IMG/VR virus record: IMGVR_UViG_3300046792_000046
Span: 1 to 43,831 of that record
Direction: 5' to 3' (one strand)
DNA length: 43,831 bases
From: a virus
Part shown: one piece after another, positions 1 through 43,831 of the stretch
Layout of the letters: each line of letters begins with the position of its first letter
How positions within the stretch are numbered: position 1 is the first letter of the stretch
Notes under the pieces: generated by a model
Database searches by the model: none
Told to the model about the DNA's origin: nothing
Seen by the model: the letters and a program-made list of their open reading frames with translations, nothing else
Program-made: the position numbers and the translations under genes

Positions 1-21
1 TGAACCACTACCCGAGCTAGT

Positions 22-45
22 AGTAGAACAAGTACTTGTATTACT
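22..45. repeat. 24-bp near-palindrome at left end
   Basis: The centre (28-39) is a perfect palindrome, ACAAGTACTTGT, and the arms extend to 22 and 45 with 10 of 12 positions paired. It sits at the extreme left of the window, where a terminus, packaging site or regulatory site could lie. No function can be assigned from sequence. Confidence 0.6.
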
Positions 46-333
46 GCTTTCTGCTTCTCCTCTCTATAGTTGTTTCCTATCTCAGCGTCGTAAATCCCCT
101 GCTGTCCAGCCCGTCCAGCACCTCCTCTAAGCCTTCGGCTTAGCAGTCCGGCAGCACCCCAGTTAGCTACGTAGTAGCTAGTGGCCCTTAGTGGGTCGTT
201 AGCCGGCCGATAGCGCCGTTTGCTTGGCGAAGCCAAAGGCCGTGCCAGCCCTTTCTCAAAGGCTTTGCCTTTGGTCGGTGGCCAGAAATCGGCATGGCCC
301 GACGATTGCTACGCGCTCGCGCCAAAGCTTTAG

Positions 334-386
334 CAAGAAGCATTACAGAAGGAGCCGTTGTTTTATTCCTTCTGGAAGGCTTCTTG
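334..386. other. Strong two-helix hairpin
   Basis: CAAGAAGC (334-341) pairs perfectly with GCTTCTTG (379-386). Inside it CAGAAGGA (346-353) pairs perfectly with TCCTTCTG (367-374) around a 13-nt loop. No T-run follows on either strand, so it is not an ordinary intrinsic terminator. It is the best-supported structural element of the left noncoding region. Confidence 0.7.
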
Positions 387-427
387 TCGCTGAGATTCAA
401 AAGCAACTACAAGAGATTCAAAGTCAA

Positions 428-468
428 AAGTTCCTCACCCCTTAACAAGTGAAGGGGATTCGGAACTT
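428..468. other. Interrupted hairpin AAGTTCC/GGAACTT
   Basis: AAGTTCC (428-434) pairs with GGAACTT (462-468) and CCCCTT (438-443) pairs with AAGGGG (452-457), separated by short internal loops. A related AAGTTCC/GGAACTT arm pair occurs at the right end (43690-43712). Confidence 0.6.
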
Positions 469-697
469 CCCAAGACTTTAGAGGGCAAGCGCCGGACCCG
501 CGAAAGAACTTGCAGTACCCCGGTCAGACAGGGTGAAAGCAGTCTGATAGGCCCGGAGTTCGGGATGGGCGAGCCGACATAATCGCCGCTGAAGCCTACG
601 GCTTAGGAGCCTAACGGCGACAGGAATCCCCATCATGCAGCAAGCGCCGATAAAGACGGTCTATCGTCAGAGGGTGCCCTGCTCGGTGGCCGAAAGG

Positions 698-726
698 TTG
701 ACAGGCTAGTGGCCCGTTCCTAGGAA
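698..726 (+). promoter_or_regulatory. Possible early promoter overlapping a palindrome copy
   Basis: A perfect sigma-70 -35 hexamer TTGACA (698-703) is followed after exactly 17 nt by TAGGAA (721-726), which is part of the palindrome at 716-727. The -10 match is weak (3 of 6). If real, a protein bound to the palindrome would cover the promoter. The first gene begins about 310 nt downstream. Confidence 0.25.
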
Positions 727-727
727 C
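716..727. repeat. Dispersed palindrome, exact copy
   Basis: GTTCCTAGGAAC in the left noncoding region, placed over the possible -10 of a TTGACA promoter. Confidence 0.95.
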
Positions 728-1035
728 AATCGGAACAGTGTCGCAGTACCGTGTTAGCCCGACGAATAGTCCAAGGCATACCCGCTGTACTAGCGGATTG
801 TACAGACTGGGAATCGGGACGGAGCGACGCAAAGTTTCCGGCTAGGAAAGCCGTAGGGTGCATAAGTGGCGTCTGTCAATCGTGCTCAGGGAAGTCCTTT
901 CCCTCAGCTTGGGCATCACTAGCACCTAGGTGAATCTACCTAGGGCGTTGGTGTAAGCGGCAATCCTTTCCGTCCAATCGACACTCTCAACAGCGTAAGG
1001 CAAGGCCGCTTTCACCAGCGTATCAAGGAGCGTCC

Positions 1036-1221
1036 ATGCGAACCATCGGAAGCGTCCATCAGATTACGAAGCGCCTGACTACCGGAGCTTGGAACAACAT
1101 CGAGCTGCGCGGTCAGCGTGCCCGTAAGAAGAAGTACGAGAAGCCGGGGAAGGTGATCTATCTGGACCCGGCATTGTTCAACAAACCGGAAGGGAAAACC
1201 ACCGATGAACAAGAACTTTGA
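1036..1221 (+). CDS. Small basic protein of unknown function
   Basis: A 61-residue product starts at an ATG preceded by AAGGAG 7 nt upstream. It is rich in Lys and Arg in the middle (a RGQRARKKKYEKPGK stretch), which could suit nucleic-acid binding, but no family is recognised. It is the first gene of the rightward unit and overlaps the next gene by 17 nt, which implies translational coupling. Confidence 0.7.
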   Translation: MRTIGSVHQITKRLTTGAWNNIELRGQRARKKKYEKPGKVIYLDPALFNKPEGKTTDEQEL

Positions 1222-1663
1222 AATCGCAGCGAAGGCAGTGAAGAGCATCACGGGGAAGAGCGTTTCCCTGTGGGAAAACCTCGTCCTGTTTGCCGTGGCA
1301 ATGGACCCGACCACGGAGCCGAAGGAAAACTTCAAGACCGAAGAGCGGCTGGCGCGCACGGAAGTGAAGGTGGAAATCGGCAAGAATAGCACGTACCGCG
1401 TGGCGAAGGGCGTCATTGTCAACGCTCTGGCGAAGGGCGTGGCGCTGCTCGATGCCGACGGCAAGCCGCGTGGAAAGACGGACATCGAGGACCAATTGAA
1501 GGCAGCCAAGGTGAAGAAGTCGGCAGCCGACAGGTTCAAGATCGTGATGGCGAGCGCGAACACCATCGCGGACGAGCTGACGGACGCGGAGTGCATCAGC
1601 GCCGCTGCGTTGGCGAATGATCTGCTCAACAAGGTGAGCGCGTCTATCCGCAAGGCAGCCTAG
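1205..1663 (+). CDS. Unknown protein, paralogue of the 4608-5099 product
   Basis: A 152-residue, Ala/Lys-rich, probably helical protein. Its central part (YRVAKG, then LLDADGKPRGKTDIEDQ) matches a segment of the later gene product (WRTAKS, then LLDDTGTVKGKSGIEDE), and the order and spacing are the same. The two genes therefore look like an ancient duplication. The stop codon TAG shares its final G with the first base of a palindrome copy (1663-1674). No enzyme motif is visible. A DNA-binding or structural role in early infection is possible but unproven. Confidence 0.8.
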   Translation: MNKNFEIAAKAVKSITGKSVSLWENLVLFAVAMDPTTEPKENFKTEERLARTEVKVEIGKNSTYRVAKGVIVNALAKGVALLDADGKPRGKTDIEDQLKAAKVKKSAADRFKIVMASANTIADELTDAECISAAALANDLLNKVSASIRKAA

Positions 1664-1674
1664 TTCCTAGGAAC
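1663..1674. repeat. Dispersed palindrome, exact copy
   Basis: GTTCCTAGGAAC starts on the last base of the stop codon of the 1205-1663 gene and lies between that gene and the tRNA. Confidence 0.95.
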
Positions 1675-1689
1675 AACGGCTAGCGCAAG

Positions 1690-1755
1690 CTCAACTGCGA
1701 TACGTTGAGACGTGTCCTGCTACGTGACGTAGGTGGCAGCCGGGAATAGACCGGC
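1690..1755. other. Hairpin-rich spacer before the tRNA
   Basis: The gene-free stretch between the 1205-1663 gene and the tRNA contains CTCAAC/GTTGAG (1690-1709), a CTAC-GTGAC-GTAG hairpin near 1725 and a CCGG/CCGG stem near 1740-1754. These could be processing signals for the tRNA precursor. No ORF is visible. Confidence 0.35.
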
Positions 1756-1768
1756 AAGAACAACGAAC

Positions 1769-1854
1769 GGAGCGGACGCCCAATAGGAAGGGCACCGGGC
1801 TGTAACCCCGTGGTCGGCTAGTCCGTGGTGGTTCGACTCCACCCCGCTCCACCA
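1769..1854 (+). tRNA. tRNA-Tyr (GUA)
   Basis: An 86-nt type II tRNA can be folded by eye. The acceptor GGAGCGG (1769-1775) pairs with CCGCTCC (1844-1850), followed by discriminator A and an encoded CCA (1852-1854). The D stem is GCCC/GGGC (1778-1793). The anticodon arm has loop CTGTAAC with anticodon GTA (1802-1804) and one C-T mismatch at the base of the stem. A 15-nt variable arm contains CGG/CCG, and the T arm is GGTGG-TTCGACT-CCACC (1827-1843). The long variable arm and GUA anticodon fit bacterial tRNA-Tyr. Confidence 0.85.
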
Positions 1855-1865
1855 TCAATGGCGGG

Positions 1866-1934
1866 GAGACGGGCTGTAAGGATCACAAGTCCCGCGCTCT
1901 AACCGAGCAGCAGCAGGGTATAGCTGACCGTCCC
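1866..1934 (-). other. tRNA-like fold lacking a T arm
   Basis: On the minus strand GGGACGG (1934-1928) can pair with CCGTCTC (1872-1866). Between them lie a GCTC-GGTTA-GAGC hairpin, like a D arm, and a stem with loop CTTGTGA, whose anticodon position reads TGT (Thr). There is no T arm or CCA. It may be a decayed tRNA or an unrelated structure. The surrounding 1855-2012 interval holds no gene. Confidence 0.2.
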
Positions 1935-2012
1935 TATTGTGGACCGACGCTGCCCGCGTCTTTCCCGCCGCCCTACCCGCAGTACATCCGTAGTCCAAAC
2001 GTGGAGGTTCGC

Positions 2013-2174
2013 GTGAAGCCTGAAGTATTGCCCGTTCGTGTCGGCTACATCCTGATCGACGCGCTCCGAGAAGAAGCACATCAAAGCCGGGAGTCCGGCA
2101 ATGACAAGCGTGCTCGCCAGCTCGAAGTGGCGGCGAACAAGATGGAGTTTCTCTCCAATGAGCGACGTTCCTAG
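2013..2174 (+). CDS. Small helical protein of unknown function
   Basis: A 53-residue product starts at GTG with GGAGG 5 nt upstream. The sequence (for example DALREEAHQSRESGNDKRA, then LEVAANKMEFLS) is strongly helical and charged. Its stop codon TAG is the central TAG of a GTTCCTAGGAAC copy, the one reading phase of the palindrome that cannot occur inside a gene. It overlaps the start of the next gene by 17 nt. No family is recognised. Confidence 0.75.
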   Translation: MKPEVLPVRVGYILIDALREEAHQSRESGNDKRARQLEVAANKMEFLSNERRS

Positions 2175-2604
2175 GAACATCGGCTGGCTCGCCCTGTTCT
2201 GCATCCTTGCGCTCTACTACTCGGACAGCAGGGCTGACACCTGGCTGGACGTGACGCTCACGTCCTACCACTTCAAGCGTGAGCCGAAGCACAACGAACA
2301 CAACCTCGGCCTCGGCTTCGAGCACGACATAGCTGAGCGGTGGCGTGTGATCGGCGGCGCATACAAGAACAGTCTCTACCGTACCAGTGTGTACGCCGGA
2401 GTCTCGTACTCCTACTGGATCGAGGGACCGTGGCGTCTGTCAATTGCGGGTGGCGGCATCACCGGCTACGAGAAAGGCGTCATGCCTATCGTCGTACCTG
2501 CCCTGTCCTACGAAGGCGACCGATGGGGAGCCAACCTGTTCGTGGCTCCGCCGTTCAAAGATAGCCCCGGTGTAGCCGGGTTGCAGGTGAAGGTGAGGTT
2601 CTGA
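2158..2604 (+). CDS. Small outer-membrane beta-barrel-like protein
   Basis: A 148-residue protein with an N-terminal signal peptide (hydrophobic WLALFCILALYY, likely cleavage after SRA near residue 26). The mature part alternates Gly and aromatic residues in short beta strands (GLGFEHDI, GVSYSYW, SIAGGGITGY) and ends in a strand with terminal Phe (VKVRF), typical of outer-membrane barrels. Similar small exported proteins occur in other phages. A role in changing the infected cell surface, for example superinfection exclusion, is inference. I chose the internal ATG at 2158 over 2101 because it begins just before the signal peptide. A palindrome copy is read as VPRN near the N-terminus. Confidence 0.75.
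   Translation: MSDVPRNIGWLALFCILALYYSDSRADTWLDVTLTSYHFKREPKHNEHNLGLGFEHDIAERWRVIGGAYKNSLYRTSVYAGVSYSYWIEGPWRLSIAGGGITGYEKGVMPIVVPALSYEGDRWGANLFVAPPFKDSPGVAGLQVKVRF
2167..2178. repeat. Dispersed palindrome, exact copy
   Basis: Lies in the overlap of two genes. It supplies the TAG stop of the 2013-2174 gene and is read as VPRN in the barrel gene. Confidence 0.95.
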
Positions 2605-2843
2605 TGACGCCCGAAGATTTAGGAATTTGGATGCACTTGCTGACACATGGCAACACATCACGACAGCGTGTAGCAGGCGCAGCTTTCGACCACGAGTTTC
2701 CAAGAGGTATCACTCATGCCAAAGAAACCAGTGAAGCAGGACAGCGGCAGCAAGACCGACCACAAGGCAGCCCGCACAGCGGCGAACAAAGCCCGCAAAG
2801 CGGCAGCGTTGGAACGCCAGCGCCAGCGGTGGCTGGCACGTAA
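2604..2843 (+). CDS. Doubtful small ORF
   Basis: A 79-codon frame begins at an ATG overlapping the stop of the barrel gene by one base. Only the first 37 codons do not overlap the better-supported gene at 2716, and the C-terminal half is low in complexity (GSPHSGEQSPQSGS), as expected for a shadow frame. A short genuine protein here is possible but unproven. Confidence 0.25.
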   Translation: MTPEDLGIWMHLLTHGNTSRQRVAGAAFDHEFPRGITHAKETSEAGQRQQDRPQGSPHSGEQSPQSGSVGTPAPAVAGT

Positions 2844-2919
2844 CACCACAACCAGGGGCACGGCTCGCGCGAAGAGGCGTGTACATCTGCAACCTGAAGC
2901 TCAGCAACAGGCGGCGTGA
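2716..2919 (+). CDS. Lys/Arg/Ala-rich small protein
   Basis: A 67-residue, very basic product (KKPVKQ, ARTAANKARKAAALERQRQRW, RAKRR) starts at an ATG with AAGAGG about 9 nt upstream. The composition suggests nucleic-acid binding or an unstructured tail. Its stop overlaps the next start as TGATG. No family is recognised. Confidence 0.6.
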   Translation: MPKKPVKQDSGSKTDHKAARTAANKARKAAALERQRQRWLARNTTTRGTARAKRRVHLQPEAQQQAA

Positions 2920-3149
2920 TGGCTGTCTCGTTCCTAGGAACATTCGGCATCTTCGATGTGGACGGCACTGTCGTTCCCATCGACAAAACGCAGGCTTTAC
3001 GACTGAAGGAATTGCTCCCTGATGGCCGTAACACTGGCGGCTATGTCGAGGCAATCAAGATGGTGCGTGATAAGCACAACCTCGGTCTGAAGGAAGCGAA
3101 GGATTTTGTGGACCACTACGAAGCTCACCACTTAGGTTCACGCAAGTAG
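2919..3149 (+). CDS. Protein with ribosomal L7/L12 C-terminal-like module
   Basis: A 76-residue product. The C-terminal half (AIKMVRDKHNLGLKEAKDFV) closely follows the conserved helix-turn of the ribosomal protein bL12 C-terminal domain (KxVRxxxxLGLKEAKxxV), which in the ribosome recruits translation GTPases. The N-terminal half has no visible homology. bL12-like genes are known in some phages, and a role in redirecting host translation factors is inference. Start ATG 2919 is preferred over GTG 2916 because it forms the TGATG overlap with the upstream gene. Confidence 0.75.
   Translation: MAVSFLGTFGIFDVDGTVVPIDKTQALRLKELLPDGRNTGGYVEAIKMVRDKHNLGLKEAKDFVDHYEAHHLGSRK
2930..2941. repeat. Dispersed palindrome, exact copy
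   Basis: Read as FLGT near the start of the L7/L12-like gene. Confidence 0.95.
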
Positions 3150-3162
3150 CAACGGGCAGTGG

Positions 3163-3204
3163 CTTCGCCGTGGTTGAGCGGCGAAGTACAAACATGCGCT
3201 CAAC
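3163..3204 (+). promoter_or_regulatory. Bistable RNA hairpin pair
   Basis: CTTCGCCG (3163-3170) pairs perfectly with CGGCGAAG (3179-3186). GTTGAGCG (3173-3180) pairs equally well with CGCTCAAC (3197-3204). The second stem uses the loop and first bases of the first, so only one can form. The element lies in the 116-nt spacer before the 3266 gene. It has the form of an attenuator or translational switch, but no T-run follows. Confidence 0.5.
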
Positions 3205-3265
3205 AACGACAAGTGCTGCCTGTCCCACCCATTCCCTGTAGTTCAACTCGTAAAGGAGAAGCAAG

Positions 3266-3469
3266 ATGGTCGTCGGAAAGAACGTGGCAATCGAAGTGAG
3301 CGGCAGCATGGCGCACGTTGCCGTGGACATGGCGAAGGATCAGGGTGCCAGCAAGACCGGTAAGAGCGTCATCATCGGCACCACGGGTGGCAAGCACATC
3401 GAAGTCCCCGGCAATCCGGGCGTGTTCTTCACGCTCACGATGTATCGGAAGAACGCGCCGAAGGCGTGA
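3266..3469 (+). CDS. Small beta-rich protein of unknown function
   Basis: A 67-residue product with an excellent ribosome site (AAAGGAGAAGCAAG before ATG). The sequence (VAIEVSGSMAHVAVDM, SVIIGTTGG, FFTLTMYRK) suggests a compact beta fold. No family is recognised. Its stop overlaps the next start as ATGA. Confidence 0.75.
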   Translation: MVVGKNVAIEVSGSMAHVAVDMAKDQGASKTGKSVIIGTTGGKHIEVPGNPGVFFTLTMYRKNAPKA

Positions 3470-4032
3470 TGGACCAGCAGACCAGCACAAGTCCGGTCCA
3501 GTTGGGCAACGGGGACGCAGCTCGCACCGCAGCGAAAGCTGTGCTCAGAGTGCAAGCTGCTATCCCCGAGCAGTTCAGAAACAAAGCCCCGTTCGGGATC
3601 GACAGTCGTGTTGCATCGTGGTTCTTCGATAAGTTCCTGCCGCTCATTAGGTTCGGCAAGGTGCAAGTTGACACGTTCCAATACGAAGGCAAGCCCTACC
3701 ACAGAGTCACACTCAGCGTGCCCTTCCGTACCAGCACGTTCGTCGTCAATGCGTTCGGCGCTCACGGTGTGACCAGTACGTTGATTCGGTTCTTGCCAAT
3801 GACAGCGTTTGGTATGGCCATGCCCAACCTCTTGCTTCAAGACTTCGCCGGGACCGGAGACATCTACGTGCCGGGATGGGCGGCCCCGGAGTTGGCCGAG
3901 GACTTCATGAATCTGGTCCGCATCCACAAAGCACGAGTGGAGTTCGGACTCGACGAGCTGCGTCGCAGTCAGCTTCCGTTCCTAGGAACAGACAGCGACG
4001 CCGAGCAAGACAGCAAGCCGACGTTGCACTAG
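3469..4032 (+). CDS. Unknown 187-residue early protein
   Basis: Begins at the ATG within a GTGATG overlap with the previous gene. It has a helical N-terminal region (AARTAAKAVLRVQAAIP) and a central beta-rich region (VDTFQYEGKPYHRVTLSVPF). The acidic C-terminal tail contains a palindrome copy read as FLGT. No catalytic motif or known family is recognised. Confidence 0.75.
   Translation: MDQQTSTSPVQLGNGDAARTAAKAVLRVQAAIPEQFRNKAPFGIDSRVASWFFDKFLPLIRFGKVQVDTFQYEGKPYHRVTLSVPFRTSTFVVNAFGAHGVTSTLIRFLPMTAFGMAMPNLLLQDFAGTGDIYVPGWAAPELAEDFMNLVRIHKARVEFGLDELRRSQLPFLGTDSDAEQDSKPTLH
3978..3989. repeat. Dispersed palindrome, exact copy
   Basis: Read as FLGT near the C-terminus of the 3469-4032 product. 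Confidence 0.95.
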
Positions 4033-4038
4033 ACACAG

Positions 4039-4287
4039 ATGTACGTCCTGTTCAGTAGTTCACTTCGCATGTACCTCACAAGGGAGAACGCTACGGAGAT
4101 TGCGGTAACTCCCGTGCGTGCGAAGGCTGTGCAATTCAGGACGAAAAAAGAAGCACTCTCCTTCAGGGAAGAGCGCCTGCACAGTGCCTCACAGAAACTC
4201 TTCGAGGTACAAGACGCATCAACTGGAGAGAAACATGCTGGAAAGAAACGGTCGAGACATAAGGTACTTCCATCTACGGACACGTAA
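4039..4287 (+). CDS. Small unknown protein
   Basis: An 82-codon frame starts 6 nt after the previous stop and overlaps the next gene by 53 nt. It is charged and predicted helical (KKEALSFREERLHSASQKLFEVQ). The ribosome site is weak. No family is recognised. Confidence 0.5.
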   Translation: MYVLFSSSLRMYLTRENATEIAVTPVRAKAVQFRTKKEALSFREERLHSASQKLFEVQDASTGEKHAGKKRSRHKVLPSTDT

Positions 4288-4570
4288 CAACGGAGTGCCG
4301 TCCAACAAAGGCGGCTACACCGTAGCAGTGAAGAGCAGGCCAAACGGGTTGTACTCCGTGAGTATCTGCCAGTGCAATTCCAATCAGGTGTACGACGAGA
4401 AGCTCGGTGAGAAGGTGGCCGAGCAACGCATCGGCAGCGGCAAGTTTTTCGTCCAGTCGAGGGCGGAATTGATTGCCACTCTCAACACCCTGCACACCAA
4501 GCTGTCGTCGGGCACTGTCGTGCGTCTCGATCTGAGCGAGCTTGGCGAAACGGAGAAGAAAGCGGCCTGA
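4235..4570 (+). CDS. Unknown 111-residue early protein
   Basis: The start is the ATG at 4235, preceded by GGAGAG 7 nt upstream. The longer frame from 4118 has a poor start and shadow-like composition. The product has an N-terminal beta-rich part (GGYTVAVKSRPNGLYSVSIC) and a C-terminal helix ending in EKKAA. No family is recognised. Confidence 0.7.
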   Translation: MLERNGRDIRYFHLRTRNNGVPSNKGGYTVAVKSRPNGLYSVSICQCNSNQVYDEKLGEKVAEQRIGSGKFFVQSRAELIATLNTLHTKLSSGTVVRLDLSELGETEKKAA

Positions 4571-4607
4571 CGTTCAACGCATCACACCACGCAAAGGGAA
4601 TAAGAAC

Positions 4608-5099
4608 GTGAGCGTCAACGAGAGCAACCCACTATACGAAGCCTGTGTTGGCTTCATGGTGGCGGAGAAGTCTGAGGCAGACAGTTGGGAGAAGGTGGCC
4701 CGGTTTGTCCAGACCAAGGTGGACAACGGCAGCGGCGACGAGGCGCAACTCAAGGCCGAGTTCTCCGTGGTCGAGAAGCAGATCAAGAAGGACTTCAGCG
4801 TGACCACACTGCCCACTGCGTGGCGCACGGCGAAGAGCACGGCAATGTCAGCGGCACGAGCAGAGGTCAGTCTGCTTGACGACACGGGCACAGTGAAGGG
4901 AAAGAGCGGCATCGAAGATGAAGTGCGCGGAAAGAAACTCGGCACAGATGTGCCCACCCTCGTCGAGAAGATTGTCGCTGACCTTAGCAACTCAGCTTCA
5001 CGGATGACAGGACTGCGCATCACGTCCCTCGATATGTTGCTGCTCGACGCGGCTGTCGAATCCGTCAACTACGCAAGGAGAACCTGCGTCGATGCTTAA
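4608..5099 (+). CDS. Unknown protein, paralogue of the 1205-1663 product
   Basis: A 163-residue product from a GTG with AAGGGA upstream; the only longer start would be TTG at 4542. The segment WRTAKS to GIEDEV aligns with YRVAKG to DIEDQL of the earlier gene, and the remainder has similar helical composition. The gene overlaps the start of the VWA/zincin gene by 8 nt, so it is coupled to the CobT/CobS-like pair and may work with it. No motif defines its function. Confidence 0.75.
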   Translation: MSVNESNPLYEACVGFMVAEKSEADSWEKVARFVQTKVDNGSGDEAQLKAEFSVVEKQIKKDFSVTTLPTAWRTAKSTAMSAARAEVSLLDDTGTVKGKSGIEDEVRGKKLGTDVPTLVEKIVADLSNSASRMTGLRITSLDMLLLDAAVESVNYARRTCVDA

Positions 5100-6879
5100 C
5101 CATCTGGAAATGGAACGGTACGTCGCAGCCACCGCTCGTCGGGCGGACATGCGCGTGCAGTGGGAACCCATCGAAGCGCCCCGCACAGATGGCAAGACCA
5201 TCTTCCTGCCCGCTATGGGTGCGGGCATCAGCCAGAAGGACTACAACCGGGTGCGGCACTTCGTTACCCACGAGGTAGACCACAACCTGTACACCGACTT
5301 CAAGAATCCAACCGCTATCGAGAAGGGGGTCAACTCCAGCAGCAGCTTGCTCGGTGCGATTTGGAATTTGAACGAGGACCACCGCATCGAGTTCCTAGGA
5401 ACACAGGAATACGAAGGCGACAGGCTGTGCTCCAACGATGTGTACGGCGACATCATGGACCAGCTCGCTGACGGGCTACGCAAGAACCCCAACCCCAATC
5501 TGGCGGACACGTTCCTGCCTCTCGCAGCGTGGTCGAACAAGGCATGGGCCGACTACTACCCGAGCGCCCATCTCGTGCAGGAATCCATCGAAGCTCGCCT
5601 GTCACCAAAGGCGAAGGCTTACTACGACAAGTTGAACAAGGGAGATTACCTGGATGTTCTTAGGAACATTCGGGAAGAGGCCGATCCCACGAAGGGCACG
5701 CAAGCCACGCTCGAACTGTCGCGCCGCATCTTCGACGAGGTGTATGGCGGCGACCACGAGAAGGAAGAGGAACGCTGCAAGCAACTGAAGCAAGCGCAGC
5801 AAGGTGAGGGTGGCGGTGAAGAAGGGGAAGAAGGCAAGGACAAAGGGAAGGGCAAAGCTAAGGGCAAGGGCACGCAGCAAGGTGAGGGCGAAGGTGAGCG
5901 CGACGACAGTGAAGGTCCGCCGATCAACGTGGACTACACATCAGTGATACGAGAAGCCCACGCCCCGGACCAAGGCGTTACCAAACGGGGAATGCACATC
6001 AACTACGGCGGTTTCCGTGGCACCAACAGCTACGTTCCGCCGACGGAGAAAGACTTCCTTGTACGGGACATGACGAACAACTCGGTGCCGCGCCGCTCTT
6101 CGGAGCCTGAGTATTACGAAGGCTCCATCAAGGACGCGCTGGCCAACACGTCGAGTGGCTTTGCTCATCGGGTACGCACCATCCTGCAAATCCGCAACCG
6201 GGACAAGTATCAGTACGGAACGAAGCGAGGCAAGCTGCACAACAGTGCGCTTCACCGGGTGCTGGTGAAGGATGTGCCCGGCTACGACGAGCGCATCTTC
6301 AAGAAGAAGCAGGTGAACAACGTACTCGACGCCGCTATCACGCTGATCGTCGATCAGTCTGGTTCGATGGGTGGCGATAAGTTTGTTCACGCATCGGCCG
6401 CTGCGGTGATGCTCAGCGAGACAGTGGGGAACATCCTGCACATCCCCACGGAAATCATCAGCTTCTCCACCGAGAGCGCACGCAGCAGCATCTTCATCCA
6501 CCGCAAGTTCAACGACAAGCTGGTATCCCGCGAGGACTTGACGCGCCGCTTCAACAAGGCTGCCGAGTACGGCATGTCCAGTAATGGGGATGGTGAGGCA
6601 ATCCTGTGGGCGTTCGACCGCATCATCCAGCGCAAGGAGAAACGCAAACTCATCGTGGTGTTCAGCGATGGCAGTCCTGCCTATGGCCAGCGTGGTGACG
6701 ATATGTACTACGCCAAGAAGGTGGTTCACGACATCGAAAAGGATTCGCCCGTGGACATCGTGGGCATCGGCATCATGGATCGGAACGTCGAGCTGATTTA
6801 CAAGGAGCATCAGGTCATCAAGAAGGCACACGAACTTGAGGGCGTGCTGTTGGCTCTCATCGAAAACAAACTGAAGTGA
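5092..6879 (+). CDS. CobT-like VWA protein with N-terminal zincin motif
   Basis: A 595-residue protein. The N-terminal part has an HEXXH motif (HEVDH, residues 60-64) followed near residue 94 by NEDHRIE, the arrangement seen in zincin-type CobT/VWA relatives. The middle is a Lys/Glu/Gly-rich low-complexity linker (about 225-280). The C-terminal part is a von Willebrand A domain with MIDAS residues DQSGS (421-425) and a later FSDGS (Asp 526). VWA proteins of this type pair with MoxR/CobS AAA+ ATPases, as in cobaltochelatase, and equivalent pairs are known in N4-like phages. Its partner ATPase is the next gene. Chelatase activity is not implied; a chaperone or remodelling role is more likely. 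The start has AAGGAG 10 nt upstream. Two palindrome copies fall inside (FLGT, VLRN). Confidence 0.9.
   Translation: MLNHLEMERYVAATARRADMRVQWEPIEAPRTDGKTIFLPAMGAGISQKDYNRVRHFVTHEVDHNLYTDFKNPTAIEKGVNSSSSLLGAIWNLNEDHRIEFLGTQEYEGDRLCSNDVYGDIMDQLADGLRKNPNPNLADTFLPLAAWSNKAWADYYPSAHLVQESIEARLSPKAKAYYDKLNKGDYLDVLRNIREEADPTKGTQATLELSRRIFDEVYGGDHEKEEERCKQLKQAQQGEGGGEEGEEGKDKGKGKAKGKGTQQGEGEGERDDSEGPPINVDYTSVIREAHAPDQGVTKRGMHINYGGFRGTNSYVPPTEKDFLVRDMTNNSVPRRSSEPEYYEGSIKDALANTSSGFAHRVRTILQIRNRDKYQYGTKRGKLHNSALHRVLVKDVPGYDERIFKKKQVNNVLDAAITLIVDQSGSMGGDKFVHASAAAVMLSETVGNILHIPTEIISFSTESARSSIFIHRKFNDKLVSREDLTRRFNKAAEYGMSSNGDGEAILWAFDRIIQRKEKRKLIVVFSDGSPAYGQRGDDMYYAKKVVHDIEKDSPVDIVGIGIMDRNVELIYKEHQVIKKAHELEGVLLALIENKLK
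5391..5402. repeat. Dispersed palindrome, exact copy
   Basis: Read as FLGT directly after the NEDHRIE motif of the VWA/zincin protein. Confidence 0.95.
5656..5667. repeat. Dispersed palindrome, one-mismatch copy
   Basis: GTTCTTAGGAAC, read as VLRN in the VWA/zincin gene, only 265 bp after the previous copy. Confidence 0.85.
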
Positions 6880-6882
6880 ACT

Positions 6883-6894
6883 GTTCCTAGGAAC
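6883..6894. repeat. Dispersed palindrome, exact copy
   Basis: Lies in the 30-bp gap between the VWA gene and the AAA+ ATPase gene, just before the ribosome site (GAGAGGG) of the latter. Confidence 0.95.
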
Positions 6895-6909
6895 AAGAGA
6901 GGGCAAGCA

Positions 6910-8007
6910 ATGATCGAGCTGGAAGCGAAGGTGAAGGAAGCGTTGCGCAAGCAACTGCTGGAGCGGGGCGCGGCGAACGCTGTGATGGCTGCGCCGGAAC
7001 CCACTCCGACCCCGGCTGAGCCGGAGAAGGAAATCGAGGTTGTGCTCAAGGCCAACCAAGTGCTGTTCAGCAAGCTGACCGGCACGACCAAGACCGAACT
7101 GAAGAAGCGCAAGCTGCGCGACTTCGCGGTGACGCTGCTGGACGTGGCGTCCATCCCGACGCAGGTCAAGGCGTTCATCCCCACCAAGAACACGGCCTAC
7201 AACATCCAGGTGGACGAGGCCCATGCGCTGATGTTCGCTTGGGAATTGGGCGAGAAGGTGCTCATCACTGGCCCGACAGGTTCGGGCAAGTCCAGCCTCA
7301 TCGAGTACTGCTGCGCCCTCACCCATCGACCGCTCATCCGGGTCAACATGACCGGCGACATGGAGTCGGCAGTGCTGTTCGGGCAGCTCGTGGTGGAGAA
7401 CGGCGGCACCGTCTGGAAGGATGGGCCGGCTACCGAGGCCGTGCGCTACGGTGCGGTGCTGCTCAATGACGAGTGGGACGTGACCCCGCCCGAGATTTTG
7501 TTCGGCTTCCAGTGGTTGTTCGAGGACAAGGGCAAGCTGTTCCTCAAGGAAATGCCGGGCGACTCGGAGAGCAAGTTCATCACGCCACACGACAACTTCC
7601 GCATGGTGTGTGCCGGTAACACAGTGGGCCAAGGTGACGATACGGGCCGCTACTCTGGCACCAACGTGCAGAACAACGCCACCATCGACAGGTTCCAGAC
7701 CACAATCGTGCTGGACTACCTCGACGCGGTACACGAAACCAAGATCATCGAGGACAACTGCACCGGCCTGTGGCCGGGATTCGCCAACAAGATGGTGAGC
7801 TTCGCCAACCTCGTTCGCACGGCGTCGAAGCAGAACAACATCAACCTCACCATGTCGCCCCGCACCCTCATCAACTGGGGACGCAAGGCCGTGGTGATGA
7901 ACGACATGAAGCGAGCACTGGTCCTCTCGTTCGTGAACAAACTCCGCGACACCGACCGCAAGATTGTGTCCGAGTTCTACACGAAGGTGTTCGGCGGGAC
8001 GCTGTAG
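6910..8007 (+). CDS. MoxR/CobS-like AAA+ ATPase
   Basis: A 365-residue AAA+ ATPase. Walker A is GPTGSGKS (residues 121-128). Walker B-like LLNDEWD has acidic residues 187-188. Later AAA+ elements include a sensor-like FRMVCAGNTVG and an arginine-rich C-terminal helix. Its position after the VWA gene reproduces the MoxR-VWA partnership, in which ATP hydrolysis remodels a target presented by the VWA protein. CobS-like ATPases occur in many phages with unknown targets. The N-terminal 100 residues are helical and may bind the partner. The stop TAG shares its G with the next palindrome copy. Confidence 0.9.
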   Translation: MIELEAKVKEALRKQLLERGAANAVMAAPEPTPTPAEPEKEIEVVLKANQVLFSKLTGTTKTELKKRKLRDFAVTLLDVASIPTQVKAFIPTKNTAYNIQVDEAHALMFAWELGEKVLITGPTGSGKSSLIEYCCALTHRPLIRVNMTGDMESAVLFGQLVVENGGTVWKDGPATEAVRYGAVLLNDEWDVTPPEILFGFQWLFEDKGKLFLKEMPGDSESKFITPHDNFRMVCAGNTVGQGDDTGRYSGTNVQNNATIDRFQTTIVLDYLDAVHETKIIEDNCTGLWPGFANKMVSFANLVRTASKQNNINLTMSPRTLINWGRKAVVMNDMKRALVLSFVNKLRDTDRKIVSEFYTKVFGGTL

Positions 8008-8018
8008 TTCCTAGGAAC
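8007..8018. repeat. Dispersed palindrome, exact copy
   Basis: Starts on the last base of the ATPase stop codon. It is read as VPRN in the integrase frame. Confidence 0.95.
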
Positions 8019-8633
8019 GAAGAGAATGCCAGAGACAGGTACGTCGAACACCTTGAGCTGCGCCGCTTTGCCAAGCGATGCTGTCCAGATTGGCTCCGTG
8101 CCTATCTACTCCTCAAGTACCTCACCGGACTACGTATGGGTGACATGCTTCGGCTCGACAATTCGGCTGAAGGTGCGCGAGGACTCGTCGTCAGGATCGG
8201 TAAAAGCAGACGACGTAAGGTTCTGGAATTCAGATGGACAAGGGCGCTACGCACCACAGTTGGATTCATTCATCGACTTGGGCAAGGTGAAGCTGAGCAC
8301 GCTGACCAACCCAAAGGAAAAGCAGATAGCGACCGATGCCCGAGACGGGAAGTCGGTGAAGAATCGAATGGTAGCTCGTCTCACCAACAATTCTTCCGAA
8401 CTCGATCTGGTGGACGACTCAGTGTCAGTGGGTTTAAGAGTGCGTGGCGACGTGCCATGCAGCAATGGAAAGGATTAGGGAATGAACCCTTCAGAGAACA
8501 CGACATCCGAGGAAAAACCGGAAGCGATAGTGGAACTCTCGCTGAAGCATCCGAGCGCCTTGGCCATGACCGCACCAGTACCACTGCTAAGCACTACCGG
8601 CGGGGTGTCAGTAGGGTCCGTCCCCTCCGGTAG
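8007..8633 (+). CDS. int: Tyrosine recombinase (integrase) catalytic domain, start unresolved
   Basis: The frame encodes a complete tyrosine-recombinase catalytic core: the box I Arg in LTGLRMGDMLRL (codon 8133), a beta-hairpin Lys (8202), HxxR in HDIRGKTG (8499-8510), LGH (His at 8565) and the nucleophile Tyr in KHYRRG (8595). The protein would join phage DNA at attP, about 350 bp downstream, with a host tRNA gene. There is no ATG, GTG or TTG in this frame between the upstream ATPase sequence and ATG 8136, which lies inside box I. The only near-cognate codon is CTG 8058. The usual N-terminal core-binding domain is absent. Expression could need a frameshift from ATG 8026 or from the ATPase gene, or this may be a truncated gene or contain a sequence error. 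The coordinates mark the open frame from the ATPase stop. Confidence 0.75.
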   Translation, partial: VPRNEENARDRYVEHLELRRFAKRCCPDWLRAYLLLKYLTGLRMGDMLRLDNSAEGARGLVVRIGKSRRRKVLEFRWTRALRTTVGFIHRLGQGEAEHADQPKGKADSDRCPRREVGEESNGSSSHQQFFRTRSGGRLSVSGFKSAWRRAMQQWKGLGNEPFREHDIRGKTGSDSGTLAEASERLGHDRTSTTAKHYRRGVSRVRPLR

Positions 8634-8940
8634 CCTGACGTTCCGAGCACCCTCACGCGTAACAGAGGCGATCAAGTTTCTAGAGTATATCTACGGTAGG
8701 GACGCCCTACTCGAAGAGCTGGCTGCGTGGCTTGGGGTAGACCAGCCCGATGCCGATGGTTGGATTGAGTGGCACGGTGGGAAGGTAAGCCCCGTGCCAG
8801 AGGGTACAAAGATAGATGTTCGTTTGGGTAAGGTTGGACGCCCTACCACCTATCGTGATTATGACGACGTGTCAGTGCATCTACGCTGGAAACACGAAGC
8901 TGGTGGCGCAGATATTGTGGCCTACCGGATACGTTCTTAG
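8482..8940 (+). CDS. Small phage protein with WxGG...DIxAYR domain
   Basis: A 152-codon frame with AAAGGA upstream of ATG 8482, although it then overlaps the integrase by 152 nt and the true start may be later. The C-terminal part (DGWIEWHGGKVSPVPEGTKI, then LRWKHEAGGADIVAYRI) matches a widespread phage domain of unknown function recognisable by W-x-GG-PVP-G and the terminal DIIAYR. It lies between int and attP. Confidence 0.65.
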   Translation: MNPSENTTSEEKPEAIVELSLKHPSALAMTAPVPLLSTTGGVSVGSVPSGSLTFRAPSRVTEAIKFLEYIYGRDALLEELAAWLGVDQPDADGWIEWHGGKVSPVPEGTKIDVRLGKVGRPTTYRDYDDVSVHLRWKHEAGGADIVAYRIRS

Positions 8941-8976
8941 ACACTTGCGGTTTTCTTAGACAGGACCACACGTAAG

Positions 8977-9025
8977 TGGCGGAGCGGACGGGACTCGAAC
9001 CCGCGACCCCCGGCGTGACAGGCCG
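8977..9025 (-). other. attP: attP core: 3' part of a tRNA-Asp gene
   Basis: Read on the minus strand, these 49 nt run from the 5' side of the anticodon stem through the loop CTGTCAC (anticodon GTC, Asp), variable loop GGGTC, T arm GCGGG-TTCGAGT-CCCGT, acceptor CCGCTCC, discriminator G and CCA. They agree with proteobacterial tRNA-Asp sequences as I recall them. The 5' half of the tRNA (D arm, acceptor 5' strand) is missing, so it is not a functional tRNA. A 3' tRNA fragment next to an integrase is the classical attP core, which restores the host tRNA on integration. Confidence 0.85.
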
Positions 9026-9039
9026 ATGGCTTCGCCTTT

Positions 9040-9051
9040 GTTCCTAGGAAC
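9040..9051. repeat. Dispersed palindrome, exact copy
   Basis: Noncoding, 14 bp beyond the tRNA-derived attP core. Confidence 0.95.
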
Positions 9052-9127
9052 ATAGCTTGCATTTGTCTAAGCGTAACACCGAACAACCCCTCAGTAAATT
9101 CAAGTAACTGCACGGGAGCATTAGACA

Positions 9128-9433
9128 GTGAAAGATCGCGTAAGCACCCCGCCATTTGATCCTGCGTGGGCAGATCAGAAGAAGCTCGAAGCTGCGCTAC
9201 GGCGTGAGTACAACCGCATCGGAGCACGGGCATTCGTTGACGCCATCCTGCCGATACTCGAAGAGTGTGGCTTCTTGGACGACGAGCCAGTGCTGGTCCC
9301 TGCGCATGGGTTTAAATCCATGCGACCAACGGCTGCCGACTGGAAACGCCTTGATGAACTTTTCAAGGAACACGCTGTCAAAGCAGTAGCGCCACACAAA
9401 GAAGAACCCACGCCAGCGGGTCATAGTACGTGA
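9128..9433 (+). CDS. Unknown 101-residue protein
   Basis: Starts at GTG with GGGAG about 10 nt upstream and overlaps the primase gene start as GTGA. It is charged and mostly helical (KLEAALRREYNRIGARAFVD, then WKRLDELFKEH). No family is recognised. Its position directly before primase suggests co-expression with replication genes. Confidence 0.7.
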   Translation: MKDRVSTPPFDPAWADQKKLEAALRREYNRIGARAFVDAILPILEECGFLDDEPVLVPAHGFKSMRPTAADWKRLDELFKEHAVKAVAPHKEEPTPAGHST

Positions 9434-10278
9434 GCATTCCTCGTGAGCATATTCATCCTCACATCCCCGCAGTAGGCCAGCAGATTAACGTCAACCACGA
9501 CGAGTGTCCGGCGGGTCGAGACACCCGCCAACGCTTGTACATCAAGCGCACACCCGAGGCAGTGCTGGCCTACTGCCACAACTGCAACGGCCACCTAGTC
9601 GAACGCACGCACAACAAAGTGCGACCGATGGCGCTGTTGGAAAAGCTGATACGCGAAGGGGAAGCCACTGAACTCATCCAGCAGGAAGTCAAAATGCCTG
9701 ACGATGCGACTTCCCTTCCCCACGAGTGGCCACCCGAAGCCCTCGCCTGGGTGTACCAGTACAACCTCGACGACACCGACATTCTCAGACACGGCATCAG
9801 CTATTCCCCCTCATGGGGACGTGTCATCTTGCCCGTGTATGACGGCGGCAAGCTCATCTTCTGGCAAGGCCGACGAGTCAACGAAACCCCTGCTCCCAAG
9901 TACATCAGCGTGCGCTCAGCGCACAAGCCGCTGTTCACGGTGATGGCCCTACCACACACCCCTGCCATCATCACACGAACTGTAGCCATTGTTGAGGACT
10001 ACCTCAGCGCACTCCGCATTGCCAAGAGCGGAGCGGCCGACGCCATTGCGCTCCTAGGAACAGATGGTCCAAGCGACTTGCCCTCCCGCCTATCGGGATA
10101 CAGGAAGATTTTGGTGTGGCTCGATGCGGACCATGCCGGAAGAACGAAGGCCGGACCATTGGCAACACGACTGTCCACGACGACACGCTGCAAGGTGGGA
10201 ACCATTACATTCAAGCAGCCGAAAGAATGCACAGACGGAGAAATCTACACCGCAGTCGTAGACACCAGCTACAAGTAA
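9430..10278 (+). CDS. DNA primase (zinc-binding and TOPRIM domains)
   Basis: A 282-residue primase like the primase half of T7 gp4, making RNA primers for lagging-strand synthesis. The N-terminal zinc ribbon uses Cys 26 and the CHNC pair (Cys 49, Cys 52), with His 23 or His 55 as the probable fourth ligand. The TOPRIM core has Glu 189 in IVEDYLSA and the metal-binding LDAD (Asp 232, Asp 234). Primase and helicase are separate genes here, unlike the fused T7 protein. The start is GTG, overlapping the previous stop. A palindrome variant is read as LLGT inside the TOPRIM domain. Confidence 0.9.
   Translation: MSIPREHIHPHIPAVGQQINVNHDECPAGRDTRQRLYIKRTPEAVLAYCHNCNGHLVERTHNKVRPMALLEKLIREGEATELIQQEVKMPDDATSLPHEWPPEALAWVYQYNLDDTDILRHGISYSPSWGRVILPVYDGGKLIFWQGRRVNETPAPKYISVRSAHKPLFTVMALPHTPAIITRTVAIVEDYLSALRIAKSGAADAIALLGTDGPSDLPSRLSGYRKILVWLDADHAGRTKAGPLATRLSTTTRCKVGTITFKQPKECTDGEIYTAVVDTSYK
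10050..10061. repeat. Dispersed palindrome, one-mismatch copy
   Basis: GCTCCTAGGAAC, read as LLGT in the primase TOPRIM domain. Confidence 0.8.
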
Positions 10279-10306
10279 AAAGAACAACGCGCCATGAGAC
10301 GCGACA

Positions 10307-11563
10307 TTGGACCTCGATTTACTGTCACTCGTATCGGACAAGGATAAGTTCCAACGCTTCAAGCCCTACATCAAGGAACACGTCCTCAGCAAAGAAGCAC
10401 AGCTCATCTTCAACACCATCGACGGGTACTACAAGGGTTTCCCGGCGATCAAGAGCATCGACTGGTCAGCGTTCGAGAGCTACTTCCTTGTTCTTAGGAA
10501 CGCTCAGATCAGGAAAGAGTTGGTCCCCAACTTCAAGACCATCTTCGAGAAGCTGCGCACCTTTGTGAGTTCCGTGGCAACCGATGAAGTGTTGCGCCAT
10601 TACGTCACACAGGACTACGCCACACAGATAGCGGATACGGCCCTGAAGGTGAACGAGGGCAGCGCCACCATCGACGACATCGGTGAGCTGGTGAAGCAGC
10701 ACGACAAGGAGCTAGGCCGAGCAATCAACCTCGCTGACCTGTTCGTGTCGAGCGATGTGTCCGAAGTGCTTACGCTGTCCAGTGCTCCCGGTTTGGACTG
10801 GCGGCTCGAAGAGTTGAACATCAGCCTCGGCCCTCTTCGCAAGGGAGACTTCACGCTGGTGATGGCCTACGTCGAGACAGGCAAGACGACGTTCGTTGCC
10901 GATCAAGTTAGCCACATGGCCACGCAAGTCAAGGACGCCCGGCCAATCATTTGGGTGAACAACGAAGAGCGTAGCAACAAGGTGATGCTACGTGTGCAGC
11001 AGGCTGCATTGGGCCGCACGCTCAAGGACATTCAAGCAGACCCGAAGAAAGCAGCGGCCGACTTCGACGCCCTGATGGGGATGAAAAACCGAATCATGAT
11101 CCTCAACAACGACGCCGGTTTGAACAGCGTGGACAAGTTGGTCCCAATCATTCGGGATTCCAACCCTGCCCTCATTGTGTTCGACCAGCTCGACAAGGTG
11201 TCGGGCTTCCGCGAGAAGGACCAGAAGGACCACCTGCGTCTTGGTCGTCTCTACCAATGGGCACGGGAGTTGAGCCACGAGTACTGCCCTGTCATTGCAG
11301 TGTCGCAGTCGGATGCCAGTGGCTCTACATCAAAGTACCTGACGATGGATCAGCTACGCGGCAGCAAGGTGGACAAGCCCGGCGAGGCTGACGCCATCAT
11401 CACCATCGGCAAGGACAGCGATCCTGCCAAACCATACACGCGATACATCCACGTTCCTAAGAACAAATTGTTCGGCGGACCACGCACAGAAGAGAAGGAG
11501 CGACATGGCTACTGGGAAGTTGAAATCAAGCCCGACATTGCCCGATACGAAGGAACTCGCTGA
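10307..11563 (+). CDS. DnaB-type replicative helicase
   Basis: A 418-residue RecA-fold helicase with an N-terminal helical region (1-150) and an ATPase core. The Walker A-like motif is AYVETGKT (187-194), lacking the usual first Gly. Walker B is ALIVFDQ. A C-terminal DnaB-like pattern (IAVSQSDAS, then LRGSKVDKPGEADAII) is visible. It unwinds DNA ahead of the phage polymerase and should work with the primase upstream. The start appears to be TTG 10307. The only nearby ATG (10294) is in another frame, so low-level initiation or another start is possible. Two palindrome variants fall inside, as VLRN and VPKN. Confidence 0.85.
   Translation: MDLDLLSLVSDKDKFQRFKPYIKEHVLSKEAQLIFNTIDGYYKGFPAIKSIDWSAFESYFLVLRNAQIRKELVPNFKTIFEKLRTFVSSVATDEVLRHYVTQDYATQIADTALKVNEGSATIDDIGELVKQHDKELGRAINLADLFVSSDVSEVLTLSSAPGLDWRLEELNISLGPLRKGDFTLVMAYVETGKTTFVADQVSHMATQVKDARPIIWVNNEERSNKVMLRVQQAALGRTLKDIQADPKKAAADFDALMGMKNRIMILNNDAGLNSVDKLVPIIRDSNPALIVFDQLDKVSGFREKDQKDHLRLGRLYQWARELSHEYCPVIAVSQSDASGSTSKYLTMDQLRGSKVDKPGEADAIITIGKDSDPAKPYTRYIHVPKNKLFGGPRTEEKERHGYWEVEIKPDIARYEGTR
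10490..10501. repeat. Dispersed palindrome, one-mismatch copy
   Basis: GTTCTTAGGAAC, read as VLRN in the helicase N-terminal region. Confidence 0.85.
11453..11464. repeat. Dispersed palindrome, one-mismatch copy
   Basis: GTTCCTAAGAAC, read as VPKN near the helicase C-terminus. Confidence 0.85.
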
Positions 11564-11756
11564 AGGTGATGTGTACCGCACTGTCTCAGGTACGCTACTT
11601 CTACTCATGAAAGTGAAGGGGGTTTGGCACAACTACATTCTGAGCGAAGGTGCTATGGGTGGTATAGCGGGCGTGGGTCTAGTGTCATGGCTGAAAGACG
11701 ATTGCAAATACCAGTTCAACCTATCGGAAATGGTGCGTGACATCCAGCGTGGATAG
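11505..11756 (+). CDS. Small unknown protein between helicase and polymerase
   Basis: An 83-residue product whose ATG lies inside the helicase 3' end, with AAGGAG 5 nt upstream, and whose end overlaps the polymerase start. It contains a hydrophobic stretch (GTLLLLMKVKGVW, then GGIAGVGLVSWL). No family is recognised. Its placement suggests a small replication accessory protein. Confidence 0.65.
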   Translation: MATGKLKSSPTLPDTKELAEGDVYRTVSGTLLLLMKVKGVWHNYILSEGAMGGIAGVGLVSWLKDDCKYQFNLSEMVRDIQRG

Positions 11757-13746
11757 CATTCGTGGTGCAATCGTCGATGTAGAAACCACGATGAAGTGCC
11801 CGGTGGGGAGCAACAAAGCCAACCCCTTCTGGCCGGAGAACGAGATTGTTCTTCAAGGCGCACAGGCTCTCGATAACGACAACTACGCCATCTGCTCCGG
11901 GCCATCGGAACCTACCGGCGGACCAAAGACTGAAGGTGCGTTGGTTGTTGCACATAACGCTGCGTTCGATTTGCACTACCTCCTGAAGCATGGGGTGTAC
12001 TCGCAGCAAGCACTGGCCAAGGCCCATCTATGGGACACGCAGCTTGCTGAGTATTTGCTGAGCGGACAGCAGCACAAGTTCCCAAGCCTGGACGAATGCG
12101 CTGCCGAGCGTGGCGGCACACTCAAGGACAACCGTGTCAGTGTGATGTTCGAGGCTGGCAAGGGAGCCGAGGAAGTTCCTAGGAACATGCTGGAGGACTA
12201 CCTCAAGGCTGACCTGAAGAACACACAGACGGTGTTCTGGAGCCAGTACAAGGAAGCGATGGAGAAGGGGCTGCTGCCCCTCATGCACAGCCAGATGGAT
12301 GCACGACTCGCCACCATCGAAATGCAGTACAACGGGCTGGCCATAGACAAAACAATGCTCGAAGTAGAGCGGGACAAACTTGAAATTGAAGTTGCTATGT
12401 TGGGTTCACAGTTGCGCTACGAAGGCGAGTGCGTTTCAGGATTTTCTCTCGACCCCACCAAGCCGCAGCAATTGGCCAAGGTGTTGTTCGGGGGCCAAAT
12501 CACCCTCAAAGAGAAAGAAGCAGACGGTTTCTACAAGAATGGCAAACCCAAATTCAAGACGGTGGATCGAGTCGTAAGCACGTCAGGGTTTGGGATTACG
12601 TGCAAATCCGCGTGGCGGAACGAGAGCGGCCCAAGCACGGCTGACAACGTGCTCGAAGAATTGCTGACCACAACCATGTCTCCGATGTGCCGGGGTTTCA
12701 TCGAGAAGGTGCAGGACTACCGGGACAAGTCGAAGCAGTTGTCCACCTACTACGACGGCATCAGCGACTTGCTCATGCCTGACGGCCGCATCCACCACAA
12801 CCTCAACCATTGCGTGACGGTGACGGGGCGGCTGAGCAGCAGCGAACCCAACCTACAGAACATGACGGACGGTGCCAAGGGCGGCATCAAGAAGGTGTTC
12901 GTGAGCAGGTGGGGCAAGGACGGCTACATCGTCGAAGCCGACTACAGCCAGTTGGAAATGATTGTGCTGGCCGCGTTGAGCGGCGACAGTATGCTTACGC
13001 ATGACATTCTTACCGGCACGGACATGCACGACGCGCTGTACAGAACGATGCACGGCACTGCGCTCTCAAAGGAAAAGCGCAAGTCGTTCAAGCGGTGTGC
13101 CTTCGCGTTAGTGTACGGCGGTGGCGTCAACGCTATCTCAAAGCAGGGTAAGTGTAGCGAGGATGAGGCCCGCCGATTCAGGGATACGTTCTACGCCCGC
13201 TATCCAGGTGTGAAGTTGTGGCACGAACGTGTGTGGCAAGAGGTCACTATCTCCCGTACCTACGAAGGTGCCAAGGACAAGGACACTGGCCTTCCTATAG
13301 GGACTGGCTTGTACATCAGCCCGATCAGTGGTCGTCACCTTCGCTTCCGCGAGTATGTACAGGAGGACTGGGGCGGCAAGCAGGTGCTCAGGTTCAGCAA
13401 CACCGAGACGAAAAACTACCCCGTACAGAGTGGGGCCACAGCGGACATCGTGCCGCTGATGGTTGGCCGACTCTACCGTGTTCTTAGGAACAACCCGAGG
13501 CTGTCGGACAAGGCGCTGCTCATCAACACAGTACACGACAACGCGATGCTTGACGTGCATAAAGATGTGCTCGAAGAGACGCTGCGTGTGGTACGACAGG
13601 TTCTTGAGAGCGCACCACAAGTTGTGAAAGAGACATTTGGGTACGACTTTCCGCTGCCGCTCAAGGTGGCAGTGAGCTGCGGACCCAATTGGTTTGACCA
13701 AGAAGAAGTGATGAACACTCCCATCAACGAAAGGAAGGCAGCATGA
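11737..13746 (+). CDS. Family A DNA polymerase with 3'-5' exonuclease domain
   Basis: A 669-residue T7-type replicative polymerase. The exonuclease has motif I VDVETT (Asp 14, Glu 16), motif II HNAAFD and motif III with YLKADLKNT. The polymerase has motif A EADYSQLE (Asp 402), motif B KRKSFKRCAFALVYGG and motif C. In motif C the usual HDE is replaced by HDN (His 600, Asp 601, Asn 602); both metal-binding Asp residues remain, so activity is expected. Its length fits T7-type enzymes. The start is GTG 11737, within the previous gene, with GTG 11749 as an alternative. Palindrome copies are read as VPRN and VLRN. Confidence 0.95.
   Translation: MTSSVDSIRGAIVDVETTMKCPVGSNKANPFWPENEIVLQGAQALDNDNYAICSGPSEPTGGPKTEGALVVAHNAAFDLHYLLKHGVYSQQALAKAHLWDTQLAEYLLSGQQHKFPSLDECAAERGGTLKDNRVSVMFEAGKGAEEVPRNMLEDYLKADLKNTQTVFWSQYKEAMEKGLLPLMHSQMDARLATIEMQYNGLAIDKTMLEVERDKLEIEVAMLGSQLRYEGECVSGFSLDPTKPQQLAKVLFGGQITLKEKEADGFYKNGKPKFKTVDRVVSTSGFGITCKSAWRNESGPSTADNVLEELLTTTMSPMCRGFIEKVQDYRDKSKQLSTYYDGISDLLMPDGRIHHNLNHCVTVTGRLSSSEPNLQNMTDGAKGGIKKVFVSRWGKDGYIVEADYSQLEMIVLAALSGDSMLTHDILTGTDMHDALYRTMHGTALSKEKRKSFKRCAFALVYGGGVNAISKQGKCSEDEARRFRDTFYARYPGVKLWHERVWQEVTISRTYEGAKDKDTGLPIGTGLYISPISGRHLRFREYVQEDWGGKQVLRFSNTETKNYPVQSGATADIVPLMVGRLYRVLRNNPRLSDKALLINTVHDNAMLDVHKDVLEETLRVVRQVLESAPQVVKETFGYDFPLPLKVAVSCGPNWFDQEEVMNTPINERKAA
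12175..12186. repeat. Dispersed palindrome, exact copy
   Basis: Read as VPRN in the exonuclease domain of the DNA polymerase. Confidence 0.95.
13480..13491. repeat. Dispersed palindrome, one-mismatch copy
   Basis: GTTCTTAGGAAC, read as VLRN upstream of polymerase motif C. Confidence 0.85.
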
Positions 13747-14279
13747 ACGCGAACAATGTAGTGGTACAGGCAGTAGGCACGAAGGAAGTCAAGACGCGCT
13801 TTGGCGTGAAGCCCACCTACAGCTTCAAGGCCAGCGACGGCAACTGGTACAAGACGGGGTTTAAGGAAGAGGTCAGGGTTGGTGACTGCATCAGCTTCGA
13901 CTACATGCCGGGCACCTACGGCAACGAAGTGAACGTCAAGACGATTGTAAAGGGTGCGGCTGCTCCTGCTGCTACACCCACTCCGGCTGCCCACAAGCAG
14001 GAAACAAAGGTATATCCGATAGGCAACAAGGGCGTGTTCCCGATTCCGGCGCTCGACGGGCAACGGTCCATCGTCAGACAGAACGCGCTGACCAATGCAC
14101 GGGAGTTGTTCGTCGGCACCATGCCACCCATCGTGGCGACCGCCACCAAGAAGGAATTGGAAATGATGGCACAACGCATCATCGGAGTCGCCAAGATTTT
14201 CGAGGGCTACACCGCTGGCGACACGGACCTCGAAGAAGTCGAGGCGGAAATCGTAGCTGCCGAGAAGAAGGCGGCGTGA
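13743..14279 (+). CDS. Probable single-stranded DNA-binding protein
   Basis: A 178-residue protein. The N-terminal 75 residues look like an OB fold (VVVQAVGTKEVKTRFG, YSFKASDGNWYKTGF, VGDCISFDYM). An Ala/Pro-rich linker follows, then a helical C-terminal part (RSIVRQNALTNARELF) and an acidic-then-basic tail. Position directly after the polymerase, with an ATGA overlap, supports an SSB role in replication. The call rests on fold impression and context. Confidence 0.6.
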   Translation: MNANNVVVQAVGTKEVKTRFGVKPTYSFKASDGNWYKTGFKEEVRVGDCISFDYMPGTYGNEVNVKTIVKGAAAPAATPTPAAHKQETKVYPIGNKGVFPIPALDGQRSIVRQNALTNARELFVGTMPPIVATATKKELEMMAQRIIGVAKIFEGYTAGDTDLEEVEAEIVAAEKKAA

Positions 14280-14830
14280 GCAATTTGCTAAGGCTGGCGC
14301 AGGGTGTAGATGTACGCCCTGCACTAGCTGAGCTTGCCGCCAACCCTGACCTGTGGAAGCTGGACACGGTGCGCCAGTCCTACCCAGGTAGTGCCCATCA
14401 CGACACGCAGGTGATTCACTTGCGTGGCTGCGCAGATGTGAATGAGTACACGGCGTTCAACGACATTGTTGCCGTTGACTTTCCCGAAGGGGACTTGCTG
14501 CCTGAGTGTTGCCGCTTGATGTACGGCATTGCCGGGTTCCTAGGAACAGGGCGGTTGGGCCGGGTGATGGTGGTGACACTCAAGCCGGGTGGCACGATTG
14601 ATCCACACATCGACGAAGGTGCGTATGCCGAGTTCTACACACGCTTCCACCTTTCACTTCAGTCTGCCGATGGCAACACGTACACGGTGGATGGAGAGAC
14701 AGCGTACATGAAGCCGGGTGAGCTGTGGTGGTTTGACCATCGCAAGACCCACACCGTAGCCAACGCGAGCGAAGTAGAACGCATTCACCTAATACTGGAT
14801 TGCAAGTGTCCAAGACCATCGACACCTTAG
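14276..14830 (+). CDS. Aspartyl/asparaginyl beta-hydroxylase-like 2OG-Fe(II) oxygenase
   Basis: A 184-residue cupin-fold protein with the iron ligands of the aspartyl/asparaginyl hydroxylase family: HID (His 111, Asp 113) and a distal His in KTHTVAN (His 159). RFHLSL (Arg 123) and the PGELWWFD strand are also typical. Family members hydroxylate Asp/Asn side chains using 2-oxoglutarate, and phage relatives have unknown substrates. The start is GTG overlapping the SSB stop. A palindrome copy is read as FLGT before the HID motif. Confidence 0.85.
   Translation: MSNLLRLAQGVDVRPALAELAANPDLWKLDTVRQSYPGSAHHDTQVIHLRGCADVNEYTAFNDIVAVDFPEGDLLPECCRLMYGIAGFLGTGRLGRVMVVTLKPGGTIDPHIDEGAYAEFYTRFHLSLQSADGNTYTVDGETAYMKPGELWWFDHRKTHTVANASEVERIHLILDCKCPRPSTP
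14536..14547. repeat. Dispersed palindrome, exact copy
   Basis: Read as FLGT in the hydroxylase-like gene. Confidence 0.95.
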
Positions 14831-15738
14831 CCGCCGACATCAAGGGGCTGTTCGGTCAAACCCTTGTTGGCGATAGTCACACGTTTGAGCAGGACGTGTT
14901 GGCCAAGTTTGGAAGTGCCGTGGCGCTCCATGTACAGGACGCGCTCACTGCACGCACTGGTAAGCGTAAGCCCAACACGCTCTACATGAGCGAGATAGGG
15001 AAGCCGTGCAAGCGACAAGTGTGGTATGGGGTTTGGCACCCCGAACTTGCCGAGTCCATGCAGGAACACACACTGTACAAGTTCCTGTACGGGAATGTCA
15101 TAGAGGAAATTGCGCTGCTACTTGCGGCGGCATCCGGCCACACAGTCACCCACCAACAGCTTCCCGTGGAATGGGAGGTCAACGGCTGGAAGATTCGCGG
15201 CCGACAGGACGCCGCCATTGACGGCGTGCTGGTGGACGTGAAGAGTTGTAGCCCGTTCGGGTACAAGAAGTTCGAGGAAGGACTGAACAACGACAACGAC
15301 AGTTTCGGCTACCGACTTCAGCTCGATGGGTACAACGCAGACGCTACTTGGGATCGGCAAGGGTTTCTCGCCATCGACAAGCAGAACGGTCACGTTGGAT
15401 TCTTCGAGCAACCTGTCCCTCAGCCCTATGATGTAGAGGCACGAATGATAGAAGTGGTGGCCGCAGTAGACTGCGCATCTGCACCACCCCGAGCCTTTCC
15501 ACTAGTGCCGGAAGGCAAGAGCGGCAATGAGAAGCTCGGAGTCGAGTGCTCCTACTGCCCCTACAAGCGAGACTGCTGGCCTGGCCTTCGTACCTTTGCC
15601 AGCTCCAGAGGACCGCTGTTCCTAGGAACAGTGAAGCGTGAACCAAACATGTTTGAAATCAAATCTCCCGCTGTACACCCAACAATAACAATACACAAGG
15701 CGGTGTACAGTGGACCAGCCGAAAGTTCTGCTCCTTGA
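14806..15738 (+). CDS. Cas4/RecB-like PD-(D/E)XK exonuclease with Fe-S cysteines
   Basis: A 310-residue nuclease. The core has GRQDAAIDG (Asp 135) and VDVKS (Asp 144, Lys 146), the D...DxK active site of the RecB/Cas4 class. Four cysteines are arranged 1+3 (Cys 68 in KPCKRQ; Cys 248, 251 and 257 in CSYCPYKRDC), the pattern of the 4Fe-4S cluster in Cas4, AddB and Dna2. It probably acts as a DNA exonuclease in recombination or host-DNA breakdown. I chose GTG 14806, with GGA upstream, over TTG 14800. No CRISPR array is present. A palindrome copy is read as FLGT near the C-terminus. Confidence 0.85.
   Translation: MSKTIDTLAADIKGLFGQTLVGDSHTFEQDVLAKFGSAVALHVQDALTARTGKRKPNTLYMSEIGKPCKRQVWYGVWHPELAESMQEHTLYKFLYGNVIEEIALLLAAASGHTVTHQQLPVEWEVNGWKIRGRQDAAIDGVLVDVKSCSPFGYKKFEEGLNNDNDSFGYRLQLDGYNADATWDRQGFLAIDKQNGHVGFFEQPVPQPYDVEARMIEVVAAVDCASAPPRAFPLVPEGKSGNEKLGVECSYCPYKRDCWPGLRTFASSRGPLFLGTVKREPNMFEIKSPAVHPTITIHKAVYSGPAESSAP
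15618..15629. repeat. Dispersed palindrome, exact copy
   Basis: Read as FLGT near the C-terminus of the Cas4-like nuclease. Confidence 0.95.
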
Positions 15739-16333
15739 CATTGAGACTGCGCCTAACCTAGTCGCGGTCTACCAGCTCAAGCAGACGTACATCAACCCGC
15801 AGTTCATCATGGGGCACGGGTACGTCCTGTGCTTCACAGCGAAGTGGCTTGGCAAGAAGGACATTGTGTTTGCCAAGAGTCCTGATGGCCACCTAGCCAT
15901 GCTCCAGTCGATTCACAAACTCCTGTCCGAAGCAGATGCCGTGGTTCACTACAACGGGAAGAAGTTCGATATTCCCACACTGAACGCGGAGTTTTTGCTG
16001 CACGGCCTTAAGCCGGTGAAGCCGTTTGTCCAGATAGACCTCATCATGCTGGCCCGTCGCACATTCAACTTCCCTTCCTACAAGCTCAGCTATGTCTGTG
16101 AGCGCCTCGGCATTGGCAGCAAGACGAAGCACGCGGGTTGGGATATGTGGAAAGCGTGCATGGACAAATTGCACCAGAGGTACGCGAAGGCATGGGCCAC
16201 GATGGAGAAGTACAACAAGCAGGACGTAATCCTGCTTGAGCATCTGTACAAAAGACTGCGCCCGTGGTTCCACACCACACATGGATTCAAACGTATCCAC
16301 GAGTACCTGACTGGAATGCGGAGCAAGCCATGA
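15710..16333 (+). CDS. RNase H-fold DEDD 3'-5' exonuclease
   Basis: A 207-residue nuclease with three DEDD motifs: LLDIETAP at the N-terminus, VVHYNGKKFDIPTLN in the middle and YNKQDVILLEHLY near the C-terminus. This matches the YprB-like RNase H superfamily found in phage replication regions. It may trim DNA or RNA ends alongside the Cas4-like nuclease, whose gene it overlaps by 29 nt. The start is GTG. Confidence 0.85.
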   Translation: MDQPKVLLLDIETAPNLVAVYQLKQTYINPQFIMGHGYVLCFTAKWLGKKDIVFAKSPDGHLAMLQSIHKLLSEADAVVHYNGKKFDIPTLNAEFLLHGLKPVKPFVQIDLIMLARRTFNFPSYKLSYVCERLGIGSKTKHAGWDMWKACMDKLHQRYAKAWATMEKYNKQDVILLEHLYKRLRPWFHTTHGFKRIHEYLTGMRSKP

Positions 16334-16491
16334 GGCTAGCCGAGTTGAGGGCAGTTGCCTCTGAGCAAGTCACGGAACCCGAGGAGCTGGTGGCTCTGCT
16401 GGAGCTAACCATCGAGGACTTACTCGAACGCTTCGGGGACAGGCTGCTAGAGCAGAAACACAAGTTCGGCGTCTATGACCCCGAGGATTAG
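16330..16491 (+). CDS. Small acidic helical phage protein
   Basis: A 53-residue product with GGAG 8 nt before the ATG and an ATGA overlap with the upstream gene. The motif LTIEDLLERFGDRL, with FGVYDPED at the end, recurs in small proteins beside nuclease genes in other phages. Its function is unknown. Confidence 0.75.
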   Translation: MRLAELRAVASEQVTEPEELVALLELTIEDLLERFGDRLLEQKHKFGVYDPED

Positions 16492-16970
16492 TGCGCAACT
16501 CCGGGCGCTGGACGGAAGCCCGGTACACGCAGTTTGTTAGGTCTGCACTGAGGGCGGCGTTTCGGAAGTGGCCACCTAAGTTCGAGACACTGAAGGCTGC
16601 GGCTACCGAGCGCCGTATCAACCCGAGCAGCGGCAAGCTGGCCATGCACTACACATGCGCTAGCTGCACCAAACAGTTTCCGCTGAAGGGTGTGCAAGTC
16701 GATCACATCAAGCCTGTTGTTCCTAGGAACTTCACCACCTGGGACGACTTCATCGAGCGACTCTACTGCGAGAAGCGAGGGTTGCAGGTGTTGTGCAAGG
16801 GCTGTCACAAAGAGAAGAGCAGCAAGGAAAGGGCCAATCGTGGCAATCGAAAAGGTAACAACACTCGTCCCCGCAAAGTCAAAGGTCAACCAAGAGTGCG
16901 TCGAAATTCTGGAGAACTGGCTGGAAGCAGCGAAGGAAGGACGTGTTCAGACAGTGGTGGTAGCGGGTGA
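16491..16970 (+). CDS. HNH endonuclease
   Basis: A 159-residue HNH-type nuclease. It has a zinc pair in YTCASCTK, the catalytic core QVDHIKPV, and a second pair in VLCKGCHKEKSS. The start is GTG, overlapping the previous TAG by one base. The last 43 residues are basic, low in complexity and overlap the next gene, so they may be dispensable. HNH enzymes in replication regions are often homing or packaging nucleases; the role here is unknown. A palindrome copy is read as VPRN inside the core. Confidence 0.85.
   Translation: MRNSGRWTEARYTQFVRSALRAAFRKWPPKFETLKAAATERRINPSSGKLAMHYTCASCTKQFPLKGVQVDHIKPVVPRNFTTWDDFIERLYCEKRGLQVLCKGCHKEKSSKERANRGNRKGNNTRPRKVKGQPRVRRNSGELAGSSEGRTCSDSGGSG
16719..16730. 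repeat. Dispersed palindrome, exact copy
   Basis: Read as VPRN directly after the DHI motif of the HNH endonuclease. Confidence 0.95.
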
Positions 16971-17088
16971 CACACCAGCCGGTTGGAACACATCAAGTTC
17001 AGCCACCCTAGACCGGCGAGTCAAGGCCGCGATGTTGCTTGAACTGAGCATCGAGGCGCTAGGTTTTCACAACCCCGATAAAGGATGA
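16840..17088 (+). CDS. Small unknown phage protein
   Basis: An 82-residue product from GTG 16840 with AAGGAAAGGG upstream. It is read in a different frame from the end of the HNH gene and overlaps it by 131 nt. The C-terminal part (KAAMLLELSIEALGFHN) resembles small conserved phage proteins of unknown function. Confidence 0.65.
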   Translation: MAIEKVTTLVPAKSKVNQECVEILENWLEAAKEGRVQTVVVAGDTPAGWNTSSSATLDRRVKAAMLLELSIEALGFHNPDKG

Positions 17089-17093
17089 AGTAC

Positions 17094-17156
17094 ATGATCG
17101 AATTCATTGTGTTCATGGTGGTGCTGTTTGCATTGTGTTCACTCTTAGGAGACTGA
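17094..17156 (+). CDS. 20-residue membrane micro-protein
   Basis: The ATG at 17094 has AAAGGA 9 nt upstream. The product is almost one transmembrane helix (FIVFMVVLFALCSLLG). Its stop TGA overlaps the next start as TGATG. ATG 17085 in the same frame would add three residues but has no room for a ribosome site. Confidence 0.55.
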   Translation: MIEFIVFMVVLFALCSLLGD

Positions 17157-17503
17157 TGAACTGGCTTTGGAACTGGATTAGCCCGGCTGCCCTTTGGGGT
17201 TTGGGTGCAGCGTTCCCCGCTGTGCTTGCTGAATACCTATACAGAAAACTCGAAGGCCCGTGGGAAAACTACCTGTACATCTGGACGCCTATTGCGCTCA
17301 CCGTTAGCTACTGCATCTGCCAACTGGTGCGCCAACCTCATGCCTCGCTGCTGGATGCGTTTGTGATTTGGGCGCTGTCCACCACGATCATGCGCGTGTT
17401 CATTACTGTCGCGGTGCTTGGTGATCCAGTGAAGGGCGGCACTTGGTTTGCACTGGCCCTGCTCATCATGGCGCGTGTAGCACAGACTTTTTGGGGGCGA
17501 TGA
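17156..17503 (+). CDS. Membrane protein with about three transmembrane segments
   Basis: A 115-residue hydrophobic protein started by ATG 17156 with TTAGGAG 6 nt upstream. Hydrophobic segments lie near residues 9-25, 45-65 and 72-110. It could be a holin-like or inner-membrane host-modifying protein, but the clearer holin candidates are on the late strand. No family is recognised. Confidence 0.7.
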   Translation: MNWLWNWISPAALWGLGAAFPAVLAEYLYRKLEGPWENYLYIWTPIALTVSYCICQLVRQPHASLLDAFVIWALSTTIMRVFITVAVLGDPVKGGTWFALALLIMARVAQTFWGR

Positions 17504-17964
17504 TGGATGGCACCAAGGACACCAACCCGAAGGACATCATTGCCGGAGCGAAGGTGCCGTTGAGTCTGTGCCCGGACACGCTCATTGCTGCTGTGGCTAT
17601 GTCCTTCGTTGAGGGCAGCCTGAAGTATGGCCGGTTCAATTGGCGTGCTGCTGGTGCGCGCACCTCGGTGTACTTGGATGCGATGCAGCGCCACATGAAA
17701 GCCTATGAGGGCGGGGAAGAGATTGACCCGGACAGTGGCTTGCCTCACCTGTGGAAAGCGGCGGCGTGCCTAGCTATCCTCATCGACTCGGCACAACTCG
17801 GCGTGCTTACGGATGATCGTCCGCCGCGTAGCGACGTAGCCGAGGTGCTGCGTTCCCTAGAGCCTGTAGTGAAGAGCCTGCAAGCAAAGTACAAAGACAA
17901 ACCCGTGAAGCACTACACCATCAAGGATGCGAAACATGTATCCGCGCCTGAAACCCCTAGGTAG
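17500..17964 (+). CDS. dATP/dGTP diphosphohydrolase-like protein (DUF5664 type)
   Basis: A 154-residue product with the family pattern NPKDIIAGAKVPLSL, then LKYGRFNWR, RHMKAYEGGEEIDPDSG and HLWKAAACLAIL. I recall this as the phage DUF5664 / dATP-dGTP diphosphohydrolase N-terminal family, an all-helical MazG-like fold acting on dNTPs. It may adjust nucleotide pools during replication. It is reported beside diaminopurine pathways in some phages, but no purZ-like gene is seen here. ATG 17500 overlaps the upstream stop. Confidence 0.75.
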   Translation: MMDGTKDTNPKDIIAGAKVPLSLCPDTLIAAVAMSFVEGSLKYGRFNWRAAGARTSVYLDAMQRHMKAYEGGEEIDPDSGLPHLWKAAACLAILIDSAQLGVLTDDRPPRSDVAEVLRSLEPVVKSLQAKYKDKPVKHYTIKDAKHVSAPETPR

Positions 17965-18163
17965 GGCACTCGCTTGGCTGCTCTACGGGAGCGTCGGTGC
18001 TGTGTGGGTCGCACTATTCGCTATTGAATGGTTCCTAGTAACAGCGATGGTCGAGCTGCACGAGCTGTTGTATGACGAGGTACATGACGAGAATGAGGAA
18101 CTGCCATGTATCTCCAAAGAACGGCGAGGGCAATTGCCACGCTCGGACTCGGAGTTGCTCTAG
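17936..18163 (+). CDS. Small inner-membrane protein
   Basis: A 75-residue protein with one long hydrophobic segment (ALAWLLYGSVGAVWVALFAI) and an acidic C-terminal domain (LYDEVHDENEEL). Start ATG 17936 has AAGGA upstream. A degenerate palindrome copy is read as FLVT. It overlaps the following lipoprotein gene by 58 nt. An out-of-frame overlap of an inner-membrane and a lipoprotein gene recalls spanin pairs, but the sizes and topology do not clearly fit. Confidence 0.65.
   Translation: MYPRLKPLGRALAWLLYGSVGAVWVALFAIEWFLVTAMVELHELLYDEVHDENEELPCISKERRGQLPRSDSELL
18031..18042. repeat. Dispersed palindrome, one-mismatch copy
   Basis: GTTCCTAGTAAC, read as FLVT in the small inner-membrane protein gene. 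Confidence 0.7.
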
Positions 18164-18504
18164 CAGCGTGTACGACCGCAGACGTAAAACCTGATGCCAA
18201 GCCTACGCTTGGCGACAAGGTGGCGGCAGTGACAGGTAGTAAGGAAGTGTTTGCTGCCTGTGAAGTGGCAGACATTCTAACGACATGGAAGGCATTGGCG
18301 CTTGGCGCGACTGAAATGAGCGCCTTCCCGTTTGGACTCCTTGTCCTGCTGCACGCTGGTGTCGTGTGGGTTCGCTACCACTATGACGACCAAATCGACA
18401 AGGGTGGTGGCACTGTCGTCAATGTCCTTGCCTGTCTACCCGTCATCAATAACATACAGGTCATCAAGCAACAGAAGGCCATCAACGCAGCGGGGCAGAA
18501 ATGA
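18106..18504 (+). CDS. Lipoprotein with later hydrophobic segments
   Basis: A 132-residue protein with a lipoprotein signal (LGLGVALAAC, Cys 22). A later part (EVADILTTWKALALGATEM) resembles the start of small DUF5658-type membrane proteins and is followed by a hydrophobic stretch (FPFGLLVLLHAGVVW). The lipid anchor together with a transmembrane-like helix is unusual. A GCCAAGC-CTAC-GCTTGGC hairpin lies inside the gene near 18195. Its function is unknown. Confidence 0.75.
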   Translation: MYLQRTARAIATLGLGVALAACTTADVKPDAKPTLGDKVAAVTGSKEVFAACEVADILTTWKALALGATEMSAFPFGLLVLLHAGVVWVRYHYDDQIDKGGGTVVNVLACLPVINNIQVIKQQKAINAAGQK

Positions 18505-18725
18505 GTCCTGAACCTATACCCAGTGAAGTAGGAAACAAACCGGAGTTGGGTTTCAACAAAACCACAAATACATTGACTGGCGGCGTTGTTCTTAGGAACG
18601 GGAAGTTGCTGCCGCTGATGGTTCTACCGCGCTACCGCTCGAAGTACAGCCCTCACCAGGGATTGCGAGAGTGCATTCGCCGACTTAAACAACAGCCACC
18701 CACAACGGTGGACCACACTCTTTAA
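18501..18725 (+). CDS. Small basic protein, paralogue of the 18734-18994 product
   Basis: A 74-residue product with ATGA overlap to the lipoprotein gene. VVLRNGK and GLRECIRRLKQQ correspond to LVFRNSK and GLRKYIRSLKKRG in the next gene product, in the same order. The C-terminal basic helix could bind nucleic acid. A palindrome variant is read as VLRN. Confidence 0.7.
   Translation: MSPEPIPSEVGNKPELGFNKTTNTLTGGVVLRNGKLLPLMVLPRYRSKYSPHQGLRECIRRLKQQPPTTVDHTL
18588..18599. repeat. Dispersed palindrome, one-mismatch copy
   Basis: GTTCTTAGGAAC, read as VLRN in the 18501-18725 gene. Confidence 0.85.
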
Positions 18726-18733
18726 GGAGCTGT

Positions 18734-18994
18734 ATGTTTCTCGTTTTTCGTAACAGCAAGGCAGTGAAGTCGATCAACAATCGCGCCGACACCCTGTCGG
18801 TACTAGGAACCGTGGGCTTCGAGTCCTACGAGAAGGCCCGTCAAGGTCTGCGCAAGTACATTCGCAGCCTGAAGAAGCGCGGCAAGCTGGAAGGTGTTTC
18901 CGTGGGCTACATGGGTTCGGCGCACTGGGACGGCATCAGCCGCAACCCGACGCGCTACACCGACGCTGGCTTCACCATTCGGCAGGTGGCGTAA
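18734..18994 (+). CDS. Small basic protein, paralogue of the 18501-18725 product
   Basis: An 86-residue product with TTAAGGAGCTGT before the ATG. It shares the helix GLRKYIRSLKK with its neighbour and continues with an aromatic C-terminal part (SVGYMGSAHWDGISRNPTRY). A two-mismatch palindrome relative is read as VLGT. No known family is recognised. Confidence 0.75.
   Translation: MFLVFRNSKAVKSINNRADTLSVLGTVGFESYEKARQGLRKYIRSLKKRGKLEGVSVGYMGSAHWDGISRNPTRYTDAGFTIRQVA
18799..18810. repeat. Degenerate palindrome relative (two mismatches)
   Basis: GGTACTAGGAAC, read as VLGT, which keeps the LGT reading of intact copies and only 211 bp from the previous copy. Confidence 0.45.
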
Positions 18995-19171
18995 GTGGAC
19001 GACACAATCGCAACGGTAGCCATCCACATCGAGCAGCTAGACGACGGGCAGTTCCTCGTCCAGACGGACTCGGTTGACAGGGTGTCGGGCAAACCTGATA
19101 GCATCACGGTTTGCTATGAAACCATCGAAGAAGTACTCGCGCACGTCGGCGGGATCGGCTTCCCCGAGTAG
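18995..19171 (+). CDS. Small acidic protein of unknown function
   Basis: A 58-residue product from GTG 18995, directly after the preceding stop. The sequence (IATVAIHIEQLDDGQFLVQT, then ITVCYETIEEVLAHVG) suggests a small alpha/beta fold. It overlaps the next gene by 56 nt. No family is recognised. Confidence 0.65.
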   Translation: MDDTIATVAIHIEQLDDGQFLVQTDSVDRVSGKPDSITVCYETIEEVLAHVGGIGFPE

Positions 19172-19463
19172 AAGTACATTTGCCCTTGCTGTTGTTGTCT
19201 TGTTCGTCGGTTGCAGCACCCCTACCCTCTCCCCTGAAGGCAAGCAGGTGCGAACAATCAACACGTCAAAAGCGGTGCAATGCCGCTATGTCGGGCTGGT
19301 CAGTGGCCACCACCGCGTTTGGACTGGTGGTTACGTGGCTGCTCAAACTGACGTGAAGAACAAGACAGCAGCAGCAGGCGGCAATGCTGTTGTCGTCCTA
19401 TCTCAGAGTGATGAGTATGGTGACGGCAACATCAATGCCGAAGCCTACTCCTGCCAGTTCTAA
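19116..19463 (+). CDS. DUF4156/RcsF-like lipoprotein
   Basis: A 115-residue protein with a lipobox (ALAVVVLFVGC, Cys near residue 33) and a C-terminal part (AAAGGNAVVVLSQ, then INAEAYSC) like the DUF4156/RcsF family, with conserved paired cysteines. RcsF relatives sit on the inner face of the outer membrane. Start ATG 19116 gives a basic N-terminal region before the hydrophobic stretch. It is the last gene of the rightward unit, and its stop overlaps the endolysin stop on the other strand. Confidence 0.7.
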   Translation: MKPSKKYSRTSAGSASPSRSTFALAVVVLFVGCSTPTLSPEGKQVRTINTSKAVQCRYVGLVSGHHRVWTGGYVAAQTDVKNKTAAAGGNAVVVLSQSDEYGDGNINAEAYSCQF

Positions 19464-19846
19464 GGGTAGAACACCCTGTGTCCGCTGCGAGGCGGCACTG
19501 TCTGAACGTGGCACCATCCAACCGTAGCTGTCGGATGCTCCTGCCACAAACCTAGCTGCACCAAGACCTCTGGATTCTGGAGGCACCAATCATCTAGCCG
19601 CCCGTCCTTGTCCTCAAGGTCAATGGCTTCCCCCGTCATGTGTCGTGAGTGCGTGGCCGCGTTTGCTGTGGCCATGTTCACGGCGGCGGGACGCCAACCG
19701 GACGTAACTCCCCGCTGTTCCCCGAAAGCCTCAAGCAGAAGCGCCGCTTTTAGCATGGTCACTTCTGCGCTGGCTCTTATGTCATTCGTCAGGTCTGCGG
19801 CATACTGTACGTCTCGGCCTTTGTAGAACTCCTGCTTGCTTATCAC
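19460..19846 (-). CDS. M15-type peptidoglycan peptidase (endolysin)
   Basis: A 128-residue D-Ala-D-Ala carboxypeptidase-like enzyme without a signal peptide. The family motifs are visible: SGWRPAAVN, then HSRHMTGEAIDLED with zinc-binding His and Asp, and the third ligand in WCHVQTV. It should cut peptidoglycan cross-bridges at lysis after holin release. The start is GTG directly abutting the stop of the upstream internal virion gene. It is the last gene of the leftward late unit. Confidence 0.88.
   Translation of the reverse strand: MISKQEFYKGRDVQYAADLTNDIRASAEVTMLKAALLLEAFGEQRGVTSGWRPAAVNMATANAATHSRHMTGEAIDLEDKDGRLDDWCLQNPEVLVQLGLWQEHPTATVGWCHVQTVPPRSGHRVFYP
19464..19500. terminator. Possible bidirectional terminator hairpins at the convergence point
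   Basis: AGGGT-AGAAC-ACCCT and a following imperfect CCGC/GCGG stem lie exactly where the two transcription units meet, inside the end of the endolysin gene. There is no T-run, so termination here is only suggested by position. Confidence 0.3.
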
Positions 19847-22333
19847 CTAGCCCCTCACACCGTTCATCGCGTTCTTGAACCGCTCGATGTACGGCACGGT
19901 TTCCTTCGGCTTGGGCAGGAATGCCTTCCAGTGGTCAGGGATGCCGAGGTCAGCAGCCTTCTGCTCCGCTTGCCTCACGTTCCCCGGCCCTGCGTTGTAC
20001 GCTGCCGCTGCCTTCTCGATGTCCCCACCGAACTGGGAGTGGAGCTTCTGGAGGTAGCCAGCAGCCGCTGGTCCTGCCTTGGCGGGGTCTAGGCGCTCGT
20101 CCACCCCGTTGGTGCTATCCACCGTCAGGCCAAGCTCTTTGGCCGTAGCTGGCATGATTTGGTAGCGTCCAGCAGCCCCTTTGTGGCTCACGTCCGAATC
20201 CCCACTCTTCTCCGCAGCCTCGATAGCCTGCATCACCTGAGCCTGGTCCAGCCCAGGACCAGGCTCTTCCGTGTTCCTAGGAACAGCCTGACCTCCACCA
20301 AACAGCTTGGCCACGCCAGGCTCCAGGGGTACGAACTTGCCCGTCTTGATGCCGTCCGCAGCCCGTTGCTGCACATCCGTGAGCTTGGTGTTGAGGTCAG
20401 GAGCCACTGTCCTAGCCGCCAGCGTGTAGGTTTCGAGCATGGTGTTGAGCTGGTTGGCCAGCCCTTGCGCCCTCTTGAGGGCAGCAGCGGCGTCAGCCGA
20501 GGCAGCAATAGGGGCACGGCCAACACGGGCACCAACCACGGCACCACTGCCAGTCTCCGCCATCCTCACTCCAGCCGGATGATCGGCCTCGCTCTGCACT
20601 ACCTCGAACGCTCCCGTCAGCCTGTTCTGCGTCAACTCAATCTTCTGCCCTTGCCGTGAGGCGTTGTTGGCAGGACTGTTGAACTCGGCAATAGACGCCT
20701 GTAGCGCGGCACCCACCTGCGGCACTGTCGCTTCCACCTTCGCCACCACCGGCCCGAACGCATTGGCACGCTGTTGCTGTGTCAGCTTCGGCACGAACGA
20801 CTTGGTGTTGGGGTCAGCCAGCACGTTGTAGACGGCCTTCAAGTCCTGCGGTGCAGCCGGGTTGAAGCTCTGCGTCGCAGCTCCCATCGTGTTGCTGTAC
20901 GCCGACTTCTTCGCGTCTGTCGGAGCCGGGTCTTTCGACCACTCCATCGGGCTGTGGAACATATCCGTGGCAACGACAGCCTTGAGGTTGGGATCGAGAT
21001 TGCCAAGCTGACTCATATCCACGTTCTGTCCCGCTGCAATGCGCGACATTGTGCCCGCGTGAAGCTGCGGGTAGTTCATCACGCCCTGCATGGCGTCCGA
21101 CAGGTTCTTTCCGAACCGCTTCTCAAACTCTTCCTTCGAGCCAAGCCCCACCCACGCCTCGAACAACTTGCTGTCCACGCCGTAGCTGTTGAGCATGGTC
21201 ATGTACGGGTTGGCCAGCTTGAAGTTGTCGGTGAGCGCCGACACATCGTCCTTGCTCTTCTGCACGAGCGCGGCAAACATGTTGCGCCCTTCGATGTGCT
21301 GGAGTCCCTGCTGGTAGGTGTTGAACATATCGGTGACGCCCTTGATGCGCTTTGCGGCTTCGTCCTCCGACATGGCCAGCTTCCCGTCCTGCGGAATGGT
21401 GCGGCTATTGATGAACTTCACCATGCGGTCTTGCGCCATCTGTAGCTGACCGGCCATCTGCAAGCCGAACGCCTTCGCGTCCACCACCTTGTCCGGGTTG
21501 GAGTTGAGAGCCGTGAGCTTGGCGAAGTTGGCACCAATGTCCGCCACTTCCGAGCCAAGCTGCATCGAGACGATTTGGTTGTGGGCTTGGTCTGCACCCT
21601 TCTGCCCGAGGGTCTGCCACTTCGTCTGATTGTCTGCGTTGTCCGCTGCCAACTTGAGTTGCTGGTGCTGCGTCCACATCGAGCGAATCGACGGAGTGAC
21701 TTGGTTGATGGCCACACCCATGTTCTCGGCAATGTTCTTGTCGAGCTGGAGCTGCGCTTCCTGAATCTTGGCGTCCTGCTTGGCCTTGTCGCTCTCCGTA
21801 GTGAGTGCCTTGTGGATTTGGTAGGTGTCCACGGCGTCAATGCCAGTGAGGTTGGCTGCCGCCTTGCGGAAGTCCGACGCCCAACCAGGAGCCTGGGCGC
21901 TGTACTGCTTCACAGTGGCAGCTACGCGGGTCAGCACTTCCGACTGCGACATGACACCCTGTTGCTGCGCCTCAATATAGCCCTTGGCGTGGTCGATGAA
22001 TTGGTCCACTAGCGTGGAGTCTTGGGGTGGGTTGTCGGAGAAGCTAGCCAGATCATCCGTGAAGTTGCGAAGGTTCTGCTGTGCCGGGTTACCCGGTCCT
22101 TCGAGCTTGGTCAAGTCGGACTTGATGTCCTTCTCTTCGTCGGACTCAAGCTTGCCCTTGACGGCATCGACGGCCGCTGTTCCTAGGAACGAAATGAGCT
22201 TGGACTTGCCAGCGGCAGCCGTGCTTGTGGCTTTGGCGGCTGCGCCACCAGCTTCCTCGGTGAACACGCGAGCACTTCTCGCTGCGTACTCGGAGCTAGG
22301 GTTGGCATCGGGAATTGCGACGGAGTAGTCCAT
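19847..22333 (-). CDS. Internal virion protein with lytic transglycosylase domain
   Basis: An 828-residue, Ala/Gln-rich helical protein ending in a lytic transglycosylase (SLT) domain: likely catalytic Glu near residue 708 in EAAEKSG, then SHKGAAGRYQIMPATA and AAAYNAGPGNV. In podoviruses such proteins are ejected with DNA and open the cell wall; in T7 gp16 the SLT domain is N-terminal, whereas here it is C-terminal. Start ATG 22333 overlaps the stop of the giant upstream gene as TAATG. Two palindrome copies are read as FLGT and VPRN. Confidence 0.9.
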   Translation of the reverse strand: MDYSVAIPDANPSSEYAARSARVFTEEAGGAAAKATSTAAAGKSKLISFLGTAAVDAVKGKLESDEEKDIKSDLTKLEGPGNPAQQNLRNFTDDLASFSDNPPQDSTLVDQFIDHAKGYIEAQQQGVMSQSEVLTRVAATVKQYSAQAPGWASDFRKAAANLTGIDAVDTYQIHKALTTESDKAKQDAKIQEAQLQLDKNIAENMGVAINQVTPSIRSMWTQHQQLKLAADNADNQTKWQTLGQKGADQAHNQIVSMQLGSEVADIGANFAKLTALNSNPDKVVDAKAFGLQMAGQLQMAQDRMVKFINSRTIPQDGKLAMSEDEAAKRIKGVTDMFNTYQQGLQHIEGRNMFAALVQKSKDDVSALTDNFKLANPYMTMLNSYGVDSKLFEAWVGLGSKEEFEKRFGKNLSDAMQGVMNYPQLHAGTMSRIAAGQNVDMSQLGNLDPNLKAVVATDMFHSPMEWSKDPAPTDAKKSAYSNTMGAATQSFNPAAPQDLKAVYNVLADPNTKSFVPKLTQQQRANAFGPVVAKVEATVPQVGAALQASIAEFNSPANNASRQGQKIELTQNRLTGAFEVVQSEADHPAGVRMAETGSGAVVGARVGRAPIAASADAAAALKRAQGLANQLNTMLETYTLAARTVAPDLNTKLTDVQQRAADGIKTGKFVPLEPGVAKLFGGGQAVPRNTEEPGPGLDQAQVMQAIEAAEKSGDSDVSHKGAAGRYQIMPATAKELGLTVDSTNGVDERLDPAKAGPAAAGYLQKLHSQFGGDIEKAAAAYNAGPGNVRQAEQKAADLGIPDHWKAFLPKPKETVPYIERFKNAMNGVRG
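20273..20284. repeat. Dispersed palindrome, exact copy
   Basis: Read on the minus strand as VPRN just before the SLT domain. Confidence 0.95.
22179..22190. repeat. Dispersed palindrome, exact copy
   Basis: Read on the minus strand as FLGT near the N-terminus of the SLT-containing virion protein. Confidence 0.95.
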
Positions 22334-25300
22334 TACTGTCCTTTCGGTTGCGTAGTTGCTGTCATGGCTTTGTCGTAGGTTTGACCTTTCCACAGGTACT
22401 CACCACCAAGCCGCTGCATTTCGTTGTCGTAGGGGTAGATGCGCTCACGAATGAGGCGCTGTACTTCCCACAAGTCACCTGAGTTGTCCGGCCACAGTGC
22501 TTGGAGTAGCGCGTGCTGATGATCGGCATACTCGTGATCGCCACGGAGACGGGCGGTCATAATGTTTTTCTGCACTTTGGTGATGTGGTCGGCAATGTCC
22601 TTCAGGGCTGTCTCGTGATCCTTCTTCGACTTAATCATGTCGTTCACATCGACGGCTGCTGTTGGCTGGAAGCCGAGTGCTTGTGCCAGTACTTCAGTAG
22701 GCGTGAGCTGCGCCACGTTGACGCCCTTTGCATCCACCATCTTGTCGGCATGGGTGTAGTAGAGGTAAGCCTTCGTCGCGTTGCGAAGCGTACTCACCTG
22801 CTCTGTGGTGATGTGCGCCAAACCTTCAAGCACATCCCGAGCCGTGAGGTCCGGGTTCTTGTGCATCAGGTAGGCAGCTTCACCGATGGTGCCTAGGCGC
22901 TTGGCCGAACTCACTGTCGGGCCGAGCAGCGTGTTGTAGATGTCCTTCGGGTTGTGAATGAGAGAGTCGAACAACTGCTGGTAGTAGTTGAACGACCCAA
23001 GCCGGGAGCCGAGCGCCACGTCAGTGCGCTGTCCCGTAGCCCACTCACCAAACTGGTTGACCAATCCGGCAAGCAGCCCTTGGCTGAGGTAGGTCTTTTG
23101 ATCCACACTCAGCTTGTCCTTCACCTTCTCTGGCAGCACTTCATTCATCAGGGCCACGAGGCCGTTACCCGCCGCACCGTAGAACAGGACGTGCGCCAGC
23201 ATGAGTTGGATAGCCTCACGCTTCGTGAAGCCCCTGCCCTCACCCTTGCCAAGCAGCGACGACATGACGTTCGCTGCCAGCTTGATGTTGTACTGAGCAA
23301 ACTGGAGCGGGATGGCTAGCGCCCCTTCTTGGAAGCGAGCGAGGTTGGCCTTCGTCATGTTCTGCGTGAAGTCATCCATCCTCACCACCATCTGCCCGAG
23401 AGCTTCCTTGGTGGTCCAGTCGGCCCCGGCGTGCGCCGCTATCCACTCACGACGTGCCACGTCGAAGCTGACCAGCCGGGAGAACTCTTCCCCACGGTTG
23501 AAGAAACCATTGCCTGCGGCCAGCACATCGGTGTAGCTCTTGAACACGTTGAGCTTCCCGTCCTCCATGTTGTAGAGCGACGTGCTCTTGAGGTTGTCGA
23601 GAATGCCTGTCTGCCTTACGGCTTTCACCAACTTGGCGAAGTCGTCCTTCCCGAGCAGAGCCTTGTCGATGGAACCAAAGAAGCTCCACACCTTCGGGTT
23701 ATCCGACATCAGTGCCATGCGAAGCAGCGGCACCGTCTTGGCTGCCGCTAGGCCATGCAGCGGCGACAGAGCCACGGCAGTAGCCGCACCGTTCGCTTGC
23801 ACAAGAAGCTGCGCCGGGTTGAACATCCCGAGCGTCAGGTTGAAGTTGGTGCTGCGAATGAATCCGAGCAGTCCGGTGTTCCTAACCTTGGCTCCGATGG
23901 CCTCAACCTTCTCGCCGCCTTGGAAAAAACGCTCCGTCATCCGACGTGTGAGCGTCTGGTAGAACTGTTCCTCCGAGGTGCGCTGTCCGATCTGGCGCAT
24001 GATGTACTTGTGGGTGCGCTCAGCGAACAGGCTGTCCTTGCCAGGGCGAGTGAACTTCGCACCTGCCGCGTCATAGAAGTCCTGCACGTCATTGCCTGTG
24101 CGCTTCGGCAGCAAGTCACCGAAGGTGTTCATCCACTTCCGCACCATCGTCTCGCGCCACTGGTTAATGTTGGCCACACGGCTGACATTGGTCATCTCTG
24201 CTTCGAGCGACTGGAACACTGGGAGCGTGTTCTTGCGGGTGGCATCCGTCGAGTAGATACGCTCGCCCCGCTTGCTGGTGAACAACCTGCCATTGGCCAG
24301 CGCCTCACCGATGCTGCCGTTCAGATATTCCTCACGGTTGCGGGTGAAGTGCGACTCGATGGACTGGAGTCCTTTGAAGTCACCCTTGTCATAGGCCGCA
24401 CGAAACTCCTCCGGCTTGAAGTGCTGGCCGACAACCTTCTCCAGATCACGGTCAGTTCCGCTGTTCCTAAGAACATCAATGCCGTCCTTCACTGCCTTGA
24501 CGAAAGCTTGAGCTGCACGGTCTGACGGTGCAGTGCGAATCGTCTCGTGGAGGATTTGGTCCTCACCATCTACCTTCACCTTCCGAGCTAGCCGAACGAA
24601 GTACTGGTCCGTGTAGATACGGCTGTACTCACCGGGCCGGTAGTGCAGTGCCTCAGTGACTTCACGCTCCTTGGCCACAGCCCGATCAGCGAGGAATGTC
24701 TGCCGCAGCTCTCCATTGATTTCGATGGGATGCACCAGCTTGACGACACGCTTGCCTGCGCCGTAGGAGTCCGCCATTTGACTGGCAGACAGCTTCACGT
24801 CCTTGCCTGCTTCCAAGTCGTGTACCCACTTCTCGGTGTAGCGAGCCGCACCTTCCAGATCGACAGAGCGGCCGACAGTCTTGGTGCCTGCTACTTCAAT
24901 CTCACGCAATCCTTGGGCACGTAGGTGCCGCACCATTTCACCGTTGCGAATGTGAAACATGGCCATGCGCAGCGAGCGCGTAGCCAGGTAAGCCTGGGCC
25001 TCGTCGTCGCTCAGACCCTTGCCCCGAGCCTCTCCATAGGAGAACTCCTTGCCGAACGATCCACCATTGCTGAAGCGATCCCCTTCTTCGAGTAGCGACT
25101 CCACACGAGCAGCACCCTGCTTGTCGAGCTTGTCGAAGTAGGGCTTGATGAACTTGACCAGCTCTTGCTTGGTCTTAGCCTCAGCATGGACACCCACTAC
25201 ACGCGCTTCGACACCAATCTCCGACGCCGCGTGCTTCGGGTCGATGGCGATGGTGGGCATGGACTCGATGTCCTTGTCAGTGAACTTCCCGACGGACTCG

Positions 25301-27957
25301 TAGCTCAGCGGATCATGTCGCTCCTCACGGATGAGCCACTCACCAGAAGGTCCAGCCTTCGGCTTGATGTGCGGCTTTCCCGCCACTGGGACAGTGGACC
25401 TTGTATCCTCAGCAGCACGCGAGTAGCCATGTGCCTGCATCCATTGGTCAATGCCCGGCCAGCCCTCACGCGCACGCTGACTCATTTCAGCATACTGCTC
25501 CTTGGTGATTTCGCCCTTCTTCCACATGGTGCGTAGAGCAACGCGAGCATCCTGCGTGCCTTCATTCGACAGGTTCTCAAAAATCTCGGTGAGTTTGCCG
25601 AGGGCCGTGTCACCCGCCTTCATGCCAAGCACTTGGCGGAAGATGTCCCACAGTTTCGAGAACACTGTGGCGCTCTCGCCTTGGAACCCGAGGTCCGACA
25701 ACTTGACGGACTGAAGTAGCTTGCGTGCCCGTTCGTTGGTAAGTCCCCAAGTGATGAGTTCTTCGGGGACTTCTGTCGCCGAGTTCATCACCTTGGCAAT
25801 ATCACCACCGCCCAAGTCCTCGTACAAACTGCCGAGTTTGGCTCGCTGCTTCAGGTCCGCACGACCAACCCACCCGCGCAACTTGTCGTTCAAGTCCTTG
25901 AGCTGATGTGCCGCCCTAATCTGCCCGTCGCTGAGATACTTCGAGGCGAGTGCAGGATCATGCAGTGCCGTGGTGATGACCTGGGTGCTGTGTGCGTGGA
26001 CCAGCTCGTGCAGGTAAATCTCCGGGTCGAGCGCCGAGGTCGGGTGGATGTTGATGCGCTCAGCCCGTAGAGCGCCAGCACCACCGAAGTCCGACAGACC
26101 GGGATGGTAGACACCGTGGCCAGCAAGACCGTGGTTGATAGACACAGGAAGGTCCGACCATGGCACGCGCTTCTTCTGGTTGAGCAGGTACTTCGCCAGT
26201 AGCCTGTCGCCCTTGTCCGTACTCTGCCCTGCAATGACGTTGAGCACCGACTCAGCCGAGACAGTGTTCTTGCCCTCAGTGGCAGCCTTGGTGAACAACC
26301 CGAGCATGTGCTCTTCGAGCGGCTCTGCGTGCTCACCAGCAATGCCGAACTTCTCCGCAAGCGCCGACTCTGCTTCAATGGCGCTCTTCCCCACTACTTC
26401 ATCGAGCGCGTTCTCGCCTGCCTTGTAGCCTGCGCGACGATCTGCCTCGTTCATCAGGCCGATGACGGAGACGTTGCGCTCACCTATATCTTCTGCGCCA
26501 CGTCCTGCGATGTCGGCACCCACCGTGTTCTTAGGAACAACGGCAGAGGCAGGCAGCCCCTTCTCCGCAGCCGCAGCTTCGGCGGCTTCCCTGGACATGA
26601 AGGCCCGGCCATCTGGCGACTGCCAGTAGACGGACATCTTCTGCCCGTCCACACTGGCTTCGCCGAACACGACGGTATGGACTTCCTTGTTTGTCTCGGG
26701 CATGTAGTTGGCCCGAATCGCAGCATTGCCCTGAGCCACTTCCTCCGGCGTCAGAGCTGCACTGCTGAGGCGGTCTTGCACTGCCGCCACCATCGTGTCC
26801 CATCGGCTCTTGAGCTGCTCCTGCGCAGCGGCCGATAGGCCGTCTGTGGCAGCAGGGTCTTGCGCGTAGGGCAGATGTCCACCTGACAGGGCGCGACTCA
26901 CTGCCTCGGAATCATTCACCCCGAGCGTGTTGGTCTTGTTGAGCAACTCATCGCCTAGAAGCTGGCCAGCCTTCTGCTCGCCTGCTACATCAGTGAGAGC
27001 CTTAAGGGGCGCACCCTTGCGCACCAGACCCCACACACCCTTAGCGAGTGCAGCCACGTCGGTGACGAGGGTGACGTTGGCGAGGTCAGTGGCAAACTGG
27101 ATGTTTGCGTCACTCCTAGTCATCTCCGCCATCTGGCGGAAGAAGTCGGCCTTGGCCGAAGCATTGCCACCGAAGATGCCAAAGTCGTCCTTCAGCAGTG
27201 ACGCTACGATGGCAGTGCGTTCCTGCGGCTGGAGTCCAAGCAGGTAGGTACGGAAGGATTCGGCACGAGCATTGGGATCGAACGGATGGCTCTCGCCAGT
27301 AATCTTGGCGACGTTCCGATCTGCAATTGCGCCGTACATGAACGGGATGAAGCTGCCGAAGAAGTGCGCAGCACCATCCCAAAACGGATGGTCGGTTTGG
27401 GTGTCAGCCTCGGAGCCACCTTGCGCAAGGATGTTGCGCACAGCTACATCACCAGCAGCCGCATCGAGCTTCGATCCAAACTCCCCCATGTTCTTGTACA
27501 CACGGGCGGCGTAGCCAACCCCTTGTGTCTCAAGCGCACGGGTGGTGAGGGCCACCTGCGCATCGACAGGTGAGTTGGTGGACGTGGCCTTGGCTGCTTC
27601 AGCCTCTTGCGCCAGCACCATGCGAGCAGCAGAAGTCGCGTGCTCCGTTTCTTGTGCAGCCGCGAAGTCCGAGACAGTTTGTTTCGTAGCCGCTAGACGA
27701 CTCTGCAACTCCTGGTCGAGCACCTGCCCGAGCATGGGTTCTGTCGTGCCACTCTTGACAGCCGAGAGGTTGCGACGGTAGCCATCCACGAACTCGTTCC
27801 CCTTGGCACCATTACCTAGTGCCAAGGTGAGCTGAGCTGCTACTTCTTCTGCGTTCCTAGGAACACGAACCGGCGGAGTGTTGTCGGGTGCCGGGAGAAG
27901 TGACTGGTCCTGCTGCCCCTCTTGTTCTTGCGGGAGGAGGCTTGCTGTATCGAGCAT
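22333..27957 (-). CDS. Giant internal virion protein with zincin motif
   Basis: An 1874-residue protein, the largest in the genome, in the place of T7 gp16-type ejected proteins. A metallopeptidase-like motif LHELVHAHS (HELVH at residues 650-654) is followed by a likely third ligand in EVPEELITWGL, giving a zincin-type site. The rest is long, helical and Ala/Glu-rich with hydrophobic stretches near the C-terminal third. It probably enters the periplasm during DNA ejection. Whether the peptidase acts on host or virion proteins is unknown. Three palindrome copies occur (VPRN, VPKN, VLRN). Confidence 0.85.
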   Translation of the reverse strand: MLDTASLLPQEQEGQQDQSLLPAPDNTPPVRVPRNAEEVAAQLTLALGNGAKGNEFVDGYRRNLSAVKSGTTEPMLGQVLDQELQSRLAATKQTVSDFAAAQETEHATSAARMVLAQEAEAAKATSTNSPVDAQVALTTRALETQGVGYAARVYKNMGEFGSKLDAAAGDVAVRNILAQGGSEADTQTDHPFWDGAAHFFGSFIPFMYGAIADRNVAKITGESHPFDPNARAESFRTYLLGLQPQERTAIVASLLKDDFGIFGGNASAKADFFRQMAEMTRSDANIQFATDLANVTLVTDVAALAKGVWGLVRKGAPLKALTDVAGEQKAGQLLGDELLNKTNTLGVNDSEAVSRALSGGHLPYAQDPAATDGLSAAAQEQLKSRWDTMVAAVQDRLSSAALTPEEVAQGNAAIRANYMPETNKEVHTVVFGEASVDGQKMSVYWQSPDGRAFMSREAAEAAAAEKGLPASAVVPKNTVGADIAGRGAEDIGERNVSVIGLMNEADRRAGYKAGENALDEVVGKSAIEAESALAEKFGIAGEHAEPLEEHMLGLFTKAATEGKNTVSAESVLNVIAGQSTDKGDRLLAKYLLNQKKRVPWSDLPVSINHGLAGHGVYHPGLSDFGGAGALRAERINIHPTSALDPEIYLHELVHAHSTQVITTALHDPALASKYLSDGQIRAAHQLKDLNDKLRGWVGRADLKQRAKLGSLYEDLGGGDIAKVMNSATEVPEELITWGLTNERARKLLQSVKLSDLGFQGESATVFSKLWDIFRQVLGMKAGDTALGKLTEIFENLSNEGTQDARVALRTMWKKGEITKEQYAEMSQRAREGWPGIDQWMQAHGYSRAAEDTRSTVPVAGKPHIKPKAGPSGEWLIREERHDPLSYESVGKFTDKDIESMPTIAIDPKHAASEIGVEARVVGVHAEAKTKQELVKFIKPYFDKLDKQGAARVESLLEEGDRFSNGGSFGKEFSYGEARGKGLSDDEAQAYLATRSLRMAMFHIRNGEMVRHLRAQGLREIEVAGTKTVGRSVDLEGAARYTEKWVHDLEAGKDVKLSASQMADSYGAGKRVVKLVHPIEINGELRQTFLADRAVAKEREVTEALHYRPGEYSRIYTDQYFVRLARKVKVDGEDQILHETIRTAPSDRAAQAFVKAVKDGIDVLRNSGTDRDLEKVVGQHFKPEEFRAAYDKGDFKGLQSIESHFTRNREEYLNGSIGEALANGRLFTSKRGERIYSTDATRKNTLPVFQSLEAEMTNVSRVANINQWRETMVRKWMNTFGDLLPKRTGNDVQDFYDAAGAKFTRPGKDSLFAERTHKYIMRQIGQRTSEEQFYQTLTRRMTERFFQGGEKVEAIGAKVRNTGLLGFIRSTNFNLTLGMFNPAQLLVQANGAATAVALSPLHGLAAAKTVPLLRMALMSDNPKVWSFFGSIDKALLGKDDFAKLVKAVRQTGILDNLKSTSLYNMEDGKLNVFKSYTDVLAAGNGFFNRGEEFSRLVSFDVARREWIAAHAGADWTTKEALGQMVVRMDDFTQNMTKANLARFQEGALAIPLQFAQYNIKLAANVMSSLLGKGEGRGFTKREAIQLMLAHVLFYGAAGNGLVALMNEVLPEKVKDKLSVDQKTYLSQGLLAGLVNQFGEWATGQRTDVALGSRLGSFNYYQQLFDSLIHNPKDIYNTLLGPTVSSAKRLGTIGEAAYLMHKNPDLTARDVLEGLAHITTEQVSTLRNATKAYLYYTHADKMVDAKGVNVAQLTPTEVLAQALGFQPTAAVDVNDMIKSKKDHETALKDIADHITKVQKNIMTARLRGDHEYADHQHALLQALWPDNSGDLWEVQRLIRERIYPYDNEMQRLGGEYLWKGQTYDKAMTATTQPKGQ
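24463..24474. repeat. Dispersed palindrome, one-mismatch copy
   Basis: GTTCCTAAGAAC on the plus strand, read on the minus strand as VLRN in the giant virion protein. Confidence 0.85.
26527..26538. repeat. Dispersed palindrome, one-mismatch copy
   Basis: GTTCTTAGGAAC on the plus strand, read on the minus strand as VPKN in the giant virion protein. Confidence 0.85.
27853..27864. repeat. Dispersed palindrome, exact copy
   Basis: Read on the minus strand as VPRN near the N-terminus of the giant virion protein. Confidence 0.95.
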
Positions 27958-27961
27958 TGGC

Positions 27962-28441
27962 TTATCCGACTATCTTCTTGAACCCACCTGCTCCTATGAA
28001 GATGGACGACCCAAGGGAACCCATAGCTCCCGCTTCCTCAGCTATACCCATGTGGCCAGCAGCACTACCTTCTGCACTGGCAATGTCACCAGACAACGAA
28101 AGTTCGCCTTGGTCGATTGCGCGGTTTTGACCAATGTTGCCGAGGTTGTAGCCGAGCTGCGAACCAACGGATGCCACACCACCAGATACACCACTGGACA
28201 GGAGTGCACCCCCATTGGCCCCACTATTGATGATTGCGCCAGTAGCCGAACGAGCAGCACGAATCGAGGCCCGCGCATCCTGCGCCGCCTTCACGTCCGC
28301 CCGCTGCTGTTCTAGCTGAGCTTGCTGTTCCCGATCTGCCGCTATTCTCTTTTGGTCCTCGGCTGCTTTGTGCGCTTCGTAGGCTTGCGTGCCTGCGGCT
28401 ACCGCTGTTACGGCAAGACTCACTGCTGCTGTTATACCCAC
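27962..28441 (-). CDS. T7 gp14-like internal virion protein
   Basis: A 159-residue protein with a hydrophobic N-terminus (ITAAVSLAVTAVAAG), a charged coiled-coil-like helix (EDQKRIAADREQQAQLEQQR) and a Gly/Ala/Ser-rich C-terminal half. Size, composition and place before the two large ejected proteins match gp14-type proteins that form an outer-membrane channel during ejection. I chose GTG 28441, with GGGGAG 5 nt upstream, over TTG 28468. Confidence 0.75.
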   Translation of the reverse strand: MGITAAVSLAVTAVAAGTQAYEAHKAAEDQKRIAADREQQAQLEQQRADVKAAQDARASIRAARSATGAIINSGANGGALLSSGVSGGVASVGSQLGYNLGNIGQNRAIDQGELSLSGDIASAEGSAAGHMGIAEEAGAMGSLGSSIFIGAGGFKKIVG

Positions 28442-28443
28442 TG

Positions 28444-28899
28444 CTACTCCCCTACGTATTTTCCCCAAACGACTTCTTCCCGGCAGTAGCCGAGTCGTTC
28501 AAGGAGCAGACCAAAATCGTGATGTACCTTCACATGCCAGTGAATCTTGCCAACACCTTTGTCGCGCAGCACCTTCTCTGCTGCACGAATAAGTTTCACA
28601 CCTGCGCTACCTTTTCGATGGGACTTCTTTAGGAAGAGCACATCATTCACAGCAAACACAGTGGAGTGGTAGTGAAGATGGGGCATGAGGATGAACACTG
28701 CATATCCCACCACTTCGCCATTCTCCCGAGCTGTGACAATGCACAACCGGCCCATCTTATATGCCAGCTCATAACCCGCCCAATTGGGTTCGAGCTTTAT
28801 CTTGTCCTTGTTGAGTGCAACTTCTTCCCAATGCTCTTCGAGTAGAAGGTTGACTCCGGCTTGTGCTTCATCGAATGTCTCTTCCCGGCACTCAAACAT
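28444..28899 (-). CDS. GNAT-family acetyltransferase
   Basis: A 151-residue protein with the GNAT pattern: beta strand GRLCIVTARENGEVVGYAVF, then VNDVLFLKKSHRKGSAGVKL, where the RxxGxxG/A-type acetyl-CoA loop is SHRKGSAG, and a C-terminal WHVKVHHDFGLLLERLGY. ATG 28899 is the start because it overlaps the end of the tail gene by 8 nt; a longer frame has shadow-like sequence. Acetyltransferases are often found in podovirus structural regions, where the substrate is unknown. Confidence 0.85.
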   Translation of the reverse strand: MFECREETFDEAQAGVNLLLEEHWEEVALNKDKIKLEPNWAGYELAYKMGRLCIVTARENGEVVGYAVFILMPHLHYHSTVFAVNDVLFLKKSHRKGSAGVKLIRAAEKVLRDKGVGKIHWHVKVHHDFGLLLERLGYCREEVVWGKYVGE

Positions 28900-31066
28900 T
28901 CTGGTTGCCAAGGAACGGCACAGCCCACCCAACAAGCTGCATGTCCGCAGCAACGTCGGCAGTGAACTTGAACTGGACAGCACGGCCACGGCCACGCACC
29001 TTACTCTTCGTCACTACGATGGGGTAGCTATCATCGTAGGTGCCCGATGGCACAGTGGGTTGGAACATGCGCTTGTGCCGGTAGACCTGTTCACCAGGAC
29101 TCCACTTACCCGCACCTGCACTGTCTGTCCAATCCCACCGCGTTTGCAGCGTGCAACTCGACGGGTTGATGGCGTTGCCGGAACCATCCACTCCTGTCTC
29201 TGTGCGCCTAAGAAACACACTGATGTACAACCCTTGGATAAGACGATCACCACCTTGACCTTGACCAAGGTCGTAGCCAGAGATGATGAAGGCGTTGTAC
29301 GTAGCTCCTACACTGTCCTTTGAGAACCAGTCCTTGAACTTGGCCGGAATACTCAGCCCATCTTCAAACCACGAGAACGTCACTTTGAACGCACTCCCAG
29401 TCGGCACCATTGTCAGAAAGCGCACGTCCGTGTTACGGCCATTCGCTGTGAATGTGGCTTTATTCTTGGTGACTACGACACCAACAGGATACGGACTGGC
29501 GCTAGCAAGCGGAGTGATTGTAGTTGTGAACCACGAACCAAGGCGCAGGTCCAGAGATAGCATCCGGTTTTTCTTGAACCGTCGTGTCGAACCATCTTGT
29601 CCAGTGTCGTCGTTGTATGCCCAATGCACAGTTTTGTTTTCAAGGTAGTAGACACCCTGACAAAACTGACGACCAATTACGGGAATTTTGCCGTAAAAAC
29701 TCTTGATGGAAAGTTGTGTCGTGGACTGAACAACAAATTGCCCCAAGTTATCTCGGGAAATTGACCAAATACCATCTGCTGCCCAATAAAAAACAACGCC
29801 TTCAGCCTCTACAACAGTTTGTGCACCAACACAACCCACGTTGGTGAGCTTCTTGATTTCATATCCTGATGCAGAGAAGGCCGCAGAAATAGTGCCGCTT
29901 ATTTGCCACACACCATTGGTAGCAACGACGATGAGAGAGTTGAACAAGGGAATGAGTTTGAGGACTGTTCCGATGTCCTGAATCACAATGACACCACCAT
30001 CACTGTCCACTAGATCGGACACACCCTGCGAAGTAGGGTCGGCATCTTGGTAGCAATGACCAAACTTATCTACTGAAGTTGCAACCTGGGAAAACATCAC
30101 CCACGATCCAATGGTGCTACTCTGCATACCTGCAAACCACGCACGTCCAGCAAAAAATGCACAAGTAGTAGGGCGCGTAAGTTCTACTTCCGCAGTGATG
30201 CCAAAGATGGCATTCCCGGCATCGACAGTTGCTCCGCTCCTATCTCGATTGAATGGGCTAAGTATGTAACGTCCCTTTGGGGCAGGCGTTGTGCCGAAGT
30301 CCGTCTTGTCCAACTGTGCAGCACTGAACACACCTGTCGCATCTTTGCCTGCACCCCATACCTGGGCATTGGATGGATACACGGCATCTGCTGTGAAGTA
30401 AGGCGTCCATTGAGCTGCGAGCCAACCTTGATTTTGTAGGTTGTACTGGTGATTGATGCTTAGTGTGTTGGGGCGTGTGTCCACCCGCAACGTGTCATCC
30501 AAACCAGTGAAATCTCGTATTGCAAGTGTCCCACGGCCACTGCCACTTACCTCTGCTGCTGTCACCGTCGGCCCGACGGCACTGTAAGTCAGCACCAAAG
30601 GTTCGATGTTGCTCGACACCACAATGAGATTGCCCATTGCCGAGACGCAACTAATGGGTGCGAAGTCTGCGGCAGGCGCACCTGACGCATGGTGTAATGC
30701 AAGGTTCACCGTCATCCCTGCCTGCAATGTAGGGCTAATGGCGTCACCTGTATTTATGTAAAACGAAAGGGTTGCTCCTCGTTGCACGACAATGAAGTTG
30801 AGATTGCCGTTCCCCGCCACACTGTTCCACTCATTCACAGTGAACGCAAACTGTGGTTCGTTGATTAGCGTCGTGTCTGTGTCCGATGACAGTGTGAATC
30901 CAGACTCATAGTTGAACGCCAGCCGCTTGCGTAGCGAACCGTCGAGCTGAGGCACCACATTGTCACCGTCCACCCACGTATCGGGCGGATACGTGAGCGG
31001 CCCGGCTTCAGTGTTGAGTCCCTTGACGAACGTGAAATATTTTTTATCGCTGACAGTTTTACCCAT
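28892..31066 (-). CDS. Tail nozzle protein (T7 gp12-like)
   Basis: A 724-residue beta-rich protein with features of tail tubular protein B: an N-terminal FTFVKGLNTEAGPLTYPPD and VDGDNVVPQLDGSLRKR, later repeated blade-like strands (for example GVVFYWAADGIWSISRD). It should form the distal nozzle of the short tail. The adaptor gene lies upstream with only small genes between. Start ATG 31066 overlaps the end of the homing endonuclease gene. Confidence 0.85.
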   Translation of the reverse strand: MGKTVSDKKYFTFVKGLNTEAGPLTYPPDTWVDGDNVVPQLDGSLRKRLAFNYESGFTLSSDTDTTLINEPQFAFTVNEWNSVAGNGNLNFIVVQRGATLSFYINTGDAISPTLQAGMTVNLALHHASGAPAADFAPISCVSAMGNLIVVSSNIEPLVLTYSAVGPTVTAAEVSGSGRGTLAIRDFTGLDDTLRVDTRPNTLSINHQYNLQNQGWLAAQWTPYFTADAVYPSNAQVWGAGKDATGVFSAAQLDKTDFGTTPAPKGRYILSPFNRDRSGATVDAGNAIFGITAEVELTRPTTCAFFAGRAWFAGMQSSTIGSWVMFSQVATSVDKFGHCYQDADPTSQGVSDLVDSDGGVIVIQDIGTVLKLIPLFNSLIVVATNGVWQISGTISAAFSASGYEIKKLTNVGCVGAQTVVEAEGVVFYWAADGIWSISRDNLGQFVVQSTTQLSIKSFYGKIPVIGRQFCQGVYYLENKTVHWAYNDDTGQDGSTRRFKKNRMLSLDLRLGSWFTTTITPLASASPYPVGVVVTKNKATFTANGRNTDVRFLTMVPTGSAFKVTFSWFEDGLSIPAKFKDWFSKDSVGATYNAFIISGYDLGQGQGGDRLIQGLYISVFLRRTETGVDGSGNAINPSSCTLQTRWDWTDSAGAGKWSPGEQVYRHKRMFQPTVPSGTYDDSYPIVVTKSKVRGRGRAVQFKFTADVAADMQLVGWAVPFLGNQNV

Positions 31067-31466
31067 GCTTCAAGACTTTCATCTTGTCGGCATATCCTTG
31101 CCGCAATGCTTTTTCTTCTTCGGAGATTTGCTTAGGTCCGTGCTGCGCAGATGTGATTGCTGCCAAATACTCCAGCATCAAATCAAACTGAGGGCGCTTG
31201 ATCTGTGAAAACGGAGCAATCTCTTGTATGAATGTCTTGATTTGGTTGGACTGCTGAAGTACCCAGGTCCACATGTTTCCTGGTGCCAAATACAACAAAC
31301 CGCCATACACTTCCTGTAGCGGGAGCAGGGTTGTACGTCCGAGTTCTCCTCGTTGTGCTACCGAGAGCCGTGGAGAAAGAGTGTTCTTGTTCTTGTAAAT
31401 GCCAAGGCTCCCCTCGCCATCGAAGAACCCTGCAACCCAACTCTTGTCCGCTACCGACTTGCTCAC
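31059..31466 (-). CDS. LAGLIDADG homing endonuclease
   Basis: A 135-residue protein with one LAGLIDADG-type motif (WVAGFFDGEGSLGIY) followed by RLSVAQ and a YGGLL turn, as in free-standing single-motif enzymes that act as dimers. It lies between tail genes and is not inside an intron that I can see. Such genes spread by cutting alleles that lack them. It is a likely late arrival in the tail operon. Confidence 0.85.
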   Translation of the reverse strand: MSKSVADKSWVAGFFDGEGSLGIYKNKNTLSPRLSVAQRGELGRTTLLPLQEVYGGLLYLAPGNMWTWVLQQSNQIKTFIQEIAPFSQIKRPQFDLMLEYLAAITSAQHGPKQISEEEKALRQGYADKMKVLKHG

Positions 31467-31476
31467 TACCTACTCC

Positions 31477-31749
31477 CTACTTCGCTTGCATTGCTTTGTA
31501 GTTGTCGATGGCGGCTTGGGCCATCGTTATGTTCGTCCACTTGCCAGTCAAGTCATTCGGCAATTCACCACCCGCCGTGAACTTGATGACGTAGAGTCCA
31601 AACTCTCCGTCATGTTCCACCACCAGGTCTTTGGCCTCGGTGCGTTTGTCAGGAGCAGCCTGCGCTGCTTCTACCTGGGCTTCGGGGGTGCTCTTGAAAA
31701 TCATGCTTGCTTCGACTTGCTCTACACTCTTGGCTAGTTCTCTACCCAC
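31477..31749 (-). CDS. Small conserved virion-region protein
   Basis: A 90-residue product from GTG with AAAGGA 7 nt upstream. The C-terminal part (KFTAGGELPNDLTGKWTNIT, then AQAAIDNYK) recurs in small proteins of podovirus structural operons with unknown function. Confidence 0.75.
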   Translation of the reverse strand: MGRELAKSVEQVEASMIFKSTPEAQVEAAQAAPDKRTEAKDLVVEHDGEFGLYVIKFTAGGELPNDLTGKWTNITMAQAAIDNYKAMQAK

Positions 31750-31751
31750 AA

Positions 31752-31835
31752 TTAGTCCTTTGGGGTTGGGTCATCTACTACAATCAGGATGGCCACCACT
31801 GCGACAACAATGGCAATCCACTGAGCTGTGCTCAC
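31752..31835 (-). CDS. 27-residue membrane micro-protein
   Basis: Starts at GTG overlapping the adaptor gene stop as GTGA and ends 2 nt before the next gene. The product is one transmembrane helix (WIAIVVAVVAILIVV) with an acidic tail (DDPTPKD), and its 3' end carries the ribosome site of the next gene. Tight packing supports that it is real. Confidence 0.65.
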   Translation of the reverse strand: MSTAQWIAIVVAVVAILIVVDDPTPKD

Positions 31836-32572
31836 TTCACGAATCCACGGACGCGACTGGAACCACCCTTACGGCCGAAGTTGACATCACTGTTGGTGCG
31901 CGACTCACTTGCCACCACACGCCGGGCCAGCACTGCCATGCGGTCTTTGCCCTTCTGTGCGAAACCTTCTTCCTTGGCGTTGCCCTGCTGCTTCAGCGCG
32001 AGGAACGCCGTGCCCTTGGCATCAGCCAGCAACACCGGAAACATCTTGTCCGGCAGGGTCGGAGTGAAAGTGTTTGTGACAGTCCATGTCGGAATGAGCT
32101 GGCCGAGGATGACGCTATTCACCTGTTGAAGCGTGGCTTCGATAGAGCTGTTGTAGCCATCCATCACCACGTTGGTGTCGTCGAAGCTGGTCCAGTAGAT
32201 TGGATCGCGGTTGAGCACCAGGCCGTTGGCATCAATCACACCCGTCTGCGCCGTGCGCTGGTCGAGCATGTCTTGAAAGTCCTTGGGTGCCATGTACGAC
32301 ACGTCTTTCTTGTTGTACTTGAGCCACTGAATGCTATTGATGCCATCAGGAATCTTCATGGTCGTGGGGTTGTTCACATCCCCCAGGCCGGTGAGCTGCG
32401 TCTTTGTTCCTAGGAACGGCCAGTCATCCCGAGTCGTGATGATCTTGAAGTAGGTGTCCTTGATGATGGATGCGATTTGCACGGACTCAGTGGTGCCCGT
32501 GATGTCATTCACGGGATCGCTGTCCATGTCGTTCAGGATCGACTGCACCATGTCCAACAGGGACATCTTCAT
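31832..32572 (-). CDS. Head-tail adaptor / tail tubular protein A-like
   Basis: A 246-residue protein with the typical N-terminus of the T7 gp11 class (LLDMVQSILNDMDSDPVNDI, then ESVQIASIIKDTYFKIITTRDDW) and KIPDGINSIQWLKYN later. It should form the ring between portal and nozzle. ATG 32572 overlaps the stop of the upstream small gene as ATGA. A palindrome copy is read as FLGT after the DDW motif. Confidence 0.85.
   Translation of the reverse strand: MKMSLLDMVQSILNDMDSDPVNDITGTTESVQIASIIKDTYFKIITTRDDWPFLGTKTQLTGLGDVNNPTTMKIPDGINSIQWLKYNKKDVSYMAPKDFQDMLDQRTAQTGVIDANGLVLNRDPIYWTSFDDTNVVMDGYNSSIEATLQQVNSVILGQLIPTWTVTNTFTPTLPDKMFPVLLADAKGTAFLALKQQGNAKEEGFAQKGKDRMAVLARRVVASESRTNSDVNFGRKGGSSRVRGFVK
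32406..32417. repeat. Dispersed palindrome, exact copy
   Basis: Read on the minus strand as FLGT in the adaptor gene, in the sequence WPFLGTK. Confidence 0.95.
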
Positions 32573-32721
32573 TGGGGTCTGCTCTTGTGCGCGTGCTTGA
32601 AGTATTCAATTTCGCGGAGCCGCTTCTCAGCCTCAGCTCGGGTCTTGTATGGACCGCCCAGGTTCTTCGACGGCTTGCTTTCGCTCTTCACTTCAAAGCC
32701 ACCCTTCGTTTTGACAATCAC
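32569..32721 (-). CDS. Small conserved phage protein
   Basis: A 50-residue product from GTG 32721. The sequence (KTKGGFEVKSE, then NLGGPYKTRAEAEKRLREIE) matches a recurring small phage protein of unknown role located near capsid genes. A longer frame would read through the terminator hairpin and is rejected. Confidence 0.75.
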   Translation of the reverse strand: MIVKTKGGFEVKSESKPSKNLGGPYKTRAEAEKRLREIEYFKHAHKSRPQ

Positions 32722-32731
32722 GTTAGGTCCA

Positions 32732-32771
32732 GAAAAAAGAAAGGGAAGCAGCAGCAATGCTGCGGCTTCCC
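32732..32771 (-). terminator. Intrinsic terminator after the capsid genes
   Basis: On the minus strand an 11-bp hairpin (GGGAAGC/GCTTCCC with an inner GCAG/CTGC stem) is followed by TTTCTTTTTTC. It lies after the 32849-33334 gene and would lower expression of tail genes relative to capsid genes. Confidence 0.8.
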
Positions 32772-32779
32772 CTAGAATT

Positions 32780-32830
32780 GGTGCCCCATTGCGGGGCGGG
32801 AGCAAGAGCAGCCGTATTGCTACGGCTGCG
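32780..32830 (-). other. Two further hairpins between capsid region and terminator
   Basis: GCAGCCGTA-TTGC-TACGGCTGC (9-bp stem, 32809-32830) and GCCCC/GGGGC (about 32782-32796) precede the terminator on the minus strand. They may stabilise the 3' end of the capsid mRNA or act as processing sites. Confidence 0.6.
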
Positions 32831-32848
32831 CCCCACTCGATGGATGTG

Positions 32849-33334
32849 TTACGGGTTTTGCTGGACGCGGACGGTGATGGTTGCATCACCAGCCGTGTAC
32901 GGGCCACCAGCCAGCGTGACGAAAAGGTCCGTCGCCGCAGCGTAGGGTTTCGGGAAGCGCATGGCCGTGGCGTCTGTGCCGCCGGTTACATACACACCCT
33001 GACCGCCGATGGTGTTGCCAGCCGTAAGGTTGGCCGTCGCACCCTGCGCGGCTGTAATCCAGCCAGCAGGAGTCGTCGCGTCGCCGAAGGAGAGGGAAGT
33101 GCCCCCAACCCAGGCAGCGCCGACTTTGAGCGCCACGTCACGCACTTGGCAACCGGCAGGTACGGTGATCTTCGCACCAGTGGAACCAAACGTGGACGCG
33201 AACGTAATTTGAAGCTTGTACTCGACGATGTTTCCATCGGTCAGGTCCACACCTGCGACTTGACGTTCGCCGAAGTTTTGGCCAAAGCCGACGACGAGGC
33301 CGTCGGGATTGGTCCAGGTAGATGCACGAGTCAT
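32849..33334 (-). CDS. Probable head decoration or capsid-associated protein
   Basis: A 161-residue Gly/Thr/Ala-rich beta protein directly downstream of the major capsid gene, with AAGGAG upstream of its ATG. The composition (KITVPAGCQVRDVALKVG, TIGGQGVYVTGGTDAT) suits a virion surface or structural protein. Position between capsid and terminator implies high late expression. The family is not recognised. Confidence 0.65.
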   Translation of the reverse strand: MTRASTWTNPDGLVVGFGQNFGERQVAGVDLTDGNIVEYKLQITFASTFGSTGAKITVPAGCQVRDVALKVGAAWVGGTSLSFGDATTPAGWITAAQGATANLTAGNTIGGQGVYVTGGTDATAMRFPKPYAAATDLFVTLAGGPYTAGDATITVRVQQNP

Positions 33335-33349
33335 GGTTGTATCAGCTCC

Positions 33350-34324
33350 TTAGATGGTGTTCTTGGAGAGAACCACGACGAGCGTTTCCGGTCTGTAAAG
33401 CTTGAGGCCGTAACGCGCATTCATCAGGTACTCATCCCTGCGAAGGTCTTTGTTTCGTTCAAACTCTACGCGAGGAAGCTGCCTGAAGGCACCCTTGAAC
33501 GGAGTTTCGTCTGCACCAATCGACATGAACACGTTCTGCACCGCGCCGGAGGGCGAGGTAACGGAACCACGCGCATCGGCATTGATCGCTTCCGTACCCA
33601 CAATGGAAGCCAGGTAGTTGGAAACGTACACGTCGAAGCCGAAGATGTTCCGGCTGAAGCGCATACCCGTGGTGCTGTTGACGAAACCTTCCGTCACGAT
33701 CCCTTGGAATTGCGGGTTGTTCTGGACAGTGACGAGGTTCGTCAGCTTGTTCAGGGCAACTTCTTGCGAGGGGTCGATTACCGCAATACGAGCTTGCGTC
33801 GCAGCCGCCTTGTCCAGCGCATACTTCGCAGCCGCGAAGTCAGCGAGGCCGAGAGTCGTGTTCGTGTTGTCGGACGCGACGAATCGGTGGGAGGCCGTGT
33901 TGATGGTGTTCGGGTTGGCAAGAGTCTGCGAGCCAGCCAACGCGTAGATGTTGGTTTCGAGGTTCGTCTCAATCGCACGCTTCATCTTGGGGACGAAAGA
34001 TGCAATGAGTTGGTCGCTGTAGTACGAGTCCTGCTTCGCCTTGTCGGTGATGTATGTCGCAGCTTCGACGTATTGGTTGATGGTGAACGTGAAGTTACCA
34101 GTCGCCAGCGCGTCGTAAATGGTCGGTTGAAGTTCAGACACGTTCCGCATCGGAATTTCACCGATTGACGGAATGTTGAAGGTCGTACCATCGGGGAAGT
34201 TGGTCATCCAATTGACGAACTTCTGACCCATAAGGATGTCGAGCAGCACATCCTTAAGTTGGTCCGACCACAGGTTTGCGCGGATCAGGTTAGGAGTGAC
34301 CGCACTTAGGTCCATGCCAGACAT
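33350..34324 (-). CDS. Major capsid protein (HK97 fold)
   Basis: A 324-residue protein of the size and pattern of podovirus major capsid proteins: an N-terminal arm (LIRANLWSDQLKDVLLD), an E-loop region (FNIPSIGEIPMRNVSE), a spine helix (ADFAAAKYALDKAAATQ), a P-domain AVIDPSQEVALNKL, and a conserved C-terminal DEYLMNARYGLKLYRPE. It lies after the scaffold gene. The start is preceded by a purine-only leader (AAGAAAGAGAAGAAGAA), which should favour translation. Confidence 0.9.
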   Translation of the reverse strand: MSGMDLSAVTPNLIRANLWSDQLKDVLLDILMGQKFVNWMTNFPDGTTFNIPSIGEIPMRNVSELQPTIYDALATGNFTFTINQYVEAATYITDKAKQDSYYSDQLIASFVPKMKRAIETNLETNIYALAGSQTLANPNTINTASHRFVASDNTNTTLGLADFAAAKYALDKAAATQARIAVIDPSQEVALNKLTNLVTVQNNPQFQGIVTEGFVNSTTGMRFSRNIFGFDVYVSNYLASIVGTEAINADARGSVTSPSGAVQNVFMSIGADETPFKGAFRQLPRVEFERNKDLRRDEYLMNARYGLKLYRPETLVVVLSKNTI

Positions 34325-34370
34325 TTCTTCTTCTCTTTCTTCTTATTCTTGTTGTTGGGTGAAGCCTGGA

Positions 34371-35156
34371 CTACATTGCAGGATTGAATTTCCCTGGATT
34401 GGCAATCGCAGCCTTCTGCATTTGAAGCTGAATCGGAGCGGAGTAGTACGCCGCAGGCTTCGTCCGGCGAAGCACGTCGTAAAACTCTTTGCAACCCGGA
34501 TCAAGAGCGCGGCCAGAAGCCTGCTGATTCTCCAGAGCTGCGGCATTGACCGATGTTCCGTGGTCAACACCTGTCCCACTTACCACTTGCGTGGGGCGGA
34601 ACATTGCAAGGAATTGATCGGGAGCGACGGCCGCGAGGTCCGTCATAGCCTTTCTCAGCTCCGGGGTGTTGGCACGCTTGCTGAACTCCTCAGCGGCCTT
34701 GTCCCCGAACAACTTCCGCATTTCAGCGTCAGCCTTCTTGAGATTGGTTTCCTTCACACGAGTACTTTCAGCACCCGTTATTTCCTTACGCACGATTGCA
34801 GCGACATCAGATGCGGAGAGGCCCGAGGCAGCCTTCGGCTGCTCAACCTTTTTCTCACCCTGGTCTTGGGTGGCACCACCCTGTTCCTGCTTCAACCGTT
34901 CCAAGACTTCTTCGAGAGTCTTGCCCTTCACCACTTCTTGACGAAGTGCGGCATTCTCCGTCTTGAGCTTCTCTGCGAAGCCATCGACGTTGAGGTATGC
35001 CTTGGCAAGTTCCTCGGTGGTCTTGTACTTGCGGCCTTCGCCTACAAGTATTGTCAGCGGATTTTGGGGGTCGCCCTGATTCGACTGGCTGAGTTGATCT
35101 TTGACTTCGGTAGATTGGCTCTGGTCAGAGCCGGAGAAGATGTCCTTGTCGGACAT
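34371..35156 (-). CDS. Scaffolding protein
   Basis: A 261-residue acidic, Gln/Glu/Lys-rich, helical protein upstream of the capsid gene, typical for a podovirus scaffold: coiled-coil-like segments (FAEKLKTENAALRQEVVKGK, TLEEVLERLKQE) and a low-complexity N-terminus. It guides capsid assembly and leaves the procapsid. A leader with three hairpins precedes it. Confidence 0.85.
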   Translation of the reverse strand: MSDKDIFSGSDQSQSTEVKDQLSQSNQGDPQNPLTILVGEGRKYKTTEELAKAYLNVDGFAEKLKTENAALRQEVVKGKTLEEVLERLKQEQGGATQDQGEKKVEQPKAASGLSASDVAAIVRKEITGAESTRVKETNLKKADAEMRKLFGDKAAEEFSKRANTPELRKAMTDLAAVAPDQFLAMFRPTQVVSGTGVDHGTSVNAAALENQQASGRALDPGCKEFYDVLRRTKPAAYYSAPIQLQMQKAAIANPGKFNPAM

Positions 35157-35182
35157 AGAGGGTTGAACCCTTCTTGTTTTTG

Positions 35183-35245
35183 CCTACTTAACTATGCGTT
35201 AAGTAGGTTAGTGCCTAATAGATTAGGCGAGAGGTTTGTACCTCT
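35183..35245 (-). promoter_or_regulatory. Three successive hairpins in the scaffold-capsid leader
   Basis: Perfect stems CCTACTTAAC/GTTAAGTAGG (10 bp, 35183-35207), GCCTAA/TTAGGC (35213-35228) and AGAGGT/ACCTCT (35230-35245) follow one another. On the minus strand the last is followed by an A-rich stretch, not T. They are better read as RNA processing or stability elements for capsid mRNA than as terminators. Confidence 0.6.
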
Positions 35246-35250
35246 TACGG

Positions 35251-35265
35251 AGATTTAGACAACAG
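35251..35265 (-). promoter_or_regulatory. Late-leader motif, copy 1
   Basis: The plus strand AGATTTAGACA followed by N-CAG, with CTT four bases before it, is repeated with identical spacing at 43665-43679. Both copies lie 50-110 nt upstream of late genes read leftward (scaffold here). It is a candidate late promoter element or activator site. Confidence 0.4.
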
Positions 35266-35279
35266 CTTTAGGAAAAAGT

Positions 35280-35729
35280 TCAATCTTTCTTTGGGTCAAG
35301 GTGTAGTACTTGCAGAGGTAAGTCACTGTTGTCATCTACAGTACAAGCAAGTTCTACTGACTCAATGGGGGTTTTGCCAAGGATCATTGCGACTCTTGCG
35401 GCAAGCCCTCCTGACCCTACAGCATACTGATCGAGGTTGATCCGCTCTGGCTCTGGATCACCGAAGTTCCAGACATAGATACCATCCTTGTCAAGCACAA
35501 TACCTAGGACTGCATCCTCCGGCTTGCTCTCGACCCACTTCGGCTCCTTTCCCTTAAAGTCCTTCGCGGCCCATTGCAGCCATCGCGTACAGTCACCGTT
35601 GTGTCCACAGGCACCTAACAGACGGTTGCCTACCCGAATAATTTTGTCTGCCGGGTATGGTTGCGCACCAGGAATCGAGACTTTGGAGTCCGCCACCATT
35701 GTGGTGCGGTCACAAGCAATTGTCGTCAT
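35280..35729 (-). CDS. HslV/proteasome-like Ntn hydrolase, candidate prohead protease
   Basis: A 149-residue protein starting MTTIACDRTTMVADSK. After Met removal the N-terminal Thr, Asp 14 and Lys 29 (ADKIIRV) match Thr 1, Asp 17 and Lys 33 of HslV/20S proteasome subunits, and YAVGSGGLAARVA matches their GSGG turn. Its place directly upstream of scaffold and capsid, where other phages put a prohead protease, suggests capsid maturation or scaffold removal. This role is inference. The start overlaps the upstream stop as ATGA. Confidence 0.75.
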   Translation of the reverse strand: MTTIACDRTTMVADSKVSIPGAQPYPADKIIRVGNRLLGACGHNGDCTRWLQWAAKDFKGKEPKWVESKPEDAVLGIVLDKDGIYVWNFGDPEPERINLDQYAVGSGGLAARVAMILGKTPIESVELACTVDDNSDLPLQVLHLDPKKD

Positions 35730-35980
35730 TTGTCCACCGTACTTGGGAACATCGCAAGGATTTGGTCAATCGTCTGCTTCTTCATTTGTTGCGCCACTAG
35801 CCGGGCGTAGTGGTTGTGACAGTCGAAGTCATCGGGCTTGATAGTTTCTAGCCCTTTCAGCATGTCCTTGAGGGCGTTAGCAAAAGGCTGGAGTACCCAC
35901 GAGCTGCGCTCCCAGTCCTTCTCCCATTGTTCTTGCGACTCTACGTCTACTGGCTTGTGCTTCGCCAGGAGGTTGTTCAT
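35726..35980 (-). CDS. Unknown 84-residue late protein
   Basis: An acidic, helical protein (EQWEKDWERSSWVLQPFANAL, KQTIDQILAMFP) between portal and protease, overlapping both neighbours by 4 nt. It is probably a head assembly accessory. No family is recognised. Confidence 0.7.
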   Translation of the reverse strand: MNNLLAKHKPVDVESQEQWEKDWERSSWVLQPFANALKDMLKGLETIKPDDFDCHNHYARLVAQQMKKQTIDQILAMFPSTVDK

Positions 35981-37773
35981 GCCGGTGCCGTGTTCCTAGG
36001 AACATTTTGAGGAGGGGCTTGCATGTCCCCGCTTTGTAGTTCGGAGGGCATCTGTCCTTCGGCGTGTAGGTTCTCCGTCGCAGTCTGAGCAAGACGTTGA
36101 GTCTCGGCCTGCTCTGTTACCAGGGCATTGTCCTTAACGATGCCGAAGCTCTTCCAGCCGAGGGTTTCACTGAGCGCCTTGGCCACGGCCTTGCCTGAGA
36201 TGTGCGCCGCCACAGACGGAATCTTCTCGACGAGCTGGAGGGTTTGGTTCAGCTCTTGGATGAACATGGCTTCCTCGGCGTAGTGCCGAGCACCGATGGC
36301 GTAGAACCGGCCCTTAGCCGTGATGTCATCCTTGGTGATGTCCACGAACTTCTGTGTGCCATAGTCGGCATCCACAATACGCACCGAGTCCTTGGCACCC
36401 ATCTTCCGCACTGCTTCCTCCAGCATGGAGTTGAGCAGCGGCTCAATGATGTTTCGCTCAAACCAACTCACCTTCGCTTGGAAGATGCGGCCCGCGCCAT
36501 TCTCCAACACCTGCACTTCGTACTTGGTCTTTTCGCCAGGGGAGCGAATGCCCATTGCCTGCTTCGGGGCACCGGCCAACTCCTCCATCCGGTTCATTAG
36601 GGTTTGGATTTCCATGTCCGCCCCAAGCGCCGCCGCTTCCGGGCGCTCGAACGTCACGTCTCCATCATCCCCGCACTGAATCTTCACGCCTGGACCGAAC
36701 GTGAAGTTCTCCACCGTGCTGCCTTTAATCTTGATGATCGGGTGGGCAATCTGGTCGAACACGTCCGCCTTCAGGTTCTCAAGGTGGTCGATTCGATATT
36801 GCATCCCAACGAGCTGGTCGAGCGGTCCCTGCGACCACAGGTTGTCAGGCCGCAGCCGCCAGCCGCATTGCTTGATCGGCCGACTGCCTGTCCAACTCGG
36901 GTTGTCGATGTTGCGCAGAATCCAGCGTCGGTCCACCACCGTGATGATTTTGTCCTTGTAGAAGGTCTTGGTGGATTCGTCGTACAAGTCACCGTAGAAG
37001 TCCAGCAGCTCCACCATGCCCGAGTCGAAGTACTGGTTGATGGACCCGAAGCCGTCGATGATGAGGCCATCATTCTTGAGAGCATCAATCTGGTCGGCAC
37101 CAGCAACTCGAAGTGCATTCACCTTGTCGAGTACAGCCGGGTTGTATTGAAGGTCAGGCTTCTCCTTCACGTCCCTTTGCAAGTCGCCCAGGCTCTTCAA
37201 CCGACGAACGATGCAGGGTGAACGATCAAAGGAAGTGGCCGTGGCATCGAACACGATGTCGAGGGCGCTGATACGCACAGCCCGAGGTCCGGCATACACC
37301 ACTTCTTCCTCTTGGTTGGCCGGGTCTTTCTTGACGATGGAGACATACTCGTGCCCGGCGAACACGTTGCCGTAGTCGATGTAGTCATACACGAGCTGGC
37401 TGACGAGCGTCTCAAAGTCGGACGCGCACAACTTCGTCCGCATGTAGGACTCAATCTTGTCCCGCTTGTCCTTGCTCGTGCTGTCGCTGTCGGCTGCTTC
37501 CCACTTGAACCAGTCCTCACGCGGGAAGAGCGCCGCCATGTAGTTGGCGTGCAGGTTGTCCCGAATCTGCGTGAGCTTCGGTGTCACCGTCGAGTTCTTC
37601 CACGGCAATTGACCATTCGTGGTTTTGTGCGTATCCGTAGCGAAGAGGTATTGACGCAGCTCCTTCTTCTCATTGAGCCACTGCGTCCGTGCAGCAGTCC
37701 ACCGGACCCAGGTGTCAGCAACAACCCGCGCCTCGTTGTCCTTCAAGAACCTACTGTCAAGTACATCAGACAC
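35977..37773 (-). CDS. Portal protein
   Basis: A 598-residue protein. An N-terminal helical region (WLNEKKELRQYLFA) is followed by KLTQIRDNLHANYMAALFP and DWFKWEAADSDS, an arrangement typical of podovirus head-tail connectors. Position directly after the terminase and before head genes supports it. I take GTG 37773 as start because it overlaps the upstream TAG by one base; the longer frame from 37824 is out of keeping. A palindrome copy is read as VPRN five residues from the end. Confidence 0.85.
   Translation of the reverse strand: MSDVLDSRFLKDNEARVVADTWVRWTAARTQWLNEKKELRQYLFATDTHKTTNGQLPWKNSTVTPKLTQIRDNLHANYMAALFPREDWFKWEAADSDSTSKDKRDKIESYMRTKLCASDFETLVSQLVYDYIDYGNVFAGHEYVSIVKKDPANQEEEVVYAGPRAVRISALDIVFDATATSFDRSPCIVRRLKSLGDLQRDVKEKPDLQYNPAVLDKVNALRVAGADQIDALKNDGLIIDGFGSINQYFDSGMVELLDFYGDLYDESTKTFYKDKIITVVDRRWILRNIDNPSWTGSRPIKQCGWRLRPDNLWSQGPLDQLVGMQYRIDHLENLKADVFDQIAHPIIKIKGSTVENFTFGPGVKIQCGDDGDVTFERPEAAALGADMEIQTLMNRMEELAGAPKQAMGIRSPGEKTKYEVQVLENGAGRIFQAKVSWFERNIIEPLLNSMLEEAVRKMGAKDSVRIVDADYGTQKFVDITKDDITAKGRFYAIGARHYAEEAMFIQELNQTLQLVEKIPSVAAHISGKAVAKALSETLGWKSFGIVKDNALVTEQAETQRLAQTATENLHAEGQMPSELQSGDMQAPPQNVPRNTAPA
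35992..36003. repeat. Dispersed palindrome, exact copy
   Basis: Read on the minus strand as VPRN at the C-terminus of the portal protein. Confidence 0.95.
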
Positions 37774-37961
37774 TACTTGTGCACTCCATAGATGGCGATG
37801 TAGCGGGGATCGGCCCACATACACGCATCACAAACGATGTGTTCACCTGGGTTGAAGAAGTCCATCCAATCGACGTACACACCAGCGGACATTCCACCAG
37901 CTTCGTCAATGAACCCCTCCACCTCTTTCTTACACCTATCGCAGTGGACGGTGTTATCCAA
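37773..37961 (-). CDS. Small zinc-ribbon protein
   Basis: About 62 residues between terminase and portal, with two CxxC pairs (CDRCKK and CDACMW) about 40 residues apart, suggesting a zinc ribbon. The start is uncertain: TTG 37961 overlaps the terminase stop, while in-frame GTG or ATG codons further upstream would overlap the terminase more. Its function is unknown. Confidence 0.65.
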   Translation of the reverse strand: MDNTVHCDRCKKEVEGFIDEAGGMSAGVYVDWMDFFNPGEHIVCDACMWADPRYIAIYGVHK

Positions 37962-39471
37962 AGGCAACGCCACCAAAACGACCGGAATAGACAACATTGC
38001 TTTCAGCAGTGCTGCTAGAACGCTTGGCAGGTCCACGCGCAATCTCCACCACAGCAGCTAGGGTGTCCTTCACGTCATCGTGTTCGGGGCGATGCACCAC
38101 CAACTCTTCTTCGAGGATTTGGCAGTTGCCGCCTTTGTAGTGCCAGATTTGTTGGTTGGAGTAGCGAGGCTCCAGAGCTGCGTTGATGCGCTCTTCCTTC
38201 TTCTTCACCGGCCTGTTCTCGTCAATCGAGATGGCCAAGTTTTGCTGCCGCATGTACTCCTTGAGCTGCTGCACCACAAGACTCTGAGCAGCAGTGACTT
38301 CGGCACGGAGCTTCTTAAAGCCCCACTTCTTGTATGCGAGGACAAGCCGTTCGTACATCACGCTTATCCGATTGGTTCTGAACCTGTCGATTTCGAGGAT
38401 GTAGATGAATCCCTCTGCATCTACGCCTACCGTGACGATGGCCGTGTAGTCGGCGCTCTTTTCTATCGAGTAGGCGAAGTCAATCGCGCTGTACACATTG
38501 AGGAGTTTCTCCCCGAGATACCACGCCCCACTCAGGTTCTTCAGTGCTTCCCGGTTGTAGTACTGAAACCGGGTCTTATCAATCGGTGCGTTCTCCGTCG
38601 TGTTCGGGTTGTTGTAGTACTGTGCGTAGAACTGGGTGATGTCCAAATACTTGGCCTTCTTACGGGCTAGTATTTGTTCATCGAAGCCGAAGGTCTTACC
38701 ATCAGCCCGGCGCTGGCGAGGCCAGAGAAACTCGCCGTTCGTCTCCACCACGCGCTCGAACACCTCATACACCGGGCGCTCGATGTCCTCTCCTGTCGCC
38801 CCATCGGTGAATGTCTCGCGCATGTCAATCATGTCGCGGTAAATATCAGCCGGGTGGTAGCGCGTCCCTACTGCCCACTCCTTTGCATCCGTCGTCTCGA
38901 TGGACGAGAGCTGTGAGTAGAACCCCTGCGTCTGATCGCGGCCTAGGGCCGTGTAAGCATTCCCAGGAACAACGATGTCATCGAGCACCGCCAGCTTGCA
39001 ATGAAGGCCAGTTGTGTTGGCTGTTAGGCCAACAGCCTTTACCGTCGGGTCGCGCACACCTTCTTGCTTCCGCAGTGGATGATCCACCGCTATTTCATTT
39101 GCTGCCCACCGTTCACGGGCGTTCTCGCTTTGGTTCACCATCTCCGGCCAGTAGAAGCGGTAGGCATCACTGGTCAGAATGTCCTTGATGAACTTGAGCT
39201 GCTTCTCAGCCAGGTCCGCTGTGGCGCTGACGTACAGCACCGTGATGTCCGGGTGCTTAGTGATCCACCACGCCACCCGATAGGCAATCATCGCGGACTT
39301 CTGATGATCCCGAGGCAGGAGCACGAGCTGGTTGTCGAGACTCTCGCTCCGTGCCCACCACGCAATAAGCTCCTCATGCACCGCACCAAGAACCCGGTAC
39401 GGGGCAATGAGCTTAATGAACGTGAGGAGGTCGGCCTCGGCTAGTCGCCGAAGCTCGTCCTTCTTGGCCAC
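37954..39471 (-). CDS. terL: Terminase large subunit
   Basis: A 505-residue packaging ATPase-nuclease. The Walker A-like motif is LPRDHQKSAM (residues 52-61, where many relatives have GxGKS). Walker B is LAVLDDIV (Asp 164, Asp 165). An RNase H-type nuclease domain has Asp 331 in YSAIDFAYS and a later HDDVKDTLAA. It cuts and translocates DNA into procapsids through the portal. GTG 39471 overlaps the previous stop by one base. The sequence just after Walker B (VVPGN) is a decayed palindrome site. Confidence 0.93.
   Translation of the reverse strand: MAKKDELRRLAEADLLTFIKLIAPYRVLGAVHEELIAWWARSESLDNQLVLLPRDHQKSAMIAYRVAWWITKHPDITVLYVSATADLAEKQLKFIKDILTSDAYRFYWPEMVNQSENARERWAANEIAVDHPLRKQEGVRDPTVKAVGLTANTTGLHCKLAVLDDIVVPGNAYTALGRDQTQGFYSQLSSIETTDAKEWAVGTRYHPADIYRDMIDMRETFTDGATGEDIERPVYEVFERVVETNGEFLWPRQRRADGKTFGFDEQILARKKAKYLDITQFYAQYYNNPNTTENAPIDKTRFQYYNREALKNLSGAWYLGEKLLNVYSAIDFAYSIEKSADYTAIVTVGVDAEGFIYILEIDRFRTNRISVMYERLVLAYKKWGFKKLRAEVTAAQSLVVQQLKEYMRQQNLAISIDENRPVKKKEERINAALEPRYSNQQIWHYKGGNCQILEEELVVHRPEHDDVKDTLAAVVEIARGPAKRSSSTAESNVVYSGRFGGVAFG
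38959..38970. repeat. Degenerate palindrome relative (two mismatches)
   Basis: ATTCCCAGGAAC, read on the minus strand as VPGN next to terminase Walker B. It keeps one intact half-site. Confidence 0.4.
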
Positions 39472-39869
39472 TACTGCCTGACTGCTTCGAGGGCAACGCT
39501 CACTACCATCGAGTCAGTGTTCGAGATGTTGGCCGAATCGAACACCTTTACCGAGCCGCCCTGCGGAATGATGATGTCGAAAGGAATCGGAACCATCAGC
39601 TCATTGTTGACGCGAGCCGTTTCCCGAGCCACACCAGCCATGAAGTTGTAGAACTGACTGGCTGCGCTCGCAGCCTGTACAGCACCCGCTGAGAACTGGT
39701 ACATCACGTTGCTACTACTGTCGAGTACTTGCAACACGAGCTGGCGGTTGCCCACCGTCGCATTGGACGTGTATGAGACACAAGCTGAGTTGAGGTAGGC
39801 ATCGCTGCCAAGTGCGAGTACTGTCACGGTGTTTGTGGCCACCGTTTGCCGAGTGCTTTTGCTACTCAT
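39471..39869 (-). CDS. Unknown 132-residue late protein
   Basis: A Ser/Thr/Ala-rich, beta-rich protein (NRQLVLQVLDSSSNVMYQFS, PFDIIIPQGGSVKVFD) between the two terminase genes, overlapping both. The composition suggests a virion protein such as a head decoration or fibre. No family is recognised. Confidence 0.7.
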   Translation of the reverse strand: MSSKSTRQTVATNTVTVLALGSDAYLNSACVSYTSNATVGNRQLVLQVLDSSSNVMYQFSAGAVQAASAASQFYNFMAGVARETARVNNELMVPIPFDIIIPQGGSVKVFDSANISNTDSMVVSVALEAVRQ

Positions 39870-40357
39870 CTTTTCACCAGAGAAAGACCGAGACGCTTGG
39901 CGTCCTCAGCCACTTTCGACTTTGCTTCTTGTTCAGCGGAATCACCTTCCTCCCGCTGCTTCTTGTTGCGCTTATCTCGGGGCGAGAACCCTGCTTCGGC
40001 CAGCCACTTCGCGGCCATCGTTCCCTTGTTGCCCTTGCTCTGCTTCACAATTTCGACGATGGCTTCCGAGCGCACCTTCACTTCCACTTCCCTGCGCCAC
40101 TGCTCCAACTCAGCCAGGAACGGCTTGGAAGTGAGGAGTGCCTGCCAGTGCTCCCAATCCCCGATGAGCACCATCGCTGCCTTGTACTCCGTCGGATCGG
40201 ACAGCTCGACGTAGGTCTTGCGCCAGTCGGCCAACTTGAACACTGGCTTGATGGAACTGGCAGGATCGGCCAATTCCTCGAACAACCCCGTGGTCAGCTT
40301 GCGGCCGGTGGTGTCTATGAGGACGTGCTTGAATGCCTCATAGTCGAAAGGCTTCAC
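39866..40357 (-). CDS. terS: Probable terminase small subunit
   Basis: A 163-residue helical, charged protein (WRKTYVELSDPTEYKAAMVL, GDWEHWQALLTSKPFLAELE) with a very basic/acidic C-terminal tail. It precedes the large terminase gene with one gene between and has the size and helical content of DNA-recognition subunits of podovirus terminases. GTG 40357 overlaps the holin-like gene stop as GTGA. The longer frame has a Cys-rich, shadow-like N-terminus. Confidence 0.65.
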   Translation of the reverse strand: MKPFDYEAFKHVLIDTTGRKLTTGLFEELADPASSIKPVFKLADWRKTYVELSDPTEYKAAMVLIGDWEHWQALLTSKPFLAELEQWRREVEVKVRSEAIVEIVKQSKGNKGTMAAKWLAEAGFSPRDKRNKKQREEGDSAEQEAKSKVAEDAKRLGLSLVKR

Positions 40358-40845
40358 GACTGGTCTGCCAGAATTTGACTGGTTTTGCCACGCTGCCAAG
40401 CCGTCACACCGAGCACCGAACCCACGGCCATGAATGCAAACTCGGGGATCACGGGCACAGCAATCTTCAGCAGGGGCAGTACGAAGTACACCCCAATGAC
40501 AAACACGATGAAGGCGCTGCACTCGAAGGCGTGATGGTTGCGCTGCCAGAAACTCCCACCGGCTTGCTCAGCCTGGAGTGTCTTGTTCACTGCCTCAACC
40601 TGGGCTGTGGCCGCAGCGAGTTGGGCTTTGGCCAGGTCCGTCTCCAGCTCCTTCAGCTTCGTGAGCTGGTCGCCGTTCAGCGAACCAAGAGTGGCAGCCA
40701 CCTGCTCAGGGGTGGAGTCCTTCGACAGCCCTATCGCAGCCAGCAAACCCTTCGCTGCCACGGCTCCAGCCGGGCCTGCGATGGCTGCCCCGAGGATCGG
40801 CAAACCCAGGTTGGCCAGGGTTGTGGCAATGGACTTGAGGTCCAT
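40354..40845 (-). CDS. 3TM holin-like membrane protein
   Basis: A 163-residue protein. A hydrophobic N-terminal helix (LGLPILGAAIAGPAGAVAA) is followed by a coiled-coil-like middle (LTKLKELETDLAKAQLAAAT) and two C-terminal transmembrane segments (SAFIVFVIGVYFVLPLL, FAFMAVGSVLGVTAW). The layout resembles the three-TM holins of gene-transfer-agent type. ATG 40845 overlaps the upstream stop. Confidence 0.7.
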   Translation of the reverse strand: MDLKSIATTLANLGLPILGAAIAGPAGAVAAKGLLAAIGLSKDSTPEQVAATLGSLNGDQLTKLKELETDLAKAQLAAATAQVEAVNKTLQAEQAGGSFWQRNHHAFECSAFIVFVIGVYFVLPLLKIAVPVIPEFAFMAVGSVLGVTAWQRGKTSQILADQS

Positions 40846-41201
40846 CAAATCGACTCAGCTTTATGAAACTGCGACCATTCCGCATGGGCAGGAACAGCTT
40901 GTCCATGCGAGACAACAGACGCCCACACATCATCACCGTCCCGAATCCAGCACATCGAAAGGCTGTGTCCATCCCGATAAACCATGCCCTTTTGAAACTT
41001 CGAGGCCAGTTCTTCAGTGACGATGGACAGCGCCACCTTGTCAGTGCAAGGCACGCCTTCGTAAAGGTAGACTTTGGTGTGCTCTCCCTCAGCGACAAAA
41101 GTGTTCCTAGGAACACTTGCATCAGCAAGTGTTTCTCCCTTGACAAGCGTCGAGAAAAACAACATCACGGCGAGTACTATCGCCAGCAACTTCTTTCTCA
41201 C
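40845..41201 (-). CDS. Small exported protein
   Basis: A 118-residue protein with an N-terminal signal peptide (RKKLLAIVLAVMLFFSTLVKG) and a soluble part with two Cys (VPCTDK, MCWIRDGDD). GTG 41201 has GGAGG 5 nt upstream. It lies between two holin-like genes, so a role in lysis is possible. A palindrome copy with the longest symmetric flanks in the genome is read as VPRN just after the signal peptide. Confidence 0.75.
   Translation of the reverse strand: MRKKLLAIVLAVMLFFSTLVKGETLADASVPRNTFVAEGEHTKVYLYEGVPCTDKVALSIVTEELASKFQKGMVYRDGHSLSMCWIRDGDDVWASVVSHGQAVPAHAEWSQFHKAESI
41099..41118. repeat. Dispersed palindrome, exact copy with extended 20-bp symmetry
   Basis: The 12-bp core (41103-41114) is flanked by AAGT and ACTT, giving a perfect 20-bp palindrome. 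An adjacent hairpin (AACACTTG, 41112-41119, with CAAGTGTT, 41126-41133) competes for the right arm. Confidence 0.95.
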
Positions 41202-41210
41202 TGCTACCTC

Positions 41211-41390
41211 CTACGGCTGCTTGTGCAGCTTCTTGATGAGGTTTTGTACTGTGCGTGTCTCGTAAATCCGAATGCAAGTCCAGATGAGTGAAGCACCCGC
41301 AGCTACCGCTGGTAGCCACTGCAACAGTGTTGCGCCCACAACTCCAAGCGACAGCAAGTCGCCACCTGCCTTAAGGTGCTCCATTCTCAT
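41211..41390 (-). CDS. Class II-like small holin
   Basis: A 59-residue protein. A short N-terminal region (MRMEHLKAGGDLLSLG) is followed by hydrophobic segments (VVGATLLQWLPAVAAGASLIW) and a basic amphipathic tail (IRIYETRTVQNLIKKLHK), typical of small phage holins. ATG 41390 lies 3 nt after the upstream stop, with GGGTAGG as a possible ribosome site. With the endolysin at the other end of the late unit it would set lysis time. Confidence 0.75.
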   Translation of the reverse strand: MRMEHLKAGGDLLSLGVVGATLLQWLPAVAAGASLIWTCIRIYETRTVQNLIKKLHKQP

Positions 41391-41393
41391 GGC

Positions 41394-41687
41394 CTACCCG
41401 TTCAGCAGTTCATAGGCCGGGCCAACAACAGCCGGTCCAAACGCCTTGCCGATGAGCTGCTTCACCTTTGCAGCCTCTTCAGGAGTCAGCTCAACGCTTT
41501 CACTGGCATTGATACGCAGCGCAAGCTTGTAGCGCGTGAACTTCTCTTCGCCGCCTACCGACTGCTCATCTTGGTAGGGCAGCATCAGAGCAGCCGTAGC
41601 TACACTACGGAGCGTGGCTTCTTTGTCACTGTCTTTCAAAGCTTCGCCCTGCAAGTTCTTCAGCACCACCATTACATCCACCTTCAC
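41394..41687 (-). CDS. Unknown conserved late protein
   Basis: A 97-residue product from GTG with AAAGGAAG upstream. The C-terminal part (ESVELTPEEAAKVKQLIGKA, FGPAVVGPAYELL) recurs in small phage proteins next to tail fibre genes. Its role is unknown. Confidence 0.75.
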   Translation of the reverse strand: MKVDVMVVLKNLQGEALKDSDKEATLRSVATAALMLPYQDEQSVGGEEKFTRYKLALRINASESVELTPEEAAKVKQLIGKAFGPAVVGPAYELLNG

Positions 41688-41710
41688 ACTGCTTCCTTTC
41701 GCTTAGTTGA

Positions 41711-43618
41711 TTAGACGAGTGTCACTGACTTCAAAGTACCAGCGTCGTTGTAGAACAACTTCACCGTGCCACCAGAAGTATCTTTCCACACTGTAAATTG
41801 ACTCGCGCTCAAATCTGCTAGAGCAAGAGCACCTGCACCACTTCTTGCCTTTAGAATCACACCATTTCCGCCAGCCAACCCAACTGCAAATATATCGGCA
41901 ACACTGTTTTGTGTGATGTACTGAAGTCCAATCAAGTCACCACTGTTGGCACCGTTGCGCCAATTGATTGCACCACCATTGTTGAGTGCAATTTGGCCAC
42001 TTGACGAAACTGGTGCACCGCCATTGGTAACAGTTATTTGGTTGCTGTTGACCACAAAACAATTGCCAATAGCTACCCCACCCCCAGTTGCAGCAATGGT
42101 CGGGTTGCCAGCAGCAGAGCCGGTGATGATGATGTTGCGGGTTGCGGAGGCAGTGTGAAGAATTTGAAGTTGGGTTGGCCCTGCGCCAAAAGCATCGGTG
42201 ATGAAGGTGAATACTCCCGTACCTTTTGTGCGAAGCAGACCTGTGACGTTGGCATCGCTTCCAGTGAACGAAAGTGCAGCCGGATTCCCTGTGGTGTTTC
42301 CGACAACTTCGATATGATTTGTGAGCGTCGTACCGCCATGATTCACTACAAAACCAGTTTCCCCGCCATTCGTCTTGAGCGAAAGCGACCCGGTTGTGCC
42401 GGAGTCGATGATGGGGGTGAACACGGCGGCGATTCTTTGCGACGAGATTCCTAGTGTTGGTCCATTGTCAACATTGGGGGATAACTGAGTCGTATTGGCA
42501 AACCAAGTATTTACGCCGTTGACTTGAAGCTGAACAGAAGTTCCGGTAGCTGAATTTAGGTCTAGCGTTCCGGTACTACTCACCAGCGGCGTCACCACGC
42601 TCGTACCGAAGGTTCCAGAAGCGAAGCGGTTGCCAACGTTCCCAAGGCTCATTGCGTTGTCAACAGCAGGATTGATGGCTACGTTGTTGTATTGCAGAGC
42701 GATAGAACCGTTGTATTTGAGACTGACAATGGTAGCCGTGTCTGTTCCAAGCAGCGGCGTCACCACGCTTCCGACGGTCACAGCGCCAGTCGCCAGATCG
42801 AGCACCATCCGATTGGCAATACCCTGGTCGTTGAAGTTCAGGACATTCCCCTGCTGCTGAATCTGCGCGTTCTTCGTAGCGCCAGAAGAAGGCACGAATA
42901 GAAGTTGTGGGGTGGGCACCGCACCCAATTGAACAAGGGGTGTCACGACACTCACCGGGACCGTCACAACTCCCGCAGTGCCAATTGACAACTGAGAAGC
43001 AGCAGTTAGCGTTGCGTCGTTGTAGTCCGCAAGACCACTTGTTACCCCAAAAAGGAAAGCTCCTGAAGCCCCACCTGCAATGAAGAATTCTTTGGCACCT
43101 GCTCTAAAGAATGAGAGTACGGGTGCCTTGTTTGCGGCAGCGTCGCCAGTTATACGAATCGAGTGCTGACCTCCATCTGATAGACCAACTTGAATATCGG
43201 AATTGCCTGAAGCACCATTCACGCCAGTAACACGCACCACCCCATTAACCTGAAGGGTAGACGAGGGAACATTGGTTCCAATCCCAAGCCGCTTGTTCGT
43301 GTTGTCCCAAGCGAGATTGGAGTCTTGGGTGAGTCCTGCTCCATTGCCGAAGATGAGCAGGCCAGCAAACACTGTGCTAGCCAGGGTGGGGAGCAGTCCT
43401 ACATCCTGCTTGCGCAGCGGCTCCGTGGCGTTGACTGGAGCAGGGAGATTGAGGATGCGCTGGCTGTTGGCATCCAGGTTGGCGAGCAGGGTATTGGGTG
43501 ATGTGCCGTCACGAGAGACGGTGTTATCCATCGCCGCAACAATGGCGGCGAAGTTGGCGTTGAGCACGGCAATGTCGCCGTAGCCGCCAGTGAGAGTGGA
43601 GAGGGAGAGCTTGGACAC
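41711..43618 (-). CDS. Tail fibre protein
   Basis: A 635-residue Gly/Thr/Asn/Val-rich beta-repeat protein. The N-terminal region (LNANFAAIVAAMDNTVSRDG, NTLLANLDANSQRILNLPAP) is the virion-attachment segment common to many phage fibres; the rest consists of repeated beta strands likely to trimerise and bind the host surface. The ORF ends without a recognised peptidase or chaperone domain. GTG 43618 has AAGAGG upstream. It is the first gene of the leftward late unit and contains no palindrome copy that I found. Confidence 0.85.
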   Translation of the reverse strand: MSKLSLSTLTGGYGDIAVLNANFAAIVAAMDNTVSRDGTSPNTLLANLDANSQRILNLPAPVNATEPLRKQDVGLLPTLASTVFAGLLIFGNGAGLTQDSNLAWDNTNKRLGIGTNVPSSTLQVNGVVRVTGVNGASGNSDIQVGLSDGGQHSIRITGDAAANKAPVLSFFRAGAKEFFIAGGASGAFLFGVTSGLADYNDATLTAASQLSIGTAGVVTVPVSVVTPLVQLGAVPTPQLLFVPSSGATKNAQIQQQGNVLNFNDQGIANRMVLDLATGAVTVGSVVTPLLGTDTATIVSLKYNGSIALQYNNVAINPAVDNAMSLGNVGNRFASGTFGTSVVTPLVSSTGTLDLNSATGTSVQLQVNGVNTWFANTTQLSPNVDNGPTLGISSQRIAAVFTPIIDSGTTGSLSLKTNGGETGFVVNHGGTTLTNHIEVVGNTTGNPAALSFTGSDANVTGLLRTKGTGVFTFITDAFGAGPTQLQILHTASATRNIIITGSAAGNPTIAATGGGVAIGNCFVVNSNQITVTNGGAPVSSSGQIALNNGGAINWRNGANSGDLIGLQYITQNSVADIFAVGLAGGNGVILKARSGAGALALADLSASQFTVWKDTSGGTVKLFYNDAGTLKSVTLV

Positions 43619-43664
43619 TACGAACGCCTCTTGTTGGGCGCTTCAAAAGGTGTGGTGCTTGAGA

Positions 43665-43679
43665 AGATTTAGACAGCAG
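43665..43679 (-). promoter_or_regulatory. Late-leader motif, copy 2
   Basis: Second copy of AGATTTAGACA-N-CAG with CTT four bases before it, about 50 nt upstream of the tail fibre start. A promoter or activator role is inferred only from the repeat and its position. Confidence 0.4.
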
Positions 43680-43689
43680 ATACGAAAGA

Positions 43690-43717
43690 AAGTTCCTTGT
43701 ACTAGGGAACTTTTCTA
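43690..43717. terminator. Hairpin at the right end, possible terminator
   Basis: AAGTTCC and GGAACTT arms enclose TTGTACTAG. On the plus strand TTCT follows, and on the minus strand the arm is followed by TCTTTCG. It could stop transcription crossing the genome ends in either direction. The arms resemble those of the 428-468 hairpin. Confidence 0.4.
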
Positions 43718-43727
43718 GTGTGGCATT

Positions 43728-43739
43728 GTTCCTAGGAAC
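43728..43739. repeat. Dispersed palindrome, exact copy
   Basis: Noncoding, in the leader region of the late unit, 110 bp upstream of the tail fibre gene. The remaining 92 bp to the window end hold no gene that I can support. Confidence 0.95.
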
Positions 43740-43831
43740 ATCTCCTTGTAGTGTTTGCCTGACATACAACTACCTGGGGATATGAAAAATTTGTGAGCGA
43801 ATTGGGAGCGGTCAAGTGCATTCTAAAAGCG

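Follow-up and report, generated by a model that had tools for sequence, protein, structure and literature searches.

The stretch from position 131 to 1035 of the window, the 43,831-bp virus record analysed here at its full length, is probably a left-end control region beside the genome terminus, with a sigma-54-type promoter and an early leader of about 0.7 kb that carries covarying hairpins near its 5' end. We hold this reading, which is built on sequence comparison, with moderate confidence. Comparison with related phages shows the position of the region, a gene-free gap throughout the family, homology across 131-482, covariation of one hairpin (h3) and a clade-wide concentration of sigma-54-type motifs in the region. 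The coordinates of the features are collected in Table 1.

Table 1. Features of the gene-free gap and its flanks in the window.
Feature	Position	Strand	Remarks
3' part of hydrophobic 54-aa ORF (probable)	1-130	+	start codon in the missing 165 nt (L004 3931)
Hairpins h0 (204-207/215-218) and h1 (225-228/232-235)	204-236		upstream of putative early promoter; arms replaced between phages
Complementary pair GCCGTGCC (239-246) / GGCATGGC (291-298)	239-298		complementary in window, L022 and L026; encloses hairpin h2 (257-273)
Sigma-54-like site TGGCCCG-ACGA-TTGCT, TGGCCCGACGATTGCT	295-310	+ (early sense)	predicted start about 320-322
Hairpin h3	331-389	+	homologous in window, L022 and L196, and in L026 by position and arms
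Hairpin h4	420-479	+	420-425/474-479, 428-434/462-468, 438-443/452-457
Remainder of putative leader	483-1020	+	weakly conserved; best pair window-L026
Copy of palindrome GTTCYTARGAAC	716-727		within the gap
First early gene	1036-1221	+	61 aa, no family
Early protein gene	1205-1663	+	152 aa; relatives in L022 and L026 at 39-42% identity
Tail-fibre gene	41711-43618	-	first of the divergent late block
Last bases before C-rich terminus motif	43805-43830	+	contig break here; L004 continues ACCCCCGACCCCC

Probable genome terminus and the gene-free gap

By its terminase, DNA polymerase and CobT-like proteins the window lies near the Zobellviridae; it is a Zobellviridae-like podophage contig. Late genes occupy the minus strand on its right side, early genes the plus strand on its left, and the two blocks diverge around a gene-free gap, the arrangement of a Zobellviridae-type control region. 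Another contig, L004, matches window positions 40031-43830 and 1-6131 exactly and bridges the two ends with 165 nt that are absent from the window; 1-1035 is therefore the gap that separates the divergent late and early blocks and no free map end. The window stops one base short of a C-rich motif that also opens the direct terminal repeats (DTRs) of relatives. The pattern CCCCC-N(1-4)-CCCCC does not occur in the window and occurs once in L004, one base past the last matching base of the window, while in the 40-kb genome of ICBM1 it is found only at the two DTR starts. In the Lentibacter phages ICBM1 and ICBM2, cobaviruses of the Zobellviridae, DTRs begin at the gap, as described by Bischoff et al. 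2019 (PMC6775973), and carry ACCCCC-NN-CCCCC in their first bases. Like the window, the cobaviruses have a gene-free stretch between divergent blocks; in them it adjoins DTRs of 159-173 bp with an ACCCCC-rich opening, and the 165 nt missing between 43831 and 1 are of about this length. We infer that the contig break is the genome terminus and that the 165 nt are a candidate DTR. The cobavirus left ends differ from that of the window in showing no detectable sequence homology to it.

The first-pass annotation saw no credible gene in 1-1035. For 131-1035 the list of open reading frames bears this out, but not for 1-130, which is probably the end of a putatively coding ORF: window positions 2-130 extend a reading frame whose ATG and GGGAG sit in the missing 165 nt, for a total of 54 aa. 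Hydrophobic ORFs occupy the same place in the related phages L022 and L026, and in L024 the counterpart reading frame stops early. Pfam and PHROG profiles gave no match to the first two flanking genes, and a search of viral_contigs for the 152-aa family returned only three records that were already known. The tRNA-Tyr gene noted 730 bp downstream is present at 1769-1854, 734 bp past 1035; at its place L026 has a tRNA with anticodon TTA (2322-2394, minus strand; called tRNA-Stop), a possible ochre suppressor. Two small early genes further on, at 2101-2604 and 2916-3149, match PagP (phrog_3600) and the ribosomal L7/L12 C-terminal domain (PF00542), respectively.

A gene-free stretch of at least 640 bp lies at the same place in nine of ten annotated relatives (range 640-1753 bp): ICP2 (1753 bp), MEP401 (at least 1092 bp), CVT22 (about 1054 bp, spanning the ends of the record), ICBM1 (910 bp including the repeat), CRP-5 (820 bp), ICBM2 (740 bp including the repeat), MEP402 (695 bp), P12053L (about 669 bp, spanning the ends of the record) and VP41s3 (about 640 bp). 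The single exception is MW202697, with a gap of 12 bp. These counts leave out an automated gene-gap scan of 38 of 80 terminase loci, in which gene calls were unreliable. The premise that phage genomes rarely keep 1 kb without genes thus fails for this family.

The early half of the window also contains a dispersed palindrome, GTTCYTARGAAC, spaced every 1-2 kb between genes and inside them, where it encodes VPRN or FLGT. There are 27 copies in the window (for example at 716, 1663, 2167, 2930, 8007 and 43728), against about 0.01 expected. The palindrome also occurs in L003, L022-L027, L112 and G010 and is absent from ICP2, ICBM1 and MEP402; its copies are perhaps dispersed repressor sites resembling the stoperators of mycobacteriophages. 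The tyrosine integrase gene of the window (8005-8633) is missing its N-terminal part, which is present in L003, where the gene is full (2244-3257). The difference between the two amounts to 1036 bp and is bounded by two copies of the palindrome, one at the MoxR stop and the other within the integrase. After the integrase, about 53 bp (8972-9025) are 96% identical to phage tRNA-Asp genes and are probably an attachment site. A search for prophage relatives in genome_contigs gave a single irrelevant match.

Conserved hairpins in the left part of the gap

The region had been described as strongly structured. It does fold above chance, with a z-score of -5.4 for positions 1-500 and none of 100 shuffles equally stable, but within its own genome it does not stand out as extreme: taken in 400-nt windows, the region reaches a z-score of -4.1 at best, 66 control windows of this genome go down to -4.0, and only three of the 31 perfect stems in the genome (at least 8 bp, loop up to 45) fall within the first 1.1 kb. 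The folding excess is far larger in the relatives L022 and L026 (z-scores of about -10 to -13; -11.7 and -13.2 for their stretches homologous to this one). The gap of the Methylophilales phage MEP402 (L018 43338-43738) has a z-score of -8.4 on the plus strand and no visible homology to the window.

Positions 131-482 are homologous among the window, L022 and L026, with pairwise scores of 94.5-110.5 compared with 58.5-73.5 for the best shuffle (0/300 as high for each of the three pairs). Positions 483-1020 are weakly conserved: shuffles scored as high in 6/300 cases for window-L026, 40/300 for window-L022 and 80/300 for L022-L026, and on these tests a candidate conserved RNA in this part ("RNA-B") was rejected. 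No DNA similarity to phage records was detected for window positions 1-4000 or for the corresponding regions of L026 and L022.

The two coaxial 8-bp perfect helices reported at 334-386 were recovered exactly (334-341/379-386 and 346-353/367-374), within hairpin h3. Read outward from a CAG/CTG anchor, the arms of h3 align without gaps over 15 columns in four phages (the window, L022, L026 and L196). In columns 1-11, 39 of 44 cells pair; when the 3' arms are exchanged between phages, the count falls to 19, 19, 20, 20, 25, 25, 25, 26 or 31 of 44. One column shows A-T, T-A, C-G and G-C across the four phages, and the first column is an A.G mismatch kept in all four. For three sequences aligned with MAFFT (L026 was left out of this model alignment because its 5' arm was misplaced), pairing holds in 93.8% of 48 cells, and none of 500 shuffles and no slid version had a covariation score as high. 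The proposed check of the region's stems for covariation found compensatory changes, the mark of a structured RNA leader, in h3, the hairpin of about 60 nt that the formal test covered; the other helices were hand-picked. In these alignments the shape of h3 is conserved across related phages while its sequence changes. Its paired columns include G.U and no A.C on the early strand, and these few G.U pairs lean towards an RNA of the early strand. Blind detection of further homologues with a covariance model, a second mark of such a leader, failed: a model of the three h3 sequences (R2), run over 171 sources (94+77), found nothing below E 2 except its own members, and up to E 10 it recovered neither L026 nor any convincing new phage.

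Several hairpins of 131-482 hold their place and pairing in the window, L022 and L026 while their arms are replaced, as seen in a hand-picked helix set in which h2 was located wrongly (its inner part in all three phages, its outer part in L026), as was h0 in L026. At the position of h4, L022 and L026 have a hairpin with different arms, and by eye so do L196 and L110. L110 also has a hairpin of roughly 30 bp at about 970-1040 (T-run CCCCCC / GGGGGG A-run), right before the first early gene.

The complementary pair at 239-298 was tried as a conserved RNA helix and set aside. The early core model R1 recovered L022 only at E 1.7 and matched L109 and L112 on the opposite strand, which led to the sigma-54 reading described below; the helix is now kept as ambiguous only. 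The pair may represent inverted promoter -24 elements instead of an RNA helix. The few G.U pairs of this pairing fall on the early strand.

Sigma-54-like sites in the control region

Promoters recognised by sigma-54 (RpoN) have the consensus TGGCACG-N4-TTGCW, in which the GG of the -24 element and the GC of the -12 element are 10 bp apart. The site at 295-310 of the window has GG and GC at this distance and is one mismatch from the consensus, with TGGCCCG instead of TGGCACG in the -24 element. No other site within one mismatch of the consensus occurs in the window, and this count of one compares with 0.4 expected from shuffles, so the window by itself gives no significant site.

The evidence from relatives is broader. 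A string conserved among them, GGCATGG..TTGCTAC, fits the sigma-54 consensus. Exact matches to TGGCAYRNNNNTTGCW number 13 in 11 related records (two for a reversed-pattern control), and 12 of the 13 lie within the control region: four in L110, three in G010/L196, two in L026 and one each in L024, L112 and L109. The thirteenth is inside an ORF of L025, and the records of the window, L022, L003 and L023 have none. Across 77 tail-fibre loci, the 95 kb of sequence lying upstream of the fibre start held six sites and the other 536 kb two (reversed control 0); all six come from three of the 77 loci, which makes this a feature of the clade, largely shared with palindrome GTTCYTARGAAC. In the window, L022 (where the site carries TAGCA), L026 and L196, h3 comes after a site that has its GG and GC in place. 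Direct pairs of sites, 25-29 bp apart, occur in L110 and L196, and L022, L024 and L026 additionally hold copies in the late sense. Outside the clade, the gaps of ICP2, ICBM1 and MEP402 have no site of one mismatch or less, a point in which ICBM1 differs from the window. A search with the pattern GTGCCAG..GGCATGG..TTGCTAC returned five records, three of them judged from context to be chance matches and two already known.

A scan of the region for sigma-70-like promoters found none (1.1 expected in shuffles). The sigma-54 activator domain (PF00158) was not found in the window, and its matches in relatives are confined to genes whose place beside CobT leads us to read them as MoxR/CobS-like ATPases. 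As no phage-encoded activator was found, a host activator would be needed; this sets the phages apart from sigma-54 promoters elsewhere, as does the location of the site in a phage control region. Among the papers listed by literature searches on phage sigma-54 promoters, none deals with RpoN control of early phage genes.

A putative early leader and its alternatives

Under the control-region reading, the site at 295-310 would direct host RNA polymerase with RpoN to begin early transcription at about 320. Hairpin h3 would begin about 10 nt after the start and h4 about 100 nt after it, and the two may protect or process the 5' end of the transcript, as RNase III sites or 5' stabilisers. The untranslated leader would extend for about 0.7 kb, its last 540 or so bases poorly conserved, until the early genes begin at 1036. 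L196 has sites, h3, an h4-like hairpin (by eye) and gene in this order within about 220 nt. The left end of phage T7 has a terminal repeat, several hundred gene-free bases, early promoters and a processed early mRNA, and hairpins at the 5' ends of early T7 mRNAs protect them or are cut by RNase III. The window resembles T7 in having several hundred gene-free bases with putative early promoters beside a candidate terminal repeat, and it differs in that the T7 early promoters are of the sigma-70 type and the hairpins are unrelated in sequence.

The motifs could instead bind another protein, such as a phage initiator or regulator, with the early genes transcribed from ordinary promoters that our scan missed. 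We regard this as unlikely, though deserving of weight: the direct pairs of motifs in L110 and L196 recall iterons or operators, no sigma-54 activator of the phages' own was found, and the site of the window is imperfect. However, TGGCAYR-N4-TTGCT fits a promoter consensus of 12 positions that was known independently, with the four spacer bases variable, and the region yielded no sigma-70-like site. The leader hairpins may be real even if another protein binds the motifs. That they act as DNA near the terminus, forming cruciforms or primers when concatemers are processed or the genome is replicated or packaged, appears improbable. The region adjoins the candidate DTR, and both of its strands fold about equally while its stems contain very few G.U pairs, which leaves room for inverted repeats at the DNA level. 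Against this, h3 and the 239-298 pair have their few G.U pairs on the early strand, the A.G mismatch of h3 is conserved in four of four phages, and the hairpins lie just downstream of the promoter-like site and away from the DTR itself.

The first-pass annotation had raised the possibility of a large noncoding RNA in the style of GOLLD or ROOL; that such an RNA occupies the region as an independent transcript we consider very improbable. Like those RNAs, the region is long, gene-poor and structured, and a tRNA gene lies downstream. It differs from them in giving no covariance-model match and in that formal covariation is limited to h3. The Rfam search that had been proposed gave no match at the gathering score in the region or in its relatives, and the GOLLD, ROOL, group I and group II intron models had no match in the region even at E values up to 10. 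Positions 483-1020 are hardly conserved, an 81-aa ORF interrupts the region in L022, and in L196 the promoter-like sites lie only about 220 nt from the gene. The plainer alternative of the same annotation, a structured leader or terminus, fared better, given the compensatory changes in h3 and the adjoining inferred genome end. The control-region reading accounts for a gene-free kilobase without a giant RNA.

More broadly, and tentatively, this Zobellviridae-like clade may place its early genes under sigma-54 promoters, sometimes tandem or divergent, that need a host enhancer-binding protein, with several members having a leader of 5' hairpins that evolve fast in sequence and are conserved in shape; we put the chances of this somewhat below even. 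Leader hairpins that change quickly yet stay paired offer a testable 5'-end element. Phages are normally transcribed with host sigma-70 or by their own polymerase, and a control region of the RpoN type would, if confirmed, tie infection to host signals for nitrogen or stress.

Follow-up and report, generated by a model that had tools for sequence, protein, structure and literature searches.

The window, by which we mean the whole 43,831-nt stretch analysed, is homologous to Zobellviridae (Cobavirinae-like) in its capsid, portal, terminase and convergent gene arms; the capsid matches those of cobaviruses at 46–47%, and portal and terminase match those of most array-less relatives at ~46–59%. 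A motif scan found 20 exact and 9 one-mismatch copies of the 12-bp palindrome GTTCCTAGGAAC, each where the original prediction had placed it. There were only 2 two-mismatch copies, and the reversed, uncomplemented control pattern had no match in the window. The copies (given without strand) are listed with the two genes of a family we call X, an integrase remnant and a tRNA fragment; G numbers denote related genomes.

716..727, exact copy, intergenic
1205..1663, + strand, X paralog 1, 152 aa, candidate cognate DNA-binding protein
1663..1674, exact copy whose G closes the stop codon of X paralog 1
2167..2178, exact copy in PagP-like gene
2930..2941, exact copy in L7/L12-like gene
3978..3989, exact copy, coding
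4542..5099, + strand, X paralog 2, called as 185 aa from a TTG start, immediately upstream of cobT
5391..5402, exact copy, cobT-like gene; codons shared with G003
5656..5667, one-mismatch copy (YTAR variant), cobT-like gene
6883..6894, exact copy in the cobT–cobS interval
8007..8018, exact copy at cobS stop; encodes integrase VPRN; integrase deletion junction
8007..8633, + strand, tyrosine integrase C-terminal remnant, N-terminal half missing
8973..9025, - strand, tRNA-Asp 3' half (anticodon loop to CCA), attP-like
9040..9051, exact copy, 14 bp past the 3' fragment of tRNA-Asp; arrangement also in G003, G009
10050..10061, one-mismatch copy in primase gene
10490..10501, one-mismatch copy (YTAR variant) in helicase gene; codons shared with G003, G009
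11453..11464, one-mismatch copy (YTAR variant) in helicase gene; codons shared with G003, G009, G015, G001
12175..12186, exact copy in DNA polymerase gene
13480..13491, one-mismatch copy (YTAR variant) in DNA polymerase gene; codons shared with 4 relatives
14536..14547, exact copy, coding (Asp/Asn hydroxylase-like)
15618..15629, exact copy in Cas4-type exonuclease gene; codons shared with G003, G009, G015
16719..16730, exact copy in HNH gene
18031..18042, one-mismatch copy, coding
18588..18599, one-mismatch copy (YTAR variant), coding
20273..20284, exact copy in late gene; codons shared with G003
22179..22190, exact copy in late gene; codons shared with 4 relatives
24463..24474, one-mismatch copy (YTAR variant) in internal virion protein gene; codons shared with 3 relatives
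26527..26538, one-mismatch copy (YTAR variant) in internal virion protein gene; codons shared with 2 relatives
27853..27864, exact copy near internal virion protein gene start; codons shared with 4 relatives
32406..32417, exact copy in tail gene; codons shared with 4 relatives
35992..36003, exact copy near portal gene end
41103..41114, exact copy near late gene start
43728..43739, exact copy, intergenic, right end

Spacing in the early arm was even, at one copy per ~0.94 kb, against one per 2–3 kb in the late arm, and the early arm held 20 of the 29 sites (p 0.007). Long genes hold several copies, and sites occur in coding and non-coding DNA alike, late genes included.

The full unit is longer than the 12-bp word. 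Flanking bases at non-coding sites were T at -1 in 18/25 and A at +12 in 21/25, giving a symmetric 14-bp palindrome, TGTTC-YTAR-GAACA, whose spacer is strictly YTAR rather than a free N4. An orientation of the sites, as in stoperators, was considered and rejected, since the apparent orientation is explained by codon frame. The codon-preserving shuffle proposed with the original prediction was run 1000 times on synonymous codons: exact coding copies averaged 0.06 (maximum 2) against 14 observed, and copies of GTTC-YTAR-GAAC averaged 0.14 (maximum 2) against 21 observed. It is extremely improbable that the motif is an RNA signal, a codon habit or a host-wide iterated palindrome. As RNA, GUUC-YUAR-GAAC could fold as a short hairpin, but the stem is invariant, with no compensatory variation, and we rejected this candidate. 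Synonymous shuffles abolish the motif, and coding and non-coding DNA are occupied alike, two further points against this group of readings. Among the matches listed, sampled bacterial genomes showed no enrichment and only a few copies each, so that a host-wide palindrome was likewise rejected.

Related phages keep the sites in place. In G003, at ~56% protein identity, 11/16 alignable copies fell in the same codons against 0.015 expected; across the four relatives compared, the shared positions were 11/16, 8/12, 7/11 and 6/12 against 0.010–0.015. Relatives from IMG/VR share the array, with 31, 22, 22 and 15 sites to the window's 29. None of nine GenBank relatives (0/9) carries it, and a DNA query of two joined sites found no match among GenBank phages. 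The original prediction had named two observations that would speak against it, relatives lacking enrichment and a host equally rich in the motif. Relatives were enriched, and the sampled bacterial genomes, which may not include the host, had 1–4 near-matches each. Selection on the motif as DNA and recognition by a dimer, both proposed at the outset, are well supported by the symmetric consensus (codon frame allowed for), the kept codon positions and the enrichment in relatives. We regard it as very likely that the copies are an array of sites for a dimer.

The window's integrase lost its N-terminus exactly at the copy at 8007..8018. Another open frame, 8026–8478, overlaps the remnant. G003 and G009 have an integrase together with the attP-like site. 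The window phage is probably integration-defective amid putatively temperate relatives, and the tyrosine integrase in its subgroup speaks against a strictly lytic phage. The break at a copy is consistent with recombination between two copies, and would fit a reading of the palindromes as restriction, modification or recombination sites, whether Chi-like or the target of a phage methylase. We consider this very unlikely: any 12-bp direct repeat explains one deletion, and methylase targets do not look like an evenly spaced 12–14 bp palindrome whose outer arms are fixed. The modification target that the original prediction had offered as a second explanation found no support. Chi-like signals are not known to be palindromes.

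Neither tyrosine nor serine recombinase was matched in G058 (22 sites), G059, G032, G002 or the B-type records tested. Most array-bearing relatives have no detectable integrase, and therefore a lytic-cycle or structural role is possible. An exact counterpart of the tRNA-Asp fragment was found in Polynucleobacter, and counterparts with one mismatch in Cupriavidus, Pseudoalteromonas and Halochromatium; there was no match within 3 mismatches in the sampled alphaproteobacterial, Bacteroidota, Planctomycetota and acidobacterial genomes. Judged by this fragment, the evidence points to beta- or gammaproteobacteria as host.

The host matters to one further reading, that the sites are operators of a host regulator such as a LexA of the TGTTC-N4-GAACA type, serving as silencer or decoy. 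That consensus is reportedly the Verrucomicrobia LexA operator (Erill et al. 2016), and it shares the outer 5+5 bases and spacing of our palindrome. It differs in having a free N4, few promoter sites per genome and a host-encoded regulator. A host LexA is unlikely here, given the strict YTAR spacer, a sister clade that alters a fixed outer base, the proteobacterial matches of the tRNA fragment in a sample of proteobacterial, Bacteroidota, Planctomycetota and acidobacterial genomes, and the lack of LexA_DNA_bind in the window.

In that sister clade the palindrome is RTTA-YTAR-TAAY, one base changed per half-site. In-place conversion of A sites (GTTC type) to B sites (RTTA type) was rejected: we counted 0 coincidences in 1073 redundant comparisons, where 1.19 were expected. 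Family X, small and adjoining cobT, is the sole early gene family that tracks the array and switches type with it. Relatives were gathered by helicase or CobS profile, without use of the motif; in this set clear X-A matches paired with GTTC-YTAR-GAAC and X-B matches with TTACTAGTAA, with 0 crossed cases; X-A and X-B are homologous (hhalign E 3e-8). X is present in distant array-bearing phages, including G002, and was found neither in 9 array-less references nor among 50,697 GenBank phages. It matched no DNA-binding family and no known family or solved fold (Pfam, PHROGs, PDB sequence, PDB fold), and in BFVD matched only uncharacterised viral proteins. The main weakness is that the helicase tree shows only one A-to-B switch, and so the co-variation with X amounts to one comparison, not many. 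G059 (10 sites) had no X match, though its contig includes little sequence upstream of cobT. Matching sites were few or absent in divergent phages with X-A (L447, L451, L452, L467, L478, L483) or X-B (L457, L475). A phage-encoded recogniser is probable, and X itself, on these sequence comparisons, is a rather likely identity for it.

Distributed sites have been described in two groups of mycobacteriophages. The 13-bp stoperators of Cluster A (L5, Bxb1) lack symmetry, follow the direction of transcription and are recognised by a monomeric repressor (PMC6550527, PMC9283540), and sites and repressors diverge together (PMC6550527). Like those arrays of up to ~30 sites per genome, ours is distributed (29 sites at <=1 mismatch, within the ~25–35 of the Cluster A type), has putatively temperate relatives, and diverges in specificity with a phage-encoded protein, here the candidate X. 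The Cluster A repressor stops elongation at its sites; X is a candidate for that part by co-occurrence. Unlike them, its sites are symmetric and unoriented, and X has no detectable relation to any family searched. The integrase and attP-like site of the window's subgroup favour the stoperator parallel originally drawn, but the symmetry, and the lack of a detectable integrase in most array-bearing relatives, do not. The other group has the 17-bp dyad repeats TGTTCGG-N3-CCGAACA of Cluster O (Corndog). More than 30 near-invariant sites lie genome-wide, many in genes and denser at one end, in mycobacterial siphoviruses with no integrase and no lysogens (PMC4351075); they are a predicted dimer site of unexplained function, with no cognate protein proposed in the text available. 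Both arrays have ~30 dyad-symmetric sites, many intragenic, with one arm denser; sequence and spacer differ. The present array comes with a candidate protein and a second specificity in a sister clade; its positions are conserved by codon, its even spacing has been measured, and one subgroup carries an integrase.

In the mechanism we propose, a homodimeric protein, most likely X (1205–1663, 4542–5099), would recognise TGTTC-YTAR-GAACA on double-stranded DNA. X would be bound at intervals of about a kilobase in the early arm and of 2–3 kb in the late arm and, much like a stoperator system, might brake or block transcription over the whole genome. The array would silence the prophage in the integrase-carrying subgroup, and in relatives without integrase would perhaps limit early transcription. 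We advance this stoperator-like reading tentatively, and its functional part, silencing or roadblock rather than structure, slightly more tentatively still. A structural array is possible though somewhat doubtful; the same phage-encoded dimer would bridge, condense, segregate or mark the phage DNA as it replicates, and transcription would not be its primary task. Spacing that is even by distance, several copies in long genes, coverage of late genes, symmetric unoriented sites and retention in relatives without detectable recombinase all suit it, and the Cluster O authors came to a comparable view of their repeats, which in their reading do not serve to start transcription (PMC4351075). The higher early-arm density would be superfluous in a purely structural array, and no ParA/ParB or SMC-like protein was found among the families searched (non-exhaustive). 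Returning to X as a silencer, a broader reading seems to us evenly balanced. In it, a new phage DNA-binding family and a ruler-like genome-wide array of 14-bp palindromes together silence or organise the genome, and a large lineage of uncultured podoviruses has retained this system whether temperate or not, the specificities of site and protein having changed in step by one base pair in each half-site.

Distributed operator arrays were already known in Cluster A and unexplained arrays in Cluster O; here the same plan turns up in podoviruses of an unrelated lineage, in dozens of genomes, with two specificities that arose naturally and a single candidate protein. The role of such an array is now directly testable with one small protein and one oligonucleotide, and a sister pair supplies a built-in control.

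Contig G005 is identical to the window over the part compared. It has an extra copy, GTTCTTAAGAAC, in the short stretch joining the window's two ends, for an array total of 29–30 sites, most within gene calls and dyad-symmetric as in the Cluster O definition.

The original prediction placed 20 exact and nine one-mismatch copies of the 12-bp palindrome along the window, an IMG/VR virus record, and each was found at its coordinate; copies with two mismatches numbered only 2. Contig G005, identical to the window across the compared part, bridges the window's two ends over a short missing stretch and carries an extra copy there, GTTCTTAAGAAC. Selection on the motif as DNA had also been proposed, and it was borne out by synonymous codon shuffling of the window genes: 14 exact coding copies were observed against a mean of 0.06 (maximum 2 in 1000), and 21 coding copies of the core GTTC-YTAR-GAAC against 0.14. 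It is close to certain that a dimeric DNA-binding protein has these ∼30 sites along the phage genome.

When oriented by transcription, 24 of 29 window sites had A at +12, an apparent asymmetry as of an oriented, stoperator-like site. We set that reading aside, as the asymmetry tracks reading frame among 174 sites in 16 contigs: T occupied −1 in 83 of the 106 sites with the wobble base there, and A occupied +12 in 33/43 with the wobble base at that position. Gene calls for this analysis were automatic and some are wrong, an error expected to blur the pattern, not create it. Non-coding sites were alike on both sides (T 18/25, A 21/25). Since the asymmetry follows frame and the non-coding sites are balanced, the unit is a symmetric 14-bp palindrome, TGTTC-YTAR-GAACA (the A palindrome). 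Its outer arms are almost invariant, changes being mainly C/T and G/A at the centre, and within genes the sites occur in the two reading frames without a TAG stop.

An exact 14-mer scan of IMG/VR returned several related contigs rich in A sites, among them G003 (31), G009 (22), G002 (15), which has a distant terminase, and G001 and G015 (13); nine GenBank Zobellviridae or relatives had 0 copies. Positions were conserved as well. In G003, whose proteins are ∼56% identical, 11 of the 16 coding sites that could be aligned fell in the same nucleotide column as in the window (0.015 expected), with 8/12 in G009, 7/11 in G015 and 6/12 in G001, against 0/10 in the related contig G032 and 0/5 in G002. 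The sites are therefore long-lived yet subject to turnover.

Helicase and CobS profiles, used without the motif, fetched ∼130 related loci. Most lacked the A palindrome and instead had a different one, TTACTAGTAA, reaching 18 copies within 21 kb. Its wider form, RTTA-YTAR-TAAY (B), shares the YTAR centre with A and differs by one base pair per half-site. In the helicase tree B is a single clade within a paraphyletic A, and thus one A/B switch occurred; B sites were not found at former A positions. Other iterated dyads were noted in Vibrio phage 1.139.A, an array-less relative (TATACATGTATA, 8 copies), and in IMGVR_UViG_3300005753_000035, a relative without the X protein described next (ATAAC-N3-GTTAT, 8; TAACA-N1-TGTTA, 7).

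Profiles of group-conserved window proteins were run against all genomes. A single early family, X, was present in distant array-bearing phages (G002, G032 and 6/7 far A loci) and absent from all nine array-less references. X is ∼150–185 aa long and adjoins cobT; the window has two paralogs, the first directly followed by a complete tRNA-Tyr gene (1769–1854). B-type phages have a diverged X at the same location. Loci with a clear match to this X-B had no A sites, and those with a strong X-A match never had more than one B site, a co-variation that rests on a single A/B switch. The two forms are homologous (hhalign probability 95%, E 3e-8), with RSAKSV and GKSxL blocks in common. Their structure models, fairly confident (pLDDT 85 and 87), are helical, and a short pair of strands follows one helix, an arrangement that would be compatible with a winged helix; Foldseek found no solved structural relative. 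X had no match in the family libraries searched, and tblastn against 50,697 GenBank phage records, using a single query each for X-A and X-B, did not find it. Sites are few in the phages whose X has diverged most, and contig G059, with 10 sites and only 1.4 kb upstream of cobT, gave no X match. That the array-binding protein is phage-encoded and is X is our best-supported guess.

The window carries the genes expected of a Zobellviridae-like podovirus, arranged in convergent early (+) and late (−) arms and including DNA polymerase, helicase, primase, Cas4-type exonuclease, CobT/CobS-like, capsid, portal and terminase genes; its capsid is 46–47% identical to those of cobaviruses such as SIO1 and ICBM1. 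A tyrosine integrase with R, K, HxxR, GH and Y blocks occurs in G001, G003 and G009, and partially in G015. In the window (8007–8633) its N-terminal half is absent, and homology begins exactly at VPRN, which is encoded by the 8007 palindrome copy that is joined to the stop codon of cobS. This truncation is apparently a deletion between two palindrome copies, because in G003 the palindrome occurs both after cobS (35306) and at the VPRN-equivalent codons (35951). Near the integrase lies:

8973–9025, 3′ half of tRNA-Asp, attP-like, conserved next to the integrase in G003 and G009

A palindrome copy lies ∼14 bp beyond this fragment in all three. Such a conserved fragment near an integrase is as expected of an attP core. 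Among 20 sampled genomes it matched Polynucleobacter exactly and Cupriavidus, Pseudoalteromonas and Halochromatium with one mismatch, so the host is likely beta- or gammaproteobacterial. Searches for tyrosine and serine recombinases found none in the related contigs G058, G059, G032 and G002 or the B-type records searched.

The 20 early-arm sites of the window are evenly spaced (mean distance 941 bp, coefficient of variation 0.33 vs 0.93 random; reached in 0/5000 simulations), as are those of the G003 early arm, G009, G001 and G015, but not those of G032 and most B-type contigs. This evenness, the symmetry of the sites and the many relatives without a detected recombinase keep alive a structural role for the bound dimer. 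The puzzle recurs in phages of the Corndog type, which combine a similar array with the lack of an integrase (PMC4351075). Against this, the early arm is denser (20/29 window sites, p 0.007), the window's subgroup has an integrase and attP-like site, and sites and protein switched jointly, much as repressors and stoperators diverge in cluster A phages (PMC6550527). For these reasons we tentatively put first a stoperator-like brake, in which a candidate X dimer would act on genome-wide sites; stoperators, unlike this palindrome, are asymmetric. Six of 29 window sites lie at least partly outside the merged gene calls (p 0.015). Sites were also somewhat closer to gene ends, at a median of 98 bp against 201 bp for random placement (p 0.024); coding constraint could produce both effects.

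The window also encodes a PagP-like protein of the lipid A acylation family in the early region (2101–2604), a small protein matching the ribosomal L7/L12 C-terminal domain (2916–3149; Pfam E 4.7e-6) and an aspartyl/asparaginyl beta-hydroxylase-like protein (14276–14830).

Follow-up and report, generated by a model that had tools for sequence, protein, structure and literature searches.

A 49-nt fragment of tRNA-Asp in an IMG/VR virus record, analysed here over its full 43,831 bp (the window), is very probably the anticodon-class attP core of a tyrosine integrase whose module has been partly deleted, and comparison with relatives suggests that the phage is probably unable to integrate alone. 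Only the catalytic domain of the integrase remains, and the element is therefore classed as an attP core that belongs to a broken module; insertion machinery of a known type seems to have disappeared only recently from this uncultured phage. The sequence identities, the synteny, the module in relatives and the truncation are direct observations (Table 1).

Table 1. Positions in the window of the fragment, the integrase remnant and the neighbouring features
Feature	Position	Strand	Remarks
CbbQ/MoxR-type AAA ATPase	6910..8007	+	left neighbour of the module in relatives
Tyrosine integrase remnant	8007..8633	+	catalytic domain complete, N-terminal domains missing, no in-frame start after CbbQ
Palindrome GTTCCTAGGAAC	8007..8018	.	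at the putative deletion junction
Flank CTTACGTGTGGT, 12 nt beyond CCA	8965..8976	-	common to the window and G009 (L131 5790-5801), not L151/L157
Putative attP core, tRNA-Asp(GTC) 3′ half	8977..9025	-	nt 29-77, anticodon stem 5′ arm through CCA
Predicted crossover region	9011..9025	-	anticodon stem-loop CGGC-CTGTCAC-GCCG, 7-nt loop between inverted stem arms
Palindrome GTTCCTAGGAAC	9040..9051	.	anticodon end of the core is 14 nt away; L151, L157, L159 keep this distance to within 1 nt
Primase (Toprim)	9430..10278	+	right neighbour of the module in relatives

The tRNA-Asp 3′ half and the phage that carries it

Read on the minus strand, the fragment is CGGCCTGTCACGCCGGGGGTCGCGGGTTCGAGTCCCGTCCGCTCCGCCA, which is exactly nt 29-77 of a 77-nt gammaproteobacterial tRNA-Asp(GTC). 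The initial annotation had recognised in it the anticodon arm through CCA of this tRNA and proposed a comparison with bacterial sequences, and both the identification and the comparison are borne out: Photobacterium and Aeromonas caviae replicons match 8975-9025 at 51/51 nt. At an E value of 8e-18 in 7.3 Gb, a chance origin of this match is excluded. An exact copy of 45 nt of the fragment is present in 41 IMG/VR stretches; for 36 of them, ARAGORN predicts a full tRNA-Asp(gtc) gene whose 3′ end is this sequence. In the window, neither ARAGORN nor Rfam detects a complete tRNA at this position, and the element is therefore a true 3′ half.

Identity to the tRNA starts at the anticodon stem-loop in the window and in four related phages (G009, L151, L157, and L158), as it does in five further fragments (L090, L094, L107, L108, and L120). 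Because every fragment examined here begins at the anticodon stem, crossover most likely takes place in the loop CTGTCAC, a placement that follows the anticodon (A) class of attP (PMC4383910). Beyond the CCA end, the 12-nt flank is identical in two otherwise divergent phages, the window and G009, yet is missing from the closer L151 and L157. It was not found after tRNA-Asp in GTDB species contigs, and host tRNA identity does not explain it.

Among annotated phages, the large terminase subunit (TerL) is closest to that of an unclassified podovirus genome (59% identity), then to Methylophilales phages MEP401/402 (56-57%), with roseophages such as P12053L at 53% and ICP2-type vibriophages at 52%. 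MEP402, whose record assigns it to Zobellviridae, shares the gene order of the window and has no annotated integrase. On sequence grounds, namely TerL identities of 52-57% to classified members (MEP402 OP830907.1, ICP2, Celeribacter phage P12053L) and the two-arm order and primase-helicase-polA series shared with MEP402, the phage is Zobellviridae-like. In contrast to MEP402, the window contains an integrase remnant, the attP core, and a CobT/CbbQ-like pair. The earlier description of the phage as T7-like holds for the replication set (Toprim primase, DnaB-type helicase, family-A polymerase) but not for the terminase and gene order, which are Zobellviridae-like. The pair consists of a CobT-like VWA protein and a CbbQ/MoxR AAA ATPase (5092-8007), lies beside the replication genes, and is kept across many relatives. 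The window also encodes a PagP-like lipid A acylation protein (2101-2604; PHROG 3600, E 7e-21) and a complete tRNA-Tyr (GTA) gene with a long variable arm (1769-1854).

The integration module in syntenic relatives

The order AAA ATPase, module, primase, helicase, and polA is common to the window, L151, L157, and G009, and its right side also to L158 and L159. In L151, a 30-kb contig, an AAA ATPase 69% identical to that of the window is followed by an excisionase-like gene (PHROG excisionase 3e-10; DUF4224), a 337-aa integrase, and a minus-strand tRNA-Asp 3′ half, after which come primase, helicase, and polA. The 47-kb contig L157 carries the same module, with DUF4224 at 3.4e-7. L158 has a full-length integrase and, at the same position, the 3′ half of tRNA-His(GTG), a tRNA identity read from the sequence. 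In L159, a frameshift interrupts the integrase and the fragment has shrunk to about 12 nt, TCGGCCTGTCAC. Searching with the truncated integrase alone gave no relative, whereas the full-length L151 protein and a two-sequence alignment did retrieve relatives.

The more distant G009 encodes a 341-aa integrase and a 62-nt stretch identical to the window at 61 positions, including the 12 nt beyond CCA. Its integrase (L131 4350-5375) is full length and its attP-like fragment intact; the activity of this enzyme is doubtful, however, since in the alignment Ala occupies its catalytic Arg-I position. Beside it, at L131 4003-4353, lies an ORF with a GGQ-like stretch (GTGSGGQKRNK) whose resemblance to a release-factor domain was noted by eye only.

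Fragment and integrase occur together beyond these examples. Sixty helicase-matched contigs extend at least 1.5 kb upstream and four of them carry an integrase; the tRNA fragment is present at three of these four loci and at none of the 56 integrase-less ones (Fisher p=1.2e-4). Five contigs hold a tRNA-Asp half without a complete tRNA (ARAGORN), and in four (L094, L107, L108, and L120) it adjoins a tyrosine integrase other than that of the window. The integrases of L094, L108, and L120 were recognised by motifs and those of L107, L108, and L120 by alignment; a PF00589 profile search missed integrases recognised by other means, such as that of L107, and its negatives were not used alone. In L153, an unrelated phage, a 42%-identical integrase is followed after some 60 nt by a 3′ fragment resembling tRNA-His.

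No integrated prophage, attL, or attR was found in the GTDB, plasmid, and phage collections searched, and even for the intact relatives integration is a prediction. A strict DNA pattern scan of GTDB species contigs gave no match to the extended core, and the single hit of the TerL scan of genome contigs was a phage-like contig binned with Dependentiae (MAG). These contig scans used two peptide patterns and one strict DNA pattern, and can miss relatives.

Truncation of the integrase and competing readings

The remnant frame is recognised by Pfam PF00589 (E=1.4e-7) and by a PHROG integrase family (4e-8). It comprises 204-208 codons and, when aligned with the relatives, keeps all catalytic residues (R, K, HxxR, H, and Y). 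No ATG, GTG, or TTG start occurs in this frame between the AAA-ATPase stop and the catalytic arginine motif, and neither the N-terminal ~150 integrase codons nor the excisionase has a significant tblastn match anywhere in the window. L151, L157, and L158 carry a complete tyrosine integrase gene beside attP, whereas the window carries the catalytic domain only. An integrase had originally been placed directly upstream of the fragment. The integrase frame is indeed near, but it is not adjacent, as it ends about 340 nt before the fragment and another ORF intervenes.

The point of truncation is precise. The frame starts exactly at the palindromic 12-mer, and the AAA-ATPase stop codon ends on the first G of this 12-mer. 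The same 12-mer lies in frame (VPRN) inside the integrases of L151, L157, and L158, just before the catalytic part. The loss looks recent because the catalytic half still diverges like normal coding sequence, with a third-position excess in the second half of the frame.

In an intact ancestor, recombination by the integrase would join attP and a host tRNA-Asp gene at their 7-nt anticodon-loop segments. The phage copy would supply a new 3′ half, keeping the host tRNA functional, and the DUF4224-type excisionase would reverse the integration. One deletion, from the AAA-ATPase stop codon to the in-frame palindrome of the integrase, would have removed the excisionase and the first ~150 integrase codons. 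The phage would since persist by lytic growth, its attP core undamaged but orphaned. The crossover point, past integration, and present inability are what we infer for the window phage, which probably was integrative in the past and is now lytic. The initial annotation had left open whether the phage is able, or was formerly able, to integrate. The syntenic excisionase-integrase-attP modules and the switch from tRNA-Asp to tRNA-His speak for the past ability, while a present one is unlikely with the excisionase and integrase N-terminus deleted. As for the marks of a temperate phage, the window has a truncated integrase, no excisionase, and no repressor recognised among the ORFs scanned.

The truncation rests on one metagenomic assembly and misassembly could account for it, the real phage having a complete module and the contig a misjoin at the repeated palindrome. 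The junction falls exactly on a repeat with about 30 copies in the genome, and the attP core is undecayed here, in contrast to L159, where integrase and fragment have both decayed. An artefact is nevertheless unlikely: assemblers usually work with k-mers longer than this 12-bp repeat, the AAA-ATPase stop overlaps the palindrome cleanly, and L151 and L157 have no second palindrome at the end of the AAA ATPase, the next one lying 355 nt further. The phage might also still integrate through its intact attP, using either the catalytic domain alone (~200 aa) or an integrase supplied in trans by the host or a prophage. FimB and FimE are similar in length to such a domain. The preserved catalytic residues, the 208 open codons, the undamaged core, and the normal third-position excess of changes in the second half of the frame would all suit continued use. 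With no in-frame start codon ahead of the Arg motif after the AAA-ATPase stop, the N-terminal domains of the relatives missing, and the excisionase absent, this is quite improbable.

Two further readings detach the fragment from integration. It could have been kept for another role, for instance if the rightward early transcript yielded an RNA antisense to host tRNA-Asp: it is antisense to the early genes, and the window and G009, whose integrases both seem compromised, agree at 61 of 62 nt over a stretch that includes 12 nt outside the tRNA. Such a role is very unlikely, as tRNA-His replaces tRNA-Asp in L158 and the fragment follows the integrase: none of the integrase-less relatives examined has it, and L159, with its broken integrase, has almost lost it. 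The association of fragment with integrase, and the fragments beside other integrases, are predicted by an attP core and not by an RNA-level role. The presence of a full tRNA-Tyr on the phage might instead suggest the remnant of a phage-borne tRNA-Asp gene, or else a chance capture of host DNA; this is barely credible, given that the fragment is always the 3′ half from anticodon stem to CCA and always at the same locus beside the integrase, even where the tRNA species has switched. The attP core of a broken module remains the preferred reading.

The palindrome is not confined to the junction. The window contains 20 exact copies and 31 with at most two mismatches, against 1.25 expected; the 31 sites span 716 to 43728, also within coding sequence, with a spacing of about 1 kb in the left half. 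Some relatives carry variants (GTTCYTARGAAC, GTTCCCAGGAAC, and TTACTAGTAA) and others none. These variants reach similar density in relatives in which no integrase was found, such as G006, and the palindrome is therefore not a signature of lysogeny. A dependence on lysogeny was considered and ruled out on the same grounds: G006 has 21 sites, and G002 and G003 have many, all being genomes or fragments without integrase hits. The suggestion that a temperate life style would explain a repressor-like site system is not supported, as G006, in which neither integrase nor tRNA fragment was found, has many sites.

A mechanical tie between the palindrome and the module, by which it regulates or shapes integration or acts as a breakage hotspot, is conceivable at rather low probability because the palindrome is in frame in the integrase, occurs in four genomes at a distance of 14 nt from the attP core, and coincides exactly with the end of the deletion. 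The same tentative proposal holds that 8026-8478 may be a real overlapping gene kept after integrase loss. An open +1 frame covers the catalytic domain in the window (8026-8478), L151 (2722-3234), L157 (6446-6988), and L158 (587-952). Its ATG follows just after the palindrome in the window, L151, and L157, and it has a conserved core, LPSDAV..YVWVTC..VRFWNSDG.GRY. Third-position divergence is reduced over integrase codons 1-90: changes affect 7/29 fourfold sites there, 14/22 in the later part of the frame, and about 60% in neighbouring genes. A direct dual-coding test of 8026-8478, comparing integrase-synonymous with alternative-frame-synonymous changes, showed no shift. The predicted product has a middling AlphaFold pLDDT of 69, and no PDB match below E 0.7 was found.

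Known systems and significance

Islands that target tRNA genes use their attP fragment to restore the gene they split, and the anticodon is the centre in about half of the mapped cases (PMC4383910). Anticodon-type (A) tDNA sites (Islander, PMC4383910; Williams 2002 cited there) resemble the window in having a tRNA 3′ fragment from the anticodon stem-loop beside a tyrosine integrase. The window differs in its truncated integrase, and an integrated copy was not found in the collections searched. T7-like cyanophages with an integrase-attP module were shown to integrate at tRNA-Leu, a reaction that needs both integrase and attP, without stable lysogeny (PMC8776855). Two of them, P-SSP7 and S-TIP37, show the same arrangement as the window locus, a podophage integrase followed by a tRNA-identical attP; the window, however, belongs to another lineage with another target, and their integrase is functional. 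As these cyanophages integrate without stable lysogeny, even the intact relatives of the window phage need not be classical temperate phages. In marine podophages of the HMO-2011 type, an integrase gene lies upstream of the replication genes as it does here, a likeness of gene position alone (PMC8528129).

The locus warns that an attP core and an integrase frame alone are insufficient to call a phage temperate. It also documents a complete excisionase-integrase-attP module at a fixed position in a small clade of Zobellviridae-like podophages, a clade in which the target has switched once, from tRNA-Asp to tRNA-His, and decay is seen at two different stages. Together with a cultured relative that has no annotated integrase, the module, the switch, and the decay stages make the gain and loss of integration directly traceable in a podophage lineage.
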